From NCBI RefSeq assembly GCF_029626105.1, contig NZ_JARUBH010000009.1:2852001-2916000 (forward strand): a stretch of 64,000 nucleotides of DNA. The letters are read 5' to 3'. The translations under genes were made by a program, and so were the position numbers. Position 1 is the stretch's first letter, and each line of letters opens with the position of its first letter. The DNA comes from Solwaraspora sp. WMMD792. GTDB taxonomy: Bacteria; Actinomycetota; Actinomycetes; Mycobacteriales; Micromonosporaceae. The notes beneath the pieces are model-generated. The model was given only the letters and a program-made list of their open reading frames with translations, did no database searches and was not told where the DNA came from. Below, piece by piece: positions 1 to 64,000 of the stretch.

Positions 1-961
1 GGCCGGAGACCAGGACCGGCACGTCGACCACGGCGCGGACCTGGCGGGCGGTCGCCGCCGCCGGCGCCGGTGGCACCAGCCAGGATCCGGTGTACGCGGT
101 AACCGGCCGGCCGTCGCGCAGCCCGTCGTGGTTGCCCAGCGACAGGTTGACGTAGTCGACGAGATCGGCGATCCCGGTGGCGATTGCGGTCACCCCGGCG
201 GCGTCGATCCCGCCCGGCACCTCCTCGCCGGCGGTGAGTCGGACACCGAGCAGCGACCGGTCCCCCAGCTCGGCGCGCACCGCGCGCAGGATCCGGCGGA
301 TCAGCCGCAGCCGGCCGGCCGGGGAGCCGCCGTACCGGTCGGTGCGCCGGTTGTAGTGCGGGGACAGGAACCGGTTCAGCAGGTACCCGTGGCCGGCGTG
401 CAGTTCGACGCCGTCGAACCCGGCGGCGACGATCGCCGTGGCGGTGGCGAGGTAGCCGGTCACCAGGTCGTCGATCTCGGCGGCGGTGAGCGCGTGCGGG
501 ACGGCTCCGGTGTCGTCGCCCCGTACCTGCGACGGAGCAAGGGCCGGCTGGAAGTTGTCCCAGCCGCGCTCCGCGCCGGGGTGGTGGATCTGGCCGACGG
601 CGAGCGCCCCGCCGCCGTGCGCCGCGTCCGCCAGCCCGACCAGGTGCTCGTGCGCCGCCGCGAGCAGCACCTGGCGGTGCCGGGGGTCGCGGACGTGGAA
701 CGAGACCGCGTCGGGGTCGACGTAGCCGTCCGGGTCACCGGGGCAGGCCTCCAGCGGGTAGACCGGGTTGGCGTACACCCCCTGGCCGGCCGGCAGCACG
801 ATCATCGCCACCCCGCCGGCGGCGCGCTCGGCCACGTAGCGCCGCAGCCGCCGGGGTGGCAGTCGGCCGAGGTGCGGGGTCATCACCATCCGGTTGCGCA
901 ACCGGTGCCGGCCGACGGTCAGCGGTGTGGCCAGCGGGTCACCGCCCGGCCGGCCGGTCAT
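1..961 (-). CDS. NADH:flavin oxidoreductase, Old Yellow Enzyme family (3' end off the window)
   Basis: Reading the minus strand from ATG at 961 gives about 320 uninterrupted residues running off the left edge, so the C-terminus is missing. The early segment RNRMVMTPHLGRL and the signature block GVELHAGHGYLLNRFLSP followed by NRRTDRYGG are typical of the FMN TIM barrel of Old Yellow Enzyme / 2,4-dienoyl-CoA reductase proteins. These reduce activated C=C bonds using NAD(P)H. The start codon overlaps the stop of the upstream SDR gene (ATGA), so the two are translationally coupled. With the SDR and aldehyde dehydrogenase this looks like a catabolic module for a carbonyl or unsaturated compound. 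Whether a C-terminal Fe-S/FAD extension follows, as in dienoyl-CoA reductase, cannot be seen. The family call is firm and the substrate is unknown. Confidence 0.9.
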   Translation of the reverse strand, partial: MTGRPGGDPLATPLTVGRHRLRNRMVMTPHLGRLPPRRLRRYVAERAAGGVAMIVLPAGQGVYANPVYPLEACPGDPDGYVDPDAVSFHVRDPRHRQVLLAAAHEHLVGLADAAHGGGALAVGQIHHPGAERGWDNFQPALAPSQVRGDDTGAVPHALTAAEIDDLVTGYLATATAIVAAGFDGVELHAGHGYLLNRFLSPHYNRRTDRYGGSPAGRLRLIRRILRAVRAELGDRSLLGVRLTAGEEVPGGIDAAGVTAIATGIADLVDYVNLSLGNHDGLRDGRPVTAYTGSWLVPPAPAAATARQVRAVVDVPVLVSG

Positions 962-1725
962 GCCGGCAGCAGCGTCTGCAGCGCGACGCCCAGCCCGCCG
1001 TCGACGGCGATCACCTGGCCGGTGACGTAGCGGGCGGCGTCGCCGAGCAGGAAGACCACGACCGGGGCGATGTCCGTCGCGGACCCGGTGCGACCAAGCG
1101 GTACGGCGCCACCGCGGCGCTGCGCGGCCTGCGGGTCGCGGCTGCTGGCCGAGAAGTTGGTGCCGCTGACGATGCCCGGTGCGACCGCGTTCGCCCGGAT
1201 GCCGTCCGGACCCCATTCCAGCGCCATCTGCCGGGTCAGGGCGATCACCGCTGCCTTGGCGGCGTTGTAGGCGCCGGCGCCGGGTGCGACGTGGATGCCG
1301 CACAGCGACGAGATGTTGACGATCGCGCCGCCCGACGCCATCGCGGGCAGGGCGGTCTGGCTGCAGTAGAGCGCGCTGGCGCAGTCGATCCGCATGATCG
1401 CGTCCCAGTCGTCCGGGCTGACCGACCGCAGTGCTCCGCCGCGTACCACACCGACGTTGTTGACCAGGCCGGTGAGCCGGCCGAGCCGGTCGACGGCGGC
1501 GGCCACGACGGCTGCGGCGGCCCGTGGGTCGGCCACGTCCCCGGCGACGGGGTAGGCGGTGCCGCCGGCGGCGACGACCGTGTCGGCGGCGGCCTGGGCG
1601 GCGGCCGGATCGAGGTCGTTGACGGCGACCGCCGCGCCGGCCGCCGCGACCTGCCGGGCGGTCTCCGCCCCGATCCCCGATCCGGCGCCGGTGACCAGCA
1701 CCGCTCCGCCCGCCAGTGTTGTCAT
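958..1725 (-). CDS. Short-chain dehydrogenase/reductase (SDR)
   Basis: A 255-residue classical SDR, the usual family length. The NAD(P)-binding motif TGAGSGIG lies at residues 12-19, the NNVGVV motif near 88, and the catalytic Ser (NISS) and Tyr-Lys pair (YNAAK) near 135-155. The C-terminus carries the usual VTGQVIAVDGG segment. The residue after beta-2 is Asp (NDLD), which in this family normally favours NAD(H) over NADP(H). It sits about 40 nt downstream of the aldehyde dehydrogenase gene and overlaps the flavin oxidoreductase start by four bases, so the three are probably one transcript. The likely role is alcohol/ketone interconversion in the same catabolic route; the substrate cannot be named. 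Confidence 0.93.
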   Translation of the reverse strand: MTTLAGGAVLVTGAGSGIGAETARQVAAAGAAVAVNDLDPAAAQAAADTVVAAGGTAYPVAGDVADPRAAAAVVAAAVDRLGRLTGLVNNVGVVRGGALRSVSPDDWDAIMRIDCASALYCSQTALPAMASGGAIVNISSLCGIHVAPGAGAYNAAKAAVIALTRQMALEWGPDGIRANAVAPGIVSGTNFSASSRDPQAAQRRGGAVPLGRTGSATDIAPVVVFLLGDAARYVTGQVIAVDGGLGVALQTLLPA

Positions 1726-1768
1726 CCCGACCTCTTTTCTCCGCCGCCCGACGGTCCGCCGGGCGAGC

Positions 1769-3241
1769 TCATTCGTCGATGGCCAGCAGTACGTTCTTGA
1801 CCCGGCTGAACTCCAGCAGTCCGGCGAGCCCGCCGACCTTGCCGTAGCCGCTCTGTTTCACCCCGCCGAACGGCGCGAACGGCCCGGCGGGGGCGCCGGC
1901 CCCGTTGACCCCGACGTTGCCGACGGCCAGCGCCGAGGCGACCCGCATCGCCCGGTCGACGTCGCGGGTGTGCACGTAGCCGGCAAGCCCGTACCGGCTG
2001 GCGTTGGCCGCCTCGACCGCCTCGGCTTCGCCGTCGAACCGGCAGACCGACAGCACCGGGCCGAAGATCTCCTCGGTGGCGAGTTCACTGTGCGGGTCGA
2101 CGTCGGAGAAGACGGTTGGGGCGACGTAGTAGCCGTCGGCCAGGTCGCCGCCGAGCCGGTGCCCGCCGAGCACCAGGTCACCGGTGTTGTTCTCCCGGGC
2201 CCGGCCGATGGTCCCGACAACCCGCTCGCAGGCGGCCGCGTCGATCAGCGGTCCCATCCGGGCCGCCGGGTCGAACGGATCGCCGACGGTGACCGCCCGC
2301 AGGCCGTCCAGCAGCCGGCCGAGCACCTCGTCGTACACGTCGTCGTGGACGAACATCCGGGTCGGGATGGTGCAGCCCTGGCCGCTGTTGGCGGTGATCA
2401 GCAGCGCGAACCGGCAGGCCCGGTCGAGATCGGCGTCCGGGAAGACCAGCGATGCGCTCTTGCCGCCGAGTTCCAGCAGCAGCGGCTTGAGCGTCGGAGC
2501 GGCCGCCGCCTGGATCCGGGCAGCCGTCGCCGGACCGCCGACGAACCCGATCTTGTCCACCTCGGGGTGGCGGACCAGGGCGTCGCCGACCGCCGGGCCG
2601 CCGGGCAGGACGTTGACCACGCCGGGCGGCAGTCCGGCCTCGGCGCAGAGTCGACCGAACCGCAACGCCGCGAACGGCGCCTGCTCCGGTGGTTTGACGA
2701 TCACCGTGCATCCGGCGGCCAGGGCCGGGGCGACGGTGGTCTGGATGTTGGCCAGCGGATGGTTCCAGGTGAGGATCGCGCCGACCACGCCGACCGGCTC
2801 CAGCAGGGTCAGGTCCAACGCTCCGGGCATCCGCAGCGCGTCGCCGGCGGCCTTGTCCAGCCAGCCGGCGTAGTAGTCGAAGAAGGTCTGACCGGTGGTG
2901 TAGCGGCCGTACGACAGGGCCGCCGGAGTGCCGACCTCGAGCGCGTTGATCGCGGCGAGGTCGGCGGCGTTGGCCCGAATCAGGTCGCCGAGGCGGGACA
3001 GCACCTGGCGACGCCGGTCGGTGGGCCAGCTGCGCCAGCCGGGGGCGGCAGCCCGGGCGGCGGCGACCGCCTCGTCGACCTCGACGGTCCCGGCCAGGGC
3101 GAAGCTCTGCTGGACACGGCCGGTGCCCGGGTCGACGTGGTCGCGTCGACCGCCGGTGCCGGTGTCGCGCCACCGTCCGTCGATCAGAATGCCGGGGCGT
3201 AGCAGGCTGGTCGGGTCCGCCGGTCGGTTGATCACCGTCAT
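1769..3241 (-). CDS. Aldehyde dehydrogenase (NAD(P)-dependent)
   Basis: A 490-residue protein of normal family length that oxidises aldehydes to carboxylic acids. The catalytic base motif LELGGKSA is near residue 255 and the catalytic cysteine lies in NSGQGCTIP near 290. The C-terminal PFGGVKQSGYGK block is the usual substrate-loop/oligomerisation signature. It is the first gene of the minus-strand set leading to the SDR and flavin oxidoreductase. A 32-bp inverted repeat lies 50-80 bp upstream of its start and is the likely operator of the operon. The family is certain. Betaine-aldehyde or acyl-aldehyde type substrates are possible, but the sequence does not decide. Confidence 0.94.
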   Translation of the reverse strand: MTVINRPADPTSLLRPGILIDGRWRDTGTGGRRDHVDPGTGRVQQSFALAGTVEVDEAVAAARAAAPGWRSWPTDRRRQVLSRLGDLIRANAADLAAINALEVGTPAALSYGRYTTGQTFFDYYAGWLDKAAGDALRMPGALDLTLLEPVGVVGAILTWNHPLANIQTTVAPALAAGCTVIVKPPEQAPFAALRFGRLCAEAGLPPGVVNVLPGGPAVGDALVRHPEVDKIGFVGGPATAARIQAAAAPTLKPLLLELGGKSASLVFPDADLDRACRFALLITANSGQGCTIPTRMFVHDDVYDEVLGRLLDGLRAVTVGDPFDPAARMGPLIDAAACERVVGTIGRARENNTGDLVLGGHRLGGDLADGYYVAPTVFSDVDPHSELATEEIFGPVLSVCRFDGEAEAVEAANASRYGLAGYVHTRDVDRAMRVASALAVGNVGVNGAGAPAGPFAPFGGVKQSGYGKVGGLAGLLEFSRVKNVLLAIDE

Positions 3242-3290
3242 CGACGGCCACCGGGGGCCCGGATCGGCGTCGGGTCGGCTGACAGCATCA

Positions 3291-3322
3291 CGATCACCTC
3301 ACAAGCGCTTGCTTGGTGATCG
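3291..3322. promoter_or_regulatory. 32-bp palindromic operator upstream of the aldehyde dehydrogenase operon
   Basis: The outer arms CGATCACC (3291-3298) and GGTGATCG (3315-3322) are perfect inverted repeats, and so is the core CAAGCGCTTG (3302-3311). Both share the same dyad centre, and 13 of 16 base pairs match overall. The core resembles operators of TetR-family regulators of acyl/steroid catabolism in actinobacteria (family knowledge, not a match I could search). No TetR gene is in the window, so the regulator must be encoded elsewhere. Confidence 0.6.
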
Positions 3323-3358
3323 ACACTACCGCATCCCGTGCCGCCGCGAAACCCGTGG

Positions 3359-4384
3359 TCAGTCCACCGGCCGGTACGCCGTCACGCCGCCCGTCCGGTG
3401 CGACACCACCCGACCCTGCTCGGCCAGCAGGTCCAGATGCACCGCCGTCTCGTTGACCGCCAGCATCCGGTGGTACGGCGGCAGATCGTCGAGCGTGCGG
3501 CGACGTCGCGTCCAGGGCAGGGTCCGCGCCACCTGGTACGCGGTCCGCGCGCCGGCACCGACCGCAACCACCATCTCGGCCAACCGGTCCCGGTGATGGG
3601 CCAGCAGTTCGTCCACCCGTCGATGGACGCTGTCGCCCACCGGCCCGTGCGCCGGCAGCAGCAGCGCGTCCGGCAACGCACGTACCGCCCGCAGCGACTC
3701 CAGGTAACGGCCCAGCGGGCGGTGCGCCGCCACCGCCTCGAAGCCGACCGACGGGGTGATGCCCGGCAACACGTGGTCACCGGCGAAGAGCAGCCCGGCC
3801 TGCGGGTCGCGGAAGACGTAGTGCCCGGCGGTATGGCCCGGGGTCGGCAACGCCCGCAACCGGCGGCCGGACAACGCCACCTCGCGCTCACCGGACAGCC
3901 ACTCGTCCGGCGGTTGCCAGTCGAGTTCCGGCTGCTCCGCGTCGGCGGTCAGCCGCTGCACCTGGTCGGCGAGGTCGGCGGCACCGGCGGCACACAACTG
4001 GGCCAGTGGGGCGGCGTACGGCTCGTCGGTGCCGGCCGCCATGAACTCCAGGCTGGGCCGCTCGCCCACCCCGAGCGCGATCGGCACCCCGGTCTCCCGC
4101 CGGATCGCAACCGCCTGCGAATAGTGGTCCTGGTGGATGTGAGTGACCAGGAAACGGCGGATCGCGGCGAGGTCGTGCCCACGGTCACCGAGCGCCGCAT
4201 CGAGGGCCTTGCGGGCGGCCGGCACCGCCCAACCGGCGTCGACCAGCACCAGCCCGGCGTCGTCCTCGATCGCGTAGACGTTGACCGCCCGCAGCGCGTC
4301 GTCGGGCATCGGCAGCGGAATCCGGTACACCCCGTCCGCGACCGGGTGCGCCCCGGGCGTCATCCAGTCCGACACCGCCGCCAT
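3359..4384 (-). CDS. Metallo-beta-lactamase-fold hydrolase (glyoxalase II-like)
   Basis: About 341 residues. Metal-binding motif THIHQDHYS is followed by later histidines in LPTPGHTAGH and FAGDHVLPG, giving the full di-zinc set of the family. The C-terminal part (after about residue 240) contains a small winged-helix-like segment with NETAVHLDLL, common in MBL proteins related to acyl-CoA or lactone hydrolases. I chose ATG at 4384 because an SD-like GAGGGGG lies about seven bases upstream; a start 13 codons earlier lacks one. The upstream DNA shares CGCTTGCTTGG with the operator in front of the aldehyde dehydrogenase, so the two units may be co-regulated. The substrate is unknown, probably a thioester or ester. 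Confidence 0.85.
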   Translation of the reverse strand: MAAVSDWMTPGAHPVADGVYRIPLPMPDDALRAVNVYAIEDDAGLVLVDAGWAVPAARKALDAALGDRGHDLAAIRRFLVTHIHQDHYSQAVAIRRETGVPIALGVGERPSLEFMAAGTDEPYAAPLAQLCAAGAADLADQVQRLTADAEQPELDWQPPDEWLSGEREVALSGRRLRALPTPGHTAGHYVFRDPQAGLLFAGDHVLPGITPSVGFEAVAAHRPLGRYLESLRAVRALPDALLLPAHGPVGDSVHRRVDELLAHHRDRLAEMVVAVGAGARTAYQVARTLPWTRRRRTLDDLPPYHRMLAVNETAVHLDLLAEQGRVVSHRTGGVTAYRPVD

Positions 4385-4429
4385 CGGGCACCCCCTCGTG
4401 CTGACCAACCAGCCACCGACCATACCGGT

Positions 4430-4440
4430 CGCTTGCTTGG
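4430..4440. promoter_or_regulatory. Second copy of the CGCTTGCTTGG half-site upstream of the MBL gene
   Basis: The 11-mer CGCTTGCTTGG here is identical to 3306-3316 inside the aldehyde dehydrogenase operator. It lies 46 bp upstream of the MBL start and is flanked by ACCGG and CCGGT arms. This suggests one regulator controls both units. It is an inference from sequence identity only. Confidence 0.45.
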
Positions 4441-4502
4441 CTGCCGGTGGTACCGCTCACCCGTCGCCGGTGATCGTCCACACATCAAGCCAACACGGTG
4501 GA

Positions 4503-6107
4503 TCAGTAGCCGCGCCACGCCGCCCGGCTGTAGGCGAGCACCCGGGGGTCCAGCAGCGTCGACGGTTCGACCGGCACCGGGCCCCGGTCCGGTGGAAAGA
4601 TCTGCGCCGCCCGCAGCACCTCGGGCGCCAGGAAGCGCAGCGCGGGCGCCTCCGCCGGCACCTGCGGCGTCGGCACCGGGCCGGCTCCCTCGCCGTCGGC
4701 GACCGCGAGCAGGAAACCCCAGTCGCCGAACGACGGAACATCGACGTGGTACGGCCGGGTCGTCCAGCCCGCCTGCCGCACCGACGCCTCGATGCACCAG
4801 AAGGCACGTGGCGCGAAGTACGGGGACCCGGCCTGCACCACCATCCTGCCCTGCGGACCGAGGGCCTGCCGGAGGAGCGAGTAGAACTCCACCGAGTAGA
4901 GCTTCGCCGTAGCGGTCTGGTCCGGGTCCGGCAGATCGACGACGACCGCGTCGAACACGCCTGGTGCTCCGCGCAGCCAGGCGAACGCGTCGGCGTGCAC
5001 CAGGCGTACCCGCGGATCGTCGAAGGCCGAATTGTTGAGCGCCCGAATGTCCGGCTCGGCCCGGGCCAACGCGACCACCGCCGGGTCCAGCTCGACGACC
5101 GTCACCGAGGTGACGTCCGGGTAGCGCAGCACCTCGCGTAGCGCCAGCCCGTCCCCCCCGCCGAGCAGCAGCACCCGGTCGCGCCGCCCAGACAGCGCCG
5201 GATGGACCAACGCCTCGTGGTAGCGGTACTCGTCCACCGAGCTGAACTGCAGATCCCCGTCGAGGTACAGCCGCAGGTCGGAGCCGTCGGCGACCGGCGA
5301 CACCGCCCGGGTAAGGACAATCTCCTGGTATCGGCTGCGTTCGGCGTGCACCACCGGATCCCGGTAGAGCTGCTGCCGCGCGGTCACCTCGAAGTCCACC
5401 GCGACCAGGTAGGCACCGGCCAGCGTCGCCATCACCACCGTGGCGGCGAGCGCGACACCGGCCCGGCCCCGTCGGCCGAGATCGCCCCGGAAGACCGTGC
5501 CGACCAGCAGGATTCCGGCCAGCGCGTTCACCGCGCCGACCAGCAACGCCCCTCGCAGTTGGCCGAAGAACGGGATCAGCAGGAACGGAAAGGCCAGGCC
5601 GCCGAGCAGGGCACCGACGTAGTCGGCCGCGAACAGGTCGGCGACCGCGCTGCCGGCCGCCTGCGCCCGGATCCGCTGCAGCAGCACCATCAGCAGCGGA
5701 ATCTCCGCCCCGATCAGCAGCCCCAGCACGAACGCGGTCGCCACCAGCGCGGGCGCATAGAGGTCCAGCCAGGCGAAGGCGGCGTACAGGCCCAGCACCG
5801 ACAACCCGCCGAGCAGCGCCAGGGTGAGCTCGACCGCGGCGAAGGCGACCACCGCGCGGTGCTGCAGCGGCTTGGCCGCCAACGCGCCGACGCCCATCGC
5901 GAAGACCATCACGCCCAGCACGATCGACGCCTGGCCGACCGTGTCACCGATCAGGTAGCTGCCGAGGGCGACCAGCGCCAGCTCGTACACCAGGCCGCAG
6001 GCCGCGCAGACGAAGACCGCGGCCAGCACCGCCGGCCGGGCCAGCCGGGCGTACCGGCGGCCGGTGCCGGCACCGTCGCCCGGCGCCGGCACCGCTACCG
6101 CCGACAT
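4503..6107 (-). CDS. Membrane-anchored spermidine synthase-like protein (polyamine aminopropyltransferase family)
   Basis: About 534 residues. The N-terminal 200 residues contain roughly seven hydrophobic segments (for example AVLAAVFVCAACGLVYELAL). The C-terminal 300 form a spermidine-synthase-like Rossmann domain with LLLGGGDGLALREVL, VVELDPAVV and VVDLPDPDQTATAKLYS. The normal aminopropyltransferase motif there is D(x)SDPxGP; here DLPDPDQT replaces it, so the true reaction may differ from spermidine synthesis. The ATG at 6107 is the only good start after the DUF350 stop. This is the last gene of a five-gene operon with DUF4178, DUF2617, DUF4247 and DUF350. Such membrane spermidine-synthase homologues travel with DUF350 in many actinobacteria, and their function is not established. 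Confidence 0.85.
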   Translation of the reverse strand: MSAVAVPAPGDGAGTGRRYARLARPAVLAAVFVCAACGLVYELALVALGSYLIGDTVGQASIVLGVMVFAMGVGALAAKPLQHRAVVAFAAVELTLALLGGLSVLGLYAAFAWLDLYAPALVATAFVLGLLIGAEIPLLMVLLQRIRAQAAGSAVADLFAADYVGALLGGLAFPFLLIPFFGQLRGALLVGAVNALAGILLVGTVFRGDLGRRGRAGVALAATVVMATLAGAYLVAVDFEVTARQQLYRDPVVHAERSRYQEIVLTRAVSPVADGSDLRLYLDGDLQFSSVDEYRYHEALVHPALSGRRDRVLLLGGGDGLALREVLRYPDVTSVTVVELDPAVVALARAEPDIRALNNSAFDDPRVRLVHADAFAWLRGAPGVFDAVVVDLPDPDQTATAKLYSVEFYSLLRQALGPQGRMVVQAGSPYFAPRAFWCIEASVRQAGWTTRPYHVDVPSFGDWGFLLAVADGEGAGPVPTPQVPAEAPALRFLAPEVLRAAQIFPPDRGPVPVEPSTLLDPRVLAYSRAAWRGY

Positions 6108-6131
6108 CAACTGACCGCCGACATCAACTGA
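6101..6131. repeat. 17-bp-period tandem duplication between DUF350 and the synthase-like gene
   Basis: CCGACATCAACTGA occurs at 6101-6114 and again at 6118-6131. The duplication spans the DUF350 stop and the next start codon and moves them 17 bp apart. It is probably a small slippage event. Confidence 0.7.
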
Positions 6132-6549
6132 TCGCCGCCGCCACGATGGCGCCGGTGGCAAGGTGAATGGTCGCGCTGACCCAGACCGCCGGGTGCGGCT
6201 CCCGGTCCACCAGGATTTCCCCGAGGCGGCCCGGCGTGACCGCGTCCAGCAGCACGAACGACACCGCCATCACCAGCAGGCCGAGCAGCCCGTACCCGGC
6301 GGTGCCGACCAGGCCGGTGACGAAGCTGTTCTCCCCGGCGGCGATCGCCGCGACGACGATGGTGCCCACCGCGAGCAAGTTCGAGGCGAGCAGCACGGTC
6401 GCGTTGCGGTTGCGCTGCGCCCAGATGAGTTCGTGCAGCTTGCCGGGGGTGACCAGGTCGACCAGCAGGTAGCCGAGCGCCATCAGGACCAGCCCGACCC
6501 CGGCGTACGCCAGGGTGAGCAGCAGATCGACGAACAGAGTGCGGAACAT
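6124..6549 (-). CDS. DUF350 family membrane protein
   Basis: A 141-residue protein with four predicted membrane segments in two repeats. Each repeat ends with a similar block (LVDLVTPGKLHELI and LLDAVTPGRLGEIL), showing internal duplication, which is the DUF350/YjfL pattern. It lies between DUF4247 and the spermidine-synthase-like gene, with short gaps on both sides. The family has no assigned biochemical role. In other bacteria relatives neighbour polyamine- or glutathionylspermidine-type enzymes and stress genes (known of the family), so a membrane partner role for the downstream enzyme is plausible. Confidence 0.9.
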   Translation of the reverse strand: MFRTLFVDLLLTLAYAGVGLVLMALGYLLVDLVTPGKLHELIWAQRNRNATVLLASNLLAVGTIVVAAIAAGENSFVTGLVGTAGYGLLGLLVMAVSFVLLDAVTPGRLGEILVDREPHPAVWVSATIHLATGAIVAAAIS

Positions 6550-6580
6550 GTGCCAACTCCAGGTGGTGGGATGGGGGTGG

Positions 6581-7006
6581 TTACTTGCCGGTGCCGGGAC
6601 CGCCGCCCCGGATCGTGCTGCCGCGCTGCCAGTTCCACGAGTTGCCGACGACGGAGCGGTACCGGGGGTACGCGGTCGTCATGCGTTCCAGCAGGATCAG
6701 CGAGCCGGCGGCGATCGGCAGGATGACCACCGAGTCGTCGCCGTAGCGCAGGTAGTAGCGGTCACCGACGGTGTACTCGTCGGCCGGGCTGAACGCCCGG
6801 GTGAGCTGCTGCGCCACCTGGCGCGGTGGCAGATCGGAGCGGTACCCCTCGGCGTCGGAGCCGATGTCGTCGACCACCGAACGGGCATAGCTGCGCTCGA
6901 CGTAGCCGCGGGCGGAGAAAGTGCCGACGGCCAGCCCGCAGCACGACACGATCACGCCCACCAGAGCGAGGACCACGCCACCGACGATCCATTTGCGGGA
7001 AGTCAC
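6581..7006 (-). CDS. DUF4247-family lipoprotein-like membrane protein
   Basis: A protein of 141 residues starting at GTG 7006, whose start overlaps the DUF2617 stop by four bases (GTGA). This is preferred to an upstream ATG at 7075 that would run into the neighbouring gene. One N-terminal hydrophobic segment (GGVVLALVGVIVSCCGLAV) could anchor it or serve as a signal peptide. The remaining extracytoplasmic part holds YYLRYGDDSVVI, and a Gly-rich tail follows the RGSTIRGGG segment. The family assignment rests on these features and on the conserved neighbourhood. No function is known. Confidence 0.78.
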   Translation of the reverse strand: MTSRKWIVGGVVLALVGVIVSCCGLAVGTFSARGYVERSYARSVVDDIGSDAEGYRSDLPPRQVAQQLTRAFSPADEYTVGDRYYLRYGDDSVVILPIAAGSLILLERMTTAYPRYRSVVGNSWNWQRGSTIRGGGPGTGK

Positions 7007-7548
7007 CGTACTGTCACCACCGTCTCGGTCTCGACCAACTCGGCTGTCTGCGGGTACGCATGCCAGGTGCGCCAACTGATCCGCGCACCATCGATCCGGG
7101 CGTGCAGCGCGGTGAGTGCGTCCGGGCTGCCCGGAAAGACGCCGACCAGGGCGTGCGGGTCACCGGTCAGCTGCCGGCGGAGGCGGTCGGCCCGCCCGGC
7201 GAGTTCGCCGGCCGACAGCCGAAGCGCCCGCGCGGCGAACCGGTAGCCGTCATCGGCGTCCACCACCGCCGGCAGGTCGGGCGGGTGACCGGGCAGGCAG
7301 GCGAGTGTCTCGACCAGGTCATGGCCGGCGGTACGCAGCACGACCTGATGCGAGGCCCCGAGCAACCGCAGGCGCAGCAGCCCTGCCGGCTGCGAACCGG
7401 TCGGCCGCGAACCGGAGCGGGCGCCACCGCCGGCACCCGGCAGGGGCAGCTCGAGCACGTGCAGGGCGGGTCGCTCGGCCAGACCGAGCGCGAAGCTGAG
7501 CTCCGCCGCGCTGGTGTCGACGTACGGTGCGTCCAGGGCGACCAGCAT
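7003..7548 (-). CDS. DUF2617 family protein
   Basis: A soluble protein of 181 residues starting MLVALDAPYVDTSA. It has the family features of the opening strand, a central HQVVLRTAGHDLVE block and a C-terminal SWRTWHAYPQ segment. It contains no membrane segment. It starts two bases after the stop of DUF4178 and overlaps DUF4247, so it is translationally tied to both. The biochemical function of the family is not known to me. Confidence 0.85.
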   Translation of the reverse strand: MLVALDAPYVDTSAAELSFALGLAERPALHVLELPLPGAGGGARSGSRPTGSQPAGLLRLRLLGASHQVVLRTAGHDLVETLACLPGHPPDLPAVVDADDGYRFAARALRLSAGELAGRADRLRRQLTGDPHALVGVFPGSPDALTALHARIDGARISWRTWHAYPQTAELVETETVVTVR

Positions 7549-7549
7549 G

Positions 7550-8215
7550 TCAGGCCTTCCCGACGGTCGGTGCCTGACCAGCGGACGGGTAGATCATCAC
7601 CTCGGCGCGGTGCAGCACCTCGCCGAAGCCGACCTCCCAGCGGCCCGAGTCGCCGAAACCTTCGAAGGACAGCCGGGCGTTGTCCGGGGCGGTGTAGTCG
7701 AAGTAGCGCACGTAGCCGCTGGGGGTCAGCCCGGTCGCCCCGACGCTGGTGAACCGGGCCTGGCCGGACTCGTCGAGCCGGTAACGGCGCCCAGCGACGT
7801 CCACCACCGCCGGGCCGGGCTGCAGGTGTTGCAGGTCAGGCCCGGCCGCCCGCCACAACACCAGCTCCAGGTCGGGATCGGACTCGACGGAGAGCCACAG
7901 CTTGTCGCCCCGCGCGTCGTCGAGGAAGTGCTCGCTCCAGGTCCAGCTGCCCTCGGCGAAGTGCAGGCTGCCGCGGACCGCGTACGACTGTGCCCGGATC
8001 TCCACGATGTCACCGGGGCCGAGGCGACGCGGATCGCCACGCAACGCGTCGGTGTCACCGGTGTGGAACGGGTCGACCGGTCCCCCACCGGGCCTCTTCC
8101 GAGAGCCACCGGCCCGGGTCCGGGTATGCCACACGGCGATCGCCACCACCACACCAGCCGTCGCGATCAGGCATCCCAGCCCGGTCACCAGGTAAGCAAT
8201 GGTCCCGTTCATCAT
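7550..8215 (-). CDS. DUF4178 domain membrane protein
   Basis: About 221 residues. One N-terminal membrane helix (TIAYLVTGLGCLIATAGVV) is followed by a soluble beta-rich region with the DUF4178 pattern: GDIVEIRAQSYAVRGSL, WTWSEHFLDD, WLSVESDPDLELVLW, and a second half with YRYFDY-like and WEVGFGE strands. The ATG at 8215 is favoured because GGAGG sits about eight bases upstream. It is the first gene of the five-gene operon ending with the spermidine-synthase-like protein. The family has no known reaction; the operon suggests an envelope or stress function. Confidence 0.87.
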   Translation of the reverse strand: MMNGTIAYLVTGLGCLIATAGVVVAIAVWHTRTRAGGSRKRPGGGPVDPFHTGDTDALRGDPRRLGPGDIVEIRAQSYAVRGSLHFAEGSWTWSEHFLDDARGDKLWLSVESDPDLELVLWRAAGPDLQHLQPGPAVVDVAGRRYRLDESGQARFTSVGATGLTPSGYVRYFDYTAPDNARLSFEGFGDSGRWEVGFGEVLHRAEVMIYPSAGQAPTVGKA

Positions 8216-8323
8216 CGCCGCGTCCTCCGTACGTCGCACCGGTCGACGACCGTAACAAGTGCGCGCACGTCACTCGCAGCTAGCGCGACTAAGTGACGGG
8301 TCAGCGACGGAACGCAGCGACTT

Positions 8324-8971
8324 TCACCGCAGATGTGTGTCGAACCAGCCGGCGGCGTCGGCGGCGACCCGGTCCAGCGCGCCCGGCTCGGCGAACAGGT
8401 GACCGGCGCCCGGCACCACCCGCAGGTCGTGCGGTGCCCGCAGGGCGGCCGCAGCCGCCGCGTTGAGCTCCGCGACCTGCGGATCAAGCTCCCCAACCAG
8501 CAGCAGGGTCGGTGCCCGTACCTCGGCCAGGACATTGCCGGCCAGGTCGGGCCGGCCGCCCCGCGACACAACGGCACCGACCCGTTCCGGCCGGGCGGCG
8601 GCGGCACTCAGCGCCGCCGCCGCGCCGGTACTGGCGCCGAACAGTCCCACCGGCAGGCCGTCGAGTTCCGGCTGCTCGACGGCCCAGTCCACCACCGCGG
8701 TCAACCGCCGGCTGAGCAGGGCGATGTCGAAGCGCAGTTGGGCGGTGGTCGCGTCGATCTGCTCCTCCTCCTTGGTCAGCAGATCGGCCAGGACGGTCGC
8801 GAGGCCGGTCGCGTGCAGCCGGCCGGCCACCGTACGGTTGCGTGGACTGAGCCGGGAGCTGCCGCTGCCGTGGGCGAACAGCACCACCGCCCGGGTGCGG
8901 GCGGGCACCATCACGTCCGCGTCTAGCGCGACGTCGACGGCGGGGACGCGGGTCGCAGTGTCCTGAGCCAC
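8324..8971 (-). CDS. Alpha/beta hydrolase (dienelactone hydrolase-like)
   Basis: A compact alpha/beta hydrolase of 215 residues. The oxyanion region LFAHGSGSSR is near residue 32, the nucleophile elbow GASTGAAAA near 115, the acid lies in LLVGELDPQV and the catalytic His in VPGAGHLF. No signal peptide is visible, so it is cytoplasmic. It lies downstream of pabAB on the same strand with a 96-bp gap and upstream of the DUF4178 operon. Relatives are often annotated as phosphoribosyltransferase-associated or dienelactone hydrolases. The substrate is unknown. Confidence 0.85.
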   Translation of the reverse strand: MAQDTATRVPAVDVALDADVMVPARTRAVVLFAHGSGSSRLSPRNRTVAGRLHATGLATVLADLLTKEEEQIDATTAQLRFDIALLSRRLTAVVDWAVEQPELDGLPVGLFGASTGAAAALSAAAARPERVGAVVSRGGRPDLAGNVLAEVRAPTLLLVGELDPQVAELNAAAAAALRAPHDLRVVPGAGHLFAEPGALDRVAADAAGWFDTHLR

Positions 8972-9067
8972 CGGGGCCGGGTACCCGGCCGACGACCGGT
9001 CATGCCTGCGGCCTGACGCTCGGCCGTGAGCCGGATCGCCCTGGTTGCCGGGGTCCAGCTCACCCGG

Positions 9068-11218
9068 TCACCGGACCGACCGGGTGGCCGACCGGTACGC
9101 GACGAGCAGCGCCCGCGCCTTGAGCATCGTCTCGGCGTACTCGTCGGCCGGGTCGGAGTCCAGCACGATGGCACCGCCGGTGCCGATGGTGACCCCGTCG
9201 CCGGTCAGCACCGCAGTACGGATCACGATGCTGAAGTCGGCACCGCCGCCGAGACCGAAGTAGCCGAGGGCACCGGAGTAGATCCCCCGGGCCCGCTGCT
9301 CCAACCGGTCGATGATCTCCATGGTGCGCAGCTTCGGCGCACCGGTCATCGACCCGCCGGGGAAACACGACCGTACGCAGTCGACCGCGCCGGTCGACGG
9401 ACGCAGCCGCCCTTCGACCGTGGACACCAGCTGGTGCAGGGTCGGGTAGGTCTCGGTGGCCAGGAACCGGGGGACGCGCACCGAGCCGACCTCGCAGACC
9501 CGGCCGAGATCGTTGCGGAGCAGGTCGACGATCATCAGGTTCTCGGCCCGGGTCTTGGCTGAGCTGGCCAGCGTACGACGTAGCCGGTCGTCCTCGTCGG
9601 CGTCGTCCGCACGGGCCGAGGTGCCCTTCACCGGGCTACTGTCGACCCGGCCGTCCGGGCGGATGCGCAGGAACCGCTCCGGGGAGGAGCTGGCCACGGC
9701 GACGTCGCCCAGCCGCAGGTACGCGGCGTAAGGCGCGGGGTTGATCCGACGCAGCGTCCGGTAGTAGGCCAGCGGATCCGCGACCGGCGGTAGCCACAAC
9801 TGGTTGGTCAGGCAGATCTCGTAGCTCTCGCCGCGTCGCAGCTGGGTGCGGGCCGCGTCGACGTCGGCGAGGTAGCGGCTGCGGTCGCGGGCGGGCGTCA
9901 CCCAGCGCCACAGGTCCGTCCCGGCGTCCGGTGCCGACGGCTTGTCGGACGGCCCGGGCCGCACCGACGACGGCACCGCGCGCAGCCGGGTCGCCGTCGC
10001 CGCCAGCCAGTCCCGGGCAGCGTGCTGCCCGACGTCGTCGATGCTCAGCGCCACCAGGTAGGTGCGCCGGTGCAGGTGGTCGACGGCGACCAGCCGGTCG
10101 GCGAAGATCCAGACCGCGTCGGGGGTGTCGGCCCGGCGGGCGGTGGTGGGCGCACAGTCGGCCTTCATCTCGTAGCCGAGATAGCCGACGTAGCCGCCGG
10201 CGAAGTCGAACGGCAGCCCAGCTGGGGGCAGCCGCCGCCGCGCCAACCGCTGGCGCAGCACGTCGAGTATGCCGCCGGTCTCCTGCCCGACGGGACGGTC
10301 CGGCCGGCGCACCTCGACCCGGCCACTGCCGATCCGGTAGCTGAGCACCTCGGCCAGCGGTCCGTCGGCGTCACCGAGGAAGGAGAACCGGGAACGCCCG
10401 GCCGCGACGTCGGCGCCGTCGAGCCAGTACGCGTACCGTGCGTCGGCGTACAGATCCTGGAAGACCGCCTCGGTGTCGATCTCCGCGTCGAGGACCGTCA
10501 CGTCGCGCCGCCAGCCCGGGCCGGAGGCCGCAGGATCGGGGGCCGCAGGGTCAGGTGCCGGCTGCCGGGTTGTCACCGGTGCGGGGGCGGCACGGCGCGG
10601 CCCGGCCGCCACCGGACGGGCGGTGGCGGCGGCGGACCCGGCGGCCCGGGCCAGGGCCAGGAAGTTGCCGACCAGCTGGGCGCCGTGTTCGCTGGCGATC
10701 GACTCCGGATGGAACTGCACGCCCCAACGGGGCAACCGACGGTGCGTCAACGCCATCACCGTGCCGTCGGCGGCCCACGCGCTCACCATGAGGTCCGCCG
10801 GCACCGGCTCAGCCACCCGCAGCGAGTGGTACCGGACCGCCGCGAAACCCTGAGGTATGCCGGCGAACAGTCCGGCACCGGTGTGCCGCACCCGGTCGAT
10901 CAGTCCGTGCCGGGCCCGCCGCTGGTCGACCCGCGCGCCAGCGTGCAACGCGATCGCCTGGTGACCGAGGCACACCCCGAGCACCGGCAGGTCGCGACGG
11001 CGGTCGAGCAGTTCCCACCCCCAGCCCAGGTCGGTCACCCGGTGCGGCCGACCTGGGCCGGGCGAGATCACCACGCACTGCGCGGCAAGCCGGTCGACGG
11101 CGGCAAGCCGGGGGTCGTCGTTGGCCAGCACGGTCGGCTCGCTGCCGGCGACCGCCGCGAGCAGCTGGAAGAGGTTGTACGTGTAGGAGTCGTAGTTGTC
11201 GACCAGCAGGATCCGCAC
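9068..11218 (-). CDS. pabAB: Aminodeoxychorismate synthase, fused glutaminase and synthase (PabAB)
   Basis: A fused enzyme of 716 residues making 4-amino-4-deoxychorismate from chorismate and glutamine, the first step to p-aminobenzoate. The N-terminal glutamine amidotransferase (about 1-190) has the nucleophile in LGVCLGHQAI and the His-Glu pair in VQFHPES. A Pro/Ala linker around 195-230 joins it to the chorismate-binding synthase domain (about 230-716) with SSSPERFL, SPVKGTSAR, DLLRNDLGRVC and CFPGGSMTGAPK. The SPVKGT lysine is the residue typical of PabB rather than TrpE. Fused PabAB enzymes occur in actinomycetes, both for folate and in antibiotic clusters. No pabC lies next to it here, so a folate role is the default. 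Confidence 0.95.
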   Translation of the reverse strand: MRILLVDNYDSYTYNLFQLLAAVAGSEPTVLANDDPRLAAVDRLAAQCVVISPGPGRPHRVTDLGWGWELLDRRRDLPVLGVCLGHQAIALHAGARVDQRRARHGLIDRVRHTGAGLFAGIPQGFAAVRYHSLRVAEPVPADLMVSAWAADGTVMALTHRRLPRWGVQFHPESIASEHGAQLVGNFLALARAAGSAAATARPVAAGPRRAAPAPVTTRQPAPDPAAPDPAASGPGWRRDVTVLDAEIDTEAVFQDLYADARYAYWLDGADVAAGRSRFSFLGDADGPLAEVLSYRIGSGRVEVRRPDRPVGQETGGILDVLRQRLARRRLPPAGLPFDFAGGYVGYLGYEMKADCAPTTARRADTPDAVWIFADRLVAVDHLHRRTYLVALSIDDVGQHAARDWLAATATRLRAVPSSVRPGPSDKPSAPDAGTDLWRWVTPARDRSRYLADVDAARTQLRRGESYEICLTNQLWLPPVADPLAYYRTLRRINPAPYAAYLRLGDVAVASSSPERFLRIRPDGRVDSSPVKGTSARADDADEDDRLRRTLASSAKTRAENLMIVDLLRNDLGRVCEVGSVRVPRFLATETYPTLHQLVSTVEGRLRPSTGAVDCVRSCFPGGSMTGAPKLRTMEIIDRLEQRARGIYSGALGYFGLGGGADFSIVIRTAVLTGDGVTIGTGGAIVLDSDPADEYAETMLKARALLVAYRSATRSVR

Positions 11219-11324
11219 CCGCTACCTCCCACCGCGTCACGGCACCGGCCGATTGTCCACCATCGGCCGGGAGCTTGTGGCGCGGTAGCCGACCTCCGCC
11301 GGCCCTAGCCCGGACCGGCATGGC

Positions 11325-11579
11325 TCACCCGTCGGCCCCGGGGGTGGTGTCACCGACTAGTCGTTCGACGGTCGCCGGCGCGTACACCCGGGCGCGGCCG
11401 ACCAGCGCGACGATCAGTGGAGCGAGAACCGCGGCGAGGCCGAGGACCGCGGCCTGTTGTGCCTCGGTGAGCGGCAGACCGAACGCGGTCACCACGCCCA
11501 GCAGCGCGGTGACCGCGGCGGTGATGCCGCCCACCGACCACAGCGGTTCGGAACTGCCCGGATTGGGGGTGACGGTCAC
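11325..11579 (-). CDS. Small holin-like membrane protein
   Basis: An 84-residue protein. The GTG start at 11579 is set by a perfect AGGAGG (complement of 11586-11591) six bases upstream. Two hydrophobic stretches (GGITAAVTALLGVVTAFGL and AVLGLAAVLAPLIVALVG) are separated by a short turn with TEAQQAA, and the tail is charged and Pro/Gly-rich. Similar small two-helix proteins occur as phage-type holins and as isolated genes in actinomycetes. There is no lysin or other phage gene nearby, so a phage remnant is only a possibility. Confidence 0.7.
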   Translation of the reverse strand: MTVTPNPGSSEPLWSVGGITAAVTALLGVVTAFGLPLTEAQQAAVLGLAAVLAPLIVALVGRARVYAPATVERLVGDTTPGADG

Positions 11580-11733
11580 GGGAAACCTCCTGGTCGAGCG
11601 GACACCACGAAGACGCGGGACCGGGCCGGGAGGTTGACCCAATTGGTCGACGGGGCCGGACGCTCGCCAGGCGGCTCCAGGACGGTGTCCGGCCAAGAGC
11701 CGGGGGGGTACCGAACCGCGCTTACCGGATGAG

Positions 11734-12564
11734 TTACCCGACGCGGGCCATTCCGCCGTAGCCGAGCTGCCGGGACGGGGTCTGTGCGTCCACGTCGAGA
11801 CCCGGGTCCGGCCGCCAGTCCGCCATCAGGGTCACACCGGGCTCGACCAGCTCCATGCCGTCGAACCAAGAGGTGATGGTGGCCTTGTCCCGGACGTAGA
11901 GGTTCGCGCCGACGCCGGCCTGGTAGGCGGCGACCATCCGGTCCACCTGCCCGCGGGTCTCCTCGTCGGCCGTGTCCGCGCTGAGGTGCGACATCGCGAT
12001 GTAGCTGCCCGGTGCCAGCGCGTCCCGGTAGGCCGCGACGAGCCCGGCCGGATCCTCGTCGTCCTGAACGAAGACGAGCAGCCCGCCGAGGACGATGCCC
12101 ACCGGCTGCGACAGGTCGATCAGCTCGCGGACCGCCGGGTGCGACCACACCTGGTCGGGGTACTTACCGTCGACCTCGGCCATCGCCACCAGCGGCTCCG
12201 TGGCGAGGATGTCCTCACCGTGGACGACAGCCGAGTGGTCGTTGTCCACATAGACCACCCGGGCCTGGGCGTCGAGGGCGTGCGCCACCTCGTGCGTGTT
12301 GCCGACCGTCGGCAGTCCTGAGGCGATGTCGATGAACTGCCGCACGCCCTGGCCGACCAGGTAGCGCACCGAACGGCGCAGCCAGTCCCGGTTGCTCCGG
12401 GCGAGCAGGTCGACGCTGGGCAGCATCAGCTTGATGCGTTCGGCCCGTTCGCGATCGATCGCGAAGTTGTAGAGTCCACCGAGGTAATAGTCGTAGATCC
12501 GGGCGATGTTGGCATTTTCCACATCGGCTCGCACATCGCCCGATTGTCCGATAGTTGCCGTCAT
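11734..12564 (-). CDS. DUF574 / Methyltransf_19 SAM-dependent methyltransferase
   Basis: A protein of about 276 residues of a family abundant in filamentous actinomycetes. The conserved opening is present (ANIARIYDYYLGGLYNFAIDR, split at DYYLGG), then FIDIASGLPTVGNTHEVA as the SAM-binding loop, VYVDNDHSAVVHG, and a C-terminal DWRPD motif. The start is placed at ATG 12564 with CTGGAGG nine bases upstream; a longer frame to 12741 has no supporting signal and is rich in Cys and Arg. The methyl acceptor of this family is largely unknown. It is a single gene, isolated by 344 bp from LtrA. Confidence 0.9.
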   Translation of the reverse strand: MTATIGQSGDVRADVENANIARIYDYYLGGLYNFAIDRERAERIKLMLPSVDLLARSNRDWLRRSVRYLVGQGVRQFIDIASGLPTVGNTHEVAHALDAQARVVYVDNDHSAVVHGEDILATEPLVAMAEVDGKYPDQVWSHPAVRELIDLSQPVGIVLGGLLVFVQDDEDPAGLVAAYRDALAPGSYIAMSHLSADTADEETRGQVDRMVAAYQAGVGANLYVRDKATITSWFDGMELVEPGVTLMADWRPDPGLDVDAQTPSRQLGYGGMARVG

Positions 12565-12908
12565 TTTAACGAACCTCCAGCAAGATGACGGACACACCGG
12601 ACAGGCGCGTCCGCGAACACGAACGGTGGCACGGCAACTATAAATGGGATCATCGAGTCCAGACAGTGCCACGGGATGATTGCACTGGTGCACAGCGACG
12701 AGATCCATCGGGCCATTTCCGGGTTTCCCAGTCCGTATCACATGTCAGCTGGCCCGGGCCGACGGCGGCCCGACCACTGCCCGGCGTCGATTTTCCGGTC
12801 CGCCACCCGCCAACGAACTACCATCACCGCAGGTGAGCAGGCGCACACTGACGGGTCCGGGTTGGTTCGGCCGGACGCAGGCACGGCAAGGCCGCTGCGG
12901 AGGCAGGC
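12565..12908. other. Intergenic region between divergent DUF574 and ltrA genes
   Basis: No coding sequence is convincing in these 344 bp. It is locally less GC-rich, with CAACTATAAATGGG at 12635-12648. The 7-bp arms GTGGCAC (12626-12632) and GTGCCAC (12666-12672) flank this AT-richer stretch. The region should hold both divergent promoters. A regulator site at the arms is possible but unproven. Confidence 0.4.
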
Positions 12909-14213
12909 ATGGACGAGACCCGGCCGGCGCGCGGCGGGCTGCGCTCGGTCCGTCCCGGCGCCCGGGTCGACCGGCTGGAGATCTTCTTCGACCTGGTCTT
13001 CGTCTTCGCGTTCTACAACATCGCCCGGGTGACCGCCGGCGAGCTCACCGGCCAGGGTCTCGTCGCCGGGATGCTCATCCTGGCGCTGCTGTGGTGGGCG
13101 TGGTGTTCACACCTGATGCTCGCCAACCGAATCCGGCTCGGGGAGGGCATCGCCCCGCTGGTGATGTTCGCGGCGATGGCAGCGGTCTTCACCGCCGCGC
13201 TGACCATCCCGCAGGCGTTCACCGACAAGCCGAGCGGCCTGCCCGGTCCGCTGCTGATGGCCGGCTGCTACCTGGTCGTCCGGGGCCTGCACCTGCTGCT
13301 GTACGGGCTGGCCCCGGACGACGGCCGGGCCGGTGGTCCCCGGCTGGGTCGGCTGGCGGTCCCTCCGCTGCTCGCCACCGCGCTGCTGGTCGGCGCCGGT
13401 GTGGTGCCGTACCTGGGTCTGTCGTCGAACGTCGTGTTCGCGCTGCAGGTCGGCTGTTGGCTGGCCGCTCTGACGGTCGAGTACGCCGCCGGATACCTGC
13501 TGGCCACCTGGGGATGGGCGGTGCGGGCGGCCAGCCACTGGGTGGAGCGGTTCGAGCTCATCCTGATGATCGCGCTGGGCGAACTGATCGTGTCGGTCGG
13601 CGTCGGTAGCGATCTGATCGCCCGGCCGGTCACCTGGCCGGCGGTGGCCGGCGCGACCTTCGCGGTGGCGGTCGCCGCCGCCCTGTGGTGGTCACACTTC
13701 GACCTGGTCGCGCCGGCCGCGCTGCAGGCGTTCCACGCCACCGACGAGGCCCGGTCCCGCGCGGCGCTGGCCCGCGACGCGTACGTCTACCTGCACCAGC
13801 CGATGATCGCCGGGCTGATCCTGACCGCGCTCGGCATGGAGGAGGCATTGCATCATCTGGGCACCGCCGGGGTCGACCTGTCCACCCCGGCCGCGGCTCC
13901 GACCATGCCGTTGGCCTACGGCGGGGCGGCGTTGTTCTTCGTCGCCCAGGTGGGGTTCCAGGCCCGGATGCTCGGCACGGTCACCGTCACCCGGGTCGCG
14001 GTCGTCGTCGTGCTGGTCGGGCTCGCTCCGGTCGCCGCCCGGTCGCCGGCGCTGGCCGGCACCGCGCTGCTGGCCGTGGTGTGCGTCGGCCTGGTCCTGG
14101 CCGAGATGGTGCTGCTGCGGAAGTCCCGCCGGCGGCTGCGGGAGGCGACGATGCACGAACGGTTGACCCACGAGGCCCGCGAGTCGGCGTGGCGGCAGCG
14201 CCGGTACCACTGA
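12909..14213 (+). CDS. ltrA: Low temperature requirement protein A (LtrA) family membrane protein
   Basis: A polytopic membrane protein of 434 residues with about eleven hydrophobic helices. The family signature RLEIFFDLVFVFAFYNIA lies at residues 22-39, and RFELILMIALGELIVSVG mid-protein is the second conserved block. The ATG at 12909 has GGAGG (12899-12903) in the right place. LtrA was named from a Listeria cold-growth mutant; its molecular function is unknown. It stands alone. Its stop codon forms one arm of a hairpin shared with the convergent regulator gene. Confidence 0.9.
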   Translation: MDETRPARGGLRSVRPGARVDRLEIFFDLVFVFAFYNIARVTAGELTGQGLVAGMLILALLWWAWCSHLMLANRIRLGEGIAPLVMFAAMAAVFTAALTIPQAFTDKPSGLPGPLLMAGCYLVVRGLHLLLYGLAPDDGRAGGPRLGRLAVPPLLATALLVGAGVVPYLGLSSNVVFALQVGCWLAALTVEYAAGYLLATWGWAVRAASHWVERFELILMIALGELIVSVGVGSDLIARPVTWPAVAGATFAVAVAAALWWSHFDLVAPAALQAFHATDEARSRAALARDAYVYLHQPMIAGLILTALGMEEALHHLGTAGVDLSTPAAAPTMPLAYGGAALFFVAQVGFQARMLGTVTVTRVAVVVVLVGLAPVAARSPALAGTALLAVVCVGLVLAEMVLLRKSRRRLREATMHERLTHEARESAWRQRRYH

Positions 14214-14235
14214 CCGGCCGGCGCAGGACCGGTCA
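14211..14235. terminator. Bidirectional hairpin over both stop codons
   Basis: TGACCGG (14211-14217) and CCGGTCA (14229-14235) are perfect complements around an 11-nt loop. The arms contain the stop codons of ltrA and of the convergent regulator. There is no T tract, as is common in high-GC actinomycetes. Confidence 0.45.
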
Positions 14236-15432
14236 GCGGGGGTCGCCGGCGGCGAGCACCAGCAGCAGCTCGAACCGTCGGTCCGGGTCGTCCAGGTCGT
14301 CGCCGAGCAGCGTCCGCAGCCGCTTGAGCCGGTAGCTGACGGTCTGCGGATGGACGAACAGCTCGGCGGCGACCGCCGACCGGGACCCCCAGTGCCGCAG
14401 CCAGCTGTGCAGCGTACGCAGCAGTCCGTCGCGCTGGGTGGGTGGCAGCGCGCCGAAGGGCGCCAGCCGGCGGCCGGTCAGCACCGCCAGCGCGTCGGGG
14501 TGGCCGTGCAGCGCCAGCACGGTGAGGTGGTCCTCGGCGAAGACGGCGGTGCGGTCGACGGGACCGCCCTGGTCGGCTCCGCCGGTCCGGGCGACGGTCG
14601 CCGCGAGTTCGGCAAGTCGTACCGCCTGGGGCACCTGCGGCCACGGCAACGCCGGGCCCACCGTGGCCCGCCAGCCGTGCAGCGCGTCGGCCAGCACCGG
14701 TCGGGTGGCCCGGGGGCCGGCGCGCAGCAGCAGTACGGCGTCGCGGCCCCGGTCGACCACGATGCCGTCGGTACCGAACCGGAACCGTGCGTCGCGGGCC
14801 TGCCGGGCCGGCAGCACGACCGGCAGCACGGTGGCCAGGTCCCGCCAGCCGGCCCGGGCGGCGGCCGCCGCCACGGTGGCGGCACCGGCTCCGCCGACCA
14901 GCAGCAGTTCGCCCAGCTGCCGGCGGGCCCGGTCGCCCTCGCCGGACTGTTCGCGCAGCTGGCGGGCGAACCCGTCGGTGCCGGCCGCAGCCAGCTCGTC
15001 GACGAAACCGGTGACCGCGTCGGCGCAGTCGGCGAGGGCCTCGGCGTCGACCGGGCGCACCGTGGCGAGCGCCTGACCGACCTGACGCAGCAACAGTCGG
15101 CCGGCCACCCGCAGGGCGGCGAGCAGCGCCTGGGGGCCACGGTCCTCGCGGGCCTCGGCCGCGCCGAGCGCGACGAAGACCTCCCGTACCCGGGGCGGCA
15201 ATGCCGGCTCGGTGGTGCCGACCAGGTCCAGAAAACGCTGGAGGGCGACGTCGACCGCAGTCCGGACGTCGGCCCGGAACTTCGGGTCGTCGATGCCGAC
15301 GAACTCAGGGGTCAGCTCGGTCACCGCGGCGGCCACGGTGTCGACCACCGCCGCCAGCCGGGGCCGCATCGCCGGGGCCAGCTCGGCGGGCAGCCGCTGC
15401 CAGGGGGTGACGGTCACTGGGCGGGCTCGCAC
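14233..15432 (-). CDS. PucR/CdaR-type transcriptional regulator
   Basis: A protein of 399 residues. The C-terminal 60 residues form the PucR-type helix-turn-helix: LHSWLRHWGSRSAVAAEL, then FVHPQTVSYRLKRLRTLLG. The N-terminal 130 residues are a conserved RsbT/GGDEF-like leader with FRADVRTAVDVALQRFLDL. It is transcribed divergently from the aldolase-aminotransferase operon. The region between them holds two near-identical palindromes, the nearer one about 10 bp upstream of its own start. This strongly suggests it controls that operon and itself. Family members usually activate catabolic operons in response to a small metabolite. The ligand is unknown. Confidence 0.88.
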   Translation of the reverse strand: MRARPVTVTPWQRLPAELAPAMRPRLAAVVDTVAAAVTELTPEFVGIDDPKFRADVRTAVDVALQRFLDLVGTTEPALPPRVREVFVALGAAEAREDRGPQALLAALRVAGRLLLRQVGQALATVRPVDAEALADCADAVTGFVDELAAAGTDGFARQLREQSGEGDRARRQLGELLLVGGAGAATVAAAAARAGWRDLATVLPVVLPARQARDARFRFGTDGIVVDRGRDAVLLLRAGPRATRPVLADALHGWRATVGPALPWPQVPQAVRLAELAATVARTGGADQGGPVDRTAVFAEDHLTVLALHGHPDALAVLTGRRLAPFGALPPTQRDGLLRTLHSWLRHWGSRSAVAAELFVHPQTVSYRLKRLRTLLGDDLDDPDRRFELLLVLAAGDPR

Positions 15433-15442
15433 TCCGCCACTC

Positions 15443-15457
15443 TGTCACGTGATGACA
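15443..15457. promoter_or_regulatory. Operator candidate 1 (TGTCACGTGATGACA)
   Basis: A 15-bp inverted repeat TGTCA-N5-TGACA with an inner CACGTG, immediately upstream of the PucR-type regulator start. It is a close copy of the site at 15515-15531, about 73 bp away centre to centre, near seven helical turns. Likely bound by the adjacent regulator (inference). Confidence 0.6.
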
Positions 15458-15514
15458 ATTTAGTGAGAATCCGACCCAGGGGAACGGGTCGTTGAGGGCG
15501 CACGCTGCCTGAAT

Positions 15515-15531
15515 TTGTCACGTGGTGACAA
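15515..15531. promoter_or_regulatory. Operator candidate 2 (TTGTCACGTGGTGACAA)
   Basis: A perfect 7-bp inverted repeat TTGTCAC/GTGACAA with a 3-bp spacer, about 104 bp upstream of the aldolase-aminotransferase start. It shares the TGTCACGTG core with operator 1. The pair suggests cooperative or looping control of the divergent genes. Confidence 0.6.
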
Positions 15532-15634
15532 TCCGGTCGCTGTTTTCCGCTGCCGGCGGGACGGTGTCCCAGCGCCGGCCGGCGGCGAGGATAGGTTTCT
15601 CGCCGCGTACCCCCGGAGGACCGGAGGACCCGCC

Positions 15635-17899
15635 ATGGACCACCACACTTCCCGCAGGCACGTCGTCGACATGTGTCGAACCATGCTGGACCGGGGCTAT
15701 CTGAAGGCCACCGAGGGCAACGTGTCGGTCCGGGTTCCGGGGCACCGGCTGTACGCCGTCACGCCGAGCAACTACGACTACGACCGGATGCGGATCGAGG
15801 ACATCTGCCTGGTCGACTTCGACGGTACGCACATACCCGACGGCACCGGTAGTGACCTCGCGCCGTCGATCGAGGCCGGGATGCACGCCAACATCTACCG
15901 GCAGCGGCCCGACGTCAACGCGATCGTGCACACCCACCAGCCGTACGCCTCGGCCCTGGCGTTCCTGCGCCGTCCGATCCCGGCGCTCACCGACGAGCAG
16001 GTGCGTTTCCTCGGCCGCCAGGTGGCGATCGTCGACTACGCCCCGTCCGGCACCGGGATGCTGGCCCGCAACGTGCAGAAGAAGGTGGTTAGCGGCGACA
16101 ACGCGTTCATCATCGCCAACCATGGCGTCGTCGCGCTGGGCACCGACCCGGACCGCGCGGTGTTCAACATGGCCCTGCTGGAGAAGGTGTCGATCGCCTA
16201 TCTCCTGGCGTTGACCAGCGAAACCGGCAAGGTCTACACCATCCCGACCGCGATCCGGGAGGTCGCGTTCACCAAGCTGCGCGCCGACGAGAAGCGGATC
16301 GCCGCGCAGCTCACCGAGGCGGTCCCGCCGGTGCGGGTGCCCGCCGACGAGCAACTGCCCAGCGCGGACGCGGTGGCGGCCGAGATCGCCGCCGCCGGGC
16401 CACCGGTCGCCGACACCACCACCGCTCAGACCCCGGGCAGCGAGTCCGCGCGACTCGGCTACGCGATAACCGAGTACCTGGACGTCGACGACACGATGCG
16501 CCGGCTCAAGGCCCTGGTCGCCCAGCCGGTACGCGGGCTGCGCCACGACGCGATGCTCGACGTGCTCGGCTACTTCAACGACCGGTGCCGGGCCAGCAAG
16601 GAGATCACCGACCGGGCGAAGAAGCGCATCCCGGGCGGGGTACAGCACAACCTGGCCTTCAACTACCCGTTCCCGTTGGCGATCGACGCGGCCGACGGCG
16701 CCTACCTGACCGACCGCGACGGCAACACCTACATCGACTTCCTGCAGGCCGGTGGCCCGACGATCCTGGGCAGCAACTACGGCCCGGTCAACGAGCAGGT
16801 CGCCGCGGTGGTCAAGGAGTCGGGGCCGGTGACCGGGCTGTTCCACGAGTACGAGCTGAAGCTCGCCGAGATCATCCACCGGTACCTGCCGCACATCGAG
16901 ATGTACCGGTCGCTCGGCTCCGGCACCGAGGCGGTGATGGCGGCGGTCCGGGGTGCCCGCGCCTTCACCGGCAAACACATGGTGATCAAGGTCGGCGGCG
17001 CGTACCACGGCTGGTCCGACACGATGGTGTACGGGCTGCGGGTGCCCGGCACGTACCGGATGAACGCCAAGGGCATCCCGTTCGGCGCCACCGCCAACAC
17101 CCGGGAGGCGTTCCCGCACGATCTCGGGGCGTTGCGCCGCAAACTGATCGAGAACCGGGTCCGCGGCGGCACCGCTGCGGTGATCGTCGAACCACTCGGC
17201 CCGGAGTCCGGCACCCGCCCGGTGCCACGTGACTTCAACGCCAGGGTCCGCGCGTTGTGCGACGAGTTCGGCGCGCTGCTGATCTTCGACGAGGTGGTCA
17301 CCGGGTTCCGGGTCGGCCTCGGCGGAGCGGCCGGCTACTTCGGCGTCACCCCCGACCTGACCGTGTTCGGCAAGGCGGTCTCCGGCGGCTACCCGATGGC
17401 CGGCGGCGTCGGCGGGCGGGCCGACGTGATGGCCGTCTTCGGTGCCGGGCTAGACGGGCGCGGCGGGACGCACATCCAGGTCGGCGGCACCCTGTCGGCG
17501 AACCCGCTGTCCTGTGCGGCCGGCTATTTCGCGATCGCCGAGATGGCCCGGACCAACGCCCCGGTGATCGCCGGCCGGGCCGGGGACCGGCTCACCCGGG
17601 GACTGCAGCGGCTGATCGACCGGTACGGTCTGCCGTACGTGGCCTACAACCAGGGGTCGATCGTGCATCTGGAGTGCAGTGGCGTCATGCTGCTCGACAT
17701 GCGCAACCCGATCAAGCTGCTCCGGGAGAACAAGTCCCGCAAGCGGCTGATGGAGCAGATGGGTGCGGCGTACACGGCGCATGGCGTCATCACCCTGGCC
17801 GGCTCCCGGATGTACACCTCGATGGCCGACACCGACGAGGTGATCGACACCGCGCTGGACCGGTTCGACCGGGTGTTCGCGCAGGTGGAAGGGGTCTGA
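15635..17899 (+). CDS. Class II aldolase - class III aminotransferase fusion protein
   Basis: A protein of 754 residues with two enzymes in one chain. Residues 1-220 are a class II aldolase / AraD-FucA domain: GNVSVR near residue 30, the zinc ligands in IVHTHQPYA, and a later His in IANHGVV. After a Pro/Ala linker (about 245-275), residues 300-754 form a PLP class III aminotransferase close to glutamate-1-semialdehyde aminomutases: GSGTEAVMAAVR, AYHGWSD, LIFDEVVTGFR and the PLP lysine in VFGKAVSGGYP. ATG 15635 has GGAGGA upstream. It heads an operon with an FGGY sugar kinase. Retro-aldol cleavage of a phosphorylated sugar coupled to amino transfer is the natural inference, but order and substrate are unknown. 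Confidence 0.92.
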   Translation: MDHHTSRRHVVDMCRTMLDRGYLKATEGNVSVRVPGHRLYAVTPSNYDYDRMRIEDICLVDFDGTHIPDGTGSDLAPSIEAGMHANIYRQRPDVNAIVHTHQPYASALAFLRRPIPALTDEQVRFLGRQVAIVDYAPSGTGMLARNVQKKVVSGDNAFIIANHGVVALGTDPDRAVFNMALLEKVSIAYLLALTSETGKVYTIPTAIREVAFTKLRADEKRIAAQLTEAVPPVRVPADEQLPSADAVAAEIAAAGPPVADTTTAQTPGSESARLGYAITEYLDVDDTMRRLKALVAQPVRGLRHDAMLDVLGYFNDRCRASKEITDRAKKRIPGGVQHNLAFNYPFPLAIDAADGAYLTDRDGNTYIDFLQAGGPTILGSNYGPVNEQVAAVVKESGPVTGLFHEYELKLAEIIHRYLPHIEMYRSLGSGTEAVMAAVRGARAFTGKHMVIKVGGAYHGWSDTMVYGLRVPGTYRMNAKGIPFGATANTREAFPHDLGALRRKLIENRVRGGTAAVIVEPLGPESGTRPVPRDFNARVRALCDEFGALLIFDEVVTGFRVGLGGAAGYFGVTPDLTVFGKAVSGGYPMAGGVGGRADVMAVFGAGLDGRGGTHIQVGGTLSANPLSCAAGYFAIAEMARTNAPVIAGRAGDRLTRGLQRLIDRYGLPYVAYNQGSIVHLECSGVMLLDMRNPIKLLRENKSRKRLMEQMGAAYTAHGVITLAGSRMYTSMADTDEVIDTALDRFDRVFAQVEGV

Positions 17900-17903
17900 C
17901 CCG

Positions 17904-19520
17904 GTGTCGGCCGTCCCACCGCAGGTGCTGGCGATCGACCTGGGCACCTCGGGGATGAAGGCCGCGCTGGTCGCCGCCGACGGTACGGTGACCGGCTGGG
18001 CGCAGCGCCCGGTGCCGCTGCTGGTGCTGCCCGGCGGCGGCGCCGAACAGGACCCGCAGGCCTGGTGGACGGCGCTCGGCGAAGTGGTCGCCGACCTCGG
18101 CCGGGCCCACCCGGAGCACCTGCGCGCGGTCACCACCGTCTGCTCGTCCACCCAGGGCGAGGGGACCATCGCGGTGGACGCCGCCGGGGCGCCACTGACC
18201 CGCTGCATCACCTGGTTGGACATGCGCGGCGCGGCGCACCTGCGGCGGCAGTTCGGCGGCTTCCCGGCGTACGGCGGGATGGCGGTCCGCCGGATCGTGC
18301 GCTGGCTGCGGCTGACCGGCGGGATGCCCTCCACCACCGGCAAGGACCCGGCCGCGCACATGCTGCTGGTCCGCGACACCATGCCCGAGGTGTACGCGCG
18401 GACCGCGACCTTCCTCAACGCGCTGGACTGGATCAACCTCAAGCTGACCGGCCGTACGGTGGCCACGGTCGACTCGATCCTCACCTCCTGGGTGACGGAC
18501 AACCGCCGACCCGACCGGGTCCGCTACTCTCCCGCCCTGGTCGCCGACTGCGGCATCGACGCGGACAAACTGCCGCCGATCGTGGCCTGCACCGAGGTGA
18601 TCGGCACGCTGCACCCGGACGCCGCCGCCCACCTCGGTCTGCCGCCGACCGTCCAGGTGGTGGCCGGGGCGATCGACACCACGGCGGCGGCGATCGGTGC
18701 CGGCACCACCGCCGACGACGACCCGCACCTGTACCTGGGCACCTCGTCGTGGATCGCGGCGCACGTGCGCCGCAAGAAGACCGACCCGGTCGCGCAGATC
18801 GCCGCCGTGCCGTGCGCGATCGGCGACCGGTACCTGATGACCGCGCTGCAGGCCACCGCCGGGGCGAACCTGACCTGGCTGAAGGACAAGATCGTCGAGT
18901 ACGACGACCCGCTGGTCGGCGCCGGCCGCCTCGCCACCGACGAGACGTCGATCTTCGACGCGTTCGACGCGATCCTGCCGACCGTGCCGGCCGGCGCCAA
19001 CGGGGTGCTCTACCTGCCGTGGCTGTACGGCGAACGCGCGCCGGTCGACGATCCGGACCTGCGTGCCGCGTTCGTCAACATCTCGCTCGACACCAACCGG
19101 TCCGATCTGCTGCGGGCCGTCTTCGAAGGCGTCGCGTTGAACACCCGGTGGCTGTCGGCGGCGGTCGACCGGTTCCTCGGCACCCCGGTGACCTCGTTGA
19201 CCGTCACCGGTGGCGGTGCCCGGTCGACGGCCTGGTGCCAGATCTTCGCCGACGTGCTCGGCGTCGAGGTGCGTCGGGACCCGGACCCGGTCGCGGTCAA
19301 CGCCCGTGGCGCCGGCTGGATCGGCGCGGTCGGCACCGGGCAGCTGACGTTCGGGCAGATCCCGGCGTTGCTGCGGAGCGACCAGGTGTTCGCCCCGACG
19401 GCGGCGCACCGCGTCCGCTACGACGAACTCTTCGACGTCTACCGGGAGCTGCACCGCCGACTCGCCCCGGTGTACCGGCGGATGCCCGGTGGTGCACATC
19501 GGACCGATCAGCGAAGATAG
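17904..19520 (+). CDS. FGGY-family carbohydrate kinase (xylulokinase-like)
   Basis: A protein of 538 residues starting at GTG four bases after the aldolase-aminotransferase stop. The N-terminal ATPase motif is AIDLGTSGMKAALV, the mid-domain motif is YLGTSSWIAAHV, and the second ATPase lobe has LTVTGGGARSTAWCQIFADVLG. These match the hexokinase/actin fold of FGGY kinases, which phosphorylate pentuloses, pentitols or related polyols. Next to a class II aldolase this completes a kinase-aldolase pair like those for ribulose, fuculose or erythrulose catabolism. Control by the divergent PucR-type regulator is likely. The substrate is not decided by sequence. Confidence 0.92.
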   Translation: MSAVPPQVLAIDLGTSGMKAALVAADGTVTGWAQRPVPLLVLPGGGAEQDPQAWWTALGEVVADLGRAHPEHLRAVTTVCSSTQGEGTIAVDAAGAPLTRCITWLDMRGAAHLRRQFGGFPAYGGMAVRRIVRWLRLTGGMPSTTGKDPAAHMLLVRDTMPEVYARTATFLNALDWINLKLTGRTVATVDSILTSWVTDNRRPDRVRYSPALVADCGIDADKLPPIVACTEVIGTLHPDAAAHLGLPPTVQVVAGAIDTTAAAIGAGTTADDDPHLYLGTSSWIAAHVRRKKTDPVAQIAAVPCAIGDRYLMTALQATAGANLTWLKDKIVEYDDPLVGAGRLATDETSIFDAFDAILPTVPAGANGVLYLPWLYGERAPVDDPDLRAAFVNISLDTNRSDLLRAVFEGVALNTRWLSAAVDRFLGTPVTSLTVTGGGARSTAWCQIFADVLGVEVRRDPDPVAVNARGAGWIGAVGTGQLTFGQIPALLRSDQVFAPTAAHRVRYDELFDVYRELHRRLAPVYRRMPGGAHRTDQRR

Positions 19521-19524
19521 CGGC

Positions 19525-20892
19525 ATGGCCCGATCCGTTTCCGCCGCCCGGCACGCAGTCGTCATCGGTGGCAGTCTCGCCGGGCTGTGCGCGGCCCGCG
19601 CACTCGCCGACCACGTCGACCGGGTGACCGTGGTCGACCGGGACCGGTTCCCCGACGCGCCGCAGGTCCGCGCCGGCGTCCCGCAGGCGCACCACCTGCA
19701 CGTGCTGATCACCGCCGGGCAGCGTGCGCTCGATCAGCTCTTCCCCGGCCTGATCGCCGAACTGCACGCCGCCGGCGCGGTTCGGGTCGACGCGCCGACC
19801 GACGTCCTGTACCTGGCGCCGACCGGGTGGCGGGAACGGTTCCCGGCGACCCACCAGCTGGTCGGGACCAGCCGGGAGCTGCTCGACTGGGCGGTCCGCC
19901 AACGGCTGGCCGCCGATCCACGGATCCGGTTCGAGCCGTCCCATGACGTGATCGGGCTACTCGGCGCCGACGGCCGCGACGCGGTCACCGGCGTACGGAT
20001 GCGTCCCCGCGCGGCGGGTGCCGCCGACCGGAGCCTGCCGGCCGACCTGGTGGTGGACGCCAGCGGCCGCGGCTCGCACGCGCCGGACTGGTTGGCCGAG
20101 CTCGGCTACGGCCGCCCCGACGAGACCCGGGTCGACGCCGGGCTCGGCTACGCGAGTCGGCGCTACCTGCTGCCGCCGGGGGCCAGTGCCGGGTGGAAGA
20201 ACATCGTGGTGATGCCGCAGCCGCCCCGGTCTGGTCGGGGCGGGGTGATCTATCCGATCGAGAACGGACGGTGGATGGTGACCCTCGGCGGCCTGGGCGG
20301 CGACCACCCGCCGACCGACGAGGCCGGTTTCCTGGAGTTCGCCCGTGGGCTGCGCAGCCCGCTGATCCACCAGGCGATCCGCGACGCCACGCCCGACTCA
20401 CCGATCCACGGGTTCCGCAACACCGCGAACCATCGCCGCCGATACGAGACGATGCCACGCTGGCCGGACGGGTTCGCGGTGGTCGGCGACGCCTCGTGCA
20501 CCTTCAACCCGGTCTACGGCCAGGGGATGGCCGTGGCCGCCCGGACGGCGGTGGTGCTGGCCGAGCAGCTGCGCGACAGCGGTGGCACGCTGGGCCGCGC
20601 GGCGCAGGCCCGGGTGGCCGGCTGCAGCGAGACCGCCTGGCTGATCGCCACCGGCGCCGACCTGCGGTACCCGACGACCGTCGGGCCACGACCGCGGCGC
20701 GGCGGTGTGCTGTCCCGCTGGTACCTGGACCGGGCGGCCGACGTCGCCAACCGCGATCCGTACGTGCAGCGCGTCCTGACCGACGTGTTCCACCTGGTCG
20801 CACCGTTGTCTGCGGTGGTCCGCCCGGCCGTCGCGCTGCGGGTGCTGCGCGGTCGGCCCGGCCCGCAGCTGGTCGCACCGCCGTCGAGCTGA
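19525..20892 (+). CDS. FAD-dependent oxidoreductase (geranylgeranyl reductase / monooxygenase-like)
   Basis: A protein of 455 residues. The N-terminal FAD-binding motif is VIGGSLAGLCAARAL with VVDRDRF, and the second FAD block GDASCTFNPVYGQGMAVA is near residue 330. It lacks an obvious third domain. The start at 19525 lies four bases after the kinase stop; an upstream ATG at 19489 would overlap the kinase. The family includes flavin hydroxylases and geranylgeranyl reductases. It is in the same operon as the sugar kinase by spacing, but a link to sugar metabolism is not evident. A membrane-lipid or quinone-like substrate would fit the following GT87 gene. Confidence 0.85.
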   Translation: MARSVSAARHAVVIGGSLAGLCAARALADHVDRVTVVDRDRFPDAPQVRAGVPQAHHLHVLITAGQRALDQLFPGLIAELHAAGAVRVDAPTDVLYLAPTGWRERFPATHQLVGTSRELLDWAVRQRLAADPRIRFEPSHDVIGLLGADGRDAVTGVRMRPRAAGAADRSLPADLVVDASGRGSHAPDWLAELGYGRPDETRVDAGLGYASRRYLLPPGASAGWKNIVVMPQPPRSGRGGVIYPIENGRWMVTLGGLGGDHPPTDEAGFLEFARGLRSPLIHQAIRDATPDSPIHGFRNTANHRRRYETMPRWPDGFAVVGDASCTFNPVYGQGMAVAARTAVVLAEQLRDSGGTLGRAAQARVAGCSETAWLIATGADLRYPTTVGPRPRRGGVLSRWYLDRAADVANRDPYVQRVLTDVFHLVAPLSAVVRPAVALRVLRGRPGPQLVAPPSS

Positions 20893-20906
20893 CGCTGCCG
20901 ACGCGG

Positions 20907-22196
20907 ATGAGACTCCTACAGAGCCGGTGGGCGGTGCCGGCGACGGTACTGGTGTGGCTGGTCACCCGGGCCGCGCTGATGGCGGTCTACGCACAACTCG
21001 TTCCCGGGTTGGACGCCGGTGAGGTGTTCGCCGACGTCGACCTGTACCGACGGTGGAGCGGGCAGCTGCGCGACGGCCGGGTGCCGGGCGCCGACCCGAT
21101 GTGGCAGTATCCGCCGGGCGCGGCGGCGTTGTTCGTCGCGGTCGGCTGGGTCGCCGAGTCGACGCGGACCGGCTACACCACGGTCTTCGTCCTGTTCGCC
21201 CTCGGCGCGGACCTGGTGGTCCTGCTGGCCCTGATCCGGCTGTCCCGGGGCGGAAACCGGATCGCCGGCGCGCTGTGCTGGGCGCTCGCCGTACCGCTGC
21301 TGAGCCTGCTGACCTACGCCCGGTACGACATCTTCGTCACCGCGCCGGCGGTGGTCGCGCTGGCCGCCACGGTCCGCCGGCCGGCGCTGGCCGGTGCGAC
21401 GCTGGCGGTCGGTGCGCTGGCCAAGGTCTGGCCGGCGATGTTGCTGATCACCGCTCGGCCGCTGCGCGGGCTGCGCCCCATGTCGATCGGCTTCGTGACC
21501 GCGACGGCCGTGCTGGGCGCCGTGCTGACCGTCTCATATGCCGGCGCCTGGTCCGGCTTCTCGGACAACCAGGTGGACCGTGGGCTCCAGGTCGAGTCGG
21601 TCGCCGCCACCCCGCTGGTCCTGGCCCGGGTCGCCGATCCGGCGATCGTGGTGCAGTACAGCTACGGCGCGATGGAGTTCATCCACCCGGTCGCCACCTC
21701 GGTCTCCGCCGTGCTGCCCGCTGCGACCCTCGCCGGTCTGGGTCTGCTCGGCTGGTGGTGGCTGTTCCGGGGGCGCCGGATCGACTGGACCCCGACGGTC
21801 GGCTTCGACCTGGCGCTGCTGGCCGTCGGGGTGGCGGTGGTCACCAGCCGGGTGCTCTCCCCGCAGTATCTGCTCTGGCTGCTCGGGCTGGCCGCGGTCT
21901 GTCTGACCCGCCGGGACACCACCCAACGGGCACCGGCCGTGCTGATCGTCGGGGCGACCGTACTGACCAGCGCCTACTTTCCGTGGTTCTATCCCGATGT
22001 GATCGGCACGCCAAGCTGGCCGGGGGCCGTGCTGCTGGCCGCCCGCAACGCGGTCCTGGTCGCCGCCATCGTGATCGGTCTGCACCGGTTGCTGGTCGGG
22101 CACCGGGTCGTTCCGCAGGCGACCCCGGCGGCGGTCGGCTACCGGCAGCCGGTCGGCGGAACCGGCGGCCTTGGCAGAATCCGGTCATCCAGTTAG
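20907..22196 (+). CDS. GT87-family polyprenyl-phosphate-dependent glycosyltransferase (DUF2029)
   Basis: A membrane protein of 429 residues with about ten hydrophobic segments. The first extracytoplasmic loop carries FADVDLYRRWSGQL with the Asp residues typical of GT-C enzymes. Later features are YARYDIF, the LAKVWPAMLL block and the conserved RVLSPQYLLWLL. These match GT87/mannosyltransferase-type proteins using polyprenyl-phosphate sugars in the outer membrane leaflet. ATG 20907 is 14 bases after the FAD oxidoreductase stop; the ribosome site is weak, suggesting coupling. Its stop codon lies inside the iron box of the next gene. Confidence 0.87.
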   Translation: MRLLQSRWAVPATVLVWLVTRAALMAVYAQLVPGLDAGEVFADVDLYRRWSGQLRDGRVPGADPMWQYPPGAAALFVAVGWVAESTRTGYTTVFVLFALGADLVVLLALIRLSRGGNRIAGALCWALAVPLLSLLTYARYDIFVTAPAVVALAATVRRPALAGATLAVGALAKVWPAMLLITARPLRGLRPMSIGFVTATAVLGAVLTVSYAGAWSGFSDNQVDRGLQVESVAATPLVLARVADPAIVVQYSYGAMEFIHPVATSVSAVLPAATLAGLGLLGWWWLFRGRRIDWTPTVGFDLALLAVGVAVVTSRVLSPQYLLWLLGLAAVCLTRRDTTQRAPAVLIVGATVLTSAYFPWFYPDVIGTPSWPGAVLLAARNAVLVAAIVIGLHRLLVGHRVVPQATPAAVGYRQPVGGTGGLGRIRSSS

Positions 22197-22211
22197 GTTA
22201 GGCTCACCTCA
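22193..22211 (+). promoter_or_regulatory. DmdR/IdeR-type iron box upstream of the GNAT gene
   Basis: TTAGGTTAGGCTCACCTCA matches the actinobacterial iron-box consensus (TTAGGTTAGGCTAACCTAA) at 16 of 19 positions by eye. It begins one base before the stop codon of the GT87 gene and ends 17 bases upstream of the GNAT ATG. Repression of the GNAT gene by iron is expected. Confidence 0.88.
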
Positions 22212-22228
22212 TCGACGAAGGGAGTGGC

Positions 22229-22789
22229 ATGGGCCTCGACCACACGACGGATGCCGGCGCCGCACGCCACCGGGTGGTGCTGACCGACCGGGTGCAGATC
22301 GACGATCTCGCAAAGGTGTACCGCCAGGTGCACGCCAAGGACCTGCACCTGACCGATCACACCGAGCCGTCGGTGGAGCAACGGCTGGAGTGGACGGCGC
22401 AGGCACCCGGATTCGCCGCCACCGTCGGCTACGTCGGCGACCAACTGGCCGGAACGGTGATGGGCTGTCCGCTGCCACCGGAGACACTCTGGTGGCGCGA
22501 CCTGCGGTCGGCCGCCGACCCGGACCTCGCCCGGGAGTGGCCGGGCCGGACCTTCGCCGTCTGTGAGGCGTTCGTGCTGCCCGAGTTCCAACGTCAGCAG
22601 GTCGGCGTGGCGTTGTTCTCCCAGTTGCTGGCCAGCCGAACCGAGGAACGGGCCTCACTGGCGGTCGCCGATTCCAACTCCCGGGTGCTGCGCAGCATGC
22701 GGGTGCTGGGCTGGCAGCACGTCGGCGACCTGGTGCCCTTCCCCGGCTGGCGCCAGCACGCCATGTTCGTCCGACCGTTGCCCTGGTGA
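22229..22789 (+). CDS. Iron-regulated GNAT-family N-acetyltransferase
   Basis: A GNAT-fold protein of 186 residues. The acetyl-CoA loop region is FVLPEFQRQQVGVALFSQLL, a good motif A (Q/RxxGxG/A-like), followed by LAVADSNSRVLRSMRVLGW. GGGAG lies just ahead of the ATG. The gene sits directly behind an iron box and 1.5 kb from the desferrioxamine operon, so an accessory role in siderophore acylation or resistance is plausible. The last 135 bp overlap the 3' end of the convergent MFS gene. The acceptor is unknown. Confidence 0.87.
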   Translation: MGLDHTTDAGAARHRVVLTDRVQIDDLAKVYRQVHAKDLHLTDHTEPSVEQRLEWTAQAPGFAATVGYVGDQLAGTVMGCPLPPETLWWRDLRSAADPDLAREWPGRTFAVCEAFVLPEFQRQQVGVALFSQLLASRTEERASLAVADSNSRVLRSMRVLGWQHVGDLVPFPGWRQHAMFVRPLPW

Positions 22790-24037
22790 TCCGGTCGGTT
22801 CCGGGAACGGCTCCGGGCCGGTCGCCGGCCGGTACCGGTGCTGGTGGCGGACGCCGACGGCGACTCCGGCGAGGATCAGCACGATCGCGGCCACCGCGAC
22901 CGCCGGGTAGCCGACCCGGGCCGCCGCCGTCAGGCCGAGCGCCGCGGCCAGGTAGGAACAGACCAGCCCGAACGACGACAGCACCGTGAAGTCGGTACCC
23001 CCGGTGCCCGGCCGGGAGTAGTCCATGTTCACCGTGTACAGCGCGACGTTCGCCACCGTGTACGCGGCCATGAAGCAGCACAACGCGACCTTGGTGAAAC
23101 CGCCGGCGGCCCGGCCGGTGAGCATCGGCAGCAGCAGCGCCGTGGCGACGGCCAGCGACCCGCCACCGACCACCAGCACCCCGGCCCGGCCGATCCGGTC
23201 GACCAGGCCGCCGGCCACCAGCCCGGCGACGACGGCCGGGACGCTGGTGACGATCCCGGTGACGAAACCGATCCGCTGCAACGACCAGCCGGCGTCGACC
23301 AGGGCCGGCGACACCAGTCCGTACGCCGCACCGGCTCCCATGTAGAGCAGCGGCACCACGCCGAGGGCCCAGCGGCGGCAGCCGGGCTGGCCGAGGACGG
23401 ACAGCAGCGCGCCGTACGCCTGACGCGCCCCGGCCGGCCGGGCGATCCGCTCGGGCTCGCGGAACCGCCACACCACCAGCAGACCGGTCGCGGTGAGCGC
23501 GGCGAGCAGGCCGACCGCCGCCTGCCAGCCGAACCGGTCGTAGACCACCACGCAGACGCCGCCGCCCAGAATGTTGCCGACGTAGCTCGCCGACACCTGG
23601 ATCCCGTTTCCGGTGCCCCGGACCGAGTCGGCCAGCATCCGCACCGCGATCGCGTCAGCGGCGATGTCCTGGGTGGCGGACAGGAACACGAACAGCGCGC
23701 AGATCAGCACGATCGGGCCGATCCGCCCGGTCGCCGGGTCGGCGGCGAGCAGGGCCAGCAGGGCCAGCACCATGCCGCTCTGCAGCACCAGCAGCCAGGA
23801 GCGGTAGTGGCCGCCACGCCGTGGGCCGTACCGGTCCAGGATCGGCGCCCAGAGGAACTTGACCGGCCAGATCAGGCCGATCAGGTTGAGCAGCGCGAGA
23901 GTGTCCAGCGAGGTGCCGCCGGACCGCAGGATGCTGGCCAGCCCGACGGTGATGAACCCGAATCCCAGGTACTGGGTGACGTACAGCGCGGTCAGGATCG
24001 ACATGGTCCGCCCGCGGGCGGCGACGGCAGCGGTCAT
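22655..24037 (-). CDS. MFS transporter, AmpG/siderophore-export-like
   Basis: About 460 residues with twelve predicted membrane helices. It has WAPILDRYGPRRGG after helix 2 (the MFS motif A position) and SATQDIAADAIAVRML, a segment characteristic of the AmpG/acetyl-CoA-transporter branch. ATG 24037 has GGGAGGG upstream; a longer start at 24082 is less likely. The C-terminal 45 residues after the last helix are hydrophilic and encoded antisense to the GNAT gene. Divergent from desA across the des iron box, it is a natural candidate to move the siderophore, or the ferrioxamine complex, across the membrane. No desE/desF homologue is present in the window. Confidence 0.85.
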   Translation of the reverse strand: MTAAVAARGRTMSILTALYVTQYLGFGFITVGLASILRSGGTSLDTLALLNLIGLIWPVKFLWAPILDRYGPRRGGHYRSWLLVLQSGMVLALLALLAADPATGRIGPIVLICALFVFLSATQDIAADAIAVRMLADSVRGTGNGIQVSASYVGNILGGGVCVVVYDRFGWQAAVGLLAALTATGLLVVWRFREPERIARPAGARQAYGALLSVLGQPGCRRWALGVVPLLYMGAGAAYGLVSPALVDAGWSLQRIGFVTGIVTSVPAVVAGLVAGGLVDRIGRAGVLVVGGGSLAVATALLLPMLTGRAAGGFTKVALCCFMAAYTVANVALYTVNMDYSRPGTGGTDFTVLSSFGLVCSYLAAALGLTAAARVGYPAVAVAAIVLILAGVAVGVRHQHRYRPATGPEPFPEPTGSPGQRSDEHGVLAPAGEGHQVADVLPAQHPHAAQHPGVGIGDRQ

Positions 24038-24263
24038 CCGGCCGCCCTCCCGCCGACGCCGAACGGCCACCCCGGAATCCACCTGGTGGGACGCAGGTCA
24101 CAAGCGTCCGCTCGGCCTCCGCTGGCGGCATGAATCCGCTGGTCACGACGCACGACAGCGGTCCCGCCGAGGGGCATGGGACGCGCCCGCCGGCCCCGTG
24201 CCCCGTGGAGAAGGGGTCCTGCCCAGTTCCGTTTCACCGGCCCTCCCAGTAGCCTCGCCTAAG

Positions 24264-24282
24264 TTAGGTTAGGTTACCCTTA
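24264..24282 (+). promoter_or_regulatory. DmdR/IdeR-type iron box upstream of desA
   Basis: TTAGGTTAGGTTACCCTTA matches the iron-box consensus. It is preceded by CGCCTAAG (24256-24263), which gives an overlapping second half-site, so two repressor dimers may bind. The box ends 23 bases before the preferred desA start and lies 227 bp from the divergent MFS start. Confidence 0.88.
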
Positions 24283-24305
24283 TGGAGGCGGTGTTGGAGA
24301 GACCA

Positions 24306-25805
24306 ATGTACCCGCATCTGTTCGGCCGGCACACCGTGGACGCCTACGTGTCCAGCATCGACCGGACCGCGGCGGTCCTCGCCGACCGTGTACGGGCGGT
24401 CCGCCAGCCGTACTCCGGCGACGCCGTGGCACCACTGCAGGCCAAGGTCGACAGCGTCGACCTGGACGCACCGCTCGGCACCACCGACGCCGCACTGGAC
24501 GAGGTCGCCGGCCTGTATCTGGACCACGCGGTGTGGTTCCACGAACCCACCTACCTGGCCCACCTGAACTGCCCGGTGGCGATTCCCGCGCTCAACGCCG
24601 AACTGCTGCTCGCCGCCGTCAACACCTCGGTCGACACCTGGGACCAGAGCACCACCGGCACGCTGATCGAGCGGCGGCTGATCGCCTGGACGGCCGAGCG
24701 GATCGGATTCGGTCCGACCGCCGACGGCGTCTTCACCAGCGGCGGCACCCAGTCGAACCTGCACGGCCTGCTACTGGCCCGGGAGGACCGTTTGGTCCGC
24801 GCCGACGCCGACCGGGCCACGATGCTGCCCCGGCTGCGGGTCCTGGCCACGGCGGAGAGCCACTTCAGCGTCAGCAAGTCCGCCGGTCTACTCGGACTCG
24901 CCGCCGACGCGGTCGTCCCGGTCGCCACCGACGGCACCGGCCGGATGGACCCGGTGGCGCTCGACGCCGAGATCGATCGGCTGCTCGACCAGGACCTGGT
25001 GCCGATGGCGGTCGTCGCCACCGCCGGCACCACCGACCGCGGCTGCGTCGACCCGCTCGCCGCGATCGGCACCATCTGCCGCGACCGGGCGGTGTGGCTG
25101 CACGTCGACGCGGCGTACGGCTGTGGTCTGCTGATCTCCACCCGCCACCGGCACCTGCTCGACGGCATCGCCGCCGCCGACTCGGTCACCGTCGACTTCC
25201 ACAAGAGCTTCTTCCAACCGATCAGCTCCAGCGCCATCATCGTCCGGAACGCGCCGACCATGCGGCGGGTCGCGGTGCACGCCGACTACCTGAACCCGCG
25301 AACGGCGACCGTGCCGAACCAGGTCGACAAGAGCCTGCAGACCACCCGCCGGCTGGACGCCCTGAAGTTGTGGATGACATTGCGGGCGATCGGCGCCGAC
25401 CAGCTCGGCGAGATGTTCGACCAGGTCGTCTACCTGGCCCAGCAGGCCTACGGTCTGCTCCGCGAAAGCGACGACTTCGAGCTGGTCATGCGACCGGTGC
25501 TGAGCACCGTGCTGTTCCGGTACCGACCTGACTGGCTACCGGTGGAGGACTGCGACCGGCTGCTGCCCCGGCTGCGGGCTCGGCTGTTCGCCGACGGCGC
25601 CGCGATCATCGCCGGCACCGTCGTCGACGGGCACTACTGGCTCAAGTTCACGCTGCTCAACCCGAACACCACCGTCGACGACCTGCGTACCGTGATCGAG
25701 CTGATCCGCCGCACCGGCCAGGAGCTGCTCGACGCCGAATGGGATCCGGCGCTGATCGCCCCGGAGCCGGTCACCCCGGAGGTGTGCGCCAATGCGAACG
25801 TATGA
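24306..25805 (+). CDS. desA: Lysine decarboxylase, desferrioxamine biosynthesis (DesA)
   Basis: A PLP-dependent decarboxylase of 499 residues making cadaverine from lysine, the first step to desferrioxamine. PLP-binding motif TVDFHKSFFQPIS places the Schiff-base lysine at residue 300; also seen are FTSGGTQSNLHGLLLARE and VDAAYGCG. I chose ATG 24306 because GGAGAGA lies just upstream and the N-terminus MYPHLFGRHTVDAYV then aligns with Streptomyces DesA. The ATG at 24282 overlaps the iron box. It is the first gene of an iron-regulated, overlapping operon. Confidence 0.95.
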   Translation: MYPHLFGRHTVDAYVSSIDRTAAVLADRVRAVRQPYSGDAVAPLQAKVDSVDLDAPLGTTDAALDEVAGLYLDHAVWFHEPTYLAHLNCPVAIPALNAELLLAAVNTSVDTWDQSTTGTLIERRLIAWTAERIGFGPTADGVFTSGGTQSNLHGLLLAREDRLVRADADRATMLPRLRVLATAESHFSVSKSAGLLGLAADAVVPVATDGTGRMDPVALDAEIDRLLDQDLVPMAVVATAGTTDRGCVDPLAAIGTICRDRAVWLHVDAAYGCGLLISTRHRHLLDGIAAADSVTVDFHKSFFQPISSSAIIVRNAPTMRRVAVHADYLNPRTATVPNQVDKSLQTTRRLDALKLWMTLRAIGADQLGEMFDQVVYLAQQAYGLLRESDDFELVMRPVLSTVLFRYRPDWLPVEDCDRLLPRLRARLFADGAAIIAGTVVDGHYWLKFTLLNPNTTVDDLRTVIELIRRTGQELLDAEWDPALIAPEPVTPEVCANANV

Positions 25806-27153
25806 CTTCGTCGCCGTCGGGCTCGGGCCGTTCAACCTCGGCCTGGCCTGCCTGACCGCGCCGGTCGACGACCTGGACGGGGTGTTCCTGGAGCAGCGCG
25901 ACGAGTTCGCCTGGCACCCCGGGCTGATGATCGAGGGAGTCACCATCCAGGTACCGTTCCTGGCCGACCTGGTGACAATGGCCGACCCGACGTCGCCGTA
26001 CTCGTTCCTCAACTATCTGAAGCAGACCGGCCGGCTCTACCGCTTCTACATCCGGGAGAACTTCTACCCGCTACGCGCCGAGTACGACGCGTACTGCCGC
26101 TGGGCGGCCGCCCAGCTGCCCAACGTCCGGTTCGGCAGCCGGGTCGACCGGGTCGAGCACGACGCCGCGACCGGCGACTACCTGGTACGGGTCACCGAGG
26201 CCGGCACCGGGGCGACGACGACGCTGCGGACCCGGCGGCTGGTGCTCGGCATCGGTACCGTGCCGTACCGCCCGGCGGTGGTCCGGGACCTGCCCGGCCC
26301 GGCCGTGCACAGCGCCGACTACCTGCCGGACAAGGCCCGGCTGCAGAGCCTCGGGTCGGTCACCGTGGTCGGCAGCGGGCAGAGCGCCGCGGAGATCTAC
26401 CTCGACCTGCTGGAGGAGATCGACACCCACGGCTACCAGCTCAACTGGGTCACCCGGTCGCCCCGGTTCTTCCCGATGGAGTACACCAAGCTCACCCTGG
26501 AGATGACCTCACCGGAGTACGTCCGCTACTTCCACGGGCTGCCGGCGGCCAGCCGGGACCGGCTCAACCGGGACCAGCGCAGCCTCTACAAGGGCATCAG
26601 CGGCGACCTGGTGGACACCATCTTCGACACGCTGTACCGCAAGGACGTCGCCGGCCCGGTGCCGACCACCCTGCTCACCGGGACCGCGTTGACCGGCGCC
26701 GACTGGGACCCCGACACCGGACGGTACCGGCTCGCCCTGCACCACCAGGAGCAGGACCGCGATTTCACCATGGACACCGACGGCCTGGTGCTCGCCACCG
26801 GCTACCGGCCGGCCGTGCCGGCGTTCCTGGACCCGGTCCGTGACCGAATCCGGTGGGACGAGCGGGGCCGGTTCGACGTGGCGCTCGGCTACACCGTCGA
26901 CCACGGCGACCGGGAGATCTTCGTGCAGAACGCCGAGGAGCACACCCACAGCCTCACCGCACCCGACCTGGGCATGGGCCCCTACCGCAACTCGGTGATC
27001 ATCGCCAACATGCTCGGCCGCGAGGTCTACCCGATCGAGCGCAAGATCGCCTTTCAGCACTTCGGCGCACCGTCGGACAGCAACACACCGTCGGCACCGG
27101 CGGCCGCTACCGGTCCGGTGGCCACGCAGCGGCAGGAGGCGCTCATCCGGTGA
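25792..27153 (+). CDS. desB: Cadaverine N-hydroxylase (DesB, lysine/ornithine N-monooxygenase family)
   Basis: A flavoprotein of 453 residues converting cadaverine to N-hydroxycadaverine with FAD, NADPH and O2. The FAD-binding motif is VGLGPFNLGLACL (residues 7-19), followed by IQVPFLADLVTMADPTSPYSF, the NADPH motif VVGSGQSAAEIYLDLL and the C-terminal LATGYRP motif. All are typical of the IucD/PvdA/DesB family. It overlaps desA by 14 bases and desCD by four bases, so it is translationally coupled on both sides. A Pro/Ala/Ser-rich tail of about 30 residues follows the core. Iron control comes from the box upstream of desA. Confidence 0.95.
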   Translation: MRTYDFVAVGLGPFNLGLACLTAPVDDLDGVFLEQRDEFAWHPGLMIEGVTIQVPFLADLVTMADPTSPYSFLNYLKQTGRLYRFYIRENFYPLRAEYDAYCRWAAAQLPNVRFGSRVDRVEHDAATGDYLVRVTEAGTGATTTLRTRRLVLGIGTVPYRPAVVRDLPGPAVHSADYLPDKARLQSLGSVTVVGSGQSAAEIYLDLLEEIDTHGYQLNWVTRSPRFFPMEYTKLTLEMTSPEYVRYFHGLPAASRDRLNRDQRSLYKGISGDLVDTIFDTLYRKDVAGPVPTTLLTGTALTGADWDPDTGRYRLALHHQEQDRDFTMDTDGLVLATGYRPAVPAFLDPVRDRIRWDERGRFDVALGYTVDHGDREIFVQNAEEHTHSLTAPDLGMGPYRNSVIIANMLGREVYPIERKIAFQHFGAPSDSNTPSAPAAATGPVATQRQEALIR

Positions 27154-29534
27154 CCGCCGCCACGACGACCATGTTCACCATCGACGACCCGCTCGGCCGG
27201 ATGACCGTCGAACCGCTCGACGTCGCCGGTCACGCCGACCTGCTGCACGCCTGGATCACCCACCCCCGGTCGGTGTTCTGGGGGATGCCCGACGCCGACC
27301 TCGACACCGTACGGCGCGAGTACCAGCGCATCGACGCCAACCCGCACCATCACGCGTGGCTCGGCCGACTCGACGGCGTACCGCTGTTCCTCACCGAGAC
27401 CTACGAACCCGCACACAGCGAACTCGCCGACCACTACCCCGTACAGCCCGGCGACGTCGGGATGCACGTGCTGGTCGCACCGCCGGACGGCGAGCCCCGG
27501 CACGGGGTGACGTCGGCGGTGATGCGGACGGTGATGGCCTTCGTCTTCGCCGACCCGGCGCACCACCGGGTCGTCGTCGAGCCCGACGTACGCAACGAGG
27601 CGATCGCCGTGAAGAACGCCGAAGCCGGCTTCGTCGTCGACCGGCTGATCCAACTGTCCGACAAGCAGGCCCGGCTCAGCTTCTGTTCCCGGTCCGCGTT
27701 CAGTGCCAGCCGGCTGGGCGGTACCGACGGACCAGCCACGGAGAGCCCAATGACACCCCCCGCCCACCTCGCGCCGGGCCCGATCGCGGCCGCCCACCGC
27801 CAGCTGGTCGCCAAGGCCATCGCCGAGTTCAGCCACGAACGGCTGATCCAGCCCCGACCCGACGACACGCTCCCGGCCGGCCCCGGCGGCGACGGGTACC
27901 AGCTGACGACCGACGACCGGGTCGCGTACCGGTTCCGGGCCCGCCGGTACGCTCTCGACCACTGGCTGATCGACCCCGCGTCGCTGACCCGCGAGGTCGA
28001 CGGCACCCCAGCGGAGCTGGACGCCCTCGACCTCGTCGTCGAACTGCGGGAGACGCTGGGCATCCCGGCGAAGCTGCTCGGCACCTACCTGGAGGAGATC
28101 AGCGCTACCCTGGCCGGTGCCGCCTGGAAGCACCACCACCGCCGGGAACGCGCCGCCGACCTGGTGCACGCCGACTTCCAGACCATCGAGTCGGCGATGA
28201 CCGAGGGGCACCCGCTGTTCGTCGCCAACAACGGCCGGATCGGCTTCGGCCTGGCCGACCACGAGGCGTACGCGCCGGAGGCCGGCACCCCGGTGCGGCT
28301 GGTCTGGCTGGCGGTACGCCGCGACCTCAGCACCTTCACCGCCGGCCACGGCGTCGACGAGCAGAGCCACTACCTCGACGAACTGGGTGCCGAGACGCTG
28401 CACCGGTTCGCCGACCAGCTGCGCGGCCTCGGCCTCGACCCGGCCAACTACCGGTACCTGCCGGTGCATCCGTGGCAGTGGGAACACAAGGTCGGCGTCA
28501 CCTTCGCCGCCGACGTGGCGTCCCGGGCGATCGTCCCGGTCGGCACGAGCCCGGACCGGTACCGGGCGCAGCAGTCGATCCGTACCTTCTTCAACATCGA
28601 CCACCCGCACCGGCACTACGTCAAGACCGCACTGTCCATCCAGAACATGGGCTTCATGCGCGGGCTGTCCCCGGCCTACATGCGGGCGACCCCGCCGATC
28701 AACGACTGGGTCGCCGACCTGGTCGCCGACGACGACACACTGCGCGACTGCGGGTTCGAGGTGCTGCGGGAGCTGGCGTCGGTCGGCTACACCGGGGACG
28801 CGTACCACCGCAGCGGGGCGCCGGTCTCGGCGTACCAGCGCATGCTCGCCGCGTTGTGGCGGGAGAGCCCGGTGCCCCGGATCGCGCCCGGGCAGCGGCT
28901 GGCCACCATGGCCAGCCTGCTGCACCGCGACCGCGACGGCGCGCACCTGGCCACCGCGCTGATCGCGGCGTCCGGCCTGCCGGCCGCCGACTGGCTGGCC
29001 CGGTACCTGCGGGCCTACCTGCGCCCGCTGCTGCACTGCCTGCTCGGCCACGACCTGGCGTTCATGCCACACGGGGAGAACCTGATCCTCGTGCTGGAGA
29101 ACCACGTACCGGTCCGGGTGTTCATGAAGGACATCGGCGAGGAGGTCGTCGCCATGCACGACCGGGAACTGCCGGCCACGGTCGAACGAATCCGGATGCC
29201 GGTCGACGACAACTTCCGGGTCCTGGCCGTGTTCACCGACGTCTTCGACGGGTTCCTGCGTTTCCTCGCCGCGATCCTGGACGCCGACGGTGTGCTGCCG
29301 GCGGACCGGTTCTGGCAACTGGTCGCCGAGTGCGTCCGTCAGCACGGCGACGACCACCCGCAGCTGAGGGACCGGTTGGACCTCTTCGCGCCCACCTTCC
29401 GGCACTCCTGCCTGAACCGGTTGCAGCTGCGCAACACGCTGCAGATGGTCGACCTGACCGACCAGGCCGGGTCGTTGATCTTCGTCGGAGTGCAGGACAA
29501 CCCGATCGCCGCCGTCGCGGCGCCGGCCCCGTGA
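27150..29534 (+). CDS. desCD: DesC-DesD fusion: hydroxycadaverine acyltransferase + NIS synthetase
   Basis: A continuous frame of 794 codons with no stop between two normally separate enzymes. Residues 1-195 are a DesC/IucB-type GNAT (SVFWGMPDADLDTVRREY, then HVLVAPP, VVVEPDVRNEAIAVKNAEAGF, SDKQARLSF) that acylates N-hydroxycadaverine. Residues 201-794 are a DesD/IucA-IucC NIS synthetase with HPWQWEHK, KTALSIQNMGFMRG and HGENLILVLENHVPVRVFMKDIG. It condenses and cyclises the hydroxamate units with ATP. GTG 27150 overlaps the desB stop and has AGGAGG upstream. Met201 sits exactly where DesD normally starts and keeps GGAGAG (27740-27745) ahead of it, so free DesD could also be made. Confidence 0.93.
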   Translation: MTAATTTMFTIDDPLGRMTVEPLDVAGHADLLHAWITHPRSVFWGMPDADLDTVRREYQRIDANPHHHAWLGRLDGVPLFLTETYEPAHSELADHYPVQPGDVGMHVLVAPPDGEPRHGVTSAVMRTVMAFVFADPAHHRVVVEPDVRNEAIAVKNAEAGFVVDRLIQLSDKQARLSFCSRSAFSASRLGGTDGPATESPMTPPAHLAPGPIAAAHRQLVAKAIAEFSHERLIQPRPDDTLPAGPGGDGYQLTTDDRVAYRFRARRYALDHWLIDPASLTREVDGTPAELDALDLVVELRETLGIPAKLLGTYLEEISATLAGAAWKHHHRRERAADLVHADFQTIESAMTEGHPLFVANNGRIGFGLADHEAYAPEAGTPVRLVWLAVRRDLSTFTAGHGVDEQSHYLDELGAETLHRFADQLRGLGLDPANYRYLPVHPWQWEHKVGVTFAADVASRAIVPVGTSPDRYRAQQSIRTFFNIDHPHRHYVKTALSIQNMGFMRGLSPAYMRATPPINDWVADLVADDDTLRDCGFEVLRELASVGYTGDAYHRSGAPVSAYQRMLAALWRESPVPRIAPGQRLATMASLLHRDRDGAHLATALIAASGLPAADWLARYLRAYLRPLLHCLLGHDLAFMPHGENLILVLENHVPVRVFMKDIGEEVVAMHDRELPATVERIRMPVDDNFRVLAVFTDVFDGFLRFLAAILDADGVLPADRFWQLVAECVRQHGDDHPQLRDRLDLFAPTFRHSCLNRLQLRNTLQMVDLTDQAGSLIFVGVQDNPIAAVAAPAP

Positions 29535-32221
29535 CGGCTCCATCCGGCTCCGGCGCCGGGACGGCCCGGTACGGCACCGGCCGGTCCGGGCGGGTGCACC
29601 GGGACGGGTACGGCGTACCGCACCTGTGGGCGGCCGACGTCGACGACCTCGCCTACCTGCAGGGGCACACCGCCGCCACCGACCGGGCCTGGCAGATCGA
29701 GGTCGAGCGGTGGCGCGCGGAGGGCGCGTTGGCCAGCCGGCTCGGCCCAACCGAGGTCGGCTGGGACCGGTTCGCCCGCCGGGTCCGCCTCGACGACACC
29801 GCCGAACGCTGCTTCCATCGGCTGGACCCGGCGACCCGCCGCTGGGTGGGCGCGTACGTCGACGGCGTCAACGACGGTCTCGCCGAGGGCGCCGTCGCGG
29901 CACCCGAGTTCGCCGCCACCGCCACCACCGCCGGCACCTGGCGGCCGTGGACCCCACTCGGCGTGTTCCTGGTGCAGCACGTGCTGTTCGGCACCTTCGG
30001 CAACAAGCTGTGGCGGGCGCACGTCACCGCCACCCTCGGTCCGGCCGCGGTCGACCTGTTCGCCATGGAGCCGCCCGCGTCGTCGGGCAGCAACGCCTGG
30101 GCGTTGACCGGACAGCACAGCGGCACCGGATCCCCGGTCATCGCCGGCGACCCGCACCGGATCCTGGAGCTGCCCAACGTCTACCAGCAGGTGCAGCTGA
30201 CCTGTCCCGAGTTCGACGTCTTCGGGTTCGCCTTCCCCGGCGTACCGGGGCTGCCGCACTTCGGCCACGCCGGCGACGTCGCCTGGGCGATCACCAACGC
30301 CATGGCCGACTACCAGGACCTGTACCGCGAACAGCTGCGCCGGGTCGACGGGCAGGTCCTGGCCCGCCAAACCGACGGCTGGGGCCCGGTGCCGGCGCAC
30401 ACCGAGCTGATCGAGGTACGCGACGCCGACCCGGTGCCGGTCGAGGTGGTCGAAACCCCGCGCGGGCCGGTGATCGACGTGGACCGACGCACCGGTGAGG
30501 CGATCAGCCTGCGGACGCCGAGCCGGGTCGGCGGGGCGCTGGGCTTCGACGCGCTGCTGCCGCTGCTGCGGGCCCGCCGGGTCGGCGACGTCGAACGGGC
30601 ACTGCGGCACTGGGTGGAGCCGGTCAACAGCGTGCTGGTCGCCGACCGCTCCGGCACGGTACGCCGGCTGGTCGCCGGCCGGGTGCCGGTGCGCGACGAC
30701 CGGTGCCGGCAGGTGCCGGTGCCCGGCTGGGCACCCCGGTACGCCTGGCGACCCGGCTACGCCGCCCTGCCCGCCGCCGAGGTGTCCGATGTGGTGGTCA
30801 ACGCCAACGACCGGCGCGGCGGCGACACCGCAGACCTCGGCGTCGACTTCGCCGCACCGCACCGGGCCCGGCGGATCCGCCAGCTGGTCGACAGCGGGGC
30901 CGCACCCGAGTCGGTGCACATGGACACCCAGGTGCCGCTGGCCGGGCTGCGCCGGCTGCTGCGCGGCCTGGACCTGACCGACCAGCCCGGGACGGTGCGC
31001 CGGCTGCGCGACAAGCTGCTCGACTGGGACGGCCGGATGGCGGCCGACAGCGCCGACGCCGGGCTGTTCGCCGCCTGGCGGGCCGCGTTGGTCCACCGGC
31101 TGTCCGCCGAGCCCTGCCTGCGGCCGCTGCACGCCGAACCCGGCTTCGACGAACTGTTCGCCCCGTGGACCGACCCGGTGGGCCGGATCGGGCTGGCGCT
31201 GGACCGGCTGGTCGACGGGCTGCCCCGGCTGGGTGGCGACCCGGGCCGCTGCGCGGTGGCCGCGCTGGTCGAGTTGGCCGACGGGCCGCCGCCGGGTCGG
31301 TGGGGCGACCGGCACCTGCTGCACCCGGTACGGGTGCTGCCCGGCGCCGCCGACCCGGCCACCGACGCGCTCGGCGGCCCGGTCCCGCTCGACGGCGACA
31401 CTGGCAGCGTCCTGGCCACCTCCAGCGTGCCCGGTGTCTCCGACGTGTGCTGGCGCGGGCCGGTGGCCCGCTACGTCTGGGACCTCGCCGACCCGTCGGC
31501 GAGCCGCTGGGTGGTGCCGTTCGGCGCCTCGGGACGGCCCGGTGACCGGCACTTCGCCGACCAGCTGCCACAGTGGGCGGCAGGTCAGCTGGTCCCGGTC
31601 GCGCCGGTGCGCTGGACCGCCGGTCCCGGCGGGACGGTACGGCCGAGCGTGTACGTCGAACAACTGCCCGGCATCGGCCGGTTCCGTCTGGTGGTGCTGG
31701 ACCCCACCGAGGACCTCGACCTGCTGTACGGCTGGGTCACCGCGCAGCGGGCCCGGTTCTGGGGGATGACCGGGCACACCCGGGAACAGGTGGGCGACAT
31801 CTACCGGTTCCTCGACGGTCTGGACTCGCACCACGCGTACCTGATGACCGTCGACGACGAACCGGTCGGCATCTTCCAGACCTACCTGCCGGCCGAGGAC
31901 CCGCTCGGCGAGCACTACCCGGTGCGCGACGGTGACATCGGGATCCATCTGTTCCTCGCCCCGGCCCGGCGGCCGGTCGCCGGGTTCACCGGCGCGGTGG
32001 CGGACGCGTTCACCCGCTACCTGTTCGCCGATCCGGGCCGGCGACGGATCGTCATCGAGCCGGACGTTCGCAACGACCGGGCGCTGCGCCGCTGGAAGCG
32101 GCTGGGCTTCGAGTTCGACGTGGAGCTGGCGTTGTCCGACAAGCGTGCTCAGCTGGCGTTCCTGACCCGGGAGGCGTTCACCGCCAGGCAACCACACGGG
32201 CGGCGTACCATCGACCGGTGA
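29531..32221 (+). CDS. Penicillin-acylase-family Ntn hydrolase fused to a DesC-like GNAT domain
   Basis: A protein of 896 residues. Residues 1-710 match penicillin/acyl-homoserine-lactone acylases: HRDGYGVPHLWA near the start, an alpha subunit, then SSGSNAWAL with the predicted autocatalytic cleavage Gly186|Ser187 creating the N-terminal nucleophile. A later VVNANDRR, GNCAV-like block and HP-rich C-terminal part follow. Residues about 716-896 are a second GNAT similar to DesC (RARFWGMTGHTREQVGDIY, VIEPDVRNDRALRRWKRLGF, LSDKRAQLAFL). No signal peptide is visible, unlike most secreted acylases, so it probably acts inside the cell. The GTG start overlaps the desCD stop (GTGA). As I recall, separate penicillin-amidase-like and acyltransferase genes accompany some Streptomyces des clusters; a fusion is unusual. 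It probably modifies the siderophore's acyl groups (inference). Confidence 0.87.
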   Translation: MTAPSGSGAGTARYGTGRSGRVHRDGYGVPHLWAADVDDLAYLQGHTAATDRAWQIEVERWRAEGALASRLGPTEVGWDRFARRVRLDDTAERCFHRLDPATRRWVGAYVDGVNDGLAEGAVAAPEFAATATTAGTWRPWTPLGVFLVQHVLFGTFGNKLWRAHVTATLGPAAVDLFAMEPPASSGSNAWALTGQHSGTGSPVIAGDPHRILELPNVYQQVQLTCPEFDVFGFAFPGVPGLPHFGHAGDVAWAITNAMADYQDLYREQLRRVDGQVLARQTDGWGPVPAHTELIEVRDADPVPVEVVETPRGPVIDVDRRTGEAISLRTPSRVGGALGFDALLPLLRARRVGDVERALRHWVEPVNSVLVADRSGTVRRLVAGRVPVRDDRCRQVPVPGWAPRYAWRPGYAALPAAEVSDVVVNANDRRGGDTADLGVDFAAPHRARRIRQLVDSGAAPESVHMDTQVPLAGLRRLLRGLDLTDQPGTVRRLRDKLLDWDGRMAADSADAGLFAAWRAALVHRLSAEPCLRPLHAEPGFDELFAPWTDPVGRIGLALDRLVDGLPRLGGDPGRCAVAALVELADGPPPGRWGDRHLLHPVRVLPGAADPATDALGGPVPLDGDTGSVLATSSVPGVSDVCWRGPVARYVWDLADPSASRWVVPFGASGRPGDRHFADQLPQWAAGQLVPVAPVRWTAGPGGTVRPSVYVEQLPGIGRFRLVVLDPTEDLDLLYGWVTAQRARFWGMTGHTREQVGDIYRFLDGLDSHHAYLMTVDDEPVGIFQTYLPAEDPLGEHYPVRDGDIGIHLFLAPARRPVAGFTGAVADAFTRYLFADPGRRRIVIEPDVRNDRALRRWKRLGFEFDVELALSDKRAQLAFLTREAFTARQPHGRRTIDR

Positions 32222-33030
32222 CCGCCGCTGACCAGCCACGCACCGCTGTGCCGTCCCGGGTGCTGGCCGCCGATCCGCAGCTCGCCGGGTTGCGCCGGTC
32301 GCTGGAGTACTACTACGGCGATCCGGACCGGGACGCCGCGATGGACCTGCTCTACCGGCGGTTCATCGCACCGGGCGATCTGGTCTTCGACATCGGTGCG
32401 CACGTGGGCGACCGGGTCGGCAGCTTCCGGCGGTTGGGCGCGCGAGTGGTGGCGGTGGAGCCGCAGCCGTTGTGTGCCCGCGCGGTACGGCTGGTCTACG
32501 CGGACGATCCGGCGGTGACCGTCCTGCCGGCGGCGTGCGGTGACACCGCCGGGCCGGTACGGATGTACATCAACTCGGCCAACCCCACGGTCTCCACCGC
32601 GTCGGCCGACTTCGTGGGTGCCGCCGACGGTGCCGACGGCTGGCAGGGCCAGGTCTGGGACGGCGAGATCGAGGTGCCGGCGACGACTCTCGACCAACTG
32701 GTCGCCGAGTACGGCCGGCCCGCGTTCGTCAAGATCGACGTCGAGGGGTTCGAGGAGACCGTGCTCGTCGGATTGTCCCGGCCGTTGCCGGCGCTGTCCT
32801 TCGAGTTCACCACGATCCAGCGGGACACGGCGCTGCGCTGTCTGCGGCGGTTGGCCGGGCTCGGCGACTACCGGTTCGACGTCGCGTTGGGTGAGAGCCA
32901 GCGGCTGACCTTCGGACGGTGGGTGTCGGAAGCGGAGATGGCCGATCATGTTCGGTCGCTGCCGCACGAGGCCAACTCGGGCGACGTCTACGCGGTGCTG
33001 CCGGGCGGGCCGGCGACCGGCGGGCTGTGA
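32218..33030 (+). CDS. FkbM-family SAM-dependent methyltransferase
   Basis: A protein of 270 residues. The SAM-binding motif is LVFDIGAHVGDRVGSF (near residues 58-73), then VAVEPQPLCARAV and the FkbM-typical VKIDVEGFEETVL near 175. The family transfers methyl groups mainly to hydroxyls of sugars and polyketides. The GTG start overlaps the stop of the acylase-GNAT gene, so it is the fifth coupled gene of the iron-regulated des operon. Methylation of a desferrioxamine-like product, for example at a hydroxamate or hydroxylated acyl group, is a reasonable inference. Confidence 0.9.
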   Translation: MTAADQPRTAVPSRVLAADPQLAGLRRSLEYYYGDPDRDAAMDLLYRRFIAPGDLVFDIGAHVGDRVGSFRRLGARVVAVEPQPLCARAVRLVYADDPAVTVLPAACGDTAGPVRMYINSANPTVSTASADFVGAADGADGWQGQVWDGEIEVPATTLDQLVAEYGRPAFVKIDVEGFEETVLVGLSRPLPALSFEFTTIQRDTALRCLRRLAGLGDYRFDVALGESQRLTFGRWVSEAEMADHVRSLPHEANSGDVYAVLPGGPATGGL

Positions 33031-33040
33031 CGTCGGCCGG

Positions 33041-33790
33041 TCAGCCGGCGAGCTCCGCCTGCCACCGGTCGACCTGAGGATCGCGGCCGCGCCACAGCCA
33101 GTGGACGTCCCGCCCGAACGACCAGAGCAGCGCGGCCAGCACGCCGGCGACCAACGCGGTGACCACGGCCGGCGGCGCGATCCCGGCGGCGGCCAGCACC
33201 AGCACGGCACCCTGGGTGGCGGCCACCGTCTTGCGGCTGAACCGGGGCGGTAGCGGTGCCCGCAGCCAGGGCAGCAACCGGGCGGCGGCGCCGAACACGT
33301 AGCGGAAGACCCCGATCGCCAGCACCCACCAGCCGACCGACGCGGCAACGAACACGCTGAGCACCAGGACCAGCGCCGAGTCGGTTTCCATGTCGAACCG
33401 GGCGCCGAGCCGCGAGCAGGTGCCGGTCCGGCGGGCTACCTGGCCGTCTACGCCGTCGAGCAGCAAAGCCACCGCCGCCAGGGTCACCAGCAGCGCGACC
33501 GGAGCCGGACCGACGAACGAGTCGGCCACCAGCGCGGTCACCGCGCCGACCAGGGTGCCCCGGGCCAGGGTGACGCTGTCCGCCGGACCCCAGCCGGCCA
33601 CCTCGGGCTGCTGCATCGCCCGGATGAGCAGCGCCCAGGTCGCCAGGCCGTAGACCAGTCCGGCCGACCAGCCGGCCACGCCGAGGCCACTGGTCGCCGC
33701 CAGGATCAGCAGGACCGTGATCTGGGCGAGCAGCCCGATACTCGGCGCATGTACCGACCGAACAGCTTCACTACGTGCACTTACCGTCAC
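33041..33790 (-). CDS. CDP-alcohol phosphatidyltransferase family protein
   Basis: A membrane protein of 249 residues with about six helices. The family signature D-G-x2-A-R-x8-G-x3-D-x3-D is seen as DGVDGQVARRTGTCSRLGARFDMETD, broken across residues 96-120 (first half VDGQVARRTG). It transfers a phosphoalcohol from CDP-activated donors into phospholipids. It converges on the fkbM gene with only ten bases between stops, so it is not part of the siderophore operon. The acceptor alcohol (inositol, glycerol phosphate or other) cannot be told. Confidence 0.9.
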   Translation of the reverse strand: MTVSARSEAVRSVHAPSIGLLAQITVLLILAATSGLGVAGWSAGLVYGLATWALLIRAMQQPEVAGWGPADSVTLARGTLVGAVTALVADSFVGPAPVALLVTLAAVALLLDGVDGQVARRTGTCSRLGARFDMETDSALVLVLSVFVAASVGWWVLAIGVFRYVFGAAARLLPWLRAPLPPRFSRKTVAATQGAVLVLAAAGIAPPAVVTALVAGVLAALLWSFGRDVHWLWRGRDPQVDRWQAELAG

Positions 33791-33949
33791 TTTTCCTCCG
33801 TCACCGAATGGCCACCGGTGTGGTACGCCCCAGTGCCCATATCCCCACCAACGGCGATTCAGTGCGAAGAGTTCACTGGCCGGGCCGGAATTTCAAGTCG
33901 GCATCCGGACACCGTGACGCCGACGCAGCCAACCAGCACTTGGTGACGA
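33791..33949. other. Short intergenic region upstream of the CDP-alcohol transferase
   Basis: It has relatively low GC for the window (CACTTTTCCTCCGTCACCG) and no coding sequence. It should hold the promoter of the minus-strand transferase and the downstream end of the DUF2231 gene. Confidence 0.4.
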
Positions 33950-34459
33950 TCAGTAGCCAGTCCAGACGGCTTTCGCCCCCGAGTCGCCGGCCCGCACCAC
34001 GAAGTAGAGGCTTACCCCGGCGGCGACGACGACCAAACCCTTCACCACCAGGGCAAGCACCCCGTTACCGCGCGCGCCGGTGGCGGTCGTGCTGTGCGCG
34101 GCGGCGGCGACCCGGGGACCGACCAGGTAGACCAGGGCCAAGGTGGCGAGCGCCAGCACGATCGACGCGATCAGGGTCAGGTTCCCCAGTTGTTCGTGCT
34201 CCTCGATCACCGGCCGGAAACTCTCGGTGATCCGGCCGGCCGCGTCCATCCGGCTCAGGAACGCGTCGCCGGAAAGCTTGGTGACCAGGGCGGCGATCGG
34301 CGTGACAATGGCCAGCACGGCCAGCACCCACCGGGTGTGCGCACGGATGAACGGGACCAGGGCGTACCCGACCGCCAGCAACGCCAGCAGCGGGACGAAG
34401 ACCACCGCCGCGTGCAGCAGCAGTGGATGGGCGGGGATTCCCGCGACTTCCTCGAACAT
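33950..34459 (-). CDS. DUF2231 family integral membrane protein
   Basis: A membrane protein of 169 residues with four helices. It opens with EVAGIPAHPLLLHAAVVFVPLLALLAV, the conserved HPLxxH-type pattern of DUF2231, and a central KLSGDAFL loop followed by EEHEQLGNLTLIAS. The conserved histidines suggest haem or metal binding (family speculation). It lies downstream of the cytochrome oxidase subunit I gene on the same strand with about 120 bp between them. A respiratory or redox membrane role fits both, but no function is proven. Confidence 0.85.
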   Translation of the reverse strand: MFEEVAGIPAHPLLLHAAVVFVPLLALLAVGYALVPFIRAHTRWVLAVLAIVTPIAALVTKLSGDAFLSRMDAAGRITESFRPVIEEHEQLGNLTLIASIVLALATLALVYLVGPRVAAAAHSTTATGARGNGVLALVVKGLVVVAAGVSLYFVVRAGDSGAKAVWTGY

Positions 34460-34582
34460 GTTTACGCCTCCTCGGCGGTTCCACGGCAGTCATGGCGACC
34501 AGGGATCGGAGGCTAACCCACCAGGAACCGGTACGGCAGCAGCCACCCGGCGACCGCCGGGCGGTGCGTACCGCAGAGTCGG

Positions 34583-36580
34583 TCAGGAGTCTTCGTCCTC
34601 GTCCGCTGACGGAAGCCGCCATCGTCGTTCCTGCGGACCGCGTTGCGCACCGAGGGTGTCCTCCGGTTCGGTGGTCTGCTCGAAACTGGGCCGGCGGACC
34701 TGTTCCGGCCGGGGCACCTGGACGGCCCGGGCACCGGACACCGGGTCCGGTACGAAGGTGGCGACGTCGGTCGGACCCTGCGCCGGACCGCGCGGGACGA
34801 TCCGGTGGGCGGCCGGATCACGGTGCAGTTCGTCGACGAGGTGCTGCGGCGGCTCGGTGTCCCGTTGCGGCAGGTCCCGGCCGAGATCCGCGACGAACAG
34901 GCCGTACTTGGCCTCGAAGGCCGGGCGTTCGGACCTGATCCGGGGCAACCGGTCGAAGTTGCGCAGTGGCGGCGGACAGGTGGTCGCCCACTCCAACGAG
35001 TTGCCGAATCCCCACGGGTCGTGCACGCTCACCTGCTCGCCGAACCGGTACGACTTCCACACGTTCCAGAAGAAGAACAGCGTGGACGCCCCGAGGATGA
35101 ACGATCCAATGGTGGCGATCGTGTTCAGGACGGTGAAGCCGTCGGTCGGCAGATAGTCGGCGTACCGCCGGGGAAAGCCCTCACTGCCGAGCCAGTGCTG
35201 GACCAGAAAGGTGGCGTGGAAGCCGATGAACATCGTCCAGAAATGTGCCTTGCCGAGCCCTTCGTCGAGCAGTCGGCCGGTCATTTTCGGGAACCAGAAA
35301 TAGATTCCAGCAAACGCCGCGAAGACGATCGTACCGAACAGAACGTAGTGGAAGTGGGCCACGACGAAGTAGGTGTCGGTGACATGGAAGTCGATCGGTG
35401 GGCTGGCCAGCAGCACCCCGGTCAGCCCTCCGAGCAGGAAGGTCACCAGGAAGCCGACGGCGAAAAGCATCGGCGTCTCGAACGTCAACTGCCCCTTCCA
35501 CATGGTGCCGATCCAGTTGAAGAACTTGATCCCGGTAGGGACCGCGATCAGGAAGCTGAGCATGGCGAAGAACGGCAGCAGCACCTGCCCGGTGCCGAAC
35601 ATGTGGTGCGCCCAGACGCTCATCGACAACGCGGCGATCGCGATCGTCGCAGCCACCAGGCCCTTGTAGCCGAAGATCGGCTTGCGGGCGAAGACCGGAA
35701 TGACCTCGCTGATGATGCCGAAGAACGGCAGGGCGACGATGTACACCTCGGGATGGCCGAAGAACCAGAACAGATGCTGCCACAGCATCGGGCCGCCGGT
35801 CTGCGGTGCGTACACGTGTGCGCCGAGCAGCCGGTCCGCGAGCAACGCCAGCAGCGCCGCCGCCAGCAGCGGGAACACCAGGACCACCAGCAGGGCGGTG
35901 ATCAGAATGTTCCAGGTGAAGATCGGCATCCGGAACATCGTCATGCCCGGCGCGCGCAGGGTGATGATGGTGGCGATCAGGTTGACCGAGCCGAGGATGG
36001 TGCCAAGGCCGGAGACGACCAGGCCGACGATCCACATGTTGGCGCCGACGCCCGGGGTGTGCTCCATCCGGCTCAACGGGGTGTAGGCGAACCAGCCGAA
36101 GTCGGGAGCGCCGCCGGGCGTCAGGAATCCCCCCATGACCAGCAGCCCACCGAGCAGATAGAGCCAGTACGCCAGCGCGTTGAGCCGGGGAAACGACACG
36201 TCCGGGGCACCGATCTGCAACGGCACCAGGTAGTTGGCGAACCCGAACACCAGCGGGGTGGCGAACAGCAGCATCATGATCGTGCCGTGCATGGTGAACA
36301 GCTGGTTGTACTGCTCCGGCGAGAGAAACTGCATGCCGGGTCGGGCCAACTCGGCACGCATCAGCAGGGCCATGACGCCGCCCGCGATGAAGTAGCCGAA
36401 GGACGTGCCGAGGTACAACAGGCCGATCTGCTTGGCGTCGGTGGTCCGCAGCAGCCGGGTCAGCGAGTTGCCCGGCACCGCCGGGCGGACCGGGCCGGGG
36501 GTGGCGCCGTCGGTCCCCAGCGCCACCGGGCGCGGCAGGGCCGGCTGTGGCGTACCCACCGTCGTGGTCTGCTCCGTCAT
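34583..36580 (-). CDS. ctaD: Cytochrome c oxidase subunit I (aa3-type)
   Basis: A protein of 665 residues with twelve or more membrane helices; catalytic subunit of the terminal oxidase reducing O2 and pumping protons. Seen are the low-spin haem His in [10 protein letters not shown], the H-E-V-Y crosslink motif FGHPEVYI, the CuB histidines in WAHHMFGTG, and the haem a3/a ligands in [14 protein letters not shown] 36580 has GGAGAGG upstream. The C-terminal 110 residues are hydrophilic and charged, longer than in minimal subunits. No ctaC, ctaE or ctaF lies beside it, so this is an isolated copy, perhaps a second ctaD paralogue. Confidence 0.96.
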
Positions 36581-36797
36581 GCCTGCCTCTCCCGCCCAGC
36601 ACGTCAACCGACGGTAACTCGATAAATCGTCCGTTGAGGCGGTAAATCGGGATCAGTCCCGTTAGATTGGCCGGCTCCCTCGCCCGGACATGGCACTGCT
36701 GCCTTGGCGCGCCCGGGCAAGCGGACAGACCGCTCTTTCCCCCTGGGTCCGGCTGCGACAGGATGGACCTGTCCACCGAGCATCCGACGGGAGCGGC

Positions 36798-37691
36798 GTG
36801 CCATCGACAAAGATTGACCGATCCGGTGACCCGCCGGTCACGGTCATCGACTCCCACCTGCACCTGTGGGACCCACGACTGCTCGACTACCCGTGGTTGG
36901 CGCAGGTCCCCGGGCTACGGCGCAGCTACCTGCCAGCGGATCTGTCGACCGCCACCGCCGGGCTCGGATCGGGCGGATTCCACCTCGAAGCGGTGGTGTT
37001 CGTCGAGGCCGGCCGGGCCGAGGCGGACGCCGACGCCGAGGTCGACTGGGTCGAACAGCTCGCCGCCGAATGGCCGATGCTCCGGGCGGTGGTGGCCCAC
37101 GTGCCGCTGGAGCGGGGCGCCGACACCGGCGCCAGGATCGCCGCGCTACGCCGCCACCGGCTGGTCACCGGAGTACGCCGCAACCTCCAGGACGAAGCCG
37201 ACGGCTTCACCACCACCGACGACTTCGTCGCCGGGGTCCGGCTGCTGGGCGAGGCCGGGCTCAGCTTCGACCTCTGCGTGCGGCACCACCAACTGCCTGA
37301 GGTGACGGCGCTGGCGGCCCGGGTACCGGAGGTCACCTTCGTCCTGGACCATCTCGGCAAACCGCCGGTGGCTGTCGGCGACACCGCCCAGTGGCGCGAC
37401 GACCTGGCCCGCATGGCGCAGTTGCCGAACGTGGTCTGCAAGCTCTCCGGGCTGGCCACCGAATCGTCCCGTGGCTGGCTCGGTCACGATCTGCTGCCCT
37501 ACCTCGACCACGCGCTACGCCAGTTCGGGCCGGACCGGTGCCTGTTCGGTGGGGACTGGCCGGTGGCCACGCTAGCCACCGGCTACCGTCGTTGGCTCGG
37601 GGTGGTCCGGGCCGCCTGCGCCGAACTGTCCGAACCGCACCGGCAGTCGGTCTTCGCCGACACCGCCCGACGGGTCTACCGGATCGACTGA
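36798..37691 (+). CDS. Amidohydrolase family 2 (sugar lactonase-like)
   Basis: A TIM-barrel hydrolase of 297 residues. The metal motif is VIDSHLHLWDP, followed by FVLDHLGKPP and FGGDWPVATL, the pattern of the amidohydrolase_2 group that includes L-fuconolactonase and 2-pyrone-4,6-dicarboxylate lactonase. I chose GTG 36798, with GGGAG just ahead, since an ATG at 36690 would add 36 residues rich in Arg and Ser before the conserved start. It stands alone between two minus-strand operons. A sugar-acid lactone substrate is the best guess. Confidence 0.88.
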   Translation: MPSTKIDRSGDPPVTVIDSHLHLWDPRLLDYPWLAQVPGLRRSYLPADLSTATAGLGSGGFHLEAVVFVEAGRAEADADAEVDWVEQLAAEWPMLRAVVAHVPLERGADTGARIAALRRHRLVTGVRRNLQDEADGFTTTDDFVAGVRLLGEAGLSFDLCVRHHQLPEVTALAARVPEVTFVLDHLGKPPVAVGDTAQWRDDLARMAQLPNVVCKLSGLATESSRGWLGHDLLPYLDHALRQFGPDRCLFGGDWPVATLATGYRRWLGVVRAACAELSEPHRQSVFADTARRVYRID

Positions 37692-37702
37692 CGGCGCGGG
37701 CG

Positions 37703-37724
37703 GGCGGGCGGACCGCCGCCCGCC
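37703..37724. terminator. GC-rich hairpin between convergent amidohydrolase and PKS operon ends
   Basis: GGCGGGCGG (37703-37711) and CCGCCCGCC (37716-37724) form a perfect 9-bp stem with a 4-nt loop, 12 bases after the amidohydrolase stop and 17 before the ABC permease stop. It is a likely bidirectional terminator and marks the 3' end of the nine-gene PKS operon. Confidence 0.7.
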
Positions 37725-37740
37725 GACACATGGCGTGACG

Positions 37741-38586
37741 TCACCGCACCGCACGACGGGCGAAGGCCCGCAACGCGGCGGCGGTGGCCGCTGCCGCGAC
37801 CCCCGACAGGACCAGCAGGCACAGACCGATCGGCAGGTGGGTGACGTGCGGCGCCATCGCCGCGCGGAGCGCCTCTGCGGCGTACGTCATCGGGTTCGCC
37901 GCGGTCGCCACCTGGAACCACGGCATCTCGGCCAGCCGCTGCCACGGATAGTGCACGCACCCGGTCCAGATGATCGGGGTGACGAACAGCGAGAAGGTGG
38001 CCTGGATGCGCTGCAACGGCAGCACCGTCGCCAGGGTCATGCCCAGGGCCGCGCCGACCCAGCCGGCCAGCAGCACCACCACCAGGGACAGTGGCAACGC
38101 CGACCAGCCGCCCGGTGCGGACCCGACGACCAGCGCGCCGAGCGGGTAGACCACCACCGCCGCGAACAGGCCACGGAGTGTGGCGACCATCAGCTTGCCA
38201 ACCGCCACCAGCGCCGTCGGCAGCGGCGACAGCAGCCGGTCCTCGATCTCCCGGGTGAAGCCGAACTCCTTGACCAGTGGTACCGCCACGCTCTGCAGCG
38301 CGGTGGTGAAGGTGGCAAGGGCGACCGTACCGGGCAGCAGGATGTCGGCGAACCCGGCGCCGACGATGCCCTGCATGGTCAGCACCTGGGTGAAGATGAA
38401 CAGCATGAACAGCGGGGTCATCAGCACCTGCGCGAGGACGAACCAGATGTCCTTGCCGGCGACGAACAGGTCCCGCCACAGGATCGCGCCGAAGGCCCGC
38501 GCCACCGGTGGTCGCGGTGGCGCGGGCGGTGCCGACGGCGCGGTGGCGTCCGACGACGGTACGGGGGTGACCTCGGCCAGGCTCAA
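37741..38586 (-). CDS. ABC-2 type transporter permease (DrrB/ODR family)
   Basis: A protein of 281 residues with six predicted membrane helices. It contains the ABC2 membrane features VKEFGFTREIEDRLLSPLPTAL and a long hydrophobic C-terminal region. It overlaps the ATPase gene by four bases and is the last gene of the PKS operon. DrrB-type permeases pair with DrrA-type ATPases to export lipids, glycolipids or antibiotics. Here export of the PKS product is the natural role. Confidence 0.92.
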   Translation of the reverse strand: MSLAEVTPVPSSDATAPSAPPAPPRPPVARAFGAILWRDLFVAGKDIWFVLAQVLMTPLFMLFIFTQVLTMQGIVGAGFADILLPGTVALATFTTALQSVAVPLVKEFGFTREIEDRLLSPLPTALVAVGKLMVATLRGLFAAVVVYPLGALVVGSAPGGWSALPLSLVVVLLAGWVGAALGMTLATVLPLQRIQATFSLFVTPIIWTGCVHYPWQRLAEMPWFQVATAANPMTYAAEALRAAMAPHVTHLPIGLCLLVLSGVAAAATAAALRAFARRAVR

Positions 38587-39833
38587 CGGATCTCCTTACC
38601 GGTCAGGCTCAGGAAGATGTCCTCCAGGCCGGGCTTGCCGATGTGCACGTCGGTCAGCTGGGCCGCGCGGCCGGTCAACACCGTCAACGCCGGACCGAGC
38701 ACGGCGGCGGGGTCGGCGTCGAGGTGCAGCCGCAGCCGGATCTCGCCCGCCGGTCCGTCGGCCGCAGCCGCCGGTGCGGCGGCGAACAACGCGGCGAACC
38801 GTGGATCGTTGCGGGCGGCGGCGAGCTTCGCGGCCTTGCGGGGATCGGCCTTGGCCGCGGCGATCCGGGCCGCGATCCGTGGATCGGCGGCCAGCCCGGC
38901 CAGCCCCGGACCGCCGCGACCCGCCGGGCCGGGGACGGCCGCGCCGCCAGTGGTGACCTCCCCGGTACGGACCCCGTCGAGTGCGGTGAGCGCGGCGAGC
39001 AGATCAGTCGCACCGTCACCCGGCCCGGGGCGCACGGCAAGGTCCAGCACCGCCCGGCCGGCGACCCCGCGTACCAGGTTCGCCGGGGTGTCCAGGGTGA
39101 GCAGCCGGCCGTGGTCGACGATCGCCACCCGGTCGGCCAGCTCCGCCACCTCGGTCATCTCGTGGCTGGTCAGCACGACGGTCACCCCACGCTCGCGCAG
39201 CTGCCGGATCCGGGTCCGGATCAGCAGCCGGGCCTGCGGCTCCAGCCCGTTGGTCGGCTCGTCGAGGAAGACCACCCGGGGGTCGTGCATCAGCGCCCGG
39301 GCGATCATCAGGCGCTGGGCCATGCCGCCGGAGAAGAAGTCGACCCGCGAGTCGGCCTGCTTGTCCAGCCCGAACTCGGTCAGCAGCCGGTCGGCCCGGC
39401 GGCGCCGCTCGGCCCGGGGCACCCCGTGGTACGCGGCGTGGCTGAGCAGGTTCTGCCGGGGCGTCAACGCCCGGTCCAGGTTGTTGTACTGCGGCACCAC
39501 GGCGAACCGGGTCCGGGCCGCCACCGGGTGCCGGACGACGTCGACGCCGTCCACCCGCGCCGTGCCCGAGCTGGCCCGGATCGTCGTGGTGAGCACGCCC
39601 ACCGTGGTCGACTTGCCGGCACCGTTGGGCCCGAGCAGACCGAAGACCTCACCAGGTCGGACCGCGAACGACAGCGAATCGATGGCATTGCCGTCCTGGC
39701 CCGGGTACCGCTTGACCAGGTCGACGACCTCGACCGCCGGGCCGGAGCCGGGTTGGCCGCCCGGTGCCGGGGCGGCCGGGGCCGCGTCGGCGCCGGGACC
39801 GTCGACCAACGGGTGGGTGCCGGTACTGGACAT
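38583..39833 (-). CDS. ABC transporter ATP-binding protein (DrrA-like) with repeat insertion
   Basis: A protein of 416 residues, longer than the usual 310-330. The ATPase part has Walker A GPNGAGKSTT, Q-loop PQYNNLD, signature FFSGGMAQR, Walker B VVFLDEPTNGLEP and switch LTSHEM. The C-terminal half (about 300-355) contains a Gly/Ala stretch and three near-repeats of a DPR-x-AA-x-hAAA unit (ADPRIAARIAAA, ADPRKAAKLAAA, NDPRFAALFAAA). The end, LEDIFLSLTGKEIR, is typical of DrrA proteins. It works with the overlapping permease gene as an exporter, placed in the PKS operon. Confidence 0.93.
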   Translation of the reverse strand: MSSTGTHPLVDGPGADAAPAAPAPGGQPGSGPAVEVVDLVKRYPGQDGNAIDSLSFAVRPGEVFGLLGPNGAGKSTTVGVLTTTIRASSGTARVDGVDVVRHPVAARTRFAVVPQYNNLDRALTPRQNLLSHAAYHGVPRAERRRRADRLLTEFGLDKQADSRVDFFSGGMAQRLMIARALMHDPRVVFLDEPTNGLEPQARLLIRTRIRQLRERGVTVVLTSHEMTEVAELADRVAIVDHGRLLTLDTPANLVRGVAGRAVLDLAVRPGPGDGATDLLAALTALDGVRTGEVTTGGAAVPGPAGRGGPGLAGLAADPRIAARIAAAKADPRKAAKLAAARNDPRFAALFAAAPAAAADGPAGEIRLRLHLDADPAAVLGPALTVLTGRAAQLTDVHIGKPGLEDIFLSLTGKEIR

Positions 39834-39845
39834 CTGCTCTCCTGC

Positions 39846-40853
39846 TCAGGCGGGTCTGGGATGCGAGGCGAAGAACTGCCAGCTGGTCGCGGTGGCGTCC
39901 AGTTCGGTGGCGGGCGGATCCAGGCCGAGGAGCCGGCCCGCCGCAGTCGTCTCGGAACCGGGCCACTGGTGCCCGGCGCCGTCGATGGTGATCAGGGTGA
40001 CGCCGCGACCCGCGGCGCAGTCCGCCACCGAGGTGGTGACACTCCCCTCAGTGGCGGTCCGCGCGGCACCGCACTCGTCGACCTGCCGCCACCGGCCGAC
40101 CAGGTCCGGCGCAGCGGGGCCGTCGGCCTTGTCCGGCACCCGGCCGTTGCCGGCGCCGTCGCGGCGACCCGGGCCGCCGGTGTACGGGATCGTCTCGTCG
40201 GCGGTGCCGTGGATGTGCAGCACGGAGATCGGCTCCGGGGCCGGGCAGTCGCCGAGCATGGTCGTCGCCACCCCGGTCACCGCAGCGAACGTCGAACTGT
40301 CGCAGGCGATCCGGTAGGCGAGCATGCCACCGTTGGACATGCCGGCCAGGTAGTGACGGTCGGGGTCGAAGGAGAGCTGCTGCCCGAGCGACTCCACCAG
40401 GGTGAGGACGAACCCCACGTCGTCGACACCGTCGCGCGCCGCGGCGCCGCAGCACTCCTCGGTCACCGCCCAGGCCCGGTTACGGGAATCCGGGTAGACC
40501 ACCACGAAGCCGTGCTGGTCGGCGACGGCGTTCCAGCCGTACCAGGATTCGGCCTGCCGGCCGCTGCCGAGCAGGCCGTGCAGCATGACGACGACCGGCA
40601 CCGGCGTCGTCTCGGCGACGTCGGCCGGGCGGTACACCCGGTAGGTCCGTTCCTGCCCGTCGACGGTGATCGACCCCGCCGACGAGCCGACCGGTGGGGT
40701 GTCGACCGGAGCGACCACCCCGCCGTCCGTGGCCGGCGGGGTGGTGCCCGATGTCGGCGGTGCCGGGTCCGGCGCCGACGTGCAGCCTGCGACGAGTGTC
40801 CCGAGGACTCCCGTGACAACCAGAACCGCCGACCGGCGTCGGAACCGCGACAT
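39846..40853 (-). CDS. Lipoprotein esterase, LpqC / PHB depolymerase-like
   Basis: A protein of 335 residues. The N-terminal signal ends in lipobox LVAGCTS, predicting Cys lipidation at residue 24 and attachment outside the membrane. After a Pro/Thr-rich linker the esterase fold has VVMLHGLLGSG, the nucleophile elbow AGMSNGGML, an Asp region and a His in DGAGHQWPG. It resembles feruloyl esterase/poly(3-hydroxybutyrate) depolymerase LpqC proteins. It lies 12 bases before the ABC ATPase in the PKS operon, so it may hydrolyse the exported product extracellularly (inference). Confidence 0.88.
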   Translation of the reverse strand: MSRFRRRSAVLVVTGVLGTLVAGCTSAPDPAPPTSGTTPPATDGGVVAPVDTPPVGSSAGSITVDGQERTYRVYRPADVAETTPVPVVVMLHGLLGSGRQAESWYGWNAVADQHGFVVVYPDSRNRAWAVTEECCGAAARDGVDDVGFVLTLVESLGQQLSFDPDRHYLAGMSNGGMLAYRIACDSSTFAAVTGVATTMLGDCPAPEPISVLHIHGTADETIPYTGGPGRRDGAGNGRVPDKADGPAAPDLVGRWRQVDECGAARTATEGSVTTSVADCAAGRGVTLITIDGAGHQWPGSETTAAGRLLGLDPPATELDATATSWQFFASHPRPA

Positions 40854-40869
40854 CGCTCACCTGCTTCTC

Positions 40870-42753
40870 TTAGTGGTGGTGGTGTTTCGGAGTCAACTTG
40901 ATCAACTCCCAGCCGCCCTCAGGGACGTCATCTGTCGGATCTGTCCGCAGATTCATCGGGTTGGCCATACCGAGGTATACCGTGGACCCGTCCACCACCA
41001 TGCTACGGACGCCGTAATTGAGGTAGTTCCCGAGCCCGGCGTTGTCCACCATTTTGGCCGGCCGGTGCGGCGACTCGAAGACCCAGAGGTCGGCGCCGAA
41101 GGCCAGCTCCTCTTCCTCATCGTCGTCGTCACCACCGCGGGCGGCGTCCGCCGGCGGCACCGGCTCGTCCTGCTGCAACTCCTTCGCCAGGTAGCTCCAG
41201 TCCATCGTGCCGACATAGAGCCGGCCACCGGCGACGACCATCTTCCAGGTGTAGTTGAGCGTCGGGTTGTCGAACCCGGACGCCCCGTAGAGCGGGGTGT
41301 ACCCGGTCGACGTGCTGGCCCAGACTCCGGCGCCGTCGCCGGCCGCCGGGTCGTAGGCCGGCAGCTCGCTGGCACCGTAGAGCAGGTCGACCCGGTCGCC
41401 GTGGCCGCCACCGCGCTCGCCGTGGCCGTGCTGGTGGCCGTGGCCGAAGCTGCCCCGGAAGACGCCGATGGCGCGCTGGGTGTTGCGCACCGAGTCCCGT
41501 ACCCCCTGCTCGTCGGTCGGCGGATACACCGCCAGGTGCACCGTCGTCGACTTGAAGGGCACGTGCATGGTCCCCCAGTAGAGGTAGCCACCGTAGGATG
41601 CGAGCCCACCCAATCCGTAGGTACGGGCGATGATCGGATCCGGCTCGTACTCCATCACGTGCCACACCCGGGTCCACCCGTCGACGTCCCGGCTGTCCAG
41701 GCCCGGTCCGTTCGCGGACAGTTTCGGGCTCATCCAGACCCCGGCGATGTTGAGCGGAACCGGCTCCTCGTCGGTGGGTTCGTCGGCGATGCCGGCGGTC
41801 GGTGACACCGGTCCCGGTCCAAACGACTGGGTGTCCTCCGCACCCGGCCAGGTGGTGACGAAGATCCGGCCCTGGTGCACGGTCAGGTCCACCGCCTGGG
41901 CCGGCAGGTCCGCCACCGGCAGGAAGCTGAACGGGTCGGACTTGCTGCCGGTCCACCGCAGCACCAGCCCGCGCTGACCACCGTTGGGGCCTACCCCGAC
42001 GCCGGCGTACATCTCGCCGTCGGCGATGACGAAGTGCCGGATGTTGCCGTACTCGGTGAAGTTTCGCGAGCCAAGGTAGGCACCAGTGTCGGCGTCGAAC
42101 GCGAACAAATTGATCGTGGCACCGAGCGCCGGGCCACCGAGCAGCACCACGCCGCGGTGGTTACCGGCGGCCCGGAAGCCGACGGTCCGCAGCAGGCGGG
42201 CCTCGTCGTCGGGTGAGGCGCCGCGCAGGTCGGCGGTGCGTTCGACCATGCTGCGCCGCTTCAGGTCGTAGGTGTACACCCGAGGGGCACGGTGGTCACC
42301 GACGGTCGGCGGCAGGTCCGGGTTGGCGCGGGCGATCTGGCTCTGGCCGTACTCGCAGACCCAGTCGTCGTTGCGCGTCGGCTGCGTGTTGCGCAGGTTG
42401 TTTCCGCTGGTCAGGCAGTTGGGGTTGGCGCCGGTGCCGAACCACAACCGGTCCTTGTAGCGGGTCAGTCCCCAGACGTAGGCCTGGTTGACCTTGGGCT
42501 GCCCTGTCTCGCAGGGCGGTCCCGGCGGATAGTCGACACCGATGTCGACGAAACACTCGTCGGCCGACGCCTTGGCCAACAGGGTGCTCTGGTAGCGGGT
42601 CCCGCCGTGGTGTCCACCGTGCCTTCCGTCGGTGGTGGCTGCCGACTCGGTACCGGCCACCGGTGCGGCGGCGGCCGGGCCGGCGGCCAGAAGCAGCCCG
42701 GCGAGCACGGCGGCGGCGACCGACCGGCTCGCGGATGGGCGCAACCTACGCAT
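40870..42753 (-). CDS. Secreted His-rich protein of unknown function
   Basis: A protein of 627 residues with a classic signal peptide (MRRLRPSASRSVAAAV, then AGLLLAAGPAAAAP). ATG 42753 is supported by GGGAGAGAG upstream. The mature chain has repeated beta-propeller-like phrases (LYVGTMDW, LYWGTMHVPF, VYLGMANPMN, VYTYDLKRRS), which suggests a propeller fold. Three His-rich patches are present: GRHGGHHGG near residue 45, FGHGHQHGHGERGGGHGD mid-protein, and the KHHHH tail. An acidic patch GGDDDDEEEEL is near 560. These look like metal-binding regions. It lies 50 bases after the sulfotransferase in the PKS operon. I do not recognise the family and cannot assign a function. Confidence 0.85.
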   Translation of the reverse strand: MRRLRPSASRSVAAAVLAGLLLAAGPAAAAPVAGTESAATTDGRHGGHHGGTRYQSTLLAKASADECFVDIGVDYPPGPPCETGQPKVNQAYVWGLTRYKDRLWFGTGANPNCLTSGNNLRNTQPTRNDDWVCEYGQSQIARANPDLPPTVGDHRAPRVYTYDLKRRSMVERTADLRGASPDDEARLLRTVGFRAAGNHRGVVLLGGPALGATINLFAFDADTGAYLGSRNFTEYGNIRHFVIADGEMYAGVGVGPNGGQRGLVLRWTGSKSDPFSFLPVADLPAQAVDLTVHQGRIFVTTWPGAEDTQSFGPGPVSPTAGIADEPTDEEPVPLNIAGVWMSPKLSANGPGLDSRDVDGWTRVWHVMEYEPDPIIARTYGLGGLASYGGYLYWGTMHVPFKSTTVHLAVYPPTDEQGVRDSVRNTQRAIGVFRGSFGHGHQHGHGERGGGHGDRVDLLYGASELPAYDPAAGDGAGVWASTSTGYTPLYGASGFDNPTLNYTWKMVVAGGRLYVGTMDWSYLAKELQQDEPVPPADAARGGDDDDEEEELAFGADLWVFESPHRPAKMVDNAGLGNYLNYGVRSMVVDGSTVYLGMANPMNLRTDPTDDVPEGGWELIKLTPKHHHH

Positions 42754-42803
42754 CAAACACTCTCTCCCTCTACTGTGGTTGATTGGTGCGGGATGGCTCC
42801 GGG

Positions 42804-43766
42804 TCACACGGCGGCGGTCTGCCGTACCGCGCCACCCTTGCCCACCCGGCCGGCGACCTGTCGGGCCCAACCGGACGGGTCGTCGAACTCCAGGAACTCA
42901 CCGAGCCGGGCCAGCTGCGGCTCCGGGTCGGCGACCAGGTCCTCGTAGGTCATGGTGAGCAGGTGCGCCGGCGGATTGTCGGCGAGCGCCTGCTCGGCCT
43001 GCGCCGCCATGAACGCGCAGAGCCCGAGGTAGCGGGTACTGTCCTCGCCACGCTCGCGGAGCAGGTCGGCGGTGATCCGGCCGGGCAGCAGATGCTCGAG
43101 TTCGGCCGGCACCTGCTGGTCCGGGTCCATTCGGAAGGGATCCACGCCGCACCGCGAGACGAACTCCAGTCGCAGCTGGATGAGCTGGAACGACGAGTGC
43201 CGGCTCATCGACCGCGCGGTGTCCGCCCAGTTGCGGGTCAGGTAGATGATCCGGGTGTCCGGGAACGACCGCAGCAGGTACGGGGCGATCTGACTGGACC
43301 CGCCGGACCGCTCCACCCAGCGCCGCCGGCCGGTCAACCGGGTGAGCAGGTCCAGGAACATCCGGTGGTGGTCGACGAACGGCTGCTCAGGGAAGTCCGG
43401 CACCTGGCCGGCGAGCTGGTCGAACAGGCCGTCCGGGTCGTCGGTGAGTTTCGGCAGGGTGATCGCCAGCAGCTGCGGCAGCTCGGTCAGGTTGCCGGCC
43501 CACCTGCCGTCCGCCGGGTAGCGGACCTCCTTCGGCGGCAGGCCGATGGCGAACAGCGTGGCAAGCTCCGGTTTCGGGCTGCTCAGCACCTGCCAGTACG
43601 CCGCCCCGGTGATCGGCTCCCCAGCCTTCGCCCACGACGGGGTGGCCATGAAGAACTCCTGGACCGAAAGGGTCGCCGGCTCCTCGACGATCAGGTCGGA
43701 CAGCAGGGTGGAACCACACCGCCCACTGCTGATGATGATCGCCCGTCCGGGCGCCTCGAACTGCAT
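42804..43766 (-). CDS. PAPS-dependent sulfotransferase (Sulfotransfer_3/Stf0-like)
   Basis: A protein of 320 residues. The PAPS-binding 5'-phosphosulfate loop is seen as IIISSGRCGSTLLSDL at residues 10-25, and the 3'-phosphate region around LRSFPDTRIIYLTRNWADTARSM near 175-200. It transfers sulfate from PAPS to a hydroxyl or related group. The gene lies 27 bases after the alpha/beta hydrolase and just upstream of the secreted protein in the PKS operon. In curacin and 1-alkene PKS pathways a sulfotransferase activates a beta-hydroxyl for decarboxylative release; alternatively this enzyme makes a sulfated lipid. Both are inferences. Confidence 0.92.
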   Translation of the reverse strand: MQFEAPGRAIIISSGRCGSTLLSDLIVEEPATLSVQEFFMATPSWAKAGEPITGAAYWQVLSSPKPELATLFAIGLPPKEVRYPADGRWAGNLTELPQLLAITLPKLTDDPDGLFDQLAGQVPDFPEQPFVDHHRMFLDLLTRLTGRRRWVERSGGSSQIAPYLLRSFPDTRIIYLTRNWADTARSMSRHSSFQLIQLRLEFVSRCGVDPFRMDPDQQVPAELEHLLPGRITADLLRERGEDSTRYLGLCAFMAAQAEQALADNPPAHLLTMTYEDLVADPEPQLARLGEFLEFDDPSGWARQVAGRVGKGGAVRQTAAV

Positions 43767-43793
43767 CGAAACCTCCTGGTGAAAACGACGACG

Positions 43794-44714
43794 TCAGCCG
43801 CGCAGGGCGGGCTGACCGGTGTCGGCGAGTTGGCGGGCGAGCCAGGGCAACACCTGGCGCCGGACCTGGTCGCGGGCGGTGACCAGCACCGCGTGCCGGT
43901 GCCCGGGGACGACCACCAGCTCGGTCTGCGGCAGCAGTTGCACCAGCGCCGGAGCCAGATCGGCGGCGGACGAGTCGCTACCGAAGATTCCGAGCACCGG
44001 GCAGGTGATCGCCCGTAGCGCGGCCGGGTCGGCGGGTGTGCTGGCCGGCAGGTCCCGGCCGGCGGTAGTGGTGGCGACGAGCCGGCGGACCGCCGCGGCG
44101 TACCGGGCGCCCCGCTCACCCCCGCGGGTAGTCAGCGCCGGCGGCTCGCCGTCGCCGTCCGGCTGCGCGGCCCGCTCCAGCTGACGGCCCACCCGGGCGA
44201 GCCACTGGGCGGTGGCCGGCGCCGACTCCACCGCGACCAGCGAGGCGACCCGGTCCGGGTGGCGGGCCGCGTACCCGAAGGCGATGGAACCGCCCAGCGA
44301 GTTGCCCAGCAGATGCACCGGCGCGTCGACACCGAGCTGCTCCAGCAGCGCGGCCAGGTCGTCAACCAGGTCGTCCAACCGGTAGCCGGCCGGCGGCCGC
44401 TCGGTCCGTCCGTGGCCCCGCAGGTCGTACATGACCACCCGGAATCCGGCGTCGGCCAGTGGATGTGCCAGGCTGAGATACCAGCTGGCCAGGCTGTCCG
44501 GCCCGATTCCGTGGATCAGGACCGCGACCGGTCGGCCGGCCGACGATTCGGCCGCTGGGCCGACCGCCGGGCCGGCACCAGGTTCGCCGCCTGGGCCGGC
44601 ATCCGCAGCGGCGGCCACTCCCCCGGCGGCCACTCCCCCGGCGGCCGGCTCGGCGGCCACCGGTGGGAGTTCCTGGACATGCGTCACCAGGCCGTTGACC
44701 TGGATCATCGTCAC
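43794..44714 (-). CDS. Alpha/beta hydrolase, possible chain-release thioesterase
   Basis: A protein of 306 residues. The oxyanion region is VLIHGIGPDS, the nucleophile elbow LLGNSLGGSIA (GNSLG rather than GHSxG), the acid lies in FGSDSSAADL and the His in VPGHRHAVLV. An N-terminal Ala/Gly/Pro-rich insertion at about 18-58 contains AAGGVAAGGVAAAADAGPGG. It overlaps the ACP gene by four bases and precedes the sulfotransferase. Position after the ACP suggests it releases the polyketide thioester. Confidence 0.85.
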   Translation of the reverse strand: MTMIQVNGLVTHVQELPPVAAEPAAGGVAAGGVAAAADAGPGGEPGAGPAVGPAAESSAGRPVAVLIHGIGPDSLASWYLSLAHPLADAGFRVVMYDLRGHGRTERPPAGYRLDDLVDDLAALLEQLGVDAPVHLLGNSLGGSIAFGYAARHPDRVASLVAVESAPATAQWLARVGRQLERAAQPDGDGEPPALTTRGGERGARYAAAVRRLVATTTAGRDLPASTPADPAALRAITCPVLGIFGSDSSAADLAPALVQLLPQTELVVVPGHRHAVLVTARDQVRRQVLPWLARQLADTGQPALRG

Positions 44715-45025
44715 TGGCCGGCCACCTGCGCCACGCTGGCCGGCGGGCTGTCCAGCGCGGTGGCGATGTGCTCGACCAGTTCGCCGACCCGCAGCGCGCG
44801 CAGCGAGTCCACGTCGAGTCCCGCGACGAACTGGGCGAAGTTGACCGAGTCGCCGTACCGGGCCTGCAGCCGCCCGGCGAGCGAGATGACGTCGATGCTC
44901 TCCATCTCCAGGTCGTCCCGGAAGCTGGTGTCCATCGTGATTTCCTCGTCCGGATCGATGCCGGGCAGCACCGCGCGCAGCATCTGCGAGATCTCCGTCA
45001 GGATGGTGTCGTGGTCGGCGGGCAT
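44711..45025 (-). CDS. Free-standing acyl carrier protein
   Basis: An ACP of 104 residues. The phosphopantetheine site is the Ser in DDLEMESIDVISL, preceded by MDTSFR and followed by GDSVNFAQFV. The ATG at 45025 has AAGGAG at a good distance and lies 67 bases after PKS-B. The sequence differs from the three ACP repeats inside PKS-A (which read SIDSIKR), so it is not a copy of them. It may carry the finished chain or a starter for release by the adjacent hydrolase/sulfotransferase pair. Confidence 0.92.
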   Translation of the reverse strand: MPADHDTILTEISQMLRAVLPGIDPDEEITMDTSFRDDLEMESIDVISLAGRLQARYGDSVNFAQFVAGLDVDSLRALRVGELVEHIATALDSPPASVAQVAGQ

Positions 45026-45092
45026 GATGCGGGTCTCCTTGTCAGGACGTCGATCGGCTTTCTCGGCAGGTCGATCGGGCCGTTTTCGGGGC

Positions 45093-48000
45093 CTACCGGG
45101 TAGGTTCCGGGCCCCAGGTCCAACCAACGACGTAGCGTCGCTGCGGCAGGTCGGGCGGGTTCTCCAGGCTCCGGCAGGTGACCTGGTAGGACCTGCCGGA
45201 GGGAGCCTCGACCAGCAGGGTGCCGGCGTCGACGGCGACCACCCGTAGCCGGCGGGGCGCTCCGTCCAGCCCGGTCCCCTCCGCCTTGCCGGCGGCCTCC
45301 TTGGCCGCCCAGAAACAGGCGAACCAGAACCACCGGTCGCTGCCGGCGCTGACCTGGTCGAGCAACGCGACCTCCGCACCGGACAGGGCGTAGTCGACCG
45401 TGCTGTCCGGCCGGTCGGTGACCTCGACGATGTCGATACCGACGCCGGGGCCGTCCGGCGTCGACCGGGCCGGGCCGGCGATCGCCACGGCGGCTTCGGC
45501 GCAGTGCGCCAGGGACAGGTCGCACTCCCGCAGGTCCCGGCCGGGACGCAGGTCGGCACGCGGCCGGCCGTTCGGGTCGTTGGCGATGGTCAATTCGATC
45601 GGGTACACGTCGGTGTGCCCGGCGTCCCACTGTCGGAACCGCACCGCGTCCTTCGCCGCGATCCGGCCGAGCAGCCACTGTTTGCGGGTCTTCCCTGGCT
45701 GCCGCTCGTAGTCGGCGGACGCGGCGGTACCGAGGATGCCCCGCGCGGCCATCGACTGGGTGACCAGATCGGTCCAGCAGTCGAACACCGCGGTCCACCC
45801 TTCCGGCTGACGGACCGACATCGGGTGACGTTCCGGGAATCGTTCAGCCGGACGTGCCTGCGGATGGCTGTCGAACCGACGGTCGACCGCGCCGTCGATC
45901 TGCGCCCAGACCCGGCCGCCGACGGACAGCTGGGTGTCCGCGACCAGTTGAGAGTCGTCGATCGATCGAACCCGGGCGACGCACTCGAACGCCGTGCCGG
46001 GCTCGGGCGGCGGGCCGAAGAACCGGACGTGGCCGAGACCGACCGGCAGCGCCACGGTGCGCATCGGCTGGGTGGTGATGAGCCAGTTCCCGATCAGCTG
46101 CAGGGCATTGTCCAGCAGGGCACCCGGCGGGACGGGCGCGGTGACCACGCCGCGTACGTGCATCTCGCCGAGGGCGTGCACCGTGGTCACCCCGTGGAAC
46201 TGGGGACCGTGGAACATCAGCCGCTCCGCGTACATCTCCTCGGCGCTGATCCGGGGAGCGGTCTCGGTGGCCGGGTCATGGGTCCACGGTTCGCTCACCG
46301 GGGCCGGATAGTCGGCGGCCACGTCGACCGTGGCTCGGGCGAAGCTGCCGAAGTTCACCGCGTACGAGTCCGGGCCGGCCGACCGGACGACGATCTCGAC
46401 GTCCTGCGCCGGTGCCGCGATGGTCCACCGGTTGAACCGGGCGTCGCGCACACCGACCACTCGCAGACCGGGGACAGCCTGTGCGACAGCGTCCATCATG
46501 TGGTGTACGACGGTCGTCGCCGGCACCACCGGCCACCGGTCCTCCGGGTTCGGCCAGTCCTCCGGCTGCACGAAGAAGCAGTGGTCGAGCAGGTACGGCA
46601 TGGTCTGCACGGAGACCCGCAGGGTGGTCCGGGCGATCTCGGTACGGGGCGGCGGGGCGGCCGTCGGCACCGGCGCCGACCTGGTCGGCCCGGCTGCGGC
46701 CGGTACGGTGACCGGCCGGGCGTCAGCCGGCGGTGCGGTGCCCGGCCGGGCCGGCGCGGCCGGAGACACCGGAGCCGCTGACACCGGGGCCGTTGACACC
46801 GGGGCCGTTGACACCGCGGCCGGGCCGGCGGGTCGGGTGGCGGCGTCCAGCACGGTCACCGCACCGTCCGCGGTGTCCCGCAGCAGCGCGGCGAGTTCGG
46901 CGGCGGCCTTGGACCGGCCGGCGAGCCGGTGCAACGCGGTGAGCGAACCGGCCGACGACTCGGAGGCTGCCGACGGCTGAACAGCGGCCGACGGCTCGGT
47001 TTCTGCCGGCGATTCGGCGTGCGCCGGTGGCCGGGGTGAAGCAGGTGGCCGGAGTTCAGCAGGCGGCGCGGGTACCTCCTGTGTGGCGGCGGTGGCGGCG
47101 GCCGACGGTTGGGCCCCGGCGACCGGCGGACCGGACGGCCGGTGTGACGGCAGATCGGCCAGGCCGAGCAGGGTGTCGGCACCCGGCCCGAGGCGCACCA
47201 ACGGGCCACCCAGGTCCAGCTGGATCTTCGGCCCCCGGCGCGGTGGTGCCGCCGGGGCAGCCGGTGCCGGCGTCACCGGGGCGGCGGCCGCAGCGGGTGG
47301 CCGCAGCGCCCGCAGGTCCGGTGCCGCGCCCTCCACCCACAGCGCGGTGGCCACCCGGCGCAACTGATCGAGACCGGTACGGTGACCCACGTTGACCGGC
47401 ATCGCGAGATGGTCCCGACCGCGCAGGTTGTCGCTGACCAACGACGCCAACTGTCCCGCGCCGACCTGCAGGAAGACCCGGAACCCGGCGTCGTACATCG
47501 CGGCGGTCAACTGCCGGAACCAGACCGGCTCCATCATGTGCCGGACGAAGATCTGGTTGACCTGCTGCTCGTCGGCGGGGAACGGCGCTGCCAGGGTCGC
47601 CGACCAGACCGGGACCGTGGTCGGATGCACCCGCCAGGACTGCAGGGCGACCCCGATCGACCGCAGCCCGTCGGCGAACGCCGGAGTATGGAAGGCCGAC
47701 CGGAACGGCAGCTTCTGGCACAGCACGTTACGCCGACGTAGCTCGTCAACCAGTCGGTCGACCTGCTCCTCCGGGCCGTTGACCACCGACTGCGCGGGCG
47801 CGTTGTCGTGGGACAGGACAACTCCCGGATAGCCGCCGAGCACCGGCGTCACCTGGTCGGCACCGGCACCGACGGCGGCGAAGACATAGCCGGACACCGC
47901 CACCGAGTCGGCGTCGAACAGTTTGAGGAAACCGTCCATGTCGGTGGTGCTGACCTGCCCACTCACCGCCGCGGCGGACCATTCACCGATGCTGTGCCCG

Positions 48001-49955
48001 GCGACCGCGTCCGGCCGGATGCCGATCCGGCCGAGCACCTCGTCGAGGAACTTACCCACTTCGATCAGGCCGGCACCGTGCCGACCCAGGTCGGCCGCGG
48101 ACCACTCCCGGTCCGCGAGCCCGAAGTGCGCGGCCAGATCCTTGGTACGCGGCGTGAACTCGGCCTCCAGCCCGGGGAACACGAACGCCAGCTTCCCGCC
48201 GGCGGTCAGCAGCGGAGCCGTGGTGAACCAGATGTCCCGGGCACCCCGCCAGGGCTCCCCCCGGCTCACCGCGCGCCGGGCGGTGGCCAGCCGCTTGTCG
48301 GTCGGGTCCACCACACCGATCCGGCACGGCGGCGCTGCGTGAGCCTGCGGTCCGTCGGCGAACGCGGCACCCTCACGCCGTACCAGCGAATCGTCGCGGT
48401 CCAGCAGCGCGGCGAGGCCGGCCGGATCGTCGGCGGCCAGCCACAGCACCTGGTCCGCTTCCTCGACCTCGACGCTGGCCGAGCGGGCCGGCTGCCGGGC
48501 CGCGCCGTTCGGCACGGCCGCCCAGGCGGACGGGGCGGACGGCGGCTGCTCGATGATCAGGTGGGCGTTGATCCCACCGAAGCCGAACGCGTTGACCCCG
48601 GCGCGGCGCGGTCCGTCGCTCTCCCACGGCTGGGCGGCGGCGATCGGCGCGAACCGGGTCGCGGCCATCTCCTCGCGGGGCTGTCCGCAGTGCAGGGTGG
48701 GCGGCAGAACGCCCCGGTGCACGGCGAGGGTCGCCTTGATCAGGCCGGCGATCCCGGCTGCCGGCATGGTGTGCCCGATCATCGACTTGACCGAGCCGAT
48801 CACCGGCCGTGGCCCGCCCTGGTACCCGCCGAACACCTCGGCGACGGTGACCAGTTCGGCGGCGTCCCCGGTCGGCGTGCCGGTGCCGTGCGCCTCCAGC
48901 AGGCCGAGCGCGTCCGGCGCGGTCGGATCCAGCCCGGCGGCCTGCCAGGCCCGCCGGATGGCCAGCGACTGTCCACTGCTCGCCGGGTTGAACATGCTCG
49001 CCGACCGGCCGTCGCTGGACACGCCGCTGCCGCGGATCACCGCGTACACCCGGTCACCGGCGTCCAGCGCGTCGGCAAGTCGTTTCAACACCACGATCCC
49101 GGTGCCCTCACCGATCAGCAGGCCGTCCGCCGACGAGTCGAACGGACGGATCTCACCCTGCCGGGACAGCGCCCGGAGCTGGCTGAACACCGACCAGAAG
49201 CTGATGTCGTGCACGTGGTGCACACCGCCGGCGAGCACCGCGTCCAACCGGCCGGCCCGCAGTTCGGTCATGCCCTGGTCGACCGCGATCAGCGACGAGG
49301 CACAGGCGGCGTCGATGGTGTAGGACGGGCCGCGCAGGTTCAACCGGTTCGCCACCCGGGAGGCGGCGAGGTTGGGCACCAGCCCGATCGTGCCTTCGGG
49401 CTGCTGCGGCCCGAGCCGTTCGTCGAACTTGCGCCGGACCCGGTCGAGGCTCTCCGGCGGCAGATCCGGGATCAGCTCCTTGAGAATGCCGATGACCTGG
49501 CTGGACATCCGGACCCGCTGGGCGTAGCGGGCCTGGGCCGGACTCAGGATCCCGCCCCGGCCGAGCAGGACGCCGATCCGGTCCCGGTCCGGCAGCCGGT
49601 CCTGGCCACCGGCGTCGTCGATGGCGGCGGCGGCGACCTGCAGGGTGATCAGCTGGTCCGGCTCGATATCGCCGATCGAAGTCGGCATGATGCCGAAGCG
49701 CAGCGGCTCGAAGCTCGCGTGGTCGTCGACGAACCCACCACGCCGGCAGTACATCCGGTCGGGGCGGTGCGCCTGGTCGGGATCGTAGAACTCCTCGTCC
49801 CAGCGGTGCGCCGGCACGTCGGTGATGGCGTCGACGCCGTCGACCAGGTTGCGCCAGTAGGCGTCCAGGTCGGGGGCGCCCGGCATCAGCGCCGCCATGC
49901 CGACGATGGCGATCGTCTGGTGTGGGTCGTTCAGGTCCGACATCTGGTTCACCAT
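45093..49955 (-). CDS. PKS-B: KS-AT-DH-phosphopantetheinyl transferase (PUFA-synthase/enediyne-like)
   Basis: A protein of 1620 residues. Domains: KS (about 10-450) with Cys218 in TIDAACASSL and His motifs EAHGTGTP and IGHTMPAAG; AT (about 590-880) with Ser655 in AGHSIGEWSAA; a Pro/Ala linker (890-1100); DH (about 1110-1380), His1125 in LLDHCFF and a DNALQ Asp motif; 4'-phosphopantetheinyl transferase (about 1495-1620) with GVGIDIVEV and FWAAKEAAGKAEG. It has no ACP or KR and must act on PKS-A's ACPs. The AT lacks FPGQGSQ (it reads FPGLEAEF) and the usual Arg after the nucleophile, so it may take a non-malonyl acyl group. ATG 49955 overlaps the PKS-A stop (ATGGTGA); ATG 49943 is an alternative start. 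Confidence 0.93.
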   Translation of the reverse strand: MVNQMSDLNDPHQTIAIVGMAALMPGAPDLDAYWRNLVDGVDAITDVPAHRWDEEFYDPDQAHRPDRMYCRRGGFVDDHASFEPLRFGIMPTSIGDIEPDQLITLQVAAAAIDDAGGQDRLPDRDRIGVLLGRGGILSPAQARYAQRVRMSSQVIGILKELIPDLPPESLDRVRRKFDERLGPQQPEGTIGLVPNLAASRVANRLNLRGPSYTIDAACASSLIAVDQGMTELRAGRLDAVLAGGVHHVHDISFWSVFSQLRALSRQGEIRPFDSSADGLLIGEGTGIVVLKRLADALDAGDRVYAVIRGSGVSSDGRSASMFNPASSGQSLAIRRAWQAAGLDPTAPDALGLLEAHGTGTPTGDAAELVTVAEVFGGYQGGPRPVIGSVKSMIGHTMPAAGIAGLIKATLAVHRGVLPPTLHCGQPREEMAATRFAPIAAAQPWESDGPRRAGVNAFGFGGINAHLIIEQPPSAPSAWAAVPNGAARQPARSASVEVEEADQVLWLAADDPAGLAALLDRDDSLVRREGAAFADGPQAHAAPPCRIGVVDPTDKRLATARRAVSRGEPWRGARDIWFTTAPLLTAGGKLAFVFPGLEAEFTPRTKDLAAHFGLADREWSAADLGRHGAGLIEVGKFLDEVLGRIGIRPDAVAGHSIGEWSAAAVSGQVSTTDMDGFLKLFDADSVAVSGYVFAAVGAGADQVTPVLGGYPGVVLSHDNAPAQSVVNGPEEQVDRLVDELRRRNVLCQKLPFRSAFHTPAFADGLRSIGVALQSWRVHPTTVPVWSATLAAPFPADEQQVNQIFVRHMMEPVWFRQLTAAMYDAGFRVFLQVGAGQLASLVSDNLRGRDHLAMPVNVGHRTGLDQLRRVATALWVEGAAPDLRALRPPAAAAAPVTPAPAAPAAPPRRGPKIQLDLGGPLVRLGPGADTLLGLADLPSHRPSGPPVAGAQPSAAATAATQEVPAPPAELRPPASPRPPAHAESPAETEPSAAVQPSAASESSAGSLTALHRLAGRSKAAAELAALLRDTADGAVTVLDAATRPAGPAAVSTAPVSTAPVSAAPVSPAAPARPGTAPPADARPVTVPAAAGPTRSAPVPTAAPPPRTEIARTTLRVSVQTMPYLLDHCFFVQPEDWPNPEDRWPVVPATTVVHHMMDAVAQAVPGLRVVGVRDARFNRWTIAAPAQDVEIVVRSAGPDSYAVNFGSFARATVDVAADYPAPVSEPWTHDPATETAPRISAEEMYAERLMFHGPQFHGVTTVHALGEMHVRGVVTAPVPPGALLDNALQLIGNWLITTQPMRTVALPVGLGHVRFFGPPPEPGTAFECVARVRSIDDSQLVADTQLSVGGRVWAQIDGAVDRRFDSHPQARPAERFPERHPMSVRQPEGWTAVFDCWTDLVTQSMAARGILGTAASADYERQPGKTRKQWLLGRIAAKDAVRFRQWDAGHTDVYPIELTIANDPNGRPRADLRPGRDLRECDLSLAHCAEAAVAIAGPARSTPDGPGVGIDIVEVTDRPDSTVDYALSGAEVALLDQVSAGSDRWFWFACFWAAKEAAGKAEGTGLDGAPRRLRVVAVDAGTLLVEAPSGRSYQVTCRSLENPPDLPQRRYVVGWTWGPEPTR

Positions 49956-52900
49956 CCCGAGGCGGTGTAGACCACGGAGGTGACCGCCGGGTCACCCCAG
50001 GCGAGCTCGCGAAGCAGACTCAGCGCGCCCTCCTCGGGATCGATCAGGTCGATGCCCCGGCGGGCGTACTCCCGGCTCAGCTCGGCGCTGACCATCCCGC
50101 CGTGCACCGAGCCCGGCGCCCACGGCCCCCAGTGCACGGTCAGGCAACGCACCCCGGTGCCGGCCGCCCATCGGCCACCGATCCGGTCGAGCGCGTCGTT
50201 GGCGGCGGCGTAGTCGCTCTGACCCCGGTTGCCGTACGCGGCCGCGATGCTGCCGAACAGCACCACGAAGCGTGGCTCGGAGCCGTCGCGCAGCGCGTCG
50301 AGCACCGTCACCGCACCTTGTACCTTCGTCTGGAACACCCGGTCGAACGACGCCGGATCCTTCTCGGCGATCAGCTTGTCCTCGATCCGGCCGGCCGCGT
50401 AGACCAGACCGTCGATCCGTCCGTGCTCGCCCTGGATCTCCTTGAGCAGTTGCCGGGTGGCGTCGGCGTCGGTGACGTCGAGGCTGTGGTAGCGCACCTG
50501 GCTGCCGAGTTCCCGCAGCTCGTCCAGGGTCGCGCGGACCTCGCGGGCGGCCAGGATCGCGGTGGCCGTACGGTCGATCTCCGCCGGTGCGCGCATCCCC
50601 TGGGCGACCAGCGCGGCCCGCAACGCCGGCTTGTCCGCCGCAGCGGCCAGCGCCGGGGACTCCGCCTCCTGCGGCAGCGGGGTACGGCCGACCAGCTCGA
50701 TGCGGCATCGGCTGGCGGCGGCCAGGGTACGGGCGAACCACGGGGTGATGCCCCGGGCACCACCGACGAGCACCACCACCGAGTCTTGGTCCAGACCGAT
50801 CGCCTGGGTCTCGGCGACGCCGTCACCGGCCGGTCCGGCACCGCCTGCGGCGAGCGGGCCGAGATCGACCGCGGCCAGGTCGACGGTCTGCCGGCCGGCC
50901 GCCGACCAGGTGACGATCGGGGTCTGTCCGCCACTGAGCAGTTCGGTGACCAGGCCGGTGGCAAGCTGGGTGTGGTCGGCGCCCGCCGGTACCTCCAGAT
51001 AGGTCACCGAGACCTGCGGGTACTCCCGTTGGATGGTCCGGAACAGGCCGGCGAATCCGTCGGTACGCGGACCGGCGGTGCCCGCGGCGACCAGCCACCG
51101 CACGCCCGCCGCGAGGGCCTGCTTGATGAACGGGAAGATGCCGGGCAGCAGCGGCCCGCCGCTGTCGCTCAGCCCGTCCAGGATGATCACGCCGTCGTAG
51201 CCGGTCACCTGGTCCGACCCACCGGCGTGGATCGATCCGGTGGCGCCTGCCGCGCCGTGCTGGGCGAGCTGCTCGGCCAGCGGTGCCAGGGCCGGCGACC
51301 CGCCGGTGATCAGGAACCGGGTACCGGCGAGCGCCTCCGGCGCGACGACCGCACCGGTGGCGGGAACCGGCCGGGCGACGAGTCGACGTGGGGCCGTACC
51401 GCTGTCCGGGCCGGACCCGGCCGGCTGCGCCGGAGATGCCGCCGGTGCCGCCTCGGGTGCCTGATCGGCCGCCATCTTCTCGGCCAACCACGCCACCATC
51501 GTGCGCACCGTCCGAGCCCGAACCAGCTCCTCCAACTCCGACTCGTCACCATCCACCGACAACCGCAACCGGGTCGCCACCTCACCAGCAACCTCAGCCC
51601 GCTTGATCGAATCGATACTCAGATCCGCCTCAAGATCCAAATCCAACTCGATCAAATCCACCGGATACCCGGTCCGCTCACTCAACACCTCCAGGATCGC
51701 CTCCTGGAACTGCGCCACCCCCACCGACACAGCCGCCGGCCCGGCAGCCGAAGGCGACGTGGACACAGCGGGTGCCGAGACGGCCGGCGCGGTGGCCGTG
51801 GTCGGGACGACCGCCGGCGCTGCCGCCGGTGCCGCCTCAGGTGCCTGATCGGCCGCCATCTTCTCGGCCAACCACGCCACCATCGTGCGCACCGTCCGAG
51901 CCCGAACCAGCTCCTCCAACTCCGACTCGTCACCATCCACCGACAACCGCAACCGGGTCGCCACCTCACCAGCAACCTCAGCCCGCTTGATCGAATCGAT
52001 ACTCAGATCCGCCTCAAGATCCAAATCCAACTCGATCAAATCCACCGGATACCCGGTCCGCTCACTCAACACCTCCAGGATCGCCTCCTGGAACTGCGCC
52101 ACCCCCACCGACACAGCCGCCGGGGACGACACGGGACCAGCGGCCGGGGAGACAGGTGGCGCGGTAGCAGTGGTCGTGGTGACCGCAGGCGCATGGCTCG
52201 GCGCGGTCACCGACGTGACCGGTTCGACGGTCGCGGGTGCGGCCGCCATCTTCTCGGCCAACCACGCCACCATCGTGCGCACCGTCCGAGCCCGAACCAG
52301 CTCCTCCAACTCCGACTCGTCACCATCCACCGACAACCGCAACCGGGTCGCCACCTCACCAGCAACCTCAGCCCGCTTGATCGAATCGATACTCAGATCC
52401 GCCTCAAGATCCAAATCCAACTCGATCAAATCCACCGGATACCCGGTCCGCTCACTCAACACCTCCAGGATCGCCTCCTGGAACTGCGCCACCCCCACCG
52501 ACGCGGCCGCCGGCCGTACCGCGACCGTCGCGGTCACCGTCGCTGCCGTCGACACGGGATCCGTGGGGGCCGCCACCGACGTCGCGGCGACAGCCGGTGC
52601 GGCGGTCTTGTGGACCGTCGGGGCCGCCGGCACGTCCTCGCGCACCGCTGGAGCGGGCCGGACGGCGGGTGCCGCCGGAGCAGCCTGGGCGGCGGGTGCC
52701 GCCGGAGGCGTCGGGTCGGCAGGCGACGCCGGGATGGCCGGCAGATCGGTCACCCGGGGTGCGCTGGTCGGCGCGACCACCTCGGGGTAGCTGCTCGGCG
52801 CGGCAATCGCCGGCTGCGCCACGACCGACGGATACGCCGCAGGCCCGACCCACCCGTTGCCGGCCGGCGGCTGCTCCCCGAAGTACGCCAACATCACGTC

Positions 52901-55900
52901 CCGCTGGGAGGCGATCAGTTCCCGACTCGTCCGCAGAAACTCGCTGATCAGTTCGTCGCGCCCGTCCCGGTAGCCGGCTGCGGGGACGGGCCGGCCCCCG
53001 GCATCGGCAGCTGGAAGGTGGCTGATCCCGTTGCCGTGGACATGGCTATGCCCGTTGCCGGACACATGGGCCACGCCGTTGCCGGAGCCATGGGCCACGC
53101 CGTTGCCGGGACCATGGCCGTTGCCGGACACATGCGCCACGCCGTTGCCATGGCCGTTGCCGGGACCATGGCCGTTGCCGGACACGTTGCCGAGACCACG
53201 ACCGTTTCCGGCCTCGGTGGATGCACTCATCGACAGCTCCTTGATTTGTCGGGGAGGCGTCATGCCGCCGGGCAGCGGCCGGCCATGCTGGTCGCGTACC
53301 AGCTGCCCGTCGACCGTCCAGACCGGACGCGACGACGGCGGGGCGGGCGCGATCTCGGCGACTCGCCGGCCGCGGTAGAGCCAGTCGGTCTGCACCGGGA
53401 CCCCGGCGCAGGCCAGTTCGGCGACGGCGGAGAGAAAACCACGTAGTCCGTCCGCCCGCCGACCGTCGCAGGCGACCGCCACGTGTGGGCGCTCACCCAG
53501 GACGGCGTCGACCAGCCGGGTGAGTACCTGGCCGGGACCGGCTTCGACGAAGACGCGGGCTCCGGCGGCGTACATCGCTTCGATCTGGTCGACGAACCGC
53601 ACCGGGGCGCCGATCTGCGCGGCGAGTTCGTCACGGATCTGGTCCGCACCACCCGGGTAGGGCTGGGCGGTGCGGTTCGACCAGACGGGAAGGCTGGGGG
53701 CGGCCACCGGATGGCCGTCGAGGGTGGATCTGAAGGCGGTGACACCGTCGGCGACCACCGGGCTGTGAAACGCACAGGCCACCGCGATCGGCCGGGCAGA
53801 CAGACCCTTCTCCTTGAGTACGGACACCGCGCGGCGCACCGCCGGGGTCGGGCCGGAGATCACCACCTGCCGCGGGCCGTTGTGGTTGGCGAGCACCACC
53901 TCACCGGCCAGCCCGGCCCCGGACAGCACCTCACCGATCTGCTCGGCGGTGGCCGCCACTGCGGCCATCGTGCCGGGATCGTTGCCAGCGGCCGCCAGGA
54001 TCGCGTCGGCGCGCTGGCGGCTCAGCTCGAGCAGTGTCCGGTCCTCGAATGCGCCGGCGACGCACAGCGCCACCAGCTCGCCGTAGCTGTGCCCGCCGGC
54101 GAGGTCCGGCCGGATGTTCAGCCGACCGAGCAGGTGGTGCACGGCGAGCCCACCAATGCCGAGCACCGGCTGGGCGATCCGGGTGTCCCGGACCCGGTCC
54201 TGTTGACCCCGGTCGTACTCGGGGTCGAACGCGGCCGGTGGGAAGAGCGGTTCGACGTAGTCACGGCCGATGTCCAGGAACCGCCGCAGCTCCGGGAAGC
54301 TGACGAACAGATCGGCCAACGCACCCGGGCGTTGGCTGCCCTGGCCCGGGAAGAGGAAGGCGACCTTGCCGTCCGCGCCCGGTGGCTCAGCCGGCTGGAA
54401 CAGCCCACGCGCCGGATCGTGCTCACCGGCGATCGCCCGGCGCAGCAGTCCGGCCAGGTCGTCAAGGTCACTGGCGACGATGGCGACCTGCACCGGGCCG
54501 GACCGGTTCTCAGCCTGGCGGGACTGGGCGGCGGCGAGGTCGCGCAACCGCCAGCGCCGGCCCAGCGCGTCGCGGGTGTCGATGGTGTCCAGCAGCGCCC
54601 GCATCGCCTGGTGCGTGCCGGCCCGGTCGCCGGCCCGGAAGCAGAACAGCTCGGCCGGCCATTCGTCGCGGGCGTGTCGCGGTTCGGGTGCGTCGGCGTA
54701 GGCGCTGAGCACCGCGTGGAAGTTGGTGCCGCCGAACCCAAAGGCGCTGACCCCGGCGACGCGTTCGCTGGCCGGTGCCGCCCACGGCCGCGCCGAGGTC
54801 TCGAAGGCGAACGGGCTCCGATCGGGGTGCCAGGCCGGGTTGGGCCGGGTCACGTGCAGGGTGGGCGGCCGGACCCCGGTGTACAGCGCGAGCGTGGCCT
54901 TGATCAGACCGGCCAGACCGGCCACGCACTTGGTGTGCCCGATCTGCGACTTGACCGACCCGAGGGTGCAGCTGCCGGGTGTGGCACCCGCCTCGCTGAA
55001 CACCGTGGTCAACGTCTCCAGCTCGGTACGGTCGCCGACCACCGTGCCGGTGCCGTGTGCTTCGATCAGGCCGACCTGCGCCGGCGACACCCCGGCCTGC
55101 CGGTACGCGCGGTCCAGGGCCCGCCGCTGGCCGGCCGCTCGGGGTGCGGTCAGGCCCAGGGCCCGTCCGTCGCTGGACCCGCCGAGTCCTTTGATCACCG
55201 CGTAGACGCGGTCGCCGTCGCGCTGCGCGTCGGACAGTCGCTTGAGCACGACGGCGGCGACGCCCTCGCCGAGCGCGATCCCGTCACCGGCGCTGTCGAA
55301 CGAACGGCACCGCCCGGTCGGAGACAGCGCGTGCGCCGAGGTGAACATGAGGTAGTCGTTGATGCCGTTGTGCAGGTCGGCACCACCGCAGATCATCAGG
55401 TCGCTGCCGCCGCTGGCGAGCTCCTTGCAGGCGGCGTCCATGGCGGCCAGCGACGAGGCGCAGGCCGCGTCGACGGTGTAGTTGGGGCCGCCCAGGTCGA
55501 GCCGGTTGGCGACCCGGCCGGCGATGACGTTGGCCAGGATGCCGGGGAACGAGTCCTCGGTGACGGTCGGCAGCTGCTCGTCCAGCTCACCGGGAACCTC
55601 CGGCAGGTAGGCCGGCAGCATGGTCCGCAGCGTCTGCGCGTGCCCCATGTCGCTGCCGGCCTCGGCTCCGAAGATCACCCCGGTACGGGAGTGGTCCACC
55701 CCGTCGCTGCCGGGGGTGTAGCCGGCGTCGACGAGGGCCCGCTGGGAGACCTCCAGGGCCAGTAGCTGGGTGGGGTCGATGCTGGCCAGGGCGGACGGTG
55801 GAATCCCGTACCCGATGGCGTCGAACGGGACCTCGGCGAGGAAGCCACCCCACTTCGAGACGCTGTACCGGCCGGTCTGACCGGGTCCGACCTCGGGCGC

Positions 55901-58018
55901 GTAGTAGATGTCCGGGTTCCACCGGTGCGGTGGTACCTCGGTGACAGCGTCGGCGCCGTCCAGCACGGTACGCCAGAACGCGGCGAGGTCCGGCGAGTTC
56001 GGCAGCATGCACGCCATGCCGACGATGGCGATGTCCAGCGGCTCCGCCGGCACCTCCGGCTCGGCCGGGGTCCAGTCGGCCCGCAGCCGCTGGGACCGGG
56101 CGGTGTGGAAGGCGACCGCCTGGTCGGTGACCGTACCGTGCAGCGCCGAGACAGTGGTCTCCTGCTCCCGCAGCACCGCGACCTGGCCGGCCATGAACAT
56201 GCCCTCGCTGAGCTGGGCCGCCTCGTCGACGTCCACCAGCGCGTCGCCGTCGCGCCGCTTACCCTTGCTGGCGATCCGCAGCCGGCCCACGTTGAGCAGC
56301 TCGAGGTGCTCCCACACCTGGCGGTTCTCCAGGCCGGCGGACTCGAGCTCGGCTCGCAGCGCGTGGAAGTCGTCGACGAAGTCGCTCTGCAGGCACCGGG
56401 TCACGTGTCCCGGTGCGGTCTCCAGCAACGCGGTCCGGGTCGCTTCCCGGGCCATCCGGGCGAAGGTTGGTTGGATCGCGCCGTGCGCGACGGCCTCCGC
56501 GGTGAACAGGTAGGCGGTGCCCATCAGCACCCCTACCCGGACGCCTCGCCGGGTCAGCGGGGCGGCCATCGCGGCGATCATGGCCGCCGACCGGTCATCG
56601 TGGATGCCGCCGGCGAAGAAGATCTGGATCTCGGCCGCCTCTTCCGGTGTCGCACCGGCGAGGTGCTCGGCGAGTACGGCGAGCTGCGCCTCCCACAGCG
56701 GAAAACTGGCCCGGGGGCCGATGTGGCCGCCGCACTCGGCGCCTTCGAAGATGAACCGGCGGGCACCGGAGCGCAGGAACTGGCGCAGCAGCCCCGGTGA
56801 CGGCACGTGCAGGAAGGTCCGGATCCCTTCCCGTTCCAGTTCCTTGGCCTGTGGTGGGCGGCCCCCGGCGATGATGGCGAAGTCCGGGCGGATCCGCCGG
56901 ATCACGTCGAGCTGGGCGGCGCGGATCTCCTCGGGCGCGAAGCCGAGCACACCGACGCCCCAGGGACGTCCGCCGATGCGGGCGGCGGTGTCGGTGAGCA
57001 TCTCCTCGGTGCGTTCGGCGGTGGCCAGTGCCAGCGCGATGAACGGCAGCGCCCCGTCGGCGGCGACTGCTGCGGCGAAGCCGGCCTCGTCGCTGACCCG
57101 GGTCATCGGGCCCTGCGCGACCGGCACCCGCAGGCCGAGGTCCTGGGCCAACGGACCGCCGGGGCGCAGTACCTCGGCCGCAGCGGCGTCGGTCGCCGCG
57201 TCGACGATCGACTCGCGGATGCCACGGACCGCGGCCGCGGCGTCGGACCAGCGGCCGGCGAACTCGGCGGCCAGCCAGCCGTCCTGGCCGACCGGCAGCA
57301 GGTCGGCGCGGGCCGGGACACCGGCCGCGCCCGGCCGGCGCGGAGCCCGTGGGATCCCCCGGTATCCGTCGACCAGGACGCTCTCCGACCCGTCCATCCG
57401 CCGGATCGCGGTCAGTACGTCGGCCGGCAGGTCCGACTCGGGCATCAGGGCCAGCTGGTTGTCCAGCACCACACCGGCGGCCCCGCCCAGCACGCAGGCG
57501 GCGGCCGTGTACGGCCCGATCCCGCCCAGCGCCCAGACCGGCACGCCCAGGTCGGCGGCGGTGAGTTGCTGGACGAGGACGAAGGTGCTCAGCTCGCCGA
57601 CCTCGCCACCGGACTCCATGCCGCGGGCGATCAACCCGTGCACACCCGCCGCCGCTGCGGTCCGGGCCGCGGCGAGGCTGGTCACCTCGGCGAGTACGCG
57701 GTAGCGGGTCACCAGTTCGGACAGGTTCCACGGCAGCTCGCCGGTGACGACCACCAGCTCCACCCGGCCAGGCGCGAGCCGTTCGAGGTCGTCCACCGAG
57801 GCCGGACAACTCGCCGGGACGCGGACCGCGATCGGCCCGTCCGACCAGGCGGCCAACTGTTCCACGGCGCGCAGGACCTGCGGCCGGGTTCCGGCCAGGT
57901 CGAGCACGCCGGTGCCGCCGCCCCGGCGGACCGCGCTGGCGATGCGTGGGCTCGGCTCGATCTCGCCGCAGGGGGTGTAGGCGATCACCAGGTCACGCAT
58001 GTCGACTGCAATACTCAT
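49949..58018 (-). CDS. PKS-A: two nitronate-monooxygenase-like ER barrels-KS-AT-ACP-ACP-ACP-KR
   Basis: A protein of 2689 residues. The N-terminus has two FMN nitronate-monooxygenase/PfaD-like halves (about 1-240 and 285-560), the second with FEGAECGGHIGPRAS near 427. KS follows (about 655-1090, Cys853 in VDAACASSL, His in EAHGTGTV and IGHTKCVAG), then AT (about 1190-1480, Ser1311 in GGHSYGELVA), a Gly-Asn-His-rich linker (about 1598-1675) and three ACPs with pantetheine Ser1879, Ser2009 and Ser2137, each in LSIDSIKRAE. The KR (about 2390-2680) has VGGARGITPWF and FGSIAAAYGNRGQSDYAA. PUFA synthases put KS-AT-ACPs-KR in PfaA and the flavin ER in separate PfaD; here they are fused in reverse order. 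ATG 58018 has GGGAG upstream. First gene of the nine-gene operon. Confidence 0.94.
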   Translation of the reverse strand: MSIAVDMRDLVIAYTPCGEIEPSPRIASAVRRGGGTGVLDLAGTRPQVLRAVEQLAAWSDGPIAVRVPASCPASVDDLERLAPGRVELVVVTGELPWNLSELVTRYRVLAEVTSLAAARTAAAAGVHGLIARGMESGGEVGELSTFVLVQQLTAADLGVPVWALGGIGPYTAAACVLGGAAGVVLDNQLALMPESDLPADVLTAIRRMDGSESVLVDGYRGIPRAPRRPGAAGVPARADLLPVGQDGWLAAEFAGRWSDAAAAVRGIRESIVDAATDAAAAEVLRPGGPLAQDLGLRVPVAQGPMTRVSDEAGFAAAVAADGALPFIALALATAERTEEMLTDTAARIGGRPWGVGVLGFAPEEIRAAQLDVIRRIRPDFAIIAGGRPPQAKELEREGIRTFLHVPSPGLLRQFLRSGARRFIFEGAECGGHIGPRASFPLWEAQLAVLAEHLAGATPEEAAEIQIFFAGGIHDDRSAAMIAAMAAPLTRRGVRVGVLMGTAYLFTAEAVAHGAIQPTFARMAREATRTALLETAPGHVTRCLQSDFVDDFHALRAELESAGLENRQVWEHLELLNVGRLRIASKGKRRDGDALVDVDEAAQLSEGMFMAGQVAVLREQETTVSALHGTVTDQAVAFHTARSQRLRADWTPAEPEVPAEPLDIAIVGMACMLPNSPDLAAFWRTVLDGADAVTEVPPHRWNPDIYYAPEVGPGQTGRYSVSKWGGFLAEVPFDAIGYGIPPSALASIDPTQLLALEVSQRALVDAGYTPGSDGVDHSRTGVIFGAEAGSDMGHAQTLRTMLPAYLPEVPGELDEQLPTVTEDSFPGILANVIAGRVANRLDLGGPNYTVDAACASSLAAMDAACKELASGGSDLMICGGADLHNGINDYLMFTSAHALSPTGRCRSFDSAGDGIALGEGVAAVVLKRLSDAQRDGDRVYAVIKGLGGSSDGRALGLTAPRAAGQRRALDRAYRQAGVSPAQVGLIEAHGTGTVVGDRTELETLTTVFSEAGATPGSCTLGSVKSQIGHTKCVAGLAGLIKATLALYTGVRPPTLHVTRPNPAWHPDRSPFAFETSARPWAAPASERVAGVSAFGFGGTNFHAVLSAYADAPEPRHARDEWPAELFCFRAGDRAGTHQAMRALLDTIDTRDALGRRWRLRDLAAAQSRQAENRSGPVQVAIVASDLDDLAGLLRRAIAGEHDPARGLFQPAEPPGADGKVAFLFPGQGSQRPGALADLFVSFPELRRFLDIGRDYVEPLFPPAAFDPEYDRGQQDRVRDTRIAQPVLGIGGLAVHHLLGRLNIRPDLAGGHSYGELVALCVAGAFEDRTLLELSRQRADAILAAAGNDPGTMAAVAATAEQIGEVLSGAGLAGEVVLANHNGPRQVVISGPTPAVRRAVSVLKEKGLSARPIAVACAFHSPVVADGVTAFRSTLDGHPVAAPSLPVWSNRTAQPYPGGADQIRDELAAQIGAPVRFVDQIEAMYAAGARVFVEAGPGQVLTRLVDAVLGERPHVAVACDGRRADGLRGFLSAVAELACAGVPVQTDWLYRGRRVAEIAPAPPSSRPVWTVDGQLVRDQHGRPLPGGMTPPRQIKELSMSASTEAGNGRGLGNVSGNGHGPGNGHGNGVAHVSGNGHGPGNGVAHGSGNGVAHVSGNGHSHVHGNGISHLPAADAGGRPVPAAGYRDGRDELISEFLRTSRELIASQRDVMLAYFGEQPPAGNGWVGPAAYPSVVAQPAIAAPSSYPEVVAPTSAPRVTDLPAIPASPADPTPPAAPAAQAAPAAPAVRPAPAVREDVPAAPTVHKTAAPAVAATSVAAPTDPVSTAATVTATVAVRPAAASVGVAQFQEAILEVLSERTGYPVDLIELDLDLEADLSIDSIKRAEVAGEVATRLRLSVDGDESELEELVRARTVRTMVAWLAEKMAAAPATVEPVTSVTAPSHAPAVTTTTATAPPVSPAAGPVSSPAAVSVGVAQFQEAILEVLSERTGYPVDLIELDLDLEADLSIDSIKRAEVAGEVATRLRLSVDGDESELEELVRARTVRTMVAWLAEKMAADQAPEAAPAAAPAVVPTTATAPAVSAPAVSTSPSAAGPAAVSVGVAQFQEAILEVLSERTGYPVDLIELDLDLEADLSIDSIKRAEVAGEVATRLRLSVDGDESELEELVRARTVRTMVAWLAEKMAADQAPEAAPAASPAQPAGSGPDSGTAPRRLVARPVPATGAVVAPEALAGTRFLITGGSPALAPLAEQLAQHGAAGATGSIHAGGSDQVTGYDGVIILDGLSDSGGPLLPGIFPFIKQALAAGVRWLVAAGTAGPRTDGFAGLFRTIQREYPQVSVTYLEVPAGADHTQLATGLVTELLSGGQTPIVTWSAAGRQTVDLAAVDLGPLAAGGAGPAGDGVAETQAIGLDQDSVVVLVGGARGITPWFARTLAAASRCRIELVGRTPLPQEAESPALAAAADKPALRAALVAQGMRAPAEIDRTATAILAAREVRATLDELRELGSQVRYHSLDVTDADATRQLLKEIQGEHGRIDGLVYAAGRIEDKLIAEKDPASFDRVFQTKVQGAVTVLDALRDGSEPRFVVLFGSIAAAYGNRGQSDYAAANDALDRIGGRWAAGTGVRCLTVHWGPWAPGSVHGGMVSAELSREYARRGIDLIDPEEGALSLLRELAWGDPAVTSVVYTASGW
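51467..51728 (-). repeat. Tandem ACP repeat, copy 1 (encodes ACP3)
   Basis: Core repeat of 262 bp identical base for base to 51851-52112 and 52241-52502. The match to copy 2 extends further (51438-51739 against 51822-52123) with one difference seen. It encodes the third ACP. Confidence 0.93.
51851..52112 (-). repeat. Tandem ACP repeat, copy 2 (encodes ACP2)
   Basis: Identical to copies 1 and 3 over 262 bp, including synonymous positions. It is 384 bp (128 codons) from copy 1 and 390 bp (130 codons) from copy 3. Confidence 0.93.
52241..52502 (-). repeat. Tandem ACP repeat, copy 3 (encodes ACP1)
   Basis: Third identical copy. Its linkers to neighbours differ in sequence, so homogenisation is limited to the ACP core. 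Base composition is less GC-rich than the flanking linkers. Confidence 0.93.
53000..53225 (-). repeat. Low-complexity Gly-Asn-His linker repeats in PKS-A
   Basis: Short imperfect repeats around CCGTTGCCGGA/CATGGCC encode a linker of GNGHGPGNG, GNGVAHVSGNG and similar units just after the AT domain. I take it as a flexible interdomain linker, not a separate element. Confidence 0.8.
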
Positions 58019-58387
58019 CAGACTCCCGCTTCGTGAGCAGTGGTCCCGGATTCGATGCTGACCGCCGGAGGATCCACCGTTGCGGCAGCTCAGAGCGAAT
58101 ATTCTGCATCAATCGATGTCACTCTGCGGAGAAACTTAGCGGCAACCAGTTACGACCGTGTGAACTCTGCCGACCAATAACGCCAACCCGGTGCGGGCAA
58201 AACCAGGTCAGCTGACCGGCTTCCGACGACAACCGGCAACAATGCCCTTCCGCCAGAAACAATCTGGTGACTCAGGTCACATCGGACGGACAGGCGGTGG
58301 ATCCGTACGGTTGGATCCGAACTCCCCGACGTTGCCGTTCGGTACCCCGGGGCCGGGTGGACCGACGGCACCCGGCAGCATGGCGAG
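58019..58387. promoter_or_regulatory. Divergent intergenic region upstream of the PKS operon
   Basis: There is no coding sequence in these 369 bp. It is AT-richer than its surroundings, especially 58090-58140, with a perfect palindrome GAATATTC at 58097-58104. It should contain the promoter for the nine-gene PKS operon and that of the plus-strand TPR protein. No convincing -35/-10 pair or known operator could be assigned. Confidence 0.5.
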
Positions 58388-59470
58388 GTGGCCCAGCCTT
58401 CCCTCCTCGTCGGTGTCCGCGACAACGCGGCCGCCATGCGTGCTGGCGGCGACCTCGCCGGCGCGTGCGAGTACCTGCTGCGGGCGCTGGATTCGGCCCG
58501 CGACGCCTTCGGCACGGACGAACCAGAGGTCCTGTGGACCGCGCACCTGCTGGCCCGCCTTCGACGTGAGGCCGGCGACCCAACAGCCGCCCGGCGGCTG
58601 TTGGAGGAGTCGCTGGCAGCAGGCGAACTACGGCTGGGTGACCGGGAGCCGGTCATGCTGGCCATCGCGTACGAGCTCGGCACGCTCGCCGAAGAACTGG
58701 GCAACCGGCATGAGGCCCGCCGCAACTTCGCCCGGGTCGCCGCCGCCGGCCCGGCGCAGCTCGGTGATGACCACTGGCAGGTCCGGGCGGCCCGGGAGTA
58801 CCTGGCCGGCTCGTCGGTCGCCCCGGTCGATCCGGCTCCCACCGCTGCGCAGCGCGTGCCAGACCTGCCGGCCCGGCCGGTACCGCCCACCCAGCCGACA
58901 CCACCCACCCAGCCGACACCACCGGCACCGGCACCCCCGGTTTCCGGCCGGGAGGTAACGACCGCCGCCGATCGGCCGCCGCCGTTGTCCACCGCCGTGA
59001 CCGGACCGGCCGCAGGCGTTGCGGCACCGTCGCGGTCCCTACCGGTCGTCGTCGCGGTCGGCGCCGCGGCCGCAGCGGTCATCGCCGCCGTGGTCGTGGT
59101 CATCGTGGGTGTCACCGTCCTGCTCGACGGACGAGCCACCACACCGACCGGACCGGGGCGTCCAGGGTCCGAGCCCTCTGCGGTCGGCGACCCGCCGACC
59201 GCCCTGCGGCTGACCGACGACACCACGGCCGTGACGCTGGCCTGGTCCGACCCGACCGCGGGAACGGTGCCGTTCATCGTCGCAAGTGGCCGTAGCGGAC
59301 AACAACTCGGCGCACTCGCCACGGTCAATCCCGGCCAGACCGTATTCACCGTGAACGGGTTGAATCCCGAACTCGACTACTGTTTCGCGGTGCTCGCCGT
59401 CTACTCCGCAGACGACTACGTCCCCTCGGACCAGGTCTGCACCGACCGTCGGACAGCCGATCCGGACTAG
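58388..59470 (+). CDS. Single-pass membrane protein with N-terminal TPR-like helices and C-terminal FN3-like domain
   Basis: A protein of 360 residues. Residues 1-145 are helical and Ala/Leu/Arg-rich, with TPR-like repeats (LAGACEYLLRALDSARDAFG, then EPVMLAIAYELGTLAEELGN). A Pro-rich linker with tandem PPTQPT units follows (about 160-185). One membrane helix lies at about 222-245 (AAAVIAAVVVVIVGVTVLL). The C-terminal 100 residues are extracytoplasmic with FN3-like strands (TALRLTDDTTAVTLAWSD and LNPELDYCFAVLAVY). The GTG start has only a weak site ahead of it. Followed by another FN3 protein, MoxR and DUF58 genes, it probably belongs to that envelope locus; no function is known. Confidence 0.72.
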   Translation: MAQPSLLVGVRDNAAAMRAGGDLAGACEYLLRALDSARDAFGTDEPEVLWTAHLLARLRREAGDPTAARRLLEESLAAGELRLGDREPVMLAIAYELGTLAEELGNRHEARRNFARVAAAGPAQLGDDHWQVRAAREYLAGSSVAPVDPAPTAAQRVPDLPARPVPPTQPTPPTQPTPPAPAPPVSGREVTTAADRPPPLSTAVTGPAAGVAAPSRSLPVVVAVGAAAAAVIAAVVVVIVGVTVLLDGRATTPTGPGRPGSEPSAVGDPPTALRLTDDTTAVTLAWSDPTAGTVPFIVASGRSGQQLGALATVNPGQTVFTVNGLNPELDYCFAVLAVYSADDYVPSDQVCTDRRTADPD

Positions 59471-59690
59471 TCGACAAACTCGGTGTTGATCAGCGGAAAC
59501 ATGAATTCTCGAGCAGTTCTTCGGTAATCTCGTCCGACGTTGTCCACAGGGGCTGCCAGAGCAGTTTCCGGCCAGCGTGACGGCCCCATAGGATGGCCTC
59601 CGGCCGGGTGCCGGGGCGATCCCCGGCCGGCAACGATCGACGATACGGACGACGGACACCAGACGACCGACGGGCGGAAGGCGACCTACT
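59471..59690. other. Intergenic region before the FN3 gene
   Basis: It is 220 bp with no coding sequence. An AT-richer stretch around 59480-59535 could hold the promoter for the FN3-MoxR-DUF58 set. No clear operator or terminator was found. Confidence 0.35.
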
Positions 59691-62417
59691 GTGGTCACCA
59701 CGGGCGACGGCAACACAGCCGACGGCGGCACACACGACGGCGGCACACGGCAGAGCGCCGGACCCGACGGCCGGCGACGACGCGGCCGCGGCACGCTGGT
59801 GACTGTCGGCACGGTCACCGCGCTCGTCGTCGGCATGGGGCTCACCGTGCTCGGGCTCGGCGCGGCCGACCACGCGGCGGCCGGCTACGACGCGAGTTCG
59901 TGGTTGTGGAGCTCCGCCCGAAGCGAGCTGGCCAGGGTCAACGGGCTCACCGGGCGGGTCGACACCCGGGTCGAGGTCGCCGACGCCCAGGGCCGCCAGA
60001 CTCAGGTGGTGCAGACGGACCAGTTCCTGATCCTGCGCGAGCTGGCCACCGGCAAGGTGAGCTCGCTCGATCTCGCCACGTTGCAGGTCGGCGCGACAGT
60101 CCAGAGCACGACCGGGCTCGGGGTGAGCGTGGCGATGCAAGGCGACGCGGCCTTCGTCATCGACGCCGTCCAGGGCGTGGTTCGTCAGATCGACCCCAGG
60201 TCGCTGCAGCCCGTCGGCGACCCGGTGCGCTACCCGCCAGGGATCGCCGGTGGACACTTCGACGGCGCCGGTCGGCTGTGGATCGCAGTGCCGAGCGAGG
60301 GCACCGTCTCGGCGATCACCGCCGCGCCGCTGCCGAGCGACCCGGCGCAGGGCGCGGCGGAGGCCGTCTTCGACTCATCGATCCCCCAGCCGGCGGCTAC
60401 CGAGCCGGATGCGGACGCCACCGACGCCACCGCCGGGCCGACCCGAGTCCGGACCGTGGCGGTCGCCCCGCCCAGCAACGAGTTGACCATCTCCGCACTC
60501 GACGACGGCGTCGCGGTGCTCAACCGGACAGCCGGCACGCTGACCCTGCTGCGCGGCGGGGACCGCCGCGAGGTGCCGCTCGACCTGGACGGTCCGGGCG
60601 TCCTGCCGGCCCGCACGACCGGCAGCCTGGTCGCGGTCACCGTTCCCGAGCGGCGACGCATCGTCCTGGTCGACGACGACGAGGTCCGGCAGCTGTCGGT
60701 GCCGGGCAGCGGATCCGCACTACGTCCCGCCGTCAGCTGGGCGGGCCGGGTCTACTGCGCCGACGAACGCAGCCGGGAGATCTTCGCGTTCGACGGGGCG
60801 GGAGCGCTGCTCCCGTCGATCGACGTCACCGAAACCACCGGCCCGCTCGACCTGGAGGTCCGGGAGAACCACCTGTTCATCAACGCGCCCGACGCGGCCA
60901 CCGCCCGGGTCGTCACCGACGCCCATGAGGTACGGCAGGTGGACAAGTACGCCAACGACATCCTCGGCGGTGACCCACCGCCGGCGCCACCACCACCGCC
61001 ACCACCACCGGAGCCGACGGTCGGCCGGCCGGGTGCGCCACGCGCGGTCAGCGCGGCGGCCGGCGACTCCACCGTGCGGGTCAGCTGGCAGGCGGCCGCG
61101 GACAACGGCTCGAGCATCCAGCGGTACGTGGTCACCGGCGACGGCCGCAGCTTCGAGGTGGGAGCCAACCAACGGTCGTTCGAGGTCACCGAGCTGGTCA
61201 ACGGCGAGACGTACCGGTTCTCGGTCCATGCGGTCAACGCCGAGGGCGCGGGTCCCGAGCGGGAGTCCAACCCGGTCGTCCCCACCGCCGAGGTGCCCGA
61301 CGCCCCGGCGAACGTCACCGCGCAGGCCCGCGCGGACGGCTCGGTCGCGGTGAGCTGGCCGGCCGCCGACGGCCAGGGCAACGTCATCGGCGGCTACACG
61401 GTCACCGCGGTCTCGGCCGAGGCCACGGCGCCGGTCGGCGACGTCTCCGGCACCGAGCTGGTCCTCGCGCCCGGGTCGCTCGACTACGGCACGCAGTACG
61501 CGTTCACCGTCGTCGCGGTCAGCGACCAGGGAGCCAACTCGACGGCGTCACCGTTGAGCAACTCGGTGGTGCCCTTCACGGTCCCGGGCGAGCCGGCGGC
61601 GGTCGAGGCGACCACCGTCGCCGACCAGCGGGGAGCCCTCCGGGTCGGCTGGTCCCCAGCGCCGGACAATGGGCGGCCGATCACCGGGTACGTGGTGACC
61701 GCCGGCGACCAGCGCACCGAGGTGTCCGACGGCACCGCCGTCACCCTGACCGGGCTGGGCGACGGGGCCGACGTGGCGGTCTCGGTGCATGCGGTCAACG
61801 AGGCCGGTGACGGCCCGCCGGTGAGTACCACGGCCCGTACCGTCGCCGAACCGAAGGTCACCGTCACCGGTGCCACCGCCGGCACCAACGCGGTCACCCT
61901 GAGCTTCTCGGTGGATGCCGGCGGCGGGAACGTCACCTGCAGCGCGGCGGCCGACGGCGCGGCGGCCGTCACCGGCAGCTGCGACAGCATCCGGGTCGGC
62001 GGACTCTACCCGGGACGGTCCTACCGGTTCACCGTCCGGGCCAGCAACGCGGCCGGCACCGGCACCGCCACCCACAGCCGGGCGACCGCGGACCTGTACG
62101 GCACCGCCACCTGCGTCAACGGCCCGGACGGCGAGCAACGCACCTACTGCGACGACGACGTTCCCGGGCGCAACGGCAACGAGATCTTCTCCGTGCCGGA
62201 GCAGGACAACAGCCGCCAGGTCGGCTGGGTTCCCGACGGCACCCGACTCACCGCGCTGTGCCGCCGCCAGGGTGGGCACGTCGACGCCTGGATCTACAAC
62301 GGCGGGAAGGCCAGCACCTGGTGGATCCGGGTGGAGTACAGCGGGAAGAACTACATCCCGTGGGCCTGGTTGAACCTGGCCGGCGGCGACGACCTGAACC
62401 AGCTGCCCACCTGCTGA
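59691..62417 (+). CDS. Membrane-anchored protein with fibronectin type III repeats
   Basis: A protein of 908 residues. A cationic N-terminus (RRRRGRGTLV) is followed by one membrane helix at about 37-58. Residues 65-420 are an extracytoplasmic beta-propeller-like part with repeated DTxV and RQIDP-type units. A poly-Pro hinge (PPAPPPPPPPPEP near 428) precedes at least three FN3 domains (about 440-790), each opening with PGAPRAVSAAAGDST-like or PDAPANVTAQ phrases. The tail has cysteines (TATCVNGPDGEQRTYCDDD) and ends in WINLAGGD-like residues. The start is GTG 59691. Directly upstream of moxR and a DUF58 gene, the arrangement is widespread in actinobacteria and likely surface-associated. Confidence 0.85.
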   Translation: MVTTGDGNTADGGTHDGGTRQSAGPDGRRRRGRGTLVTVGTVTALVVGMGLTVLGLGAADHAAAGYDASSWLWSSARSELARVNGLTGRVDTRVEVADAQGRQTQVVQTDQFLILRELATGKVSSLDLATLQVGATVQSTTGLGVSVAMQGDAAFVIDAVQGVVRQIDPRSLQPVGDPVRYPPGIAGGHFDGAGRLWIAVPSEGTVSAITAAPLPSDPAQGAAEAVFDSSIPQPAATEPDADATDATAGPTRVRTVAVAPPSNELTISALDDGVAVLNRTAGTLTLLRGGDRREVPLDLDGPGVLPARTTGSLVAVTVPERRRIVLVDDDEVRQLSVPGSGSALRPAVSWAGRVYCADERSREIFAFDGAGALLPSIDVTETTGPLDLEVRENHLFINAPDAATARVVTDAHEVRQVDKYANDILGGDPPPAPPPPPPPPEPTVGRPGAPRAVSAAAGDSTVRVSWQAAADNGSSIQRYVVTGDGRSFEVGANQRSFEVTELVNGETYRFSVHAVNAEGAGPERESNPVVPTAEVPDAPANVTAQARADGSVAVSWPAADGQGNVIGGYTVTAVSAEATAPVGDVSGTELVLAPGSLDYGTQYAFTVVAVSDQGANSTASPLSNSVVPFTVPGEPAAVEATTVADQRGALRVGWSPAPDNGRPITGYVVTAGDQRTEVSDGTAVTLTGLGDGADVAVSVHAVNEAGDGPPVSTTARTVAEPKVTVTGATAGTNAVTLSFSVDAGGGNVTCSAAADGAAAVTGSCDSIRVGGLYPGRSYRFTVRASNAAGTGTATHSRATADLYGTATCVNGPDGEQRTYCDDDVPGRNGNEIFSVPEQDNSRQVGWVPDGTRLTALCRRQGGHVDAWIYNGGKASTWWIRVEYSGKNYIPWAWLNLAGGDDLNQLPTC

Positions 62418-62469
62418 CACCGCCCACCCGGACAGCCACCGATCCACCCCGGCGAGGAGACCAGCCGCA

Positions 62470-63465
62470 GTGACCACGACCACCCCGCTGACGTCCCACG
62501 AGGTAACCGGCTTCGCCTCGACCGCCGCCCGACTGGCCGGGGAGATCTCCACCGTGGTGCTGGGCAAACCGCAGGTGGTGCGACTGACCCTGACGGCCCT
62601 GTTCGCGCAGGGCCACGTCCTGCTGGAGGACGTGCCCGGGGTGGGCAAGACCACGCTGGCACGGGCCGTCGCCGCGACCGTGCACGGCCACTGGCGTCGA
62701 ATCCAGTTCACCCCCGACCTGTTGCCCGCCGACGTGTCCGGAGTGACCATCTTCAACCAGTCCACCCAGGGGTTCGAGTTCCATCCCGGCCCGGTGTTCG
62801 CCAACATCGTCATCGCCGACGAGATCAACCGCGCCTCGCCGAAGACCCAGTCGGCGCTGCTGGAGGTGATGGAGGAACGCACGGTCACCGTGGACGGCGT
62901 CCGGCATCCGGTGCCCCGGCCGTTCCTGGTGGTGGCCACCCAGAACCCGGTCGAGATGGACGGCACCTACCGGTTGCCGGAGGCCCAGCTGGACCGGTTC
63001 CTGGTCCGGTTGTCGGTCGGCTACCCCGATGAGCAGACCGAGATCGAGGTGCTGCGCGGGGCGACCCTGCGGTCCCCCGAGGCGCTCGACCCGGTGACCG
63101 ACACAGCCACCGTCGGCCAGCTCATCCAGCTGGCGCAGCGGGTGCACATCGCCGACCCGTTGTACGGGTACGCGGTGCGGCTGGCGGCCGCGACCAGGAC
63201 ACACCCGCAGATCCGGGTCGGGGTCAGTCCACGCGGGGTGATCGCGCTGACCCGGGCGGCCTGCGCGTACGCGCTGATCGGCGGCCGGGGGTTCGTGCTG
63301 CCCGAGGATCTGAAGGCCCTGCTGGAGCCGGTCTTCGCGCACCGGCTGCTGCTCACCGCGGACGCCCAACTGCGTGGCGTCACGGCAGCCGAGGTGCTCG
63401 CCGACGTGGTCCGGTCGGTCCCGGTGCCGCTGCCGGCCGCCCAGCCGGCAGCGGCCGGGGTCTGA
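62470..63465 (+). CDS. moxR: MoxR-family AAA+ ATPase
   Basis: An ATPase of 331 residues. Walker A lies in LLEDVPGVGKTTLARAV, the MoxR signature IQFTPDLLPADVSG follows, Walker B is IVIADEINRASPKTQSALLEVMEE, and sensor 1 is VVATQNPVEMDGTYRLPEAQ. These define the MRP/APE2 MoxR branch, which act as chaperones for metal insertion or complex assembly. GTG 62470 has GAGGAG upstream. Its partner DUF58 gene starts 11 bases later, the standard pairing. Confidence 0.95.
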   Translation: MTTTTPLTSHEVTGFASTAARLAGEISTVVLGKPQVVRLTLTALFAQGHVLLEDVPGVGKTTLARAVAATVHGHWRRIQFTPDLLPADVSGVTIFNQSTQGFEFHPGPVFANIVIADEINRASPKTQSALLEVMEERTVTVDGVRHPVPRPFLVVATQNPVEMDGTYRLPEAQLDRFLVRLSVGYPDEQTEIEVLRGATLRSPEALDPVTDTATVGQLIQLAQRVHIADPLYGYAVRLAAATRTHPQIRVGVSPRGVIALTRAACAYALIGGRGFVLPEDLKALLEPVFAHRLLLTADAQLRGVTAAEVLADVVRSVPVPLPAAQPAAAGV

Positions 63466-63476
63466 GCCGCCGCCCC

Positions 63477-64000
63477 ATGAACGTCACCGCCCGCTGTCTC
63501 GGCCTAGGCGTCACCGCCGCGCTGCTCACCGCCCTCGGGTCCGTGCTCGGCTATCCGGAGCTCGCACTGCTCGGCACCGCCGGGCTGACGGTGGTCGGCT
63601 ACGCGGCCGGCTACGCGCTGTGGCAGCCCCGGCTGTCGGTACGCCGTACCGTCGAACCCGACCGGGTGAACCGGGGCGATGTCTGCACCGTGACGTTGCA
63701 GGTCGGCAACCTGCGGCGGTGGGGCGTGGCGAGCGTCCTCGCCGAGGAGCGGTGCGGCCGGCGGTGGATCCCGGTGCCGCTGGCCCGGTTGCGCTCCGGC
63801 GCCACGACCACGGTGCGCTATCCGGTGCCCACCGATCGCCGGGGCGTGCTCCCGGTCGGCCCGTTGCGGGTGCTCCGCCGCGACCCGTTCGGCCTGGTCG
63901 CCGTCGCGCGCGCGGACGGCGAACCGGTCCGGGTGTGGGTCCGGCCGCAGGTGCATCCGCTGCGCGCGGTGCCGGCCGGGATCGCCCGGAGCCTGGACGG
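63477..64000 (+). CDS. DUF58 domain membrane protein (5' part, runs off the window)
   Basis: ATG 63477 begins MNVTARCLGLGVTAALL, with two membrane helices within residues 1-45. Then comes a soluble region with VEPDRVNRGDVCTVTLQVGN, RYPVPTDRRGVLPVGPLRV and DPFGLVAVAR, all typical of DUF58 proteins. The open frame continues to the window end, so the vWA-like C-terminus is not seen. With MoxR it forms the usual MoxR-DUF58 pair; a transglutaminase-like gene often follows. Confidence 0.88.
   Translation, partial: MNVTARCLGLGVTAALLTALGSVLGYPELALLGTAGLTVVGYAAGYALWQPRLSVRRTVEPDRVNRGDVCTVTLQVGNLRRWGVASVLAEERCGRRWIPVPLARLRSGATTTVRYPVPTDRRGVLPVGPLRVLRRDPFGLVAVARADGEPVRVWVRPQVHPLRAVPAGIARSLD

Follow-up and report, generated by a model that had tools for sequence, protein, structure and literature searches.

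In the window (the whole 64,000-nucleotide stretch of DNA that we analysed), a nine-gene PKS operon carries a sulfotransferase in the place that a GT1-like glycosyltransferase occupies in related clusters. The cluster of this soil actinomycete probably has a sulfated lipid product, and the best explanation of our data as a whole, in which we have moderate confidence, is an exported long-chain lipid with sulfate as its head group. Our observations are of gene content and order, co-occurrence of the genes across genomes, alternation of glycosyltransferase and sulfotransferase, a single split in the PKS-B tree and sulfate-activation genes linked to the cluster in relatives. In the titles and abstracts of the literature searched, whose coverage is incomplete, we saw no product described for such a set of genes.

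Gene layout and synthase class

The operon runs from 58018 down to 37741 in a genome of 7.4 Mb, and its nine ORFs, as translated from the window, have stop codons only at their ends and all lie on the minus strand. The genes run in the order PKS-A, PKS-B, ACP, alpha/beta hydrolase, sulfotransferase, secreted protein, lipoprotein esterase, ABC ATPase and permease:

49949..58018, minus strand: PKS-A, 2689 aa, ER1 (no GGH)-ER2-KS-AT-ACP x3-KR, fused PfaD/PfaA-like
45093..49955, minus strand: PKS-B, 1620 aa, KS-AT-DH-like region-PPTase, fused PfaB/C-like with PPTase
44711..45025, minus strand: stand-alone ACP, 104 aa
43794..44714, minus strand: alpha/beta hydrolase, 306 aa, Ser139-Glu163-His274
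42804..43766, minus strand: PAPS-type sulfotransferase (predicted), 320 aa
40870..42753, minus strand: secreted protein, 627 aa, of a family with no convincing Pfam or PDB match
39846..40853, minus strand: lipoprotein esterase, PHB-depolymerase-like, 335 aa (NF050058, 169.7 bits; cut-off 150)
38583..39833, minus strand: ABC transporter ATPase, DrrA-like (below the model cut-off)
37741..38586, minus strand: ABC-2 permease, TTG start, overlapping the ATPase gene

PKS-A and PKS-B overlap by 7 nt, the ACP and hydrolase genes by 4 nt and the ABC ATPase and permease genes by 4 nt, and the widest intergenic gap (67 nt) lies between PKS-B and ACP. These ORF coordinates bear out the original prediction, which our analysis confirmed in part, of a one-direction nine-gene run with overlaps and gaps of at most 67 bp. 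The strong hairpin that it placed at the operon end did not hold up: its folding energy (-31.5 kcal/mol) was matched or beaten by 24 of 200 shuffles (z -1.15), it has no T-run and it is absent from the terminator scan output. A strong terminator there was ruled out, since the folding is no better than that of shuffled sequence. Domain matches (Sulfotransfer_3 and PHB-depolymerase-like among them) agree with the predicted ACP, alpha/beta hydrolase, sulfotransferase and lipoprotein esterase. As for the predicted DrrAB-like exporter, an ABC ATPase and an ABC-2 permease are present, but the ATPase falls short of the threshold of its best NCBIfam model, drrA (267 bits; cut-off 312), and the pair is optional among related loci. 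Divergent from the operon, translations read by eye revealed a protein with a membrane segment and a fibronectin-III-like end (58388-59470, plus strand), a long protein with fibronectin-III-like repeats (59691-62417, plus strand) and a MoxR-like ATPase (62470-63465, plus strand).

Domain matches in PKS-A gave two ER units of FabK/NMO type, KS, AT, three ACPs and KR, as had been predicted, with the correction that ER1 lacks the His of the GGH motif (GGH in ER2 at 12 of 12 loci; in ER1 at 0 of 11). The three ACPs (51428-52501, minus strand) are 92-99% identical over 300 nt, a near-identity pointing to recent duplication or homogenisation. Against the PfaA family TIGR02813, PKS-A scored 972.8 bits, just below the curated cut-off of 1010.1. 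PKS-B had been predicted as KS-AT-DH-PPT; its KS, AT and PPTase were matched, but the DH region has no Pfam or PDB match, with DH-like His and Asp motifs alone visible. The KS domains of both proteins retain their Cys and His motifs, and no CLF domain was identified in the domain analysis of the pair. The PPTase carries NGRP (P1a) and LSLAH (P1b') with no P0 or P1b match, and an LSLAH-type motif is found in 20/20 sulfotransferase-form rows.

By these features the PKS pair is likely a Type M secondary lipid synthase. In the excerpted text of Shulse & Allen 2011 (PMC3098273), Type M synthases are actinobacterial and reported without a product, Renibacterium is among the organisms given as Type M, and PPTases of Types M-T carry P1a x(G/D)xP and P1b' hShxH without P1b (F/S)NxSH. 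PKS-B has this combination, which the paper gives for Types M-T as one group. An excerpt of PMC13291983 describes fusions of PfaD-A and of PfaB-C-PPTase as a Renibacterium-like arrangement, and the domain order of PKS-A and PKS-B corresponds to it (a PfaD-PfaA fusion and a PfaB-C fusion with PPTase). What the pair shares with Type M as excerpted is therefore the P1a/P1b' motifs, these fusions and a product not described. The synthase itself is not new, the PKS pair being of a published type (PMC3098273, as excerpted); the words sulfotransferase and glycosyltransferase are absent from the text of that paper.

Head-group position in related clusters

Matches to the C-terminal part of PKS-B occurred in 9/396 phylum genomes, 36/200 family genomes and 41/121 genomes of the genus of G222, which we took to be Streptomyces because one of its members (G665) is identical to a Streptomyces plasmid (L097) in the PKS-B stretch. 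That genus gave 42 matches, of which 38 were fetched (G620, G663, G674 and G706 were left out). Outside the close family form we read 48 loci (39 from this genus, 4 divergent family copies, 4 from other phylum families and 1 plasmid), which amount to 47 different rows because L097 and L117 do not differ over the PKS-B stretch. All 48 have PKS-B, ACP and hydrolase followed by a glycosyltransferase, with a methyltransferase farther along in 34, and no homologue of the sulfotransferase, secreted protein or esterase was found at 1e-5 in these stretches. Conversely, no glycosyltransferase of this type was found in the 20 fetched family loci, except for an unrelated 27% match ~7 kb off in L037. The stand-alone ACP is present throughout (19/19 and 25/25 loci in the two sulfotransferase-form sets; 48/48 glycosyltransferase loci).

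The plasmid of Streptomyces sp. NBC_00984 (L097) illustrates the alternation. PKS-A, PKS-B, ACP and hydrolase stand in the same order there as in the window, and PKS-B is about 51-57% identical over two matched stretches, but the fifth gene is a glycosyltransferase, followed by a methyltransferase, and no sulfotransferase, secreted-protein or esterase homologue was detected. This glycosyltransferase matches Pfam UDPGT and EryCIII-like models, with the macrolide glycosyltransferase model below cut-off. Elsewhere, one distant cluster (L104, 17722-19273) has a tandem pair of alpha/beta hydrolase genes ahead of its glycosyltransferase.

In a PKS-B tree of 68 rows, a single branch separates the 20 sulfotransferase rows from the 48 glycosyltransferase rows (support 100/100). 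With midpoint rooting, the sulfotransferase clade is nested within the glycosyltransferase rows, which suggests a single change from sugar to sulfate; the direction rests on the midpoint root and is limited by long branches. The arrangement yields a prediction: the gene after the hydrolase would set the polar head group, a sugar in Streptomyces and sulfate in Micromonosporaceae.

Conservation, sulfate activation and the secreted family

The fifth gene product is a predicted PAPS-dependent sulfotransferase. It matches Pfam PF13469 (Sulfotransfer_3) above cut-off, and GRCGST (residues 15-20), R178 and S186 are invariant in 32 rows; we take the first to be the 5'-phosphosulfate loop and the latter two the 3'-phosphate Arg/Ser of such enzymes. 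At 1e-25 the sulfotransferase profile found 4/396 phylum genomes, namely the window's, one of the same family (G003) and two much weaker matches from other families.

A sulfotransferase at >=60% was present in 33 family genomes, one being the window's; 20 were fetched for synteny and 12 judged by coordinates. PKS-A, PKS-B, ACP, hydrolase and sulfotransferase are ordered on one strand in 19/20 loci at close family sulfotransferases, the exception (G158) having a sulfotransferase without the cluster. Downstream, these 19 loci hold the secreted protein in at least 16, the esterase in at least 14 and the exporter in at least 8. A 25-locus set, drawn partly from the same genomes, has PKS-B, ACP, hydrolase and sulfotransferase in 25/25, PKS-A in 23/25 (the other two are short contigs), the secreted protein in at least 22, the esterase in at least 19 and the exporter in at least 7; several loci in both sets end early, so the downstream counts are lower bounds. 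(Row set A1 is without L024, L027, L035 and L036; A2 without L024, L027, L031 and L035; A3 without L024, L027, L028 and later also L032; A4 without L065 and L066.) All cluster loci thus share PKS-B, ACP, hydrolase and sulfotransferase, and PKS-A joins this constant core in every locus long enough to include it, the two short contigs excepted. The predicted nine-gene order therefore recurs in its core, but the full set is a local form because the exporter occurs in only 8/19 and 7/25 loci; it is absent from most loci not of Micromonospora type, a point that tells against the proposed exported lipid. Of the family genomes with a close PKS-B (>=62%), 32/32 carry the sulfotransferase in the same orientation and 1.0-1.5 kb away from the PKS-B match, a linkage beyond chance.

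Sulfate-activation genes adjoin the cluster in some relatives. CysD lies downstream on the same strand in 5/19 and 8/25 cluster loci. In Micromonospora-type loci the gene after the permease is of the inositol-monophosphatase family, with CysQ as its best NCBIfam model (96.1 and 90.0 bits; cut-off 228.8), and CysD and CysN come next; in Phytohabitans (L033/L070) CysD and CysN, both above model cut-offs, come after the esterase. CysN was matched only in pieces in L026, and the CysD match of L063 is on the opposite strand in two pieces. Among 15 genomes counted, four (G003, G010, G048 and G068) have two CysN copies, one beside the cluster, and the extra copy there fits a PAPS-consuming sulfotransferase. 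One genome (G001) has one full copy outside the cluster, and G103 and G182 have 4 and 3 matches, some of which lie on short contigs and may be duplicates from the assembly. The evidence here is not uniform: no CysD or CysN was found in the cluster loci of the window's genus, and eight of the 15 genomes (G034, G105, G037, G053, G119, G056, G078 and G024) have a single CysN with none in the stretch read, both of which count against the sulfate-headed lipid. The single CysN above cut-off in the window's genome is away from the cluster. In two genomes the sole CysN (G119:C1:8650540-8651769 and G056:C1:666539-667768) lies about 8-9 kb past the cluster esterase on the same strand.

The secreted protein belongs to a family that tracks the cluster. 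It was found in 35/200 family genomes, comprising all 32 of 32 cluster genomes and three with weaker or partial matches (G044, G121 and G197), and in 1/198 genomes of the phylum sample, the window's own. No Pfam family matched the window's protein; across the family four Pfam families were each matched by one or two of 21 members (E 0.02-0.24), and no PDB chain was found up to E 10. The prediction of a secreted His-rich protein stands as to a conserved secreted family but not as to its composition, His-rich stretches being confined in the alignment to rows of the window's genus. For that reason a conserved His-rich metal protein was ruled out. LYxGT-like motifs recur in the protein, but self-comparison with hhalign gave off-diagonal probabilities of at most 5.2% and hence no significant repeat, so a beta-propeller fold was not established. 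A second family copy, about 54% identical, lies away from the operon in the window's genome (G000:C9:1732720-1734399, L155), and likewise in other genus members, G003 and G182. Actinoplanes-type loci (L031, L032, L035 and L040) have 2-3 tandem copies downstream of the sulfotransferase. In a Plantactinospora-type locus (L160, G078; 9166-12464) the secreted protein and esterase genes lie beyond PKS-A and divergent from it, moved yet adjacent, and therefore remain with the cluster even where relocated. With no convincing Pfam or PDB match, the family offers a handle on the extracellular role of such lipids.

We regard the sulfotransferase form as a distinct variant, with a secreted partner family and a presumed sulfated product. 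Whether this family underwent a single exchange of a sugar-adding for a sulfate-adding head-group enzyme, with CysD, CysN and CysQ-like genes recruited for sulfate activation and PAP clearance in part of the lineage and with the gain of a secreted family that occurs almost exclusively with the sulfate form, together making up a Micromonosporaceae-specific sulfolipid surface system, we consider evenly balanced.

Proposed pathway and competing readings

We infer the substrate, the timing of sulfation, the retention of the sulfate, product export and the secreted proteins' roles as follows. PKS-A and PKS-B, Type M-like and PUFA-synthase-like, would work iteratively, each condensation extending what becomes a long acyl chain, and the KR, DH and ER2 steps would leave at least one hydroxyl on it. 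The alpha/beta hydrolase and stand-alone ACP would release or transfer the chain, a step common to the glycosyltransferase clusters, and the PAPS-dependent sulfotransferase would place sulfate onto a hydroxyl, so that the head group would be sulfate, not sugar. The product would be exported, here through the ABC pair, and the secreted protein and lipoprotein esterase may handle it outside the membrane. The original claim of a long-chain lipid, sulfated or processed through sulfation, that is made and exported is supported in part: it is strengthened by the alternation of glycosyltransferase and sulfotransferase and by the CysD, CysN and CysQ-like genes in related clusters; its exporter proved optional and its secreted family is not His-rich.

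The hydrolase is a probable release or transfer enzyme common to both cluster forms. Ser139, Glu163, Ser248 and His274 are 94-100% conserved in both groups (16 sulfotransferase and 48 glycosyltransferase rows), and the Ser-Glu-His set presumably resembles that of CurM TE. In CurM and OLS a sulfate-binding Arg suits the TE to a sulfated substrate. Among the 16 and 48 rows, none of the basic residues proved exclusive to the sulfotransferase group; R285 is enriched there (94% vs 19/48 glycosyltransferase rows). The simplest reading, to which we incline, is that the hydrolase would have one and the same role in the two forms, with the chain then decorated by the product of the gene that follows.

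In CurM and OLS, by the excerpted accounts, ST sulfates a beta-hydroxyl and TE then decarboxylates (PMC6274090, PMC3903477). In a split version of this off-loading, the present sulfotransferase would sulfate the chain at its beta-hydroxyl while it is still bound to ACP, and the hydrolase would act as a decarboxylating thioesterase, with CO2 and sulfate lost and a terminal alkene formed. Among the Foldseek-ranked chains, the predicted sulfotransferase model is closest in fold to CurM ST, where the sulfate serves as a leaving group; this counts against a retained sulfate and keeps this the main rival, and the ACP, hydrolase and sulfotransferase genes adjoin. Here, however, they are separate genes, where the excerpted accounts have ST and TE as fused domains of a PKS protein. 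Glycopeptide sulfotransferases score above 4gbm in the sequence profile search, the 50 VIA rows listed, which cover Foldseek-ranked chains only, do not include the OLS ST (4gox), and 28 other PDB sequences outrank 3qit in the hydrolase profile search. The exporter, esterase and secreted partner would fit a hydrocarbon poorly, and no basic hydrolase residue is exclusive to the sulfotransferase form. Because the same hydrolase, Ser/Glu/His included, is found in 48/48 glycosyltransferase clusters, which have no ST, we rate alkene formation as unlikely and do not claim such chemistry; we lean to a sulfate that is kept.

An improbable alternative is a sulfoglycolipid, in which an enzyme encoded elsewhere would glycosylate the chain and the sulfotransferase would act on the sugar. 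Within the cluster loci, just those with the sulfotransferase are without the linked glycosyltransferase, and the closest folds of the sulfotransferase model (Foldseek-ranked chains) do not include Stf0. Mycobacterial sulfolipid-1, with its Pks2 and Stf0, shares with the sulfate-headed lipid proposed here that it is an actinobacterial PKS lipid with a sulfotransferase and an exporter. That the secreted protein rather than a lipid is the sulfotransferase substrate is highly improbable, as the enzyme fills the slot of a small-molecule-type glycosyltransferase and no signal peptide is visible in its translation, read by eye.

For the sulfate-headed lipid, the closest working analogue would be the heterocyte glycolipids, likened here by description. 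In cyanobacterial heterocyte glycolipid (hgl) islands, as excerpted, PKSs make the long-chain aglycone, HglT performs the head-group step at the end, and the island also contains ABC transporter genes (PMC11804610). Related PKSs for a long chain, a separate head-group enzyme and ABC transporter genes are common to both, whereas the hgl islands have a sugar head group and another gene set (PMC11804610, as excerpted). Remoter sulfotransferase homologues (28-41%) lie near other PKS genes (L080-L083, L042, L043, L046, L048, L049 and L054) in Actinoplanes, Microbispora, Streptosporangium and further family genomes.
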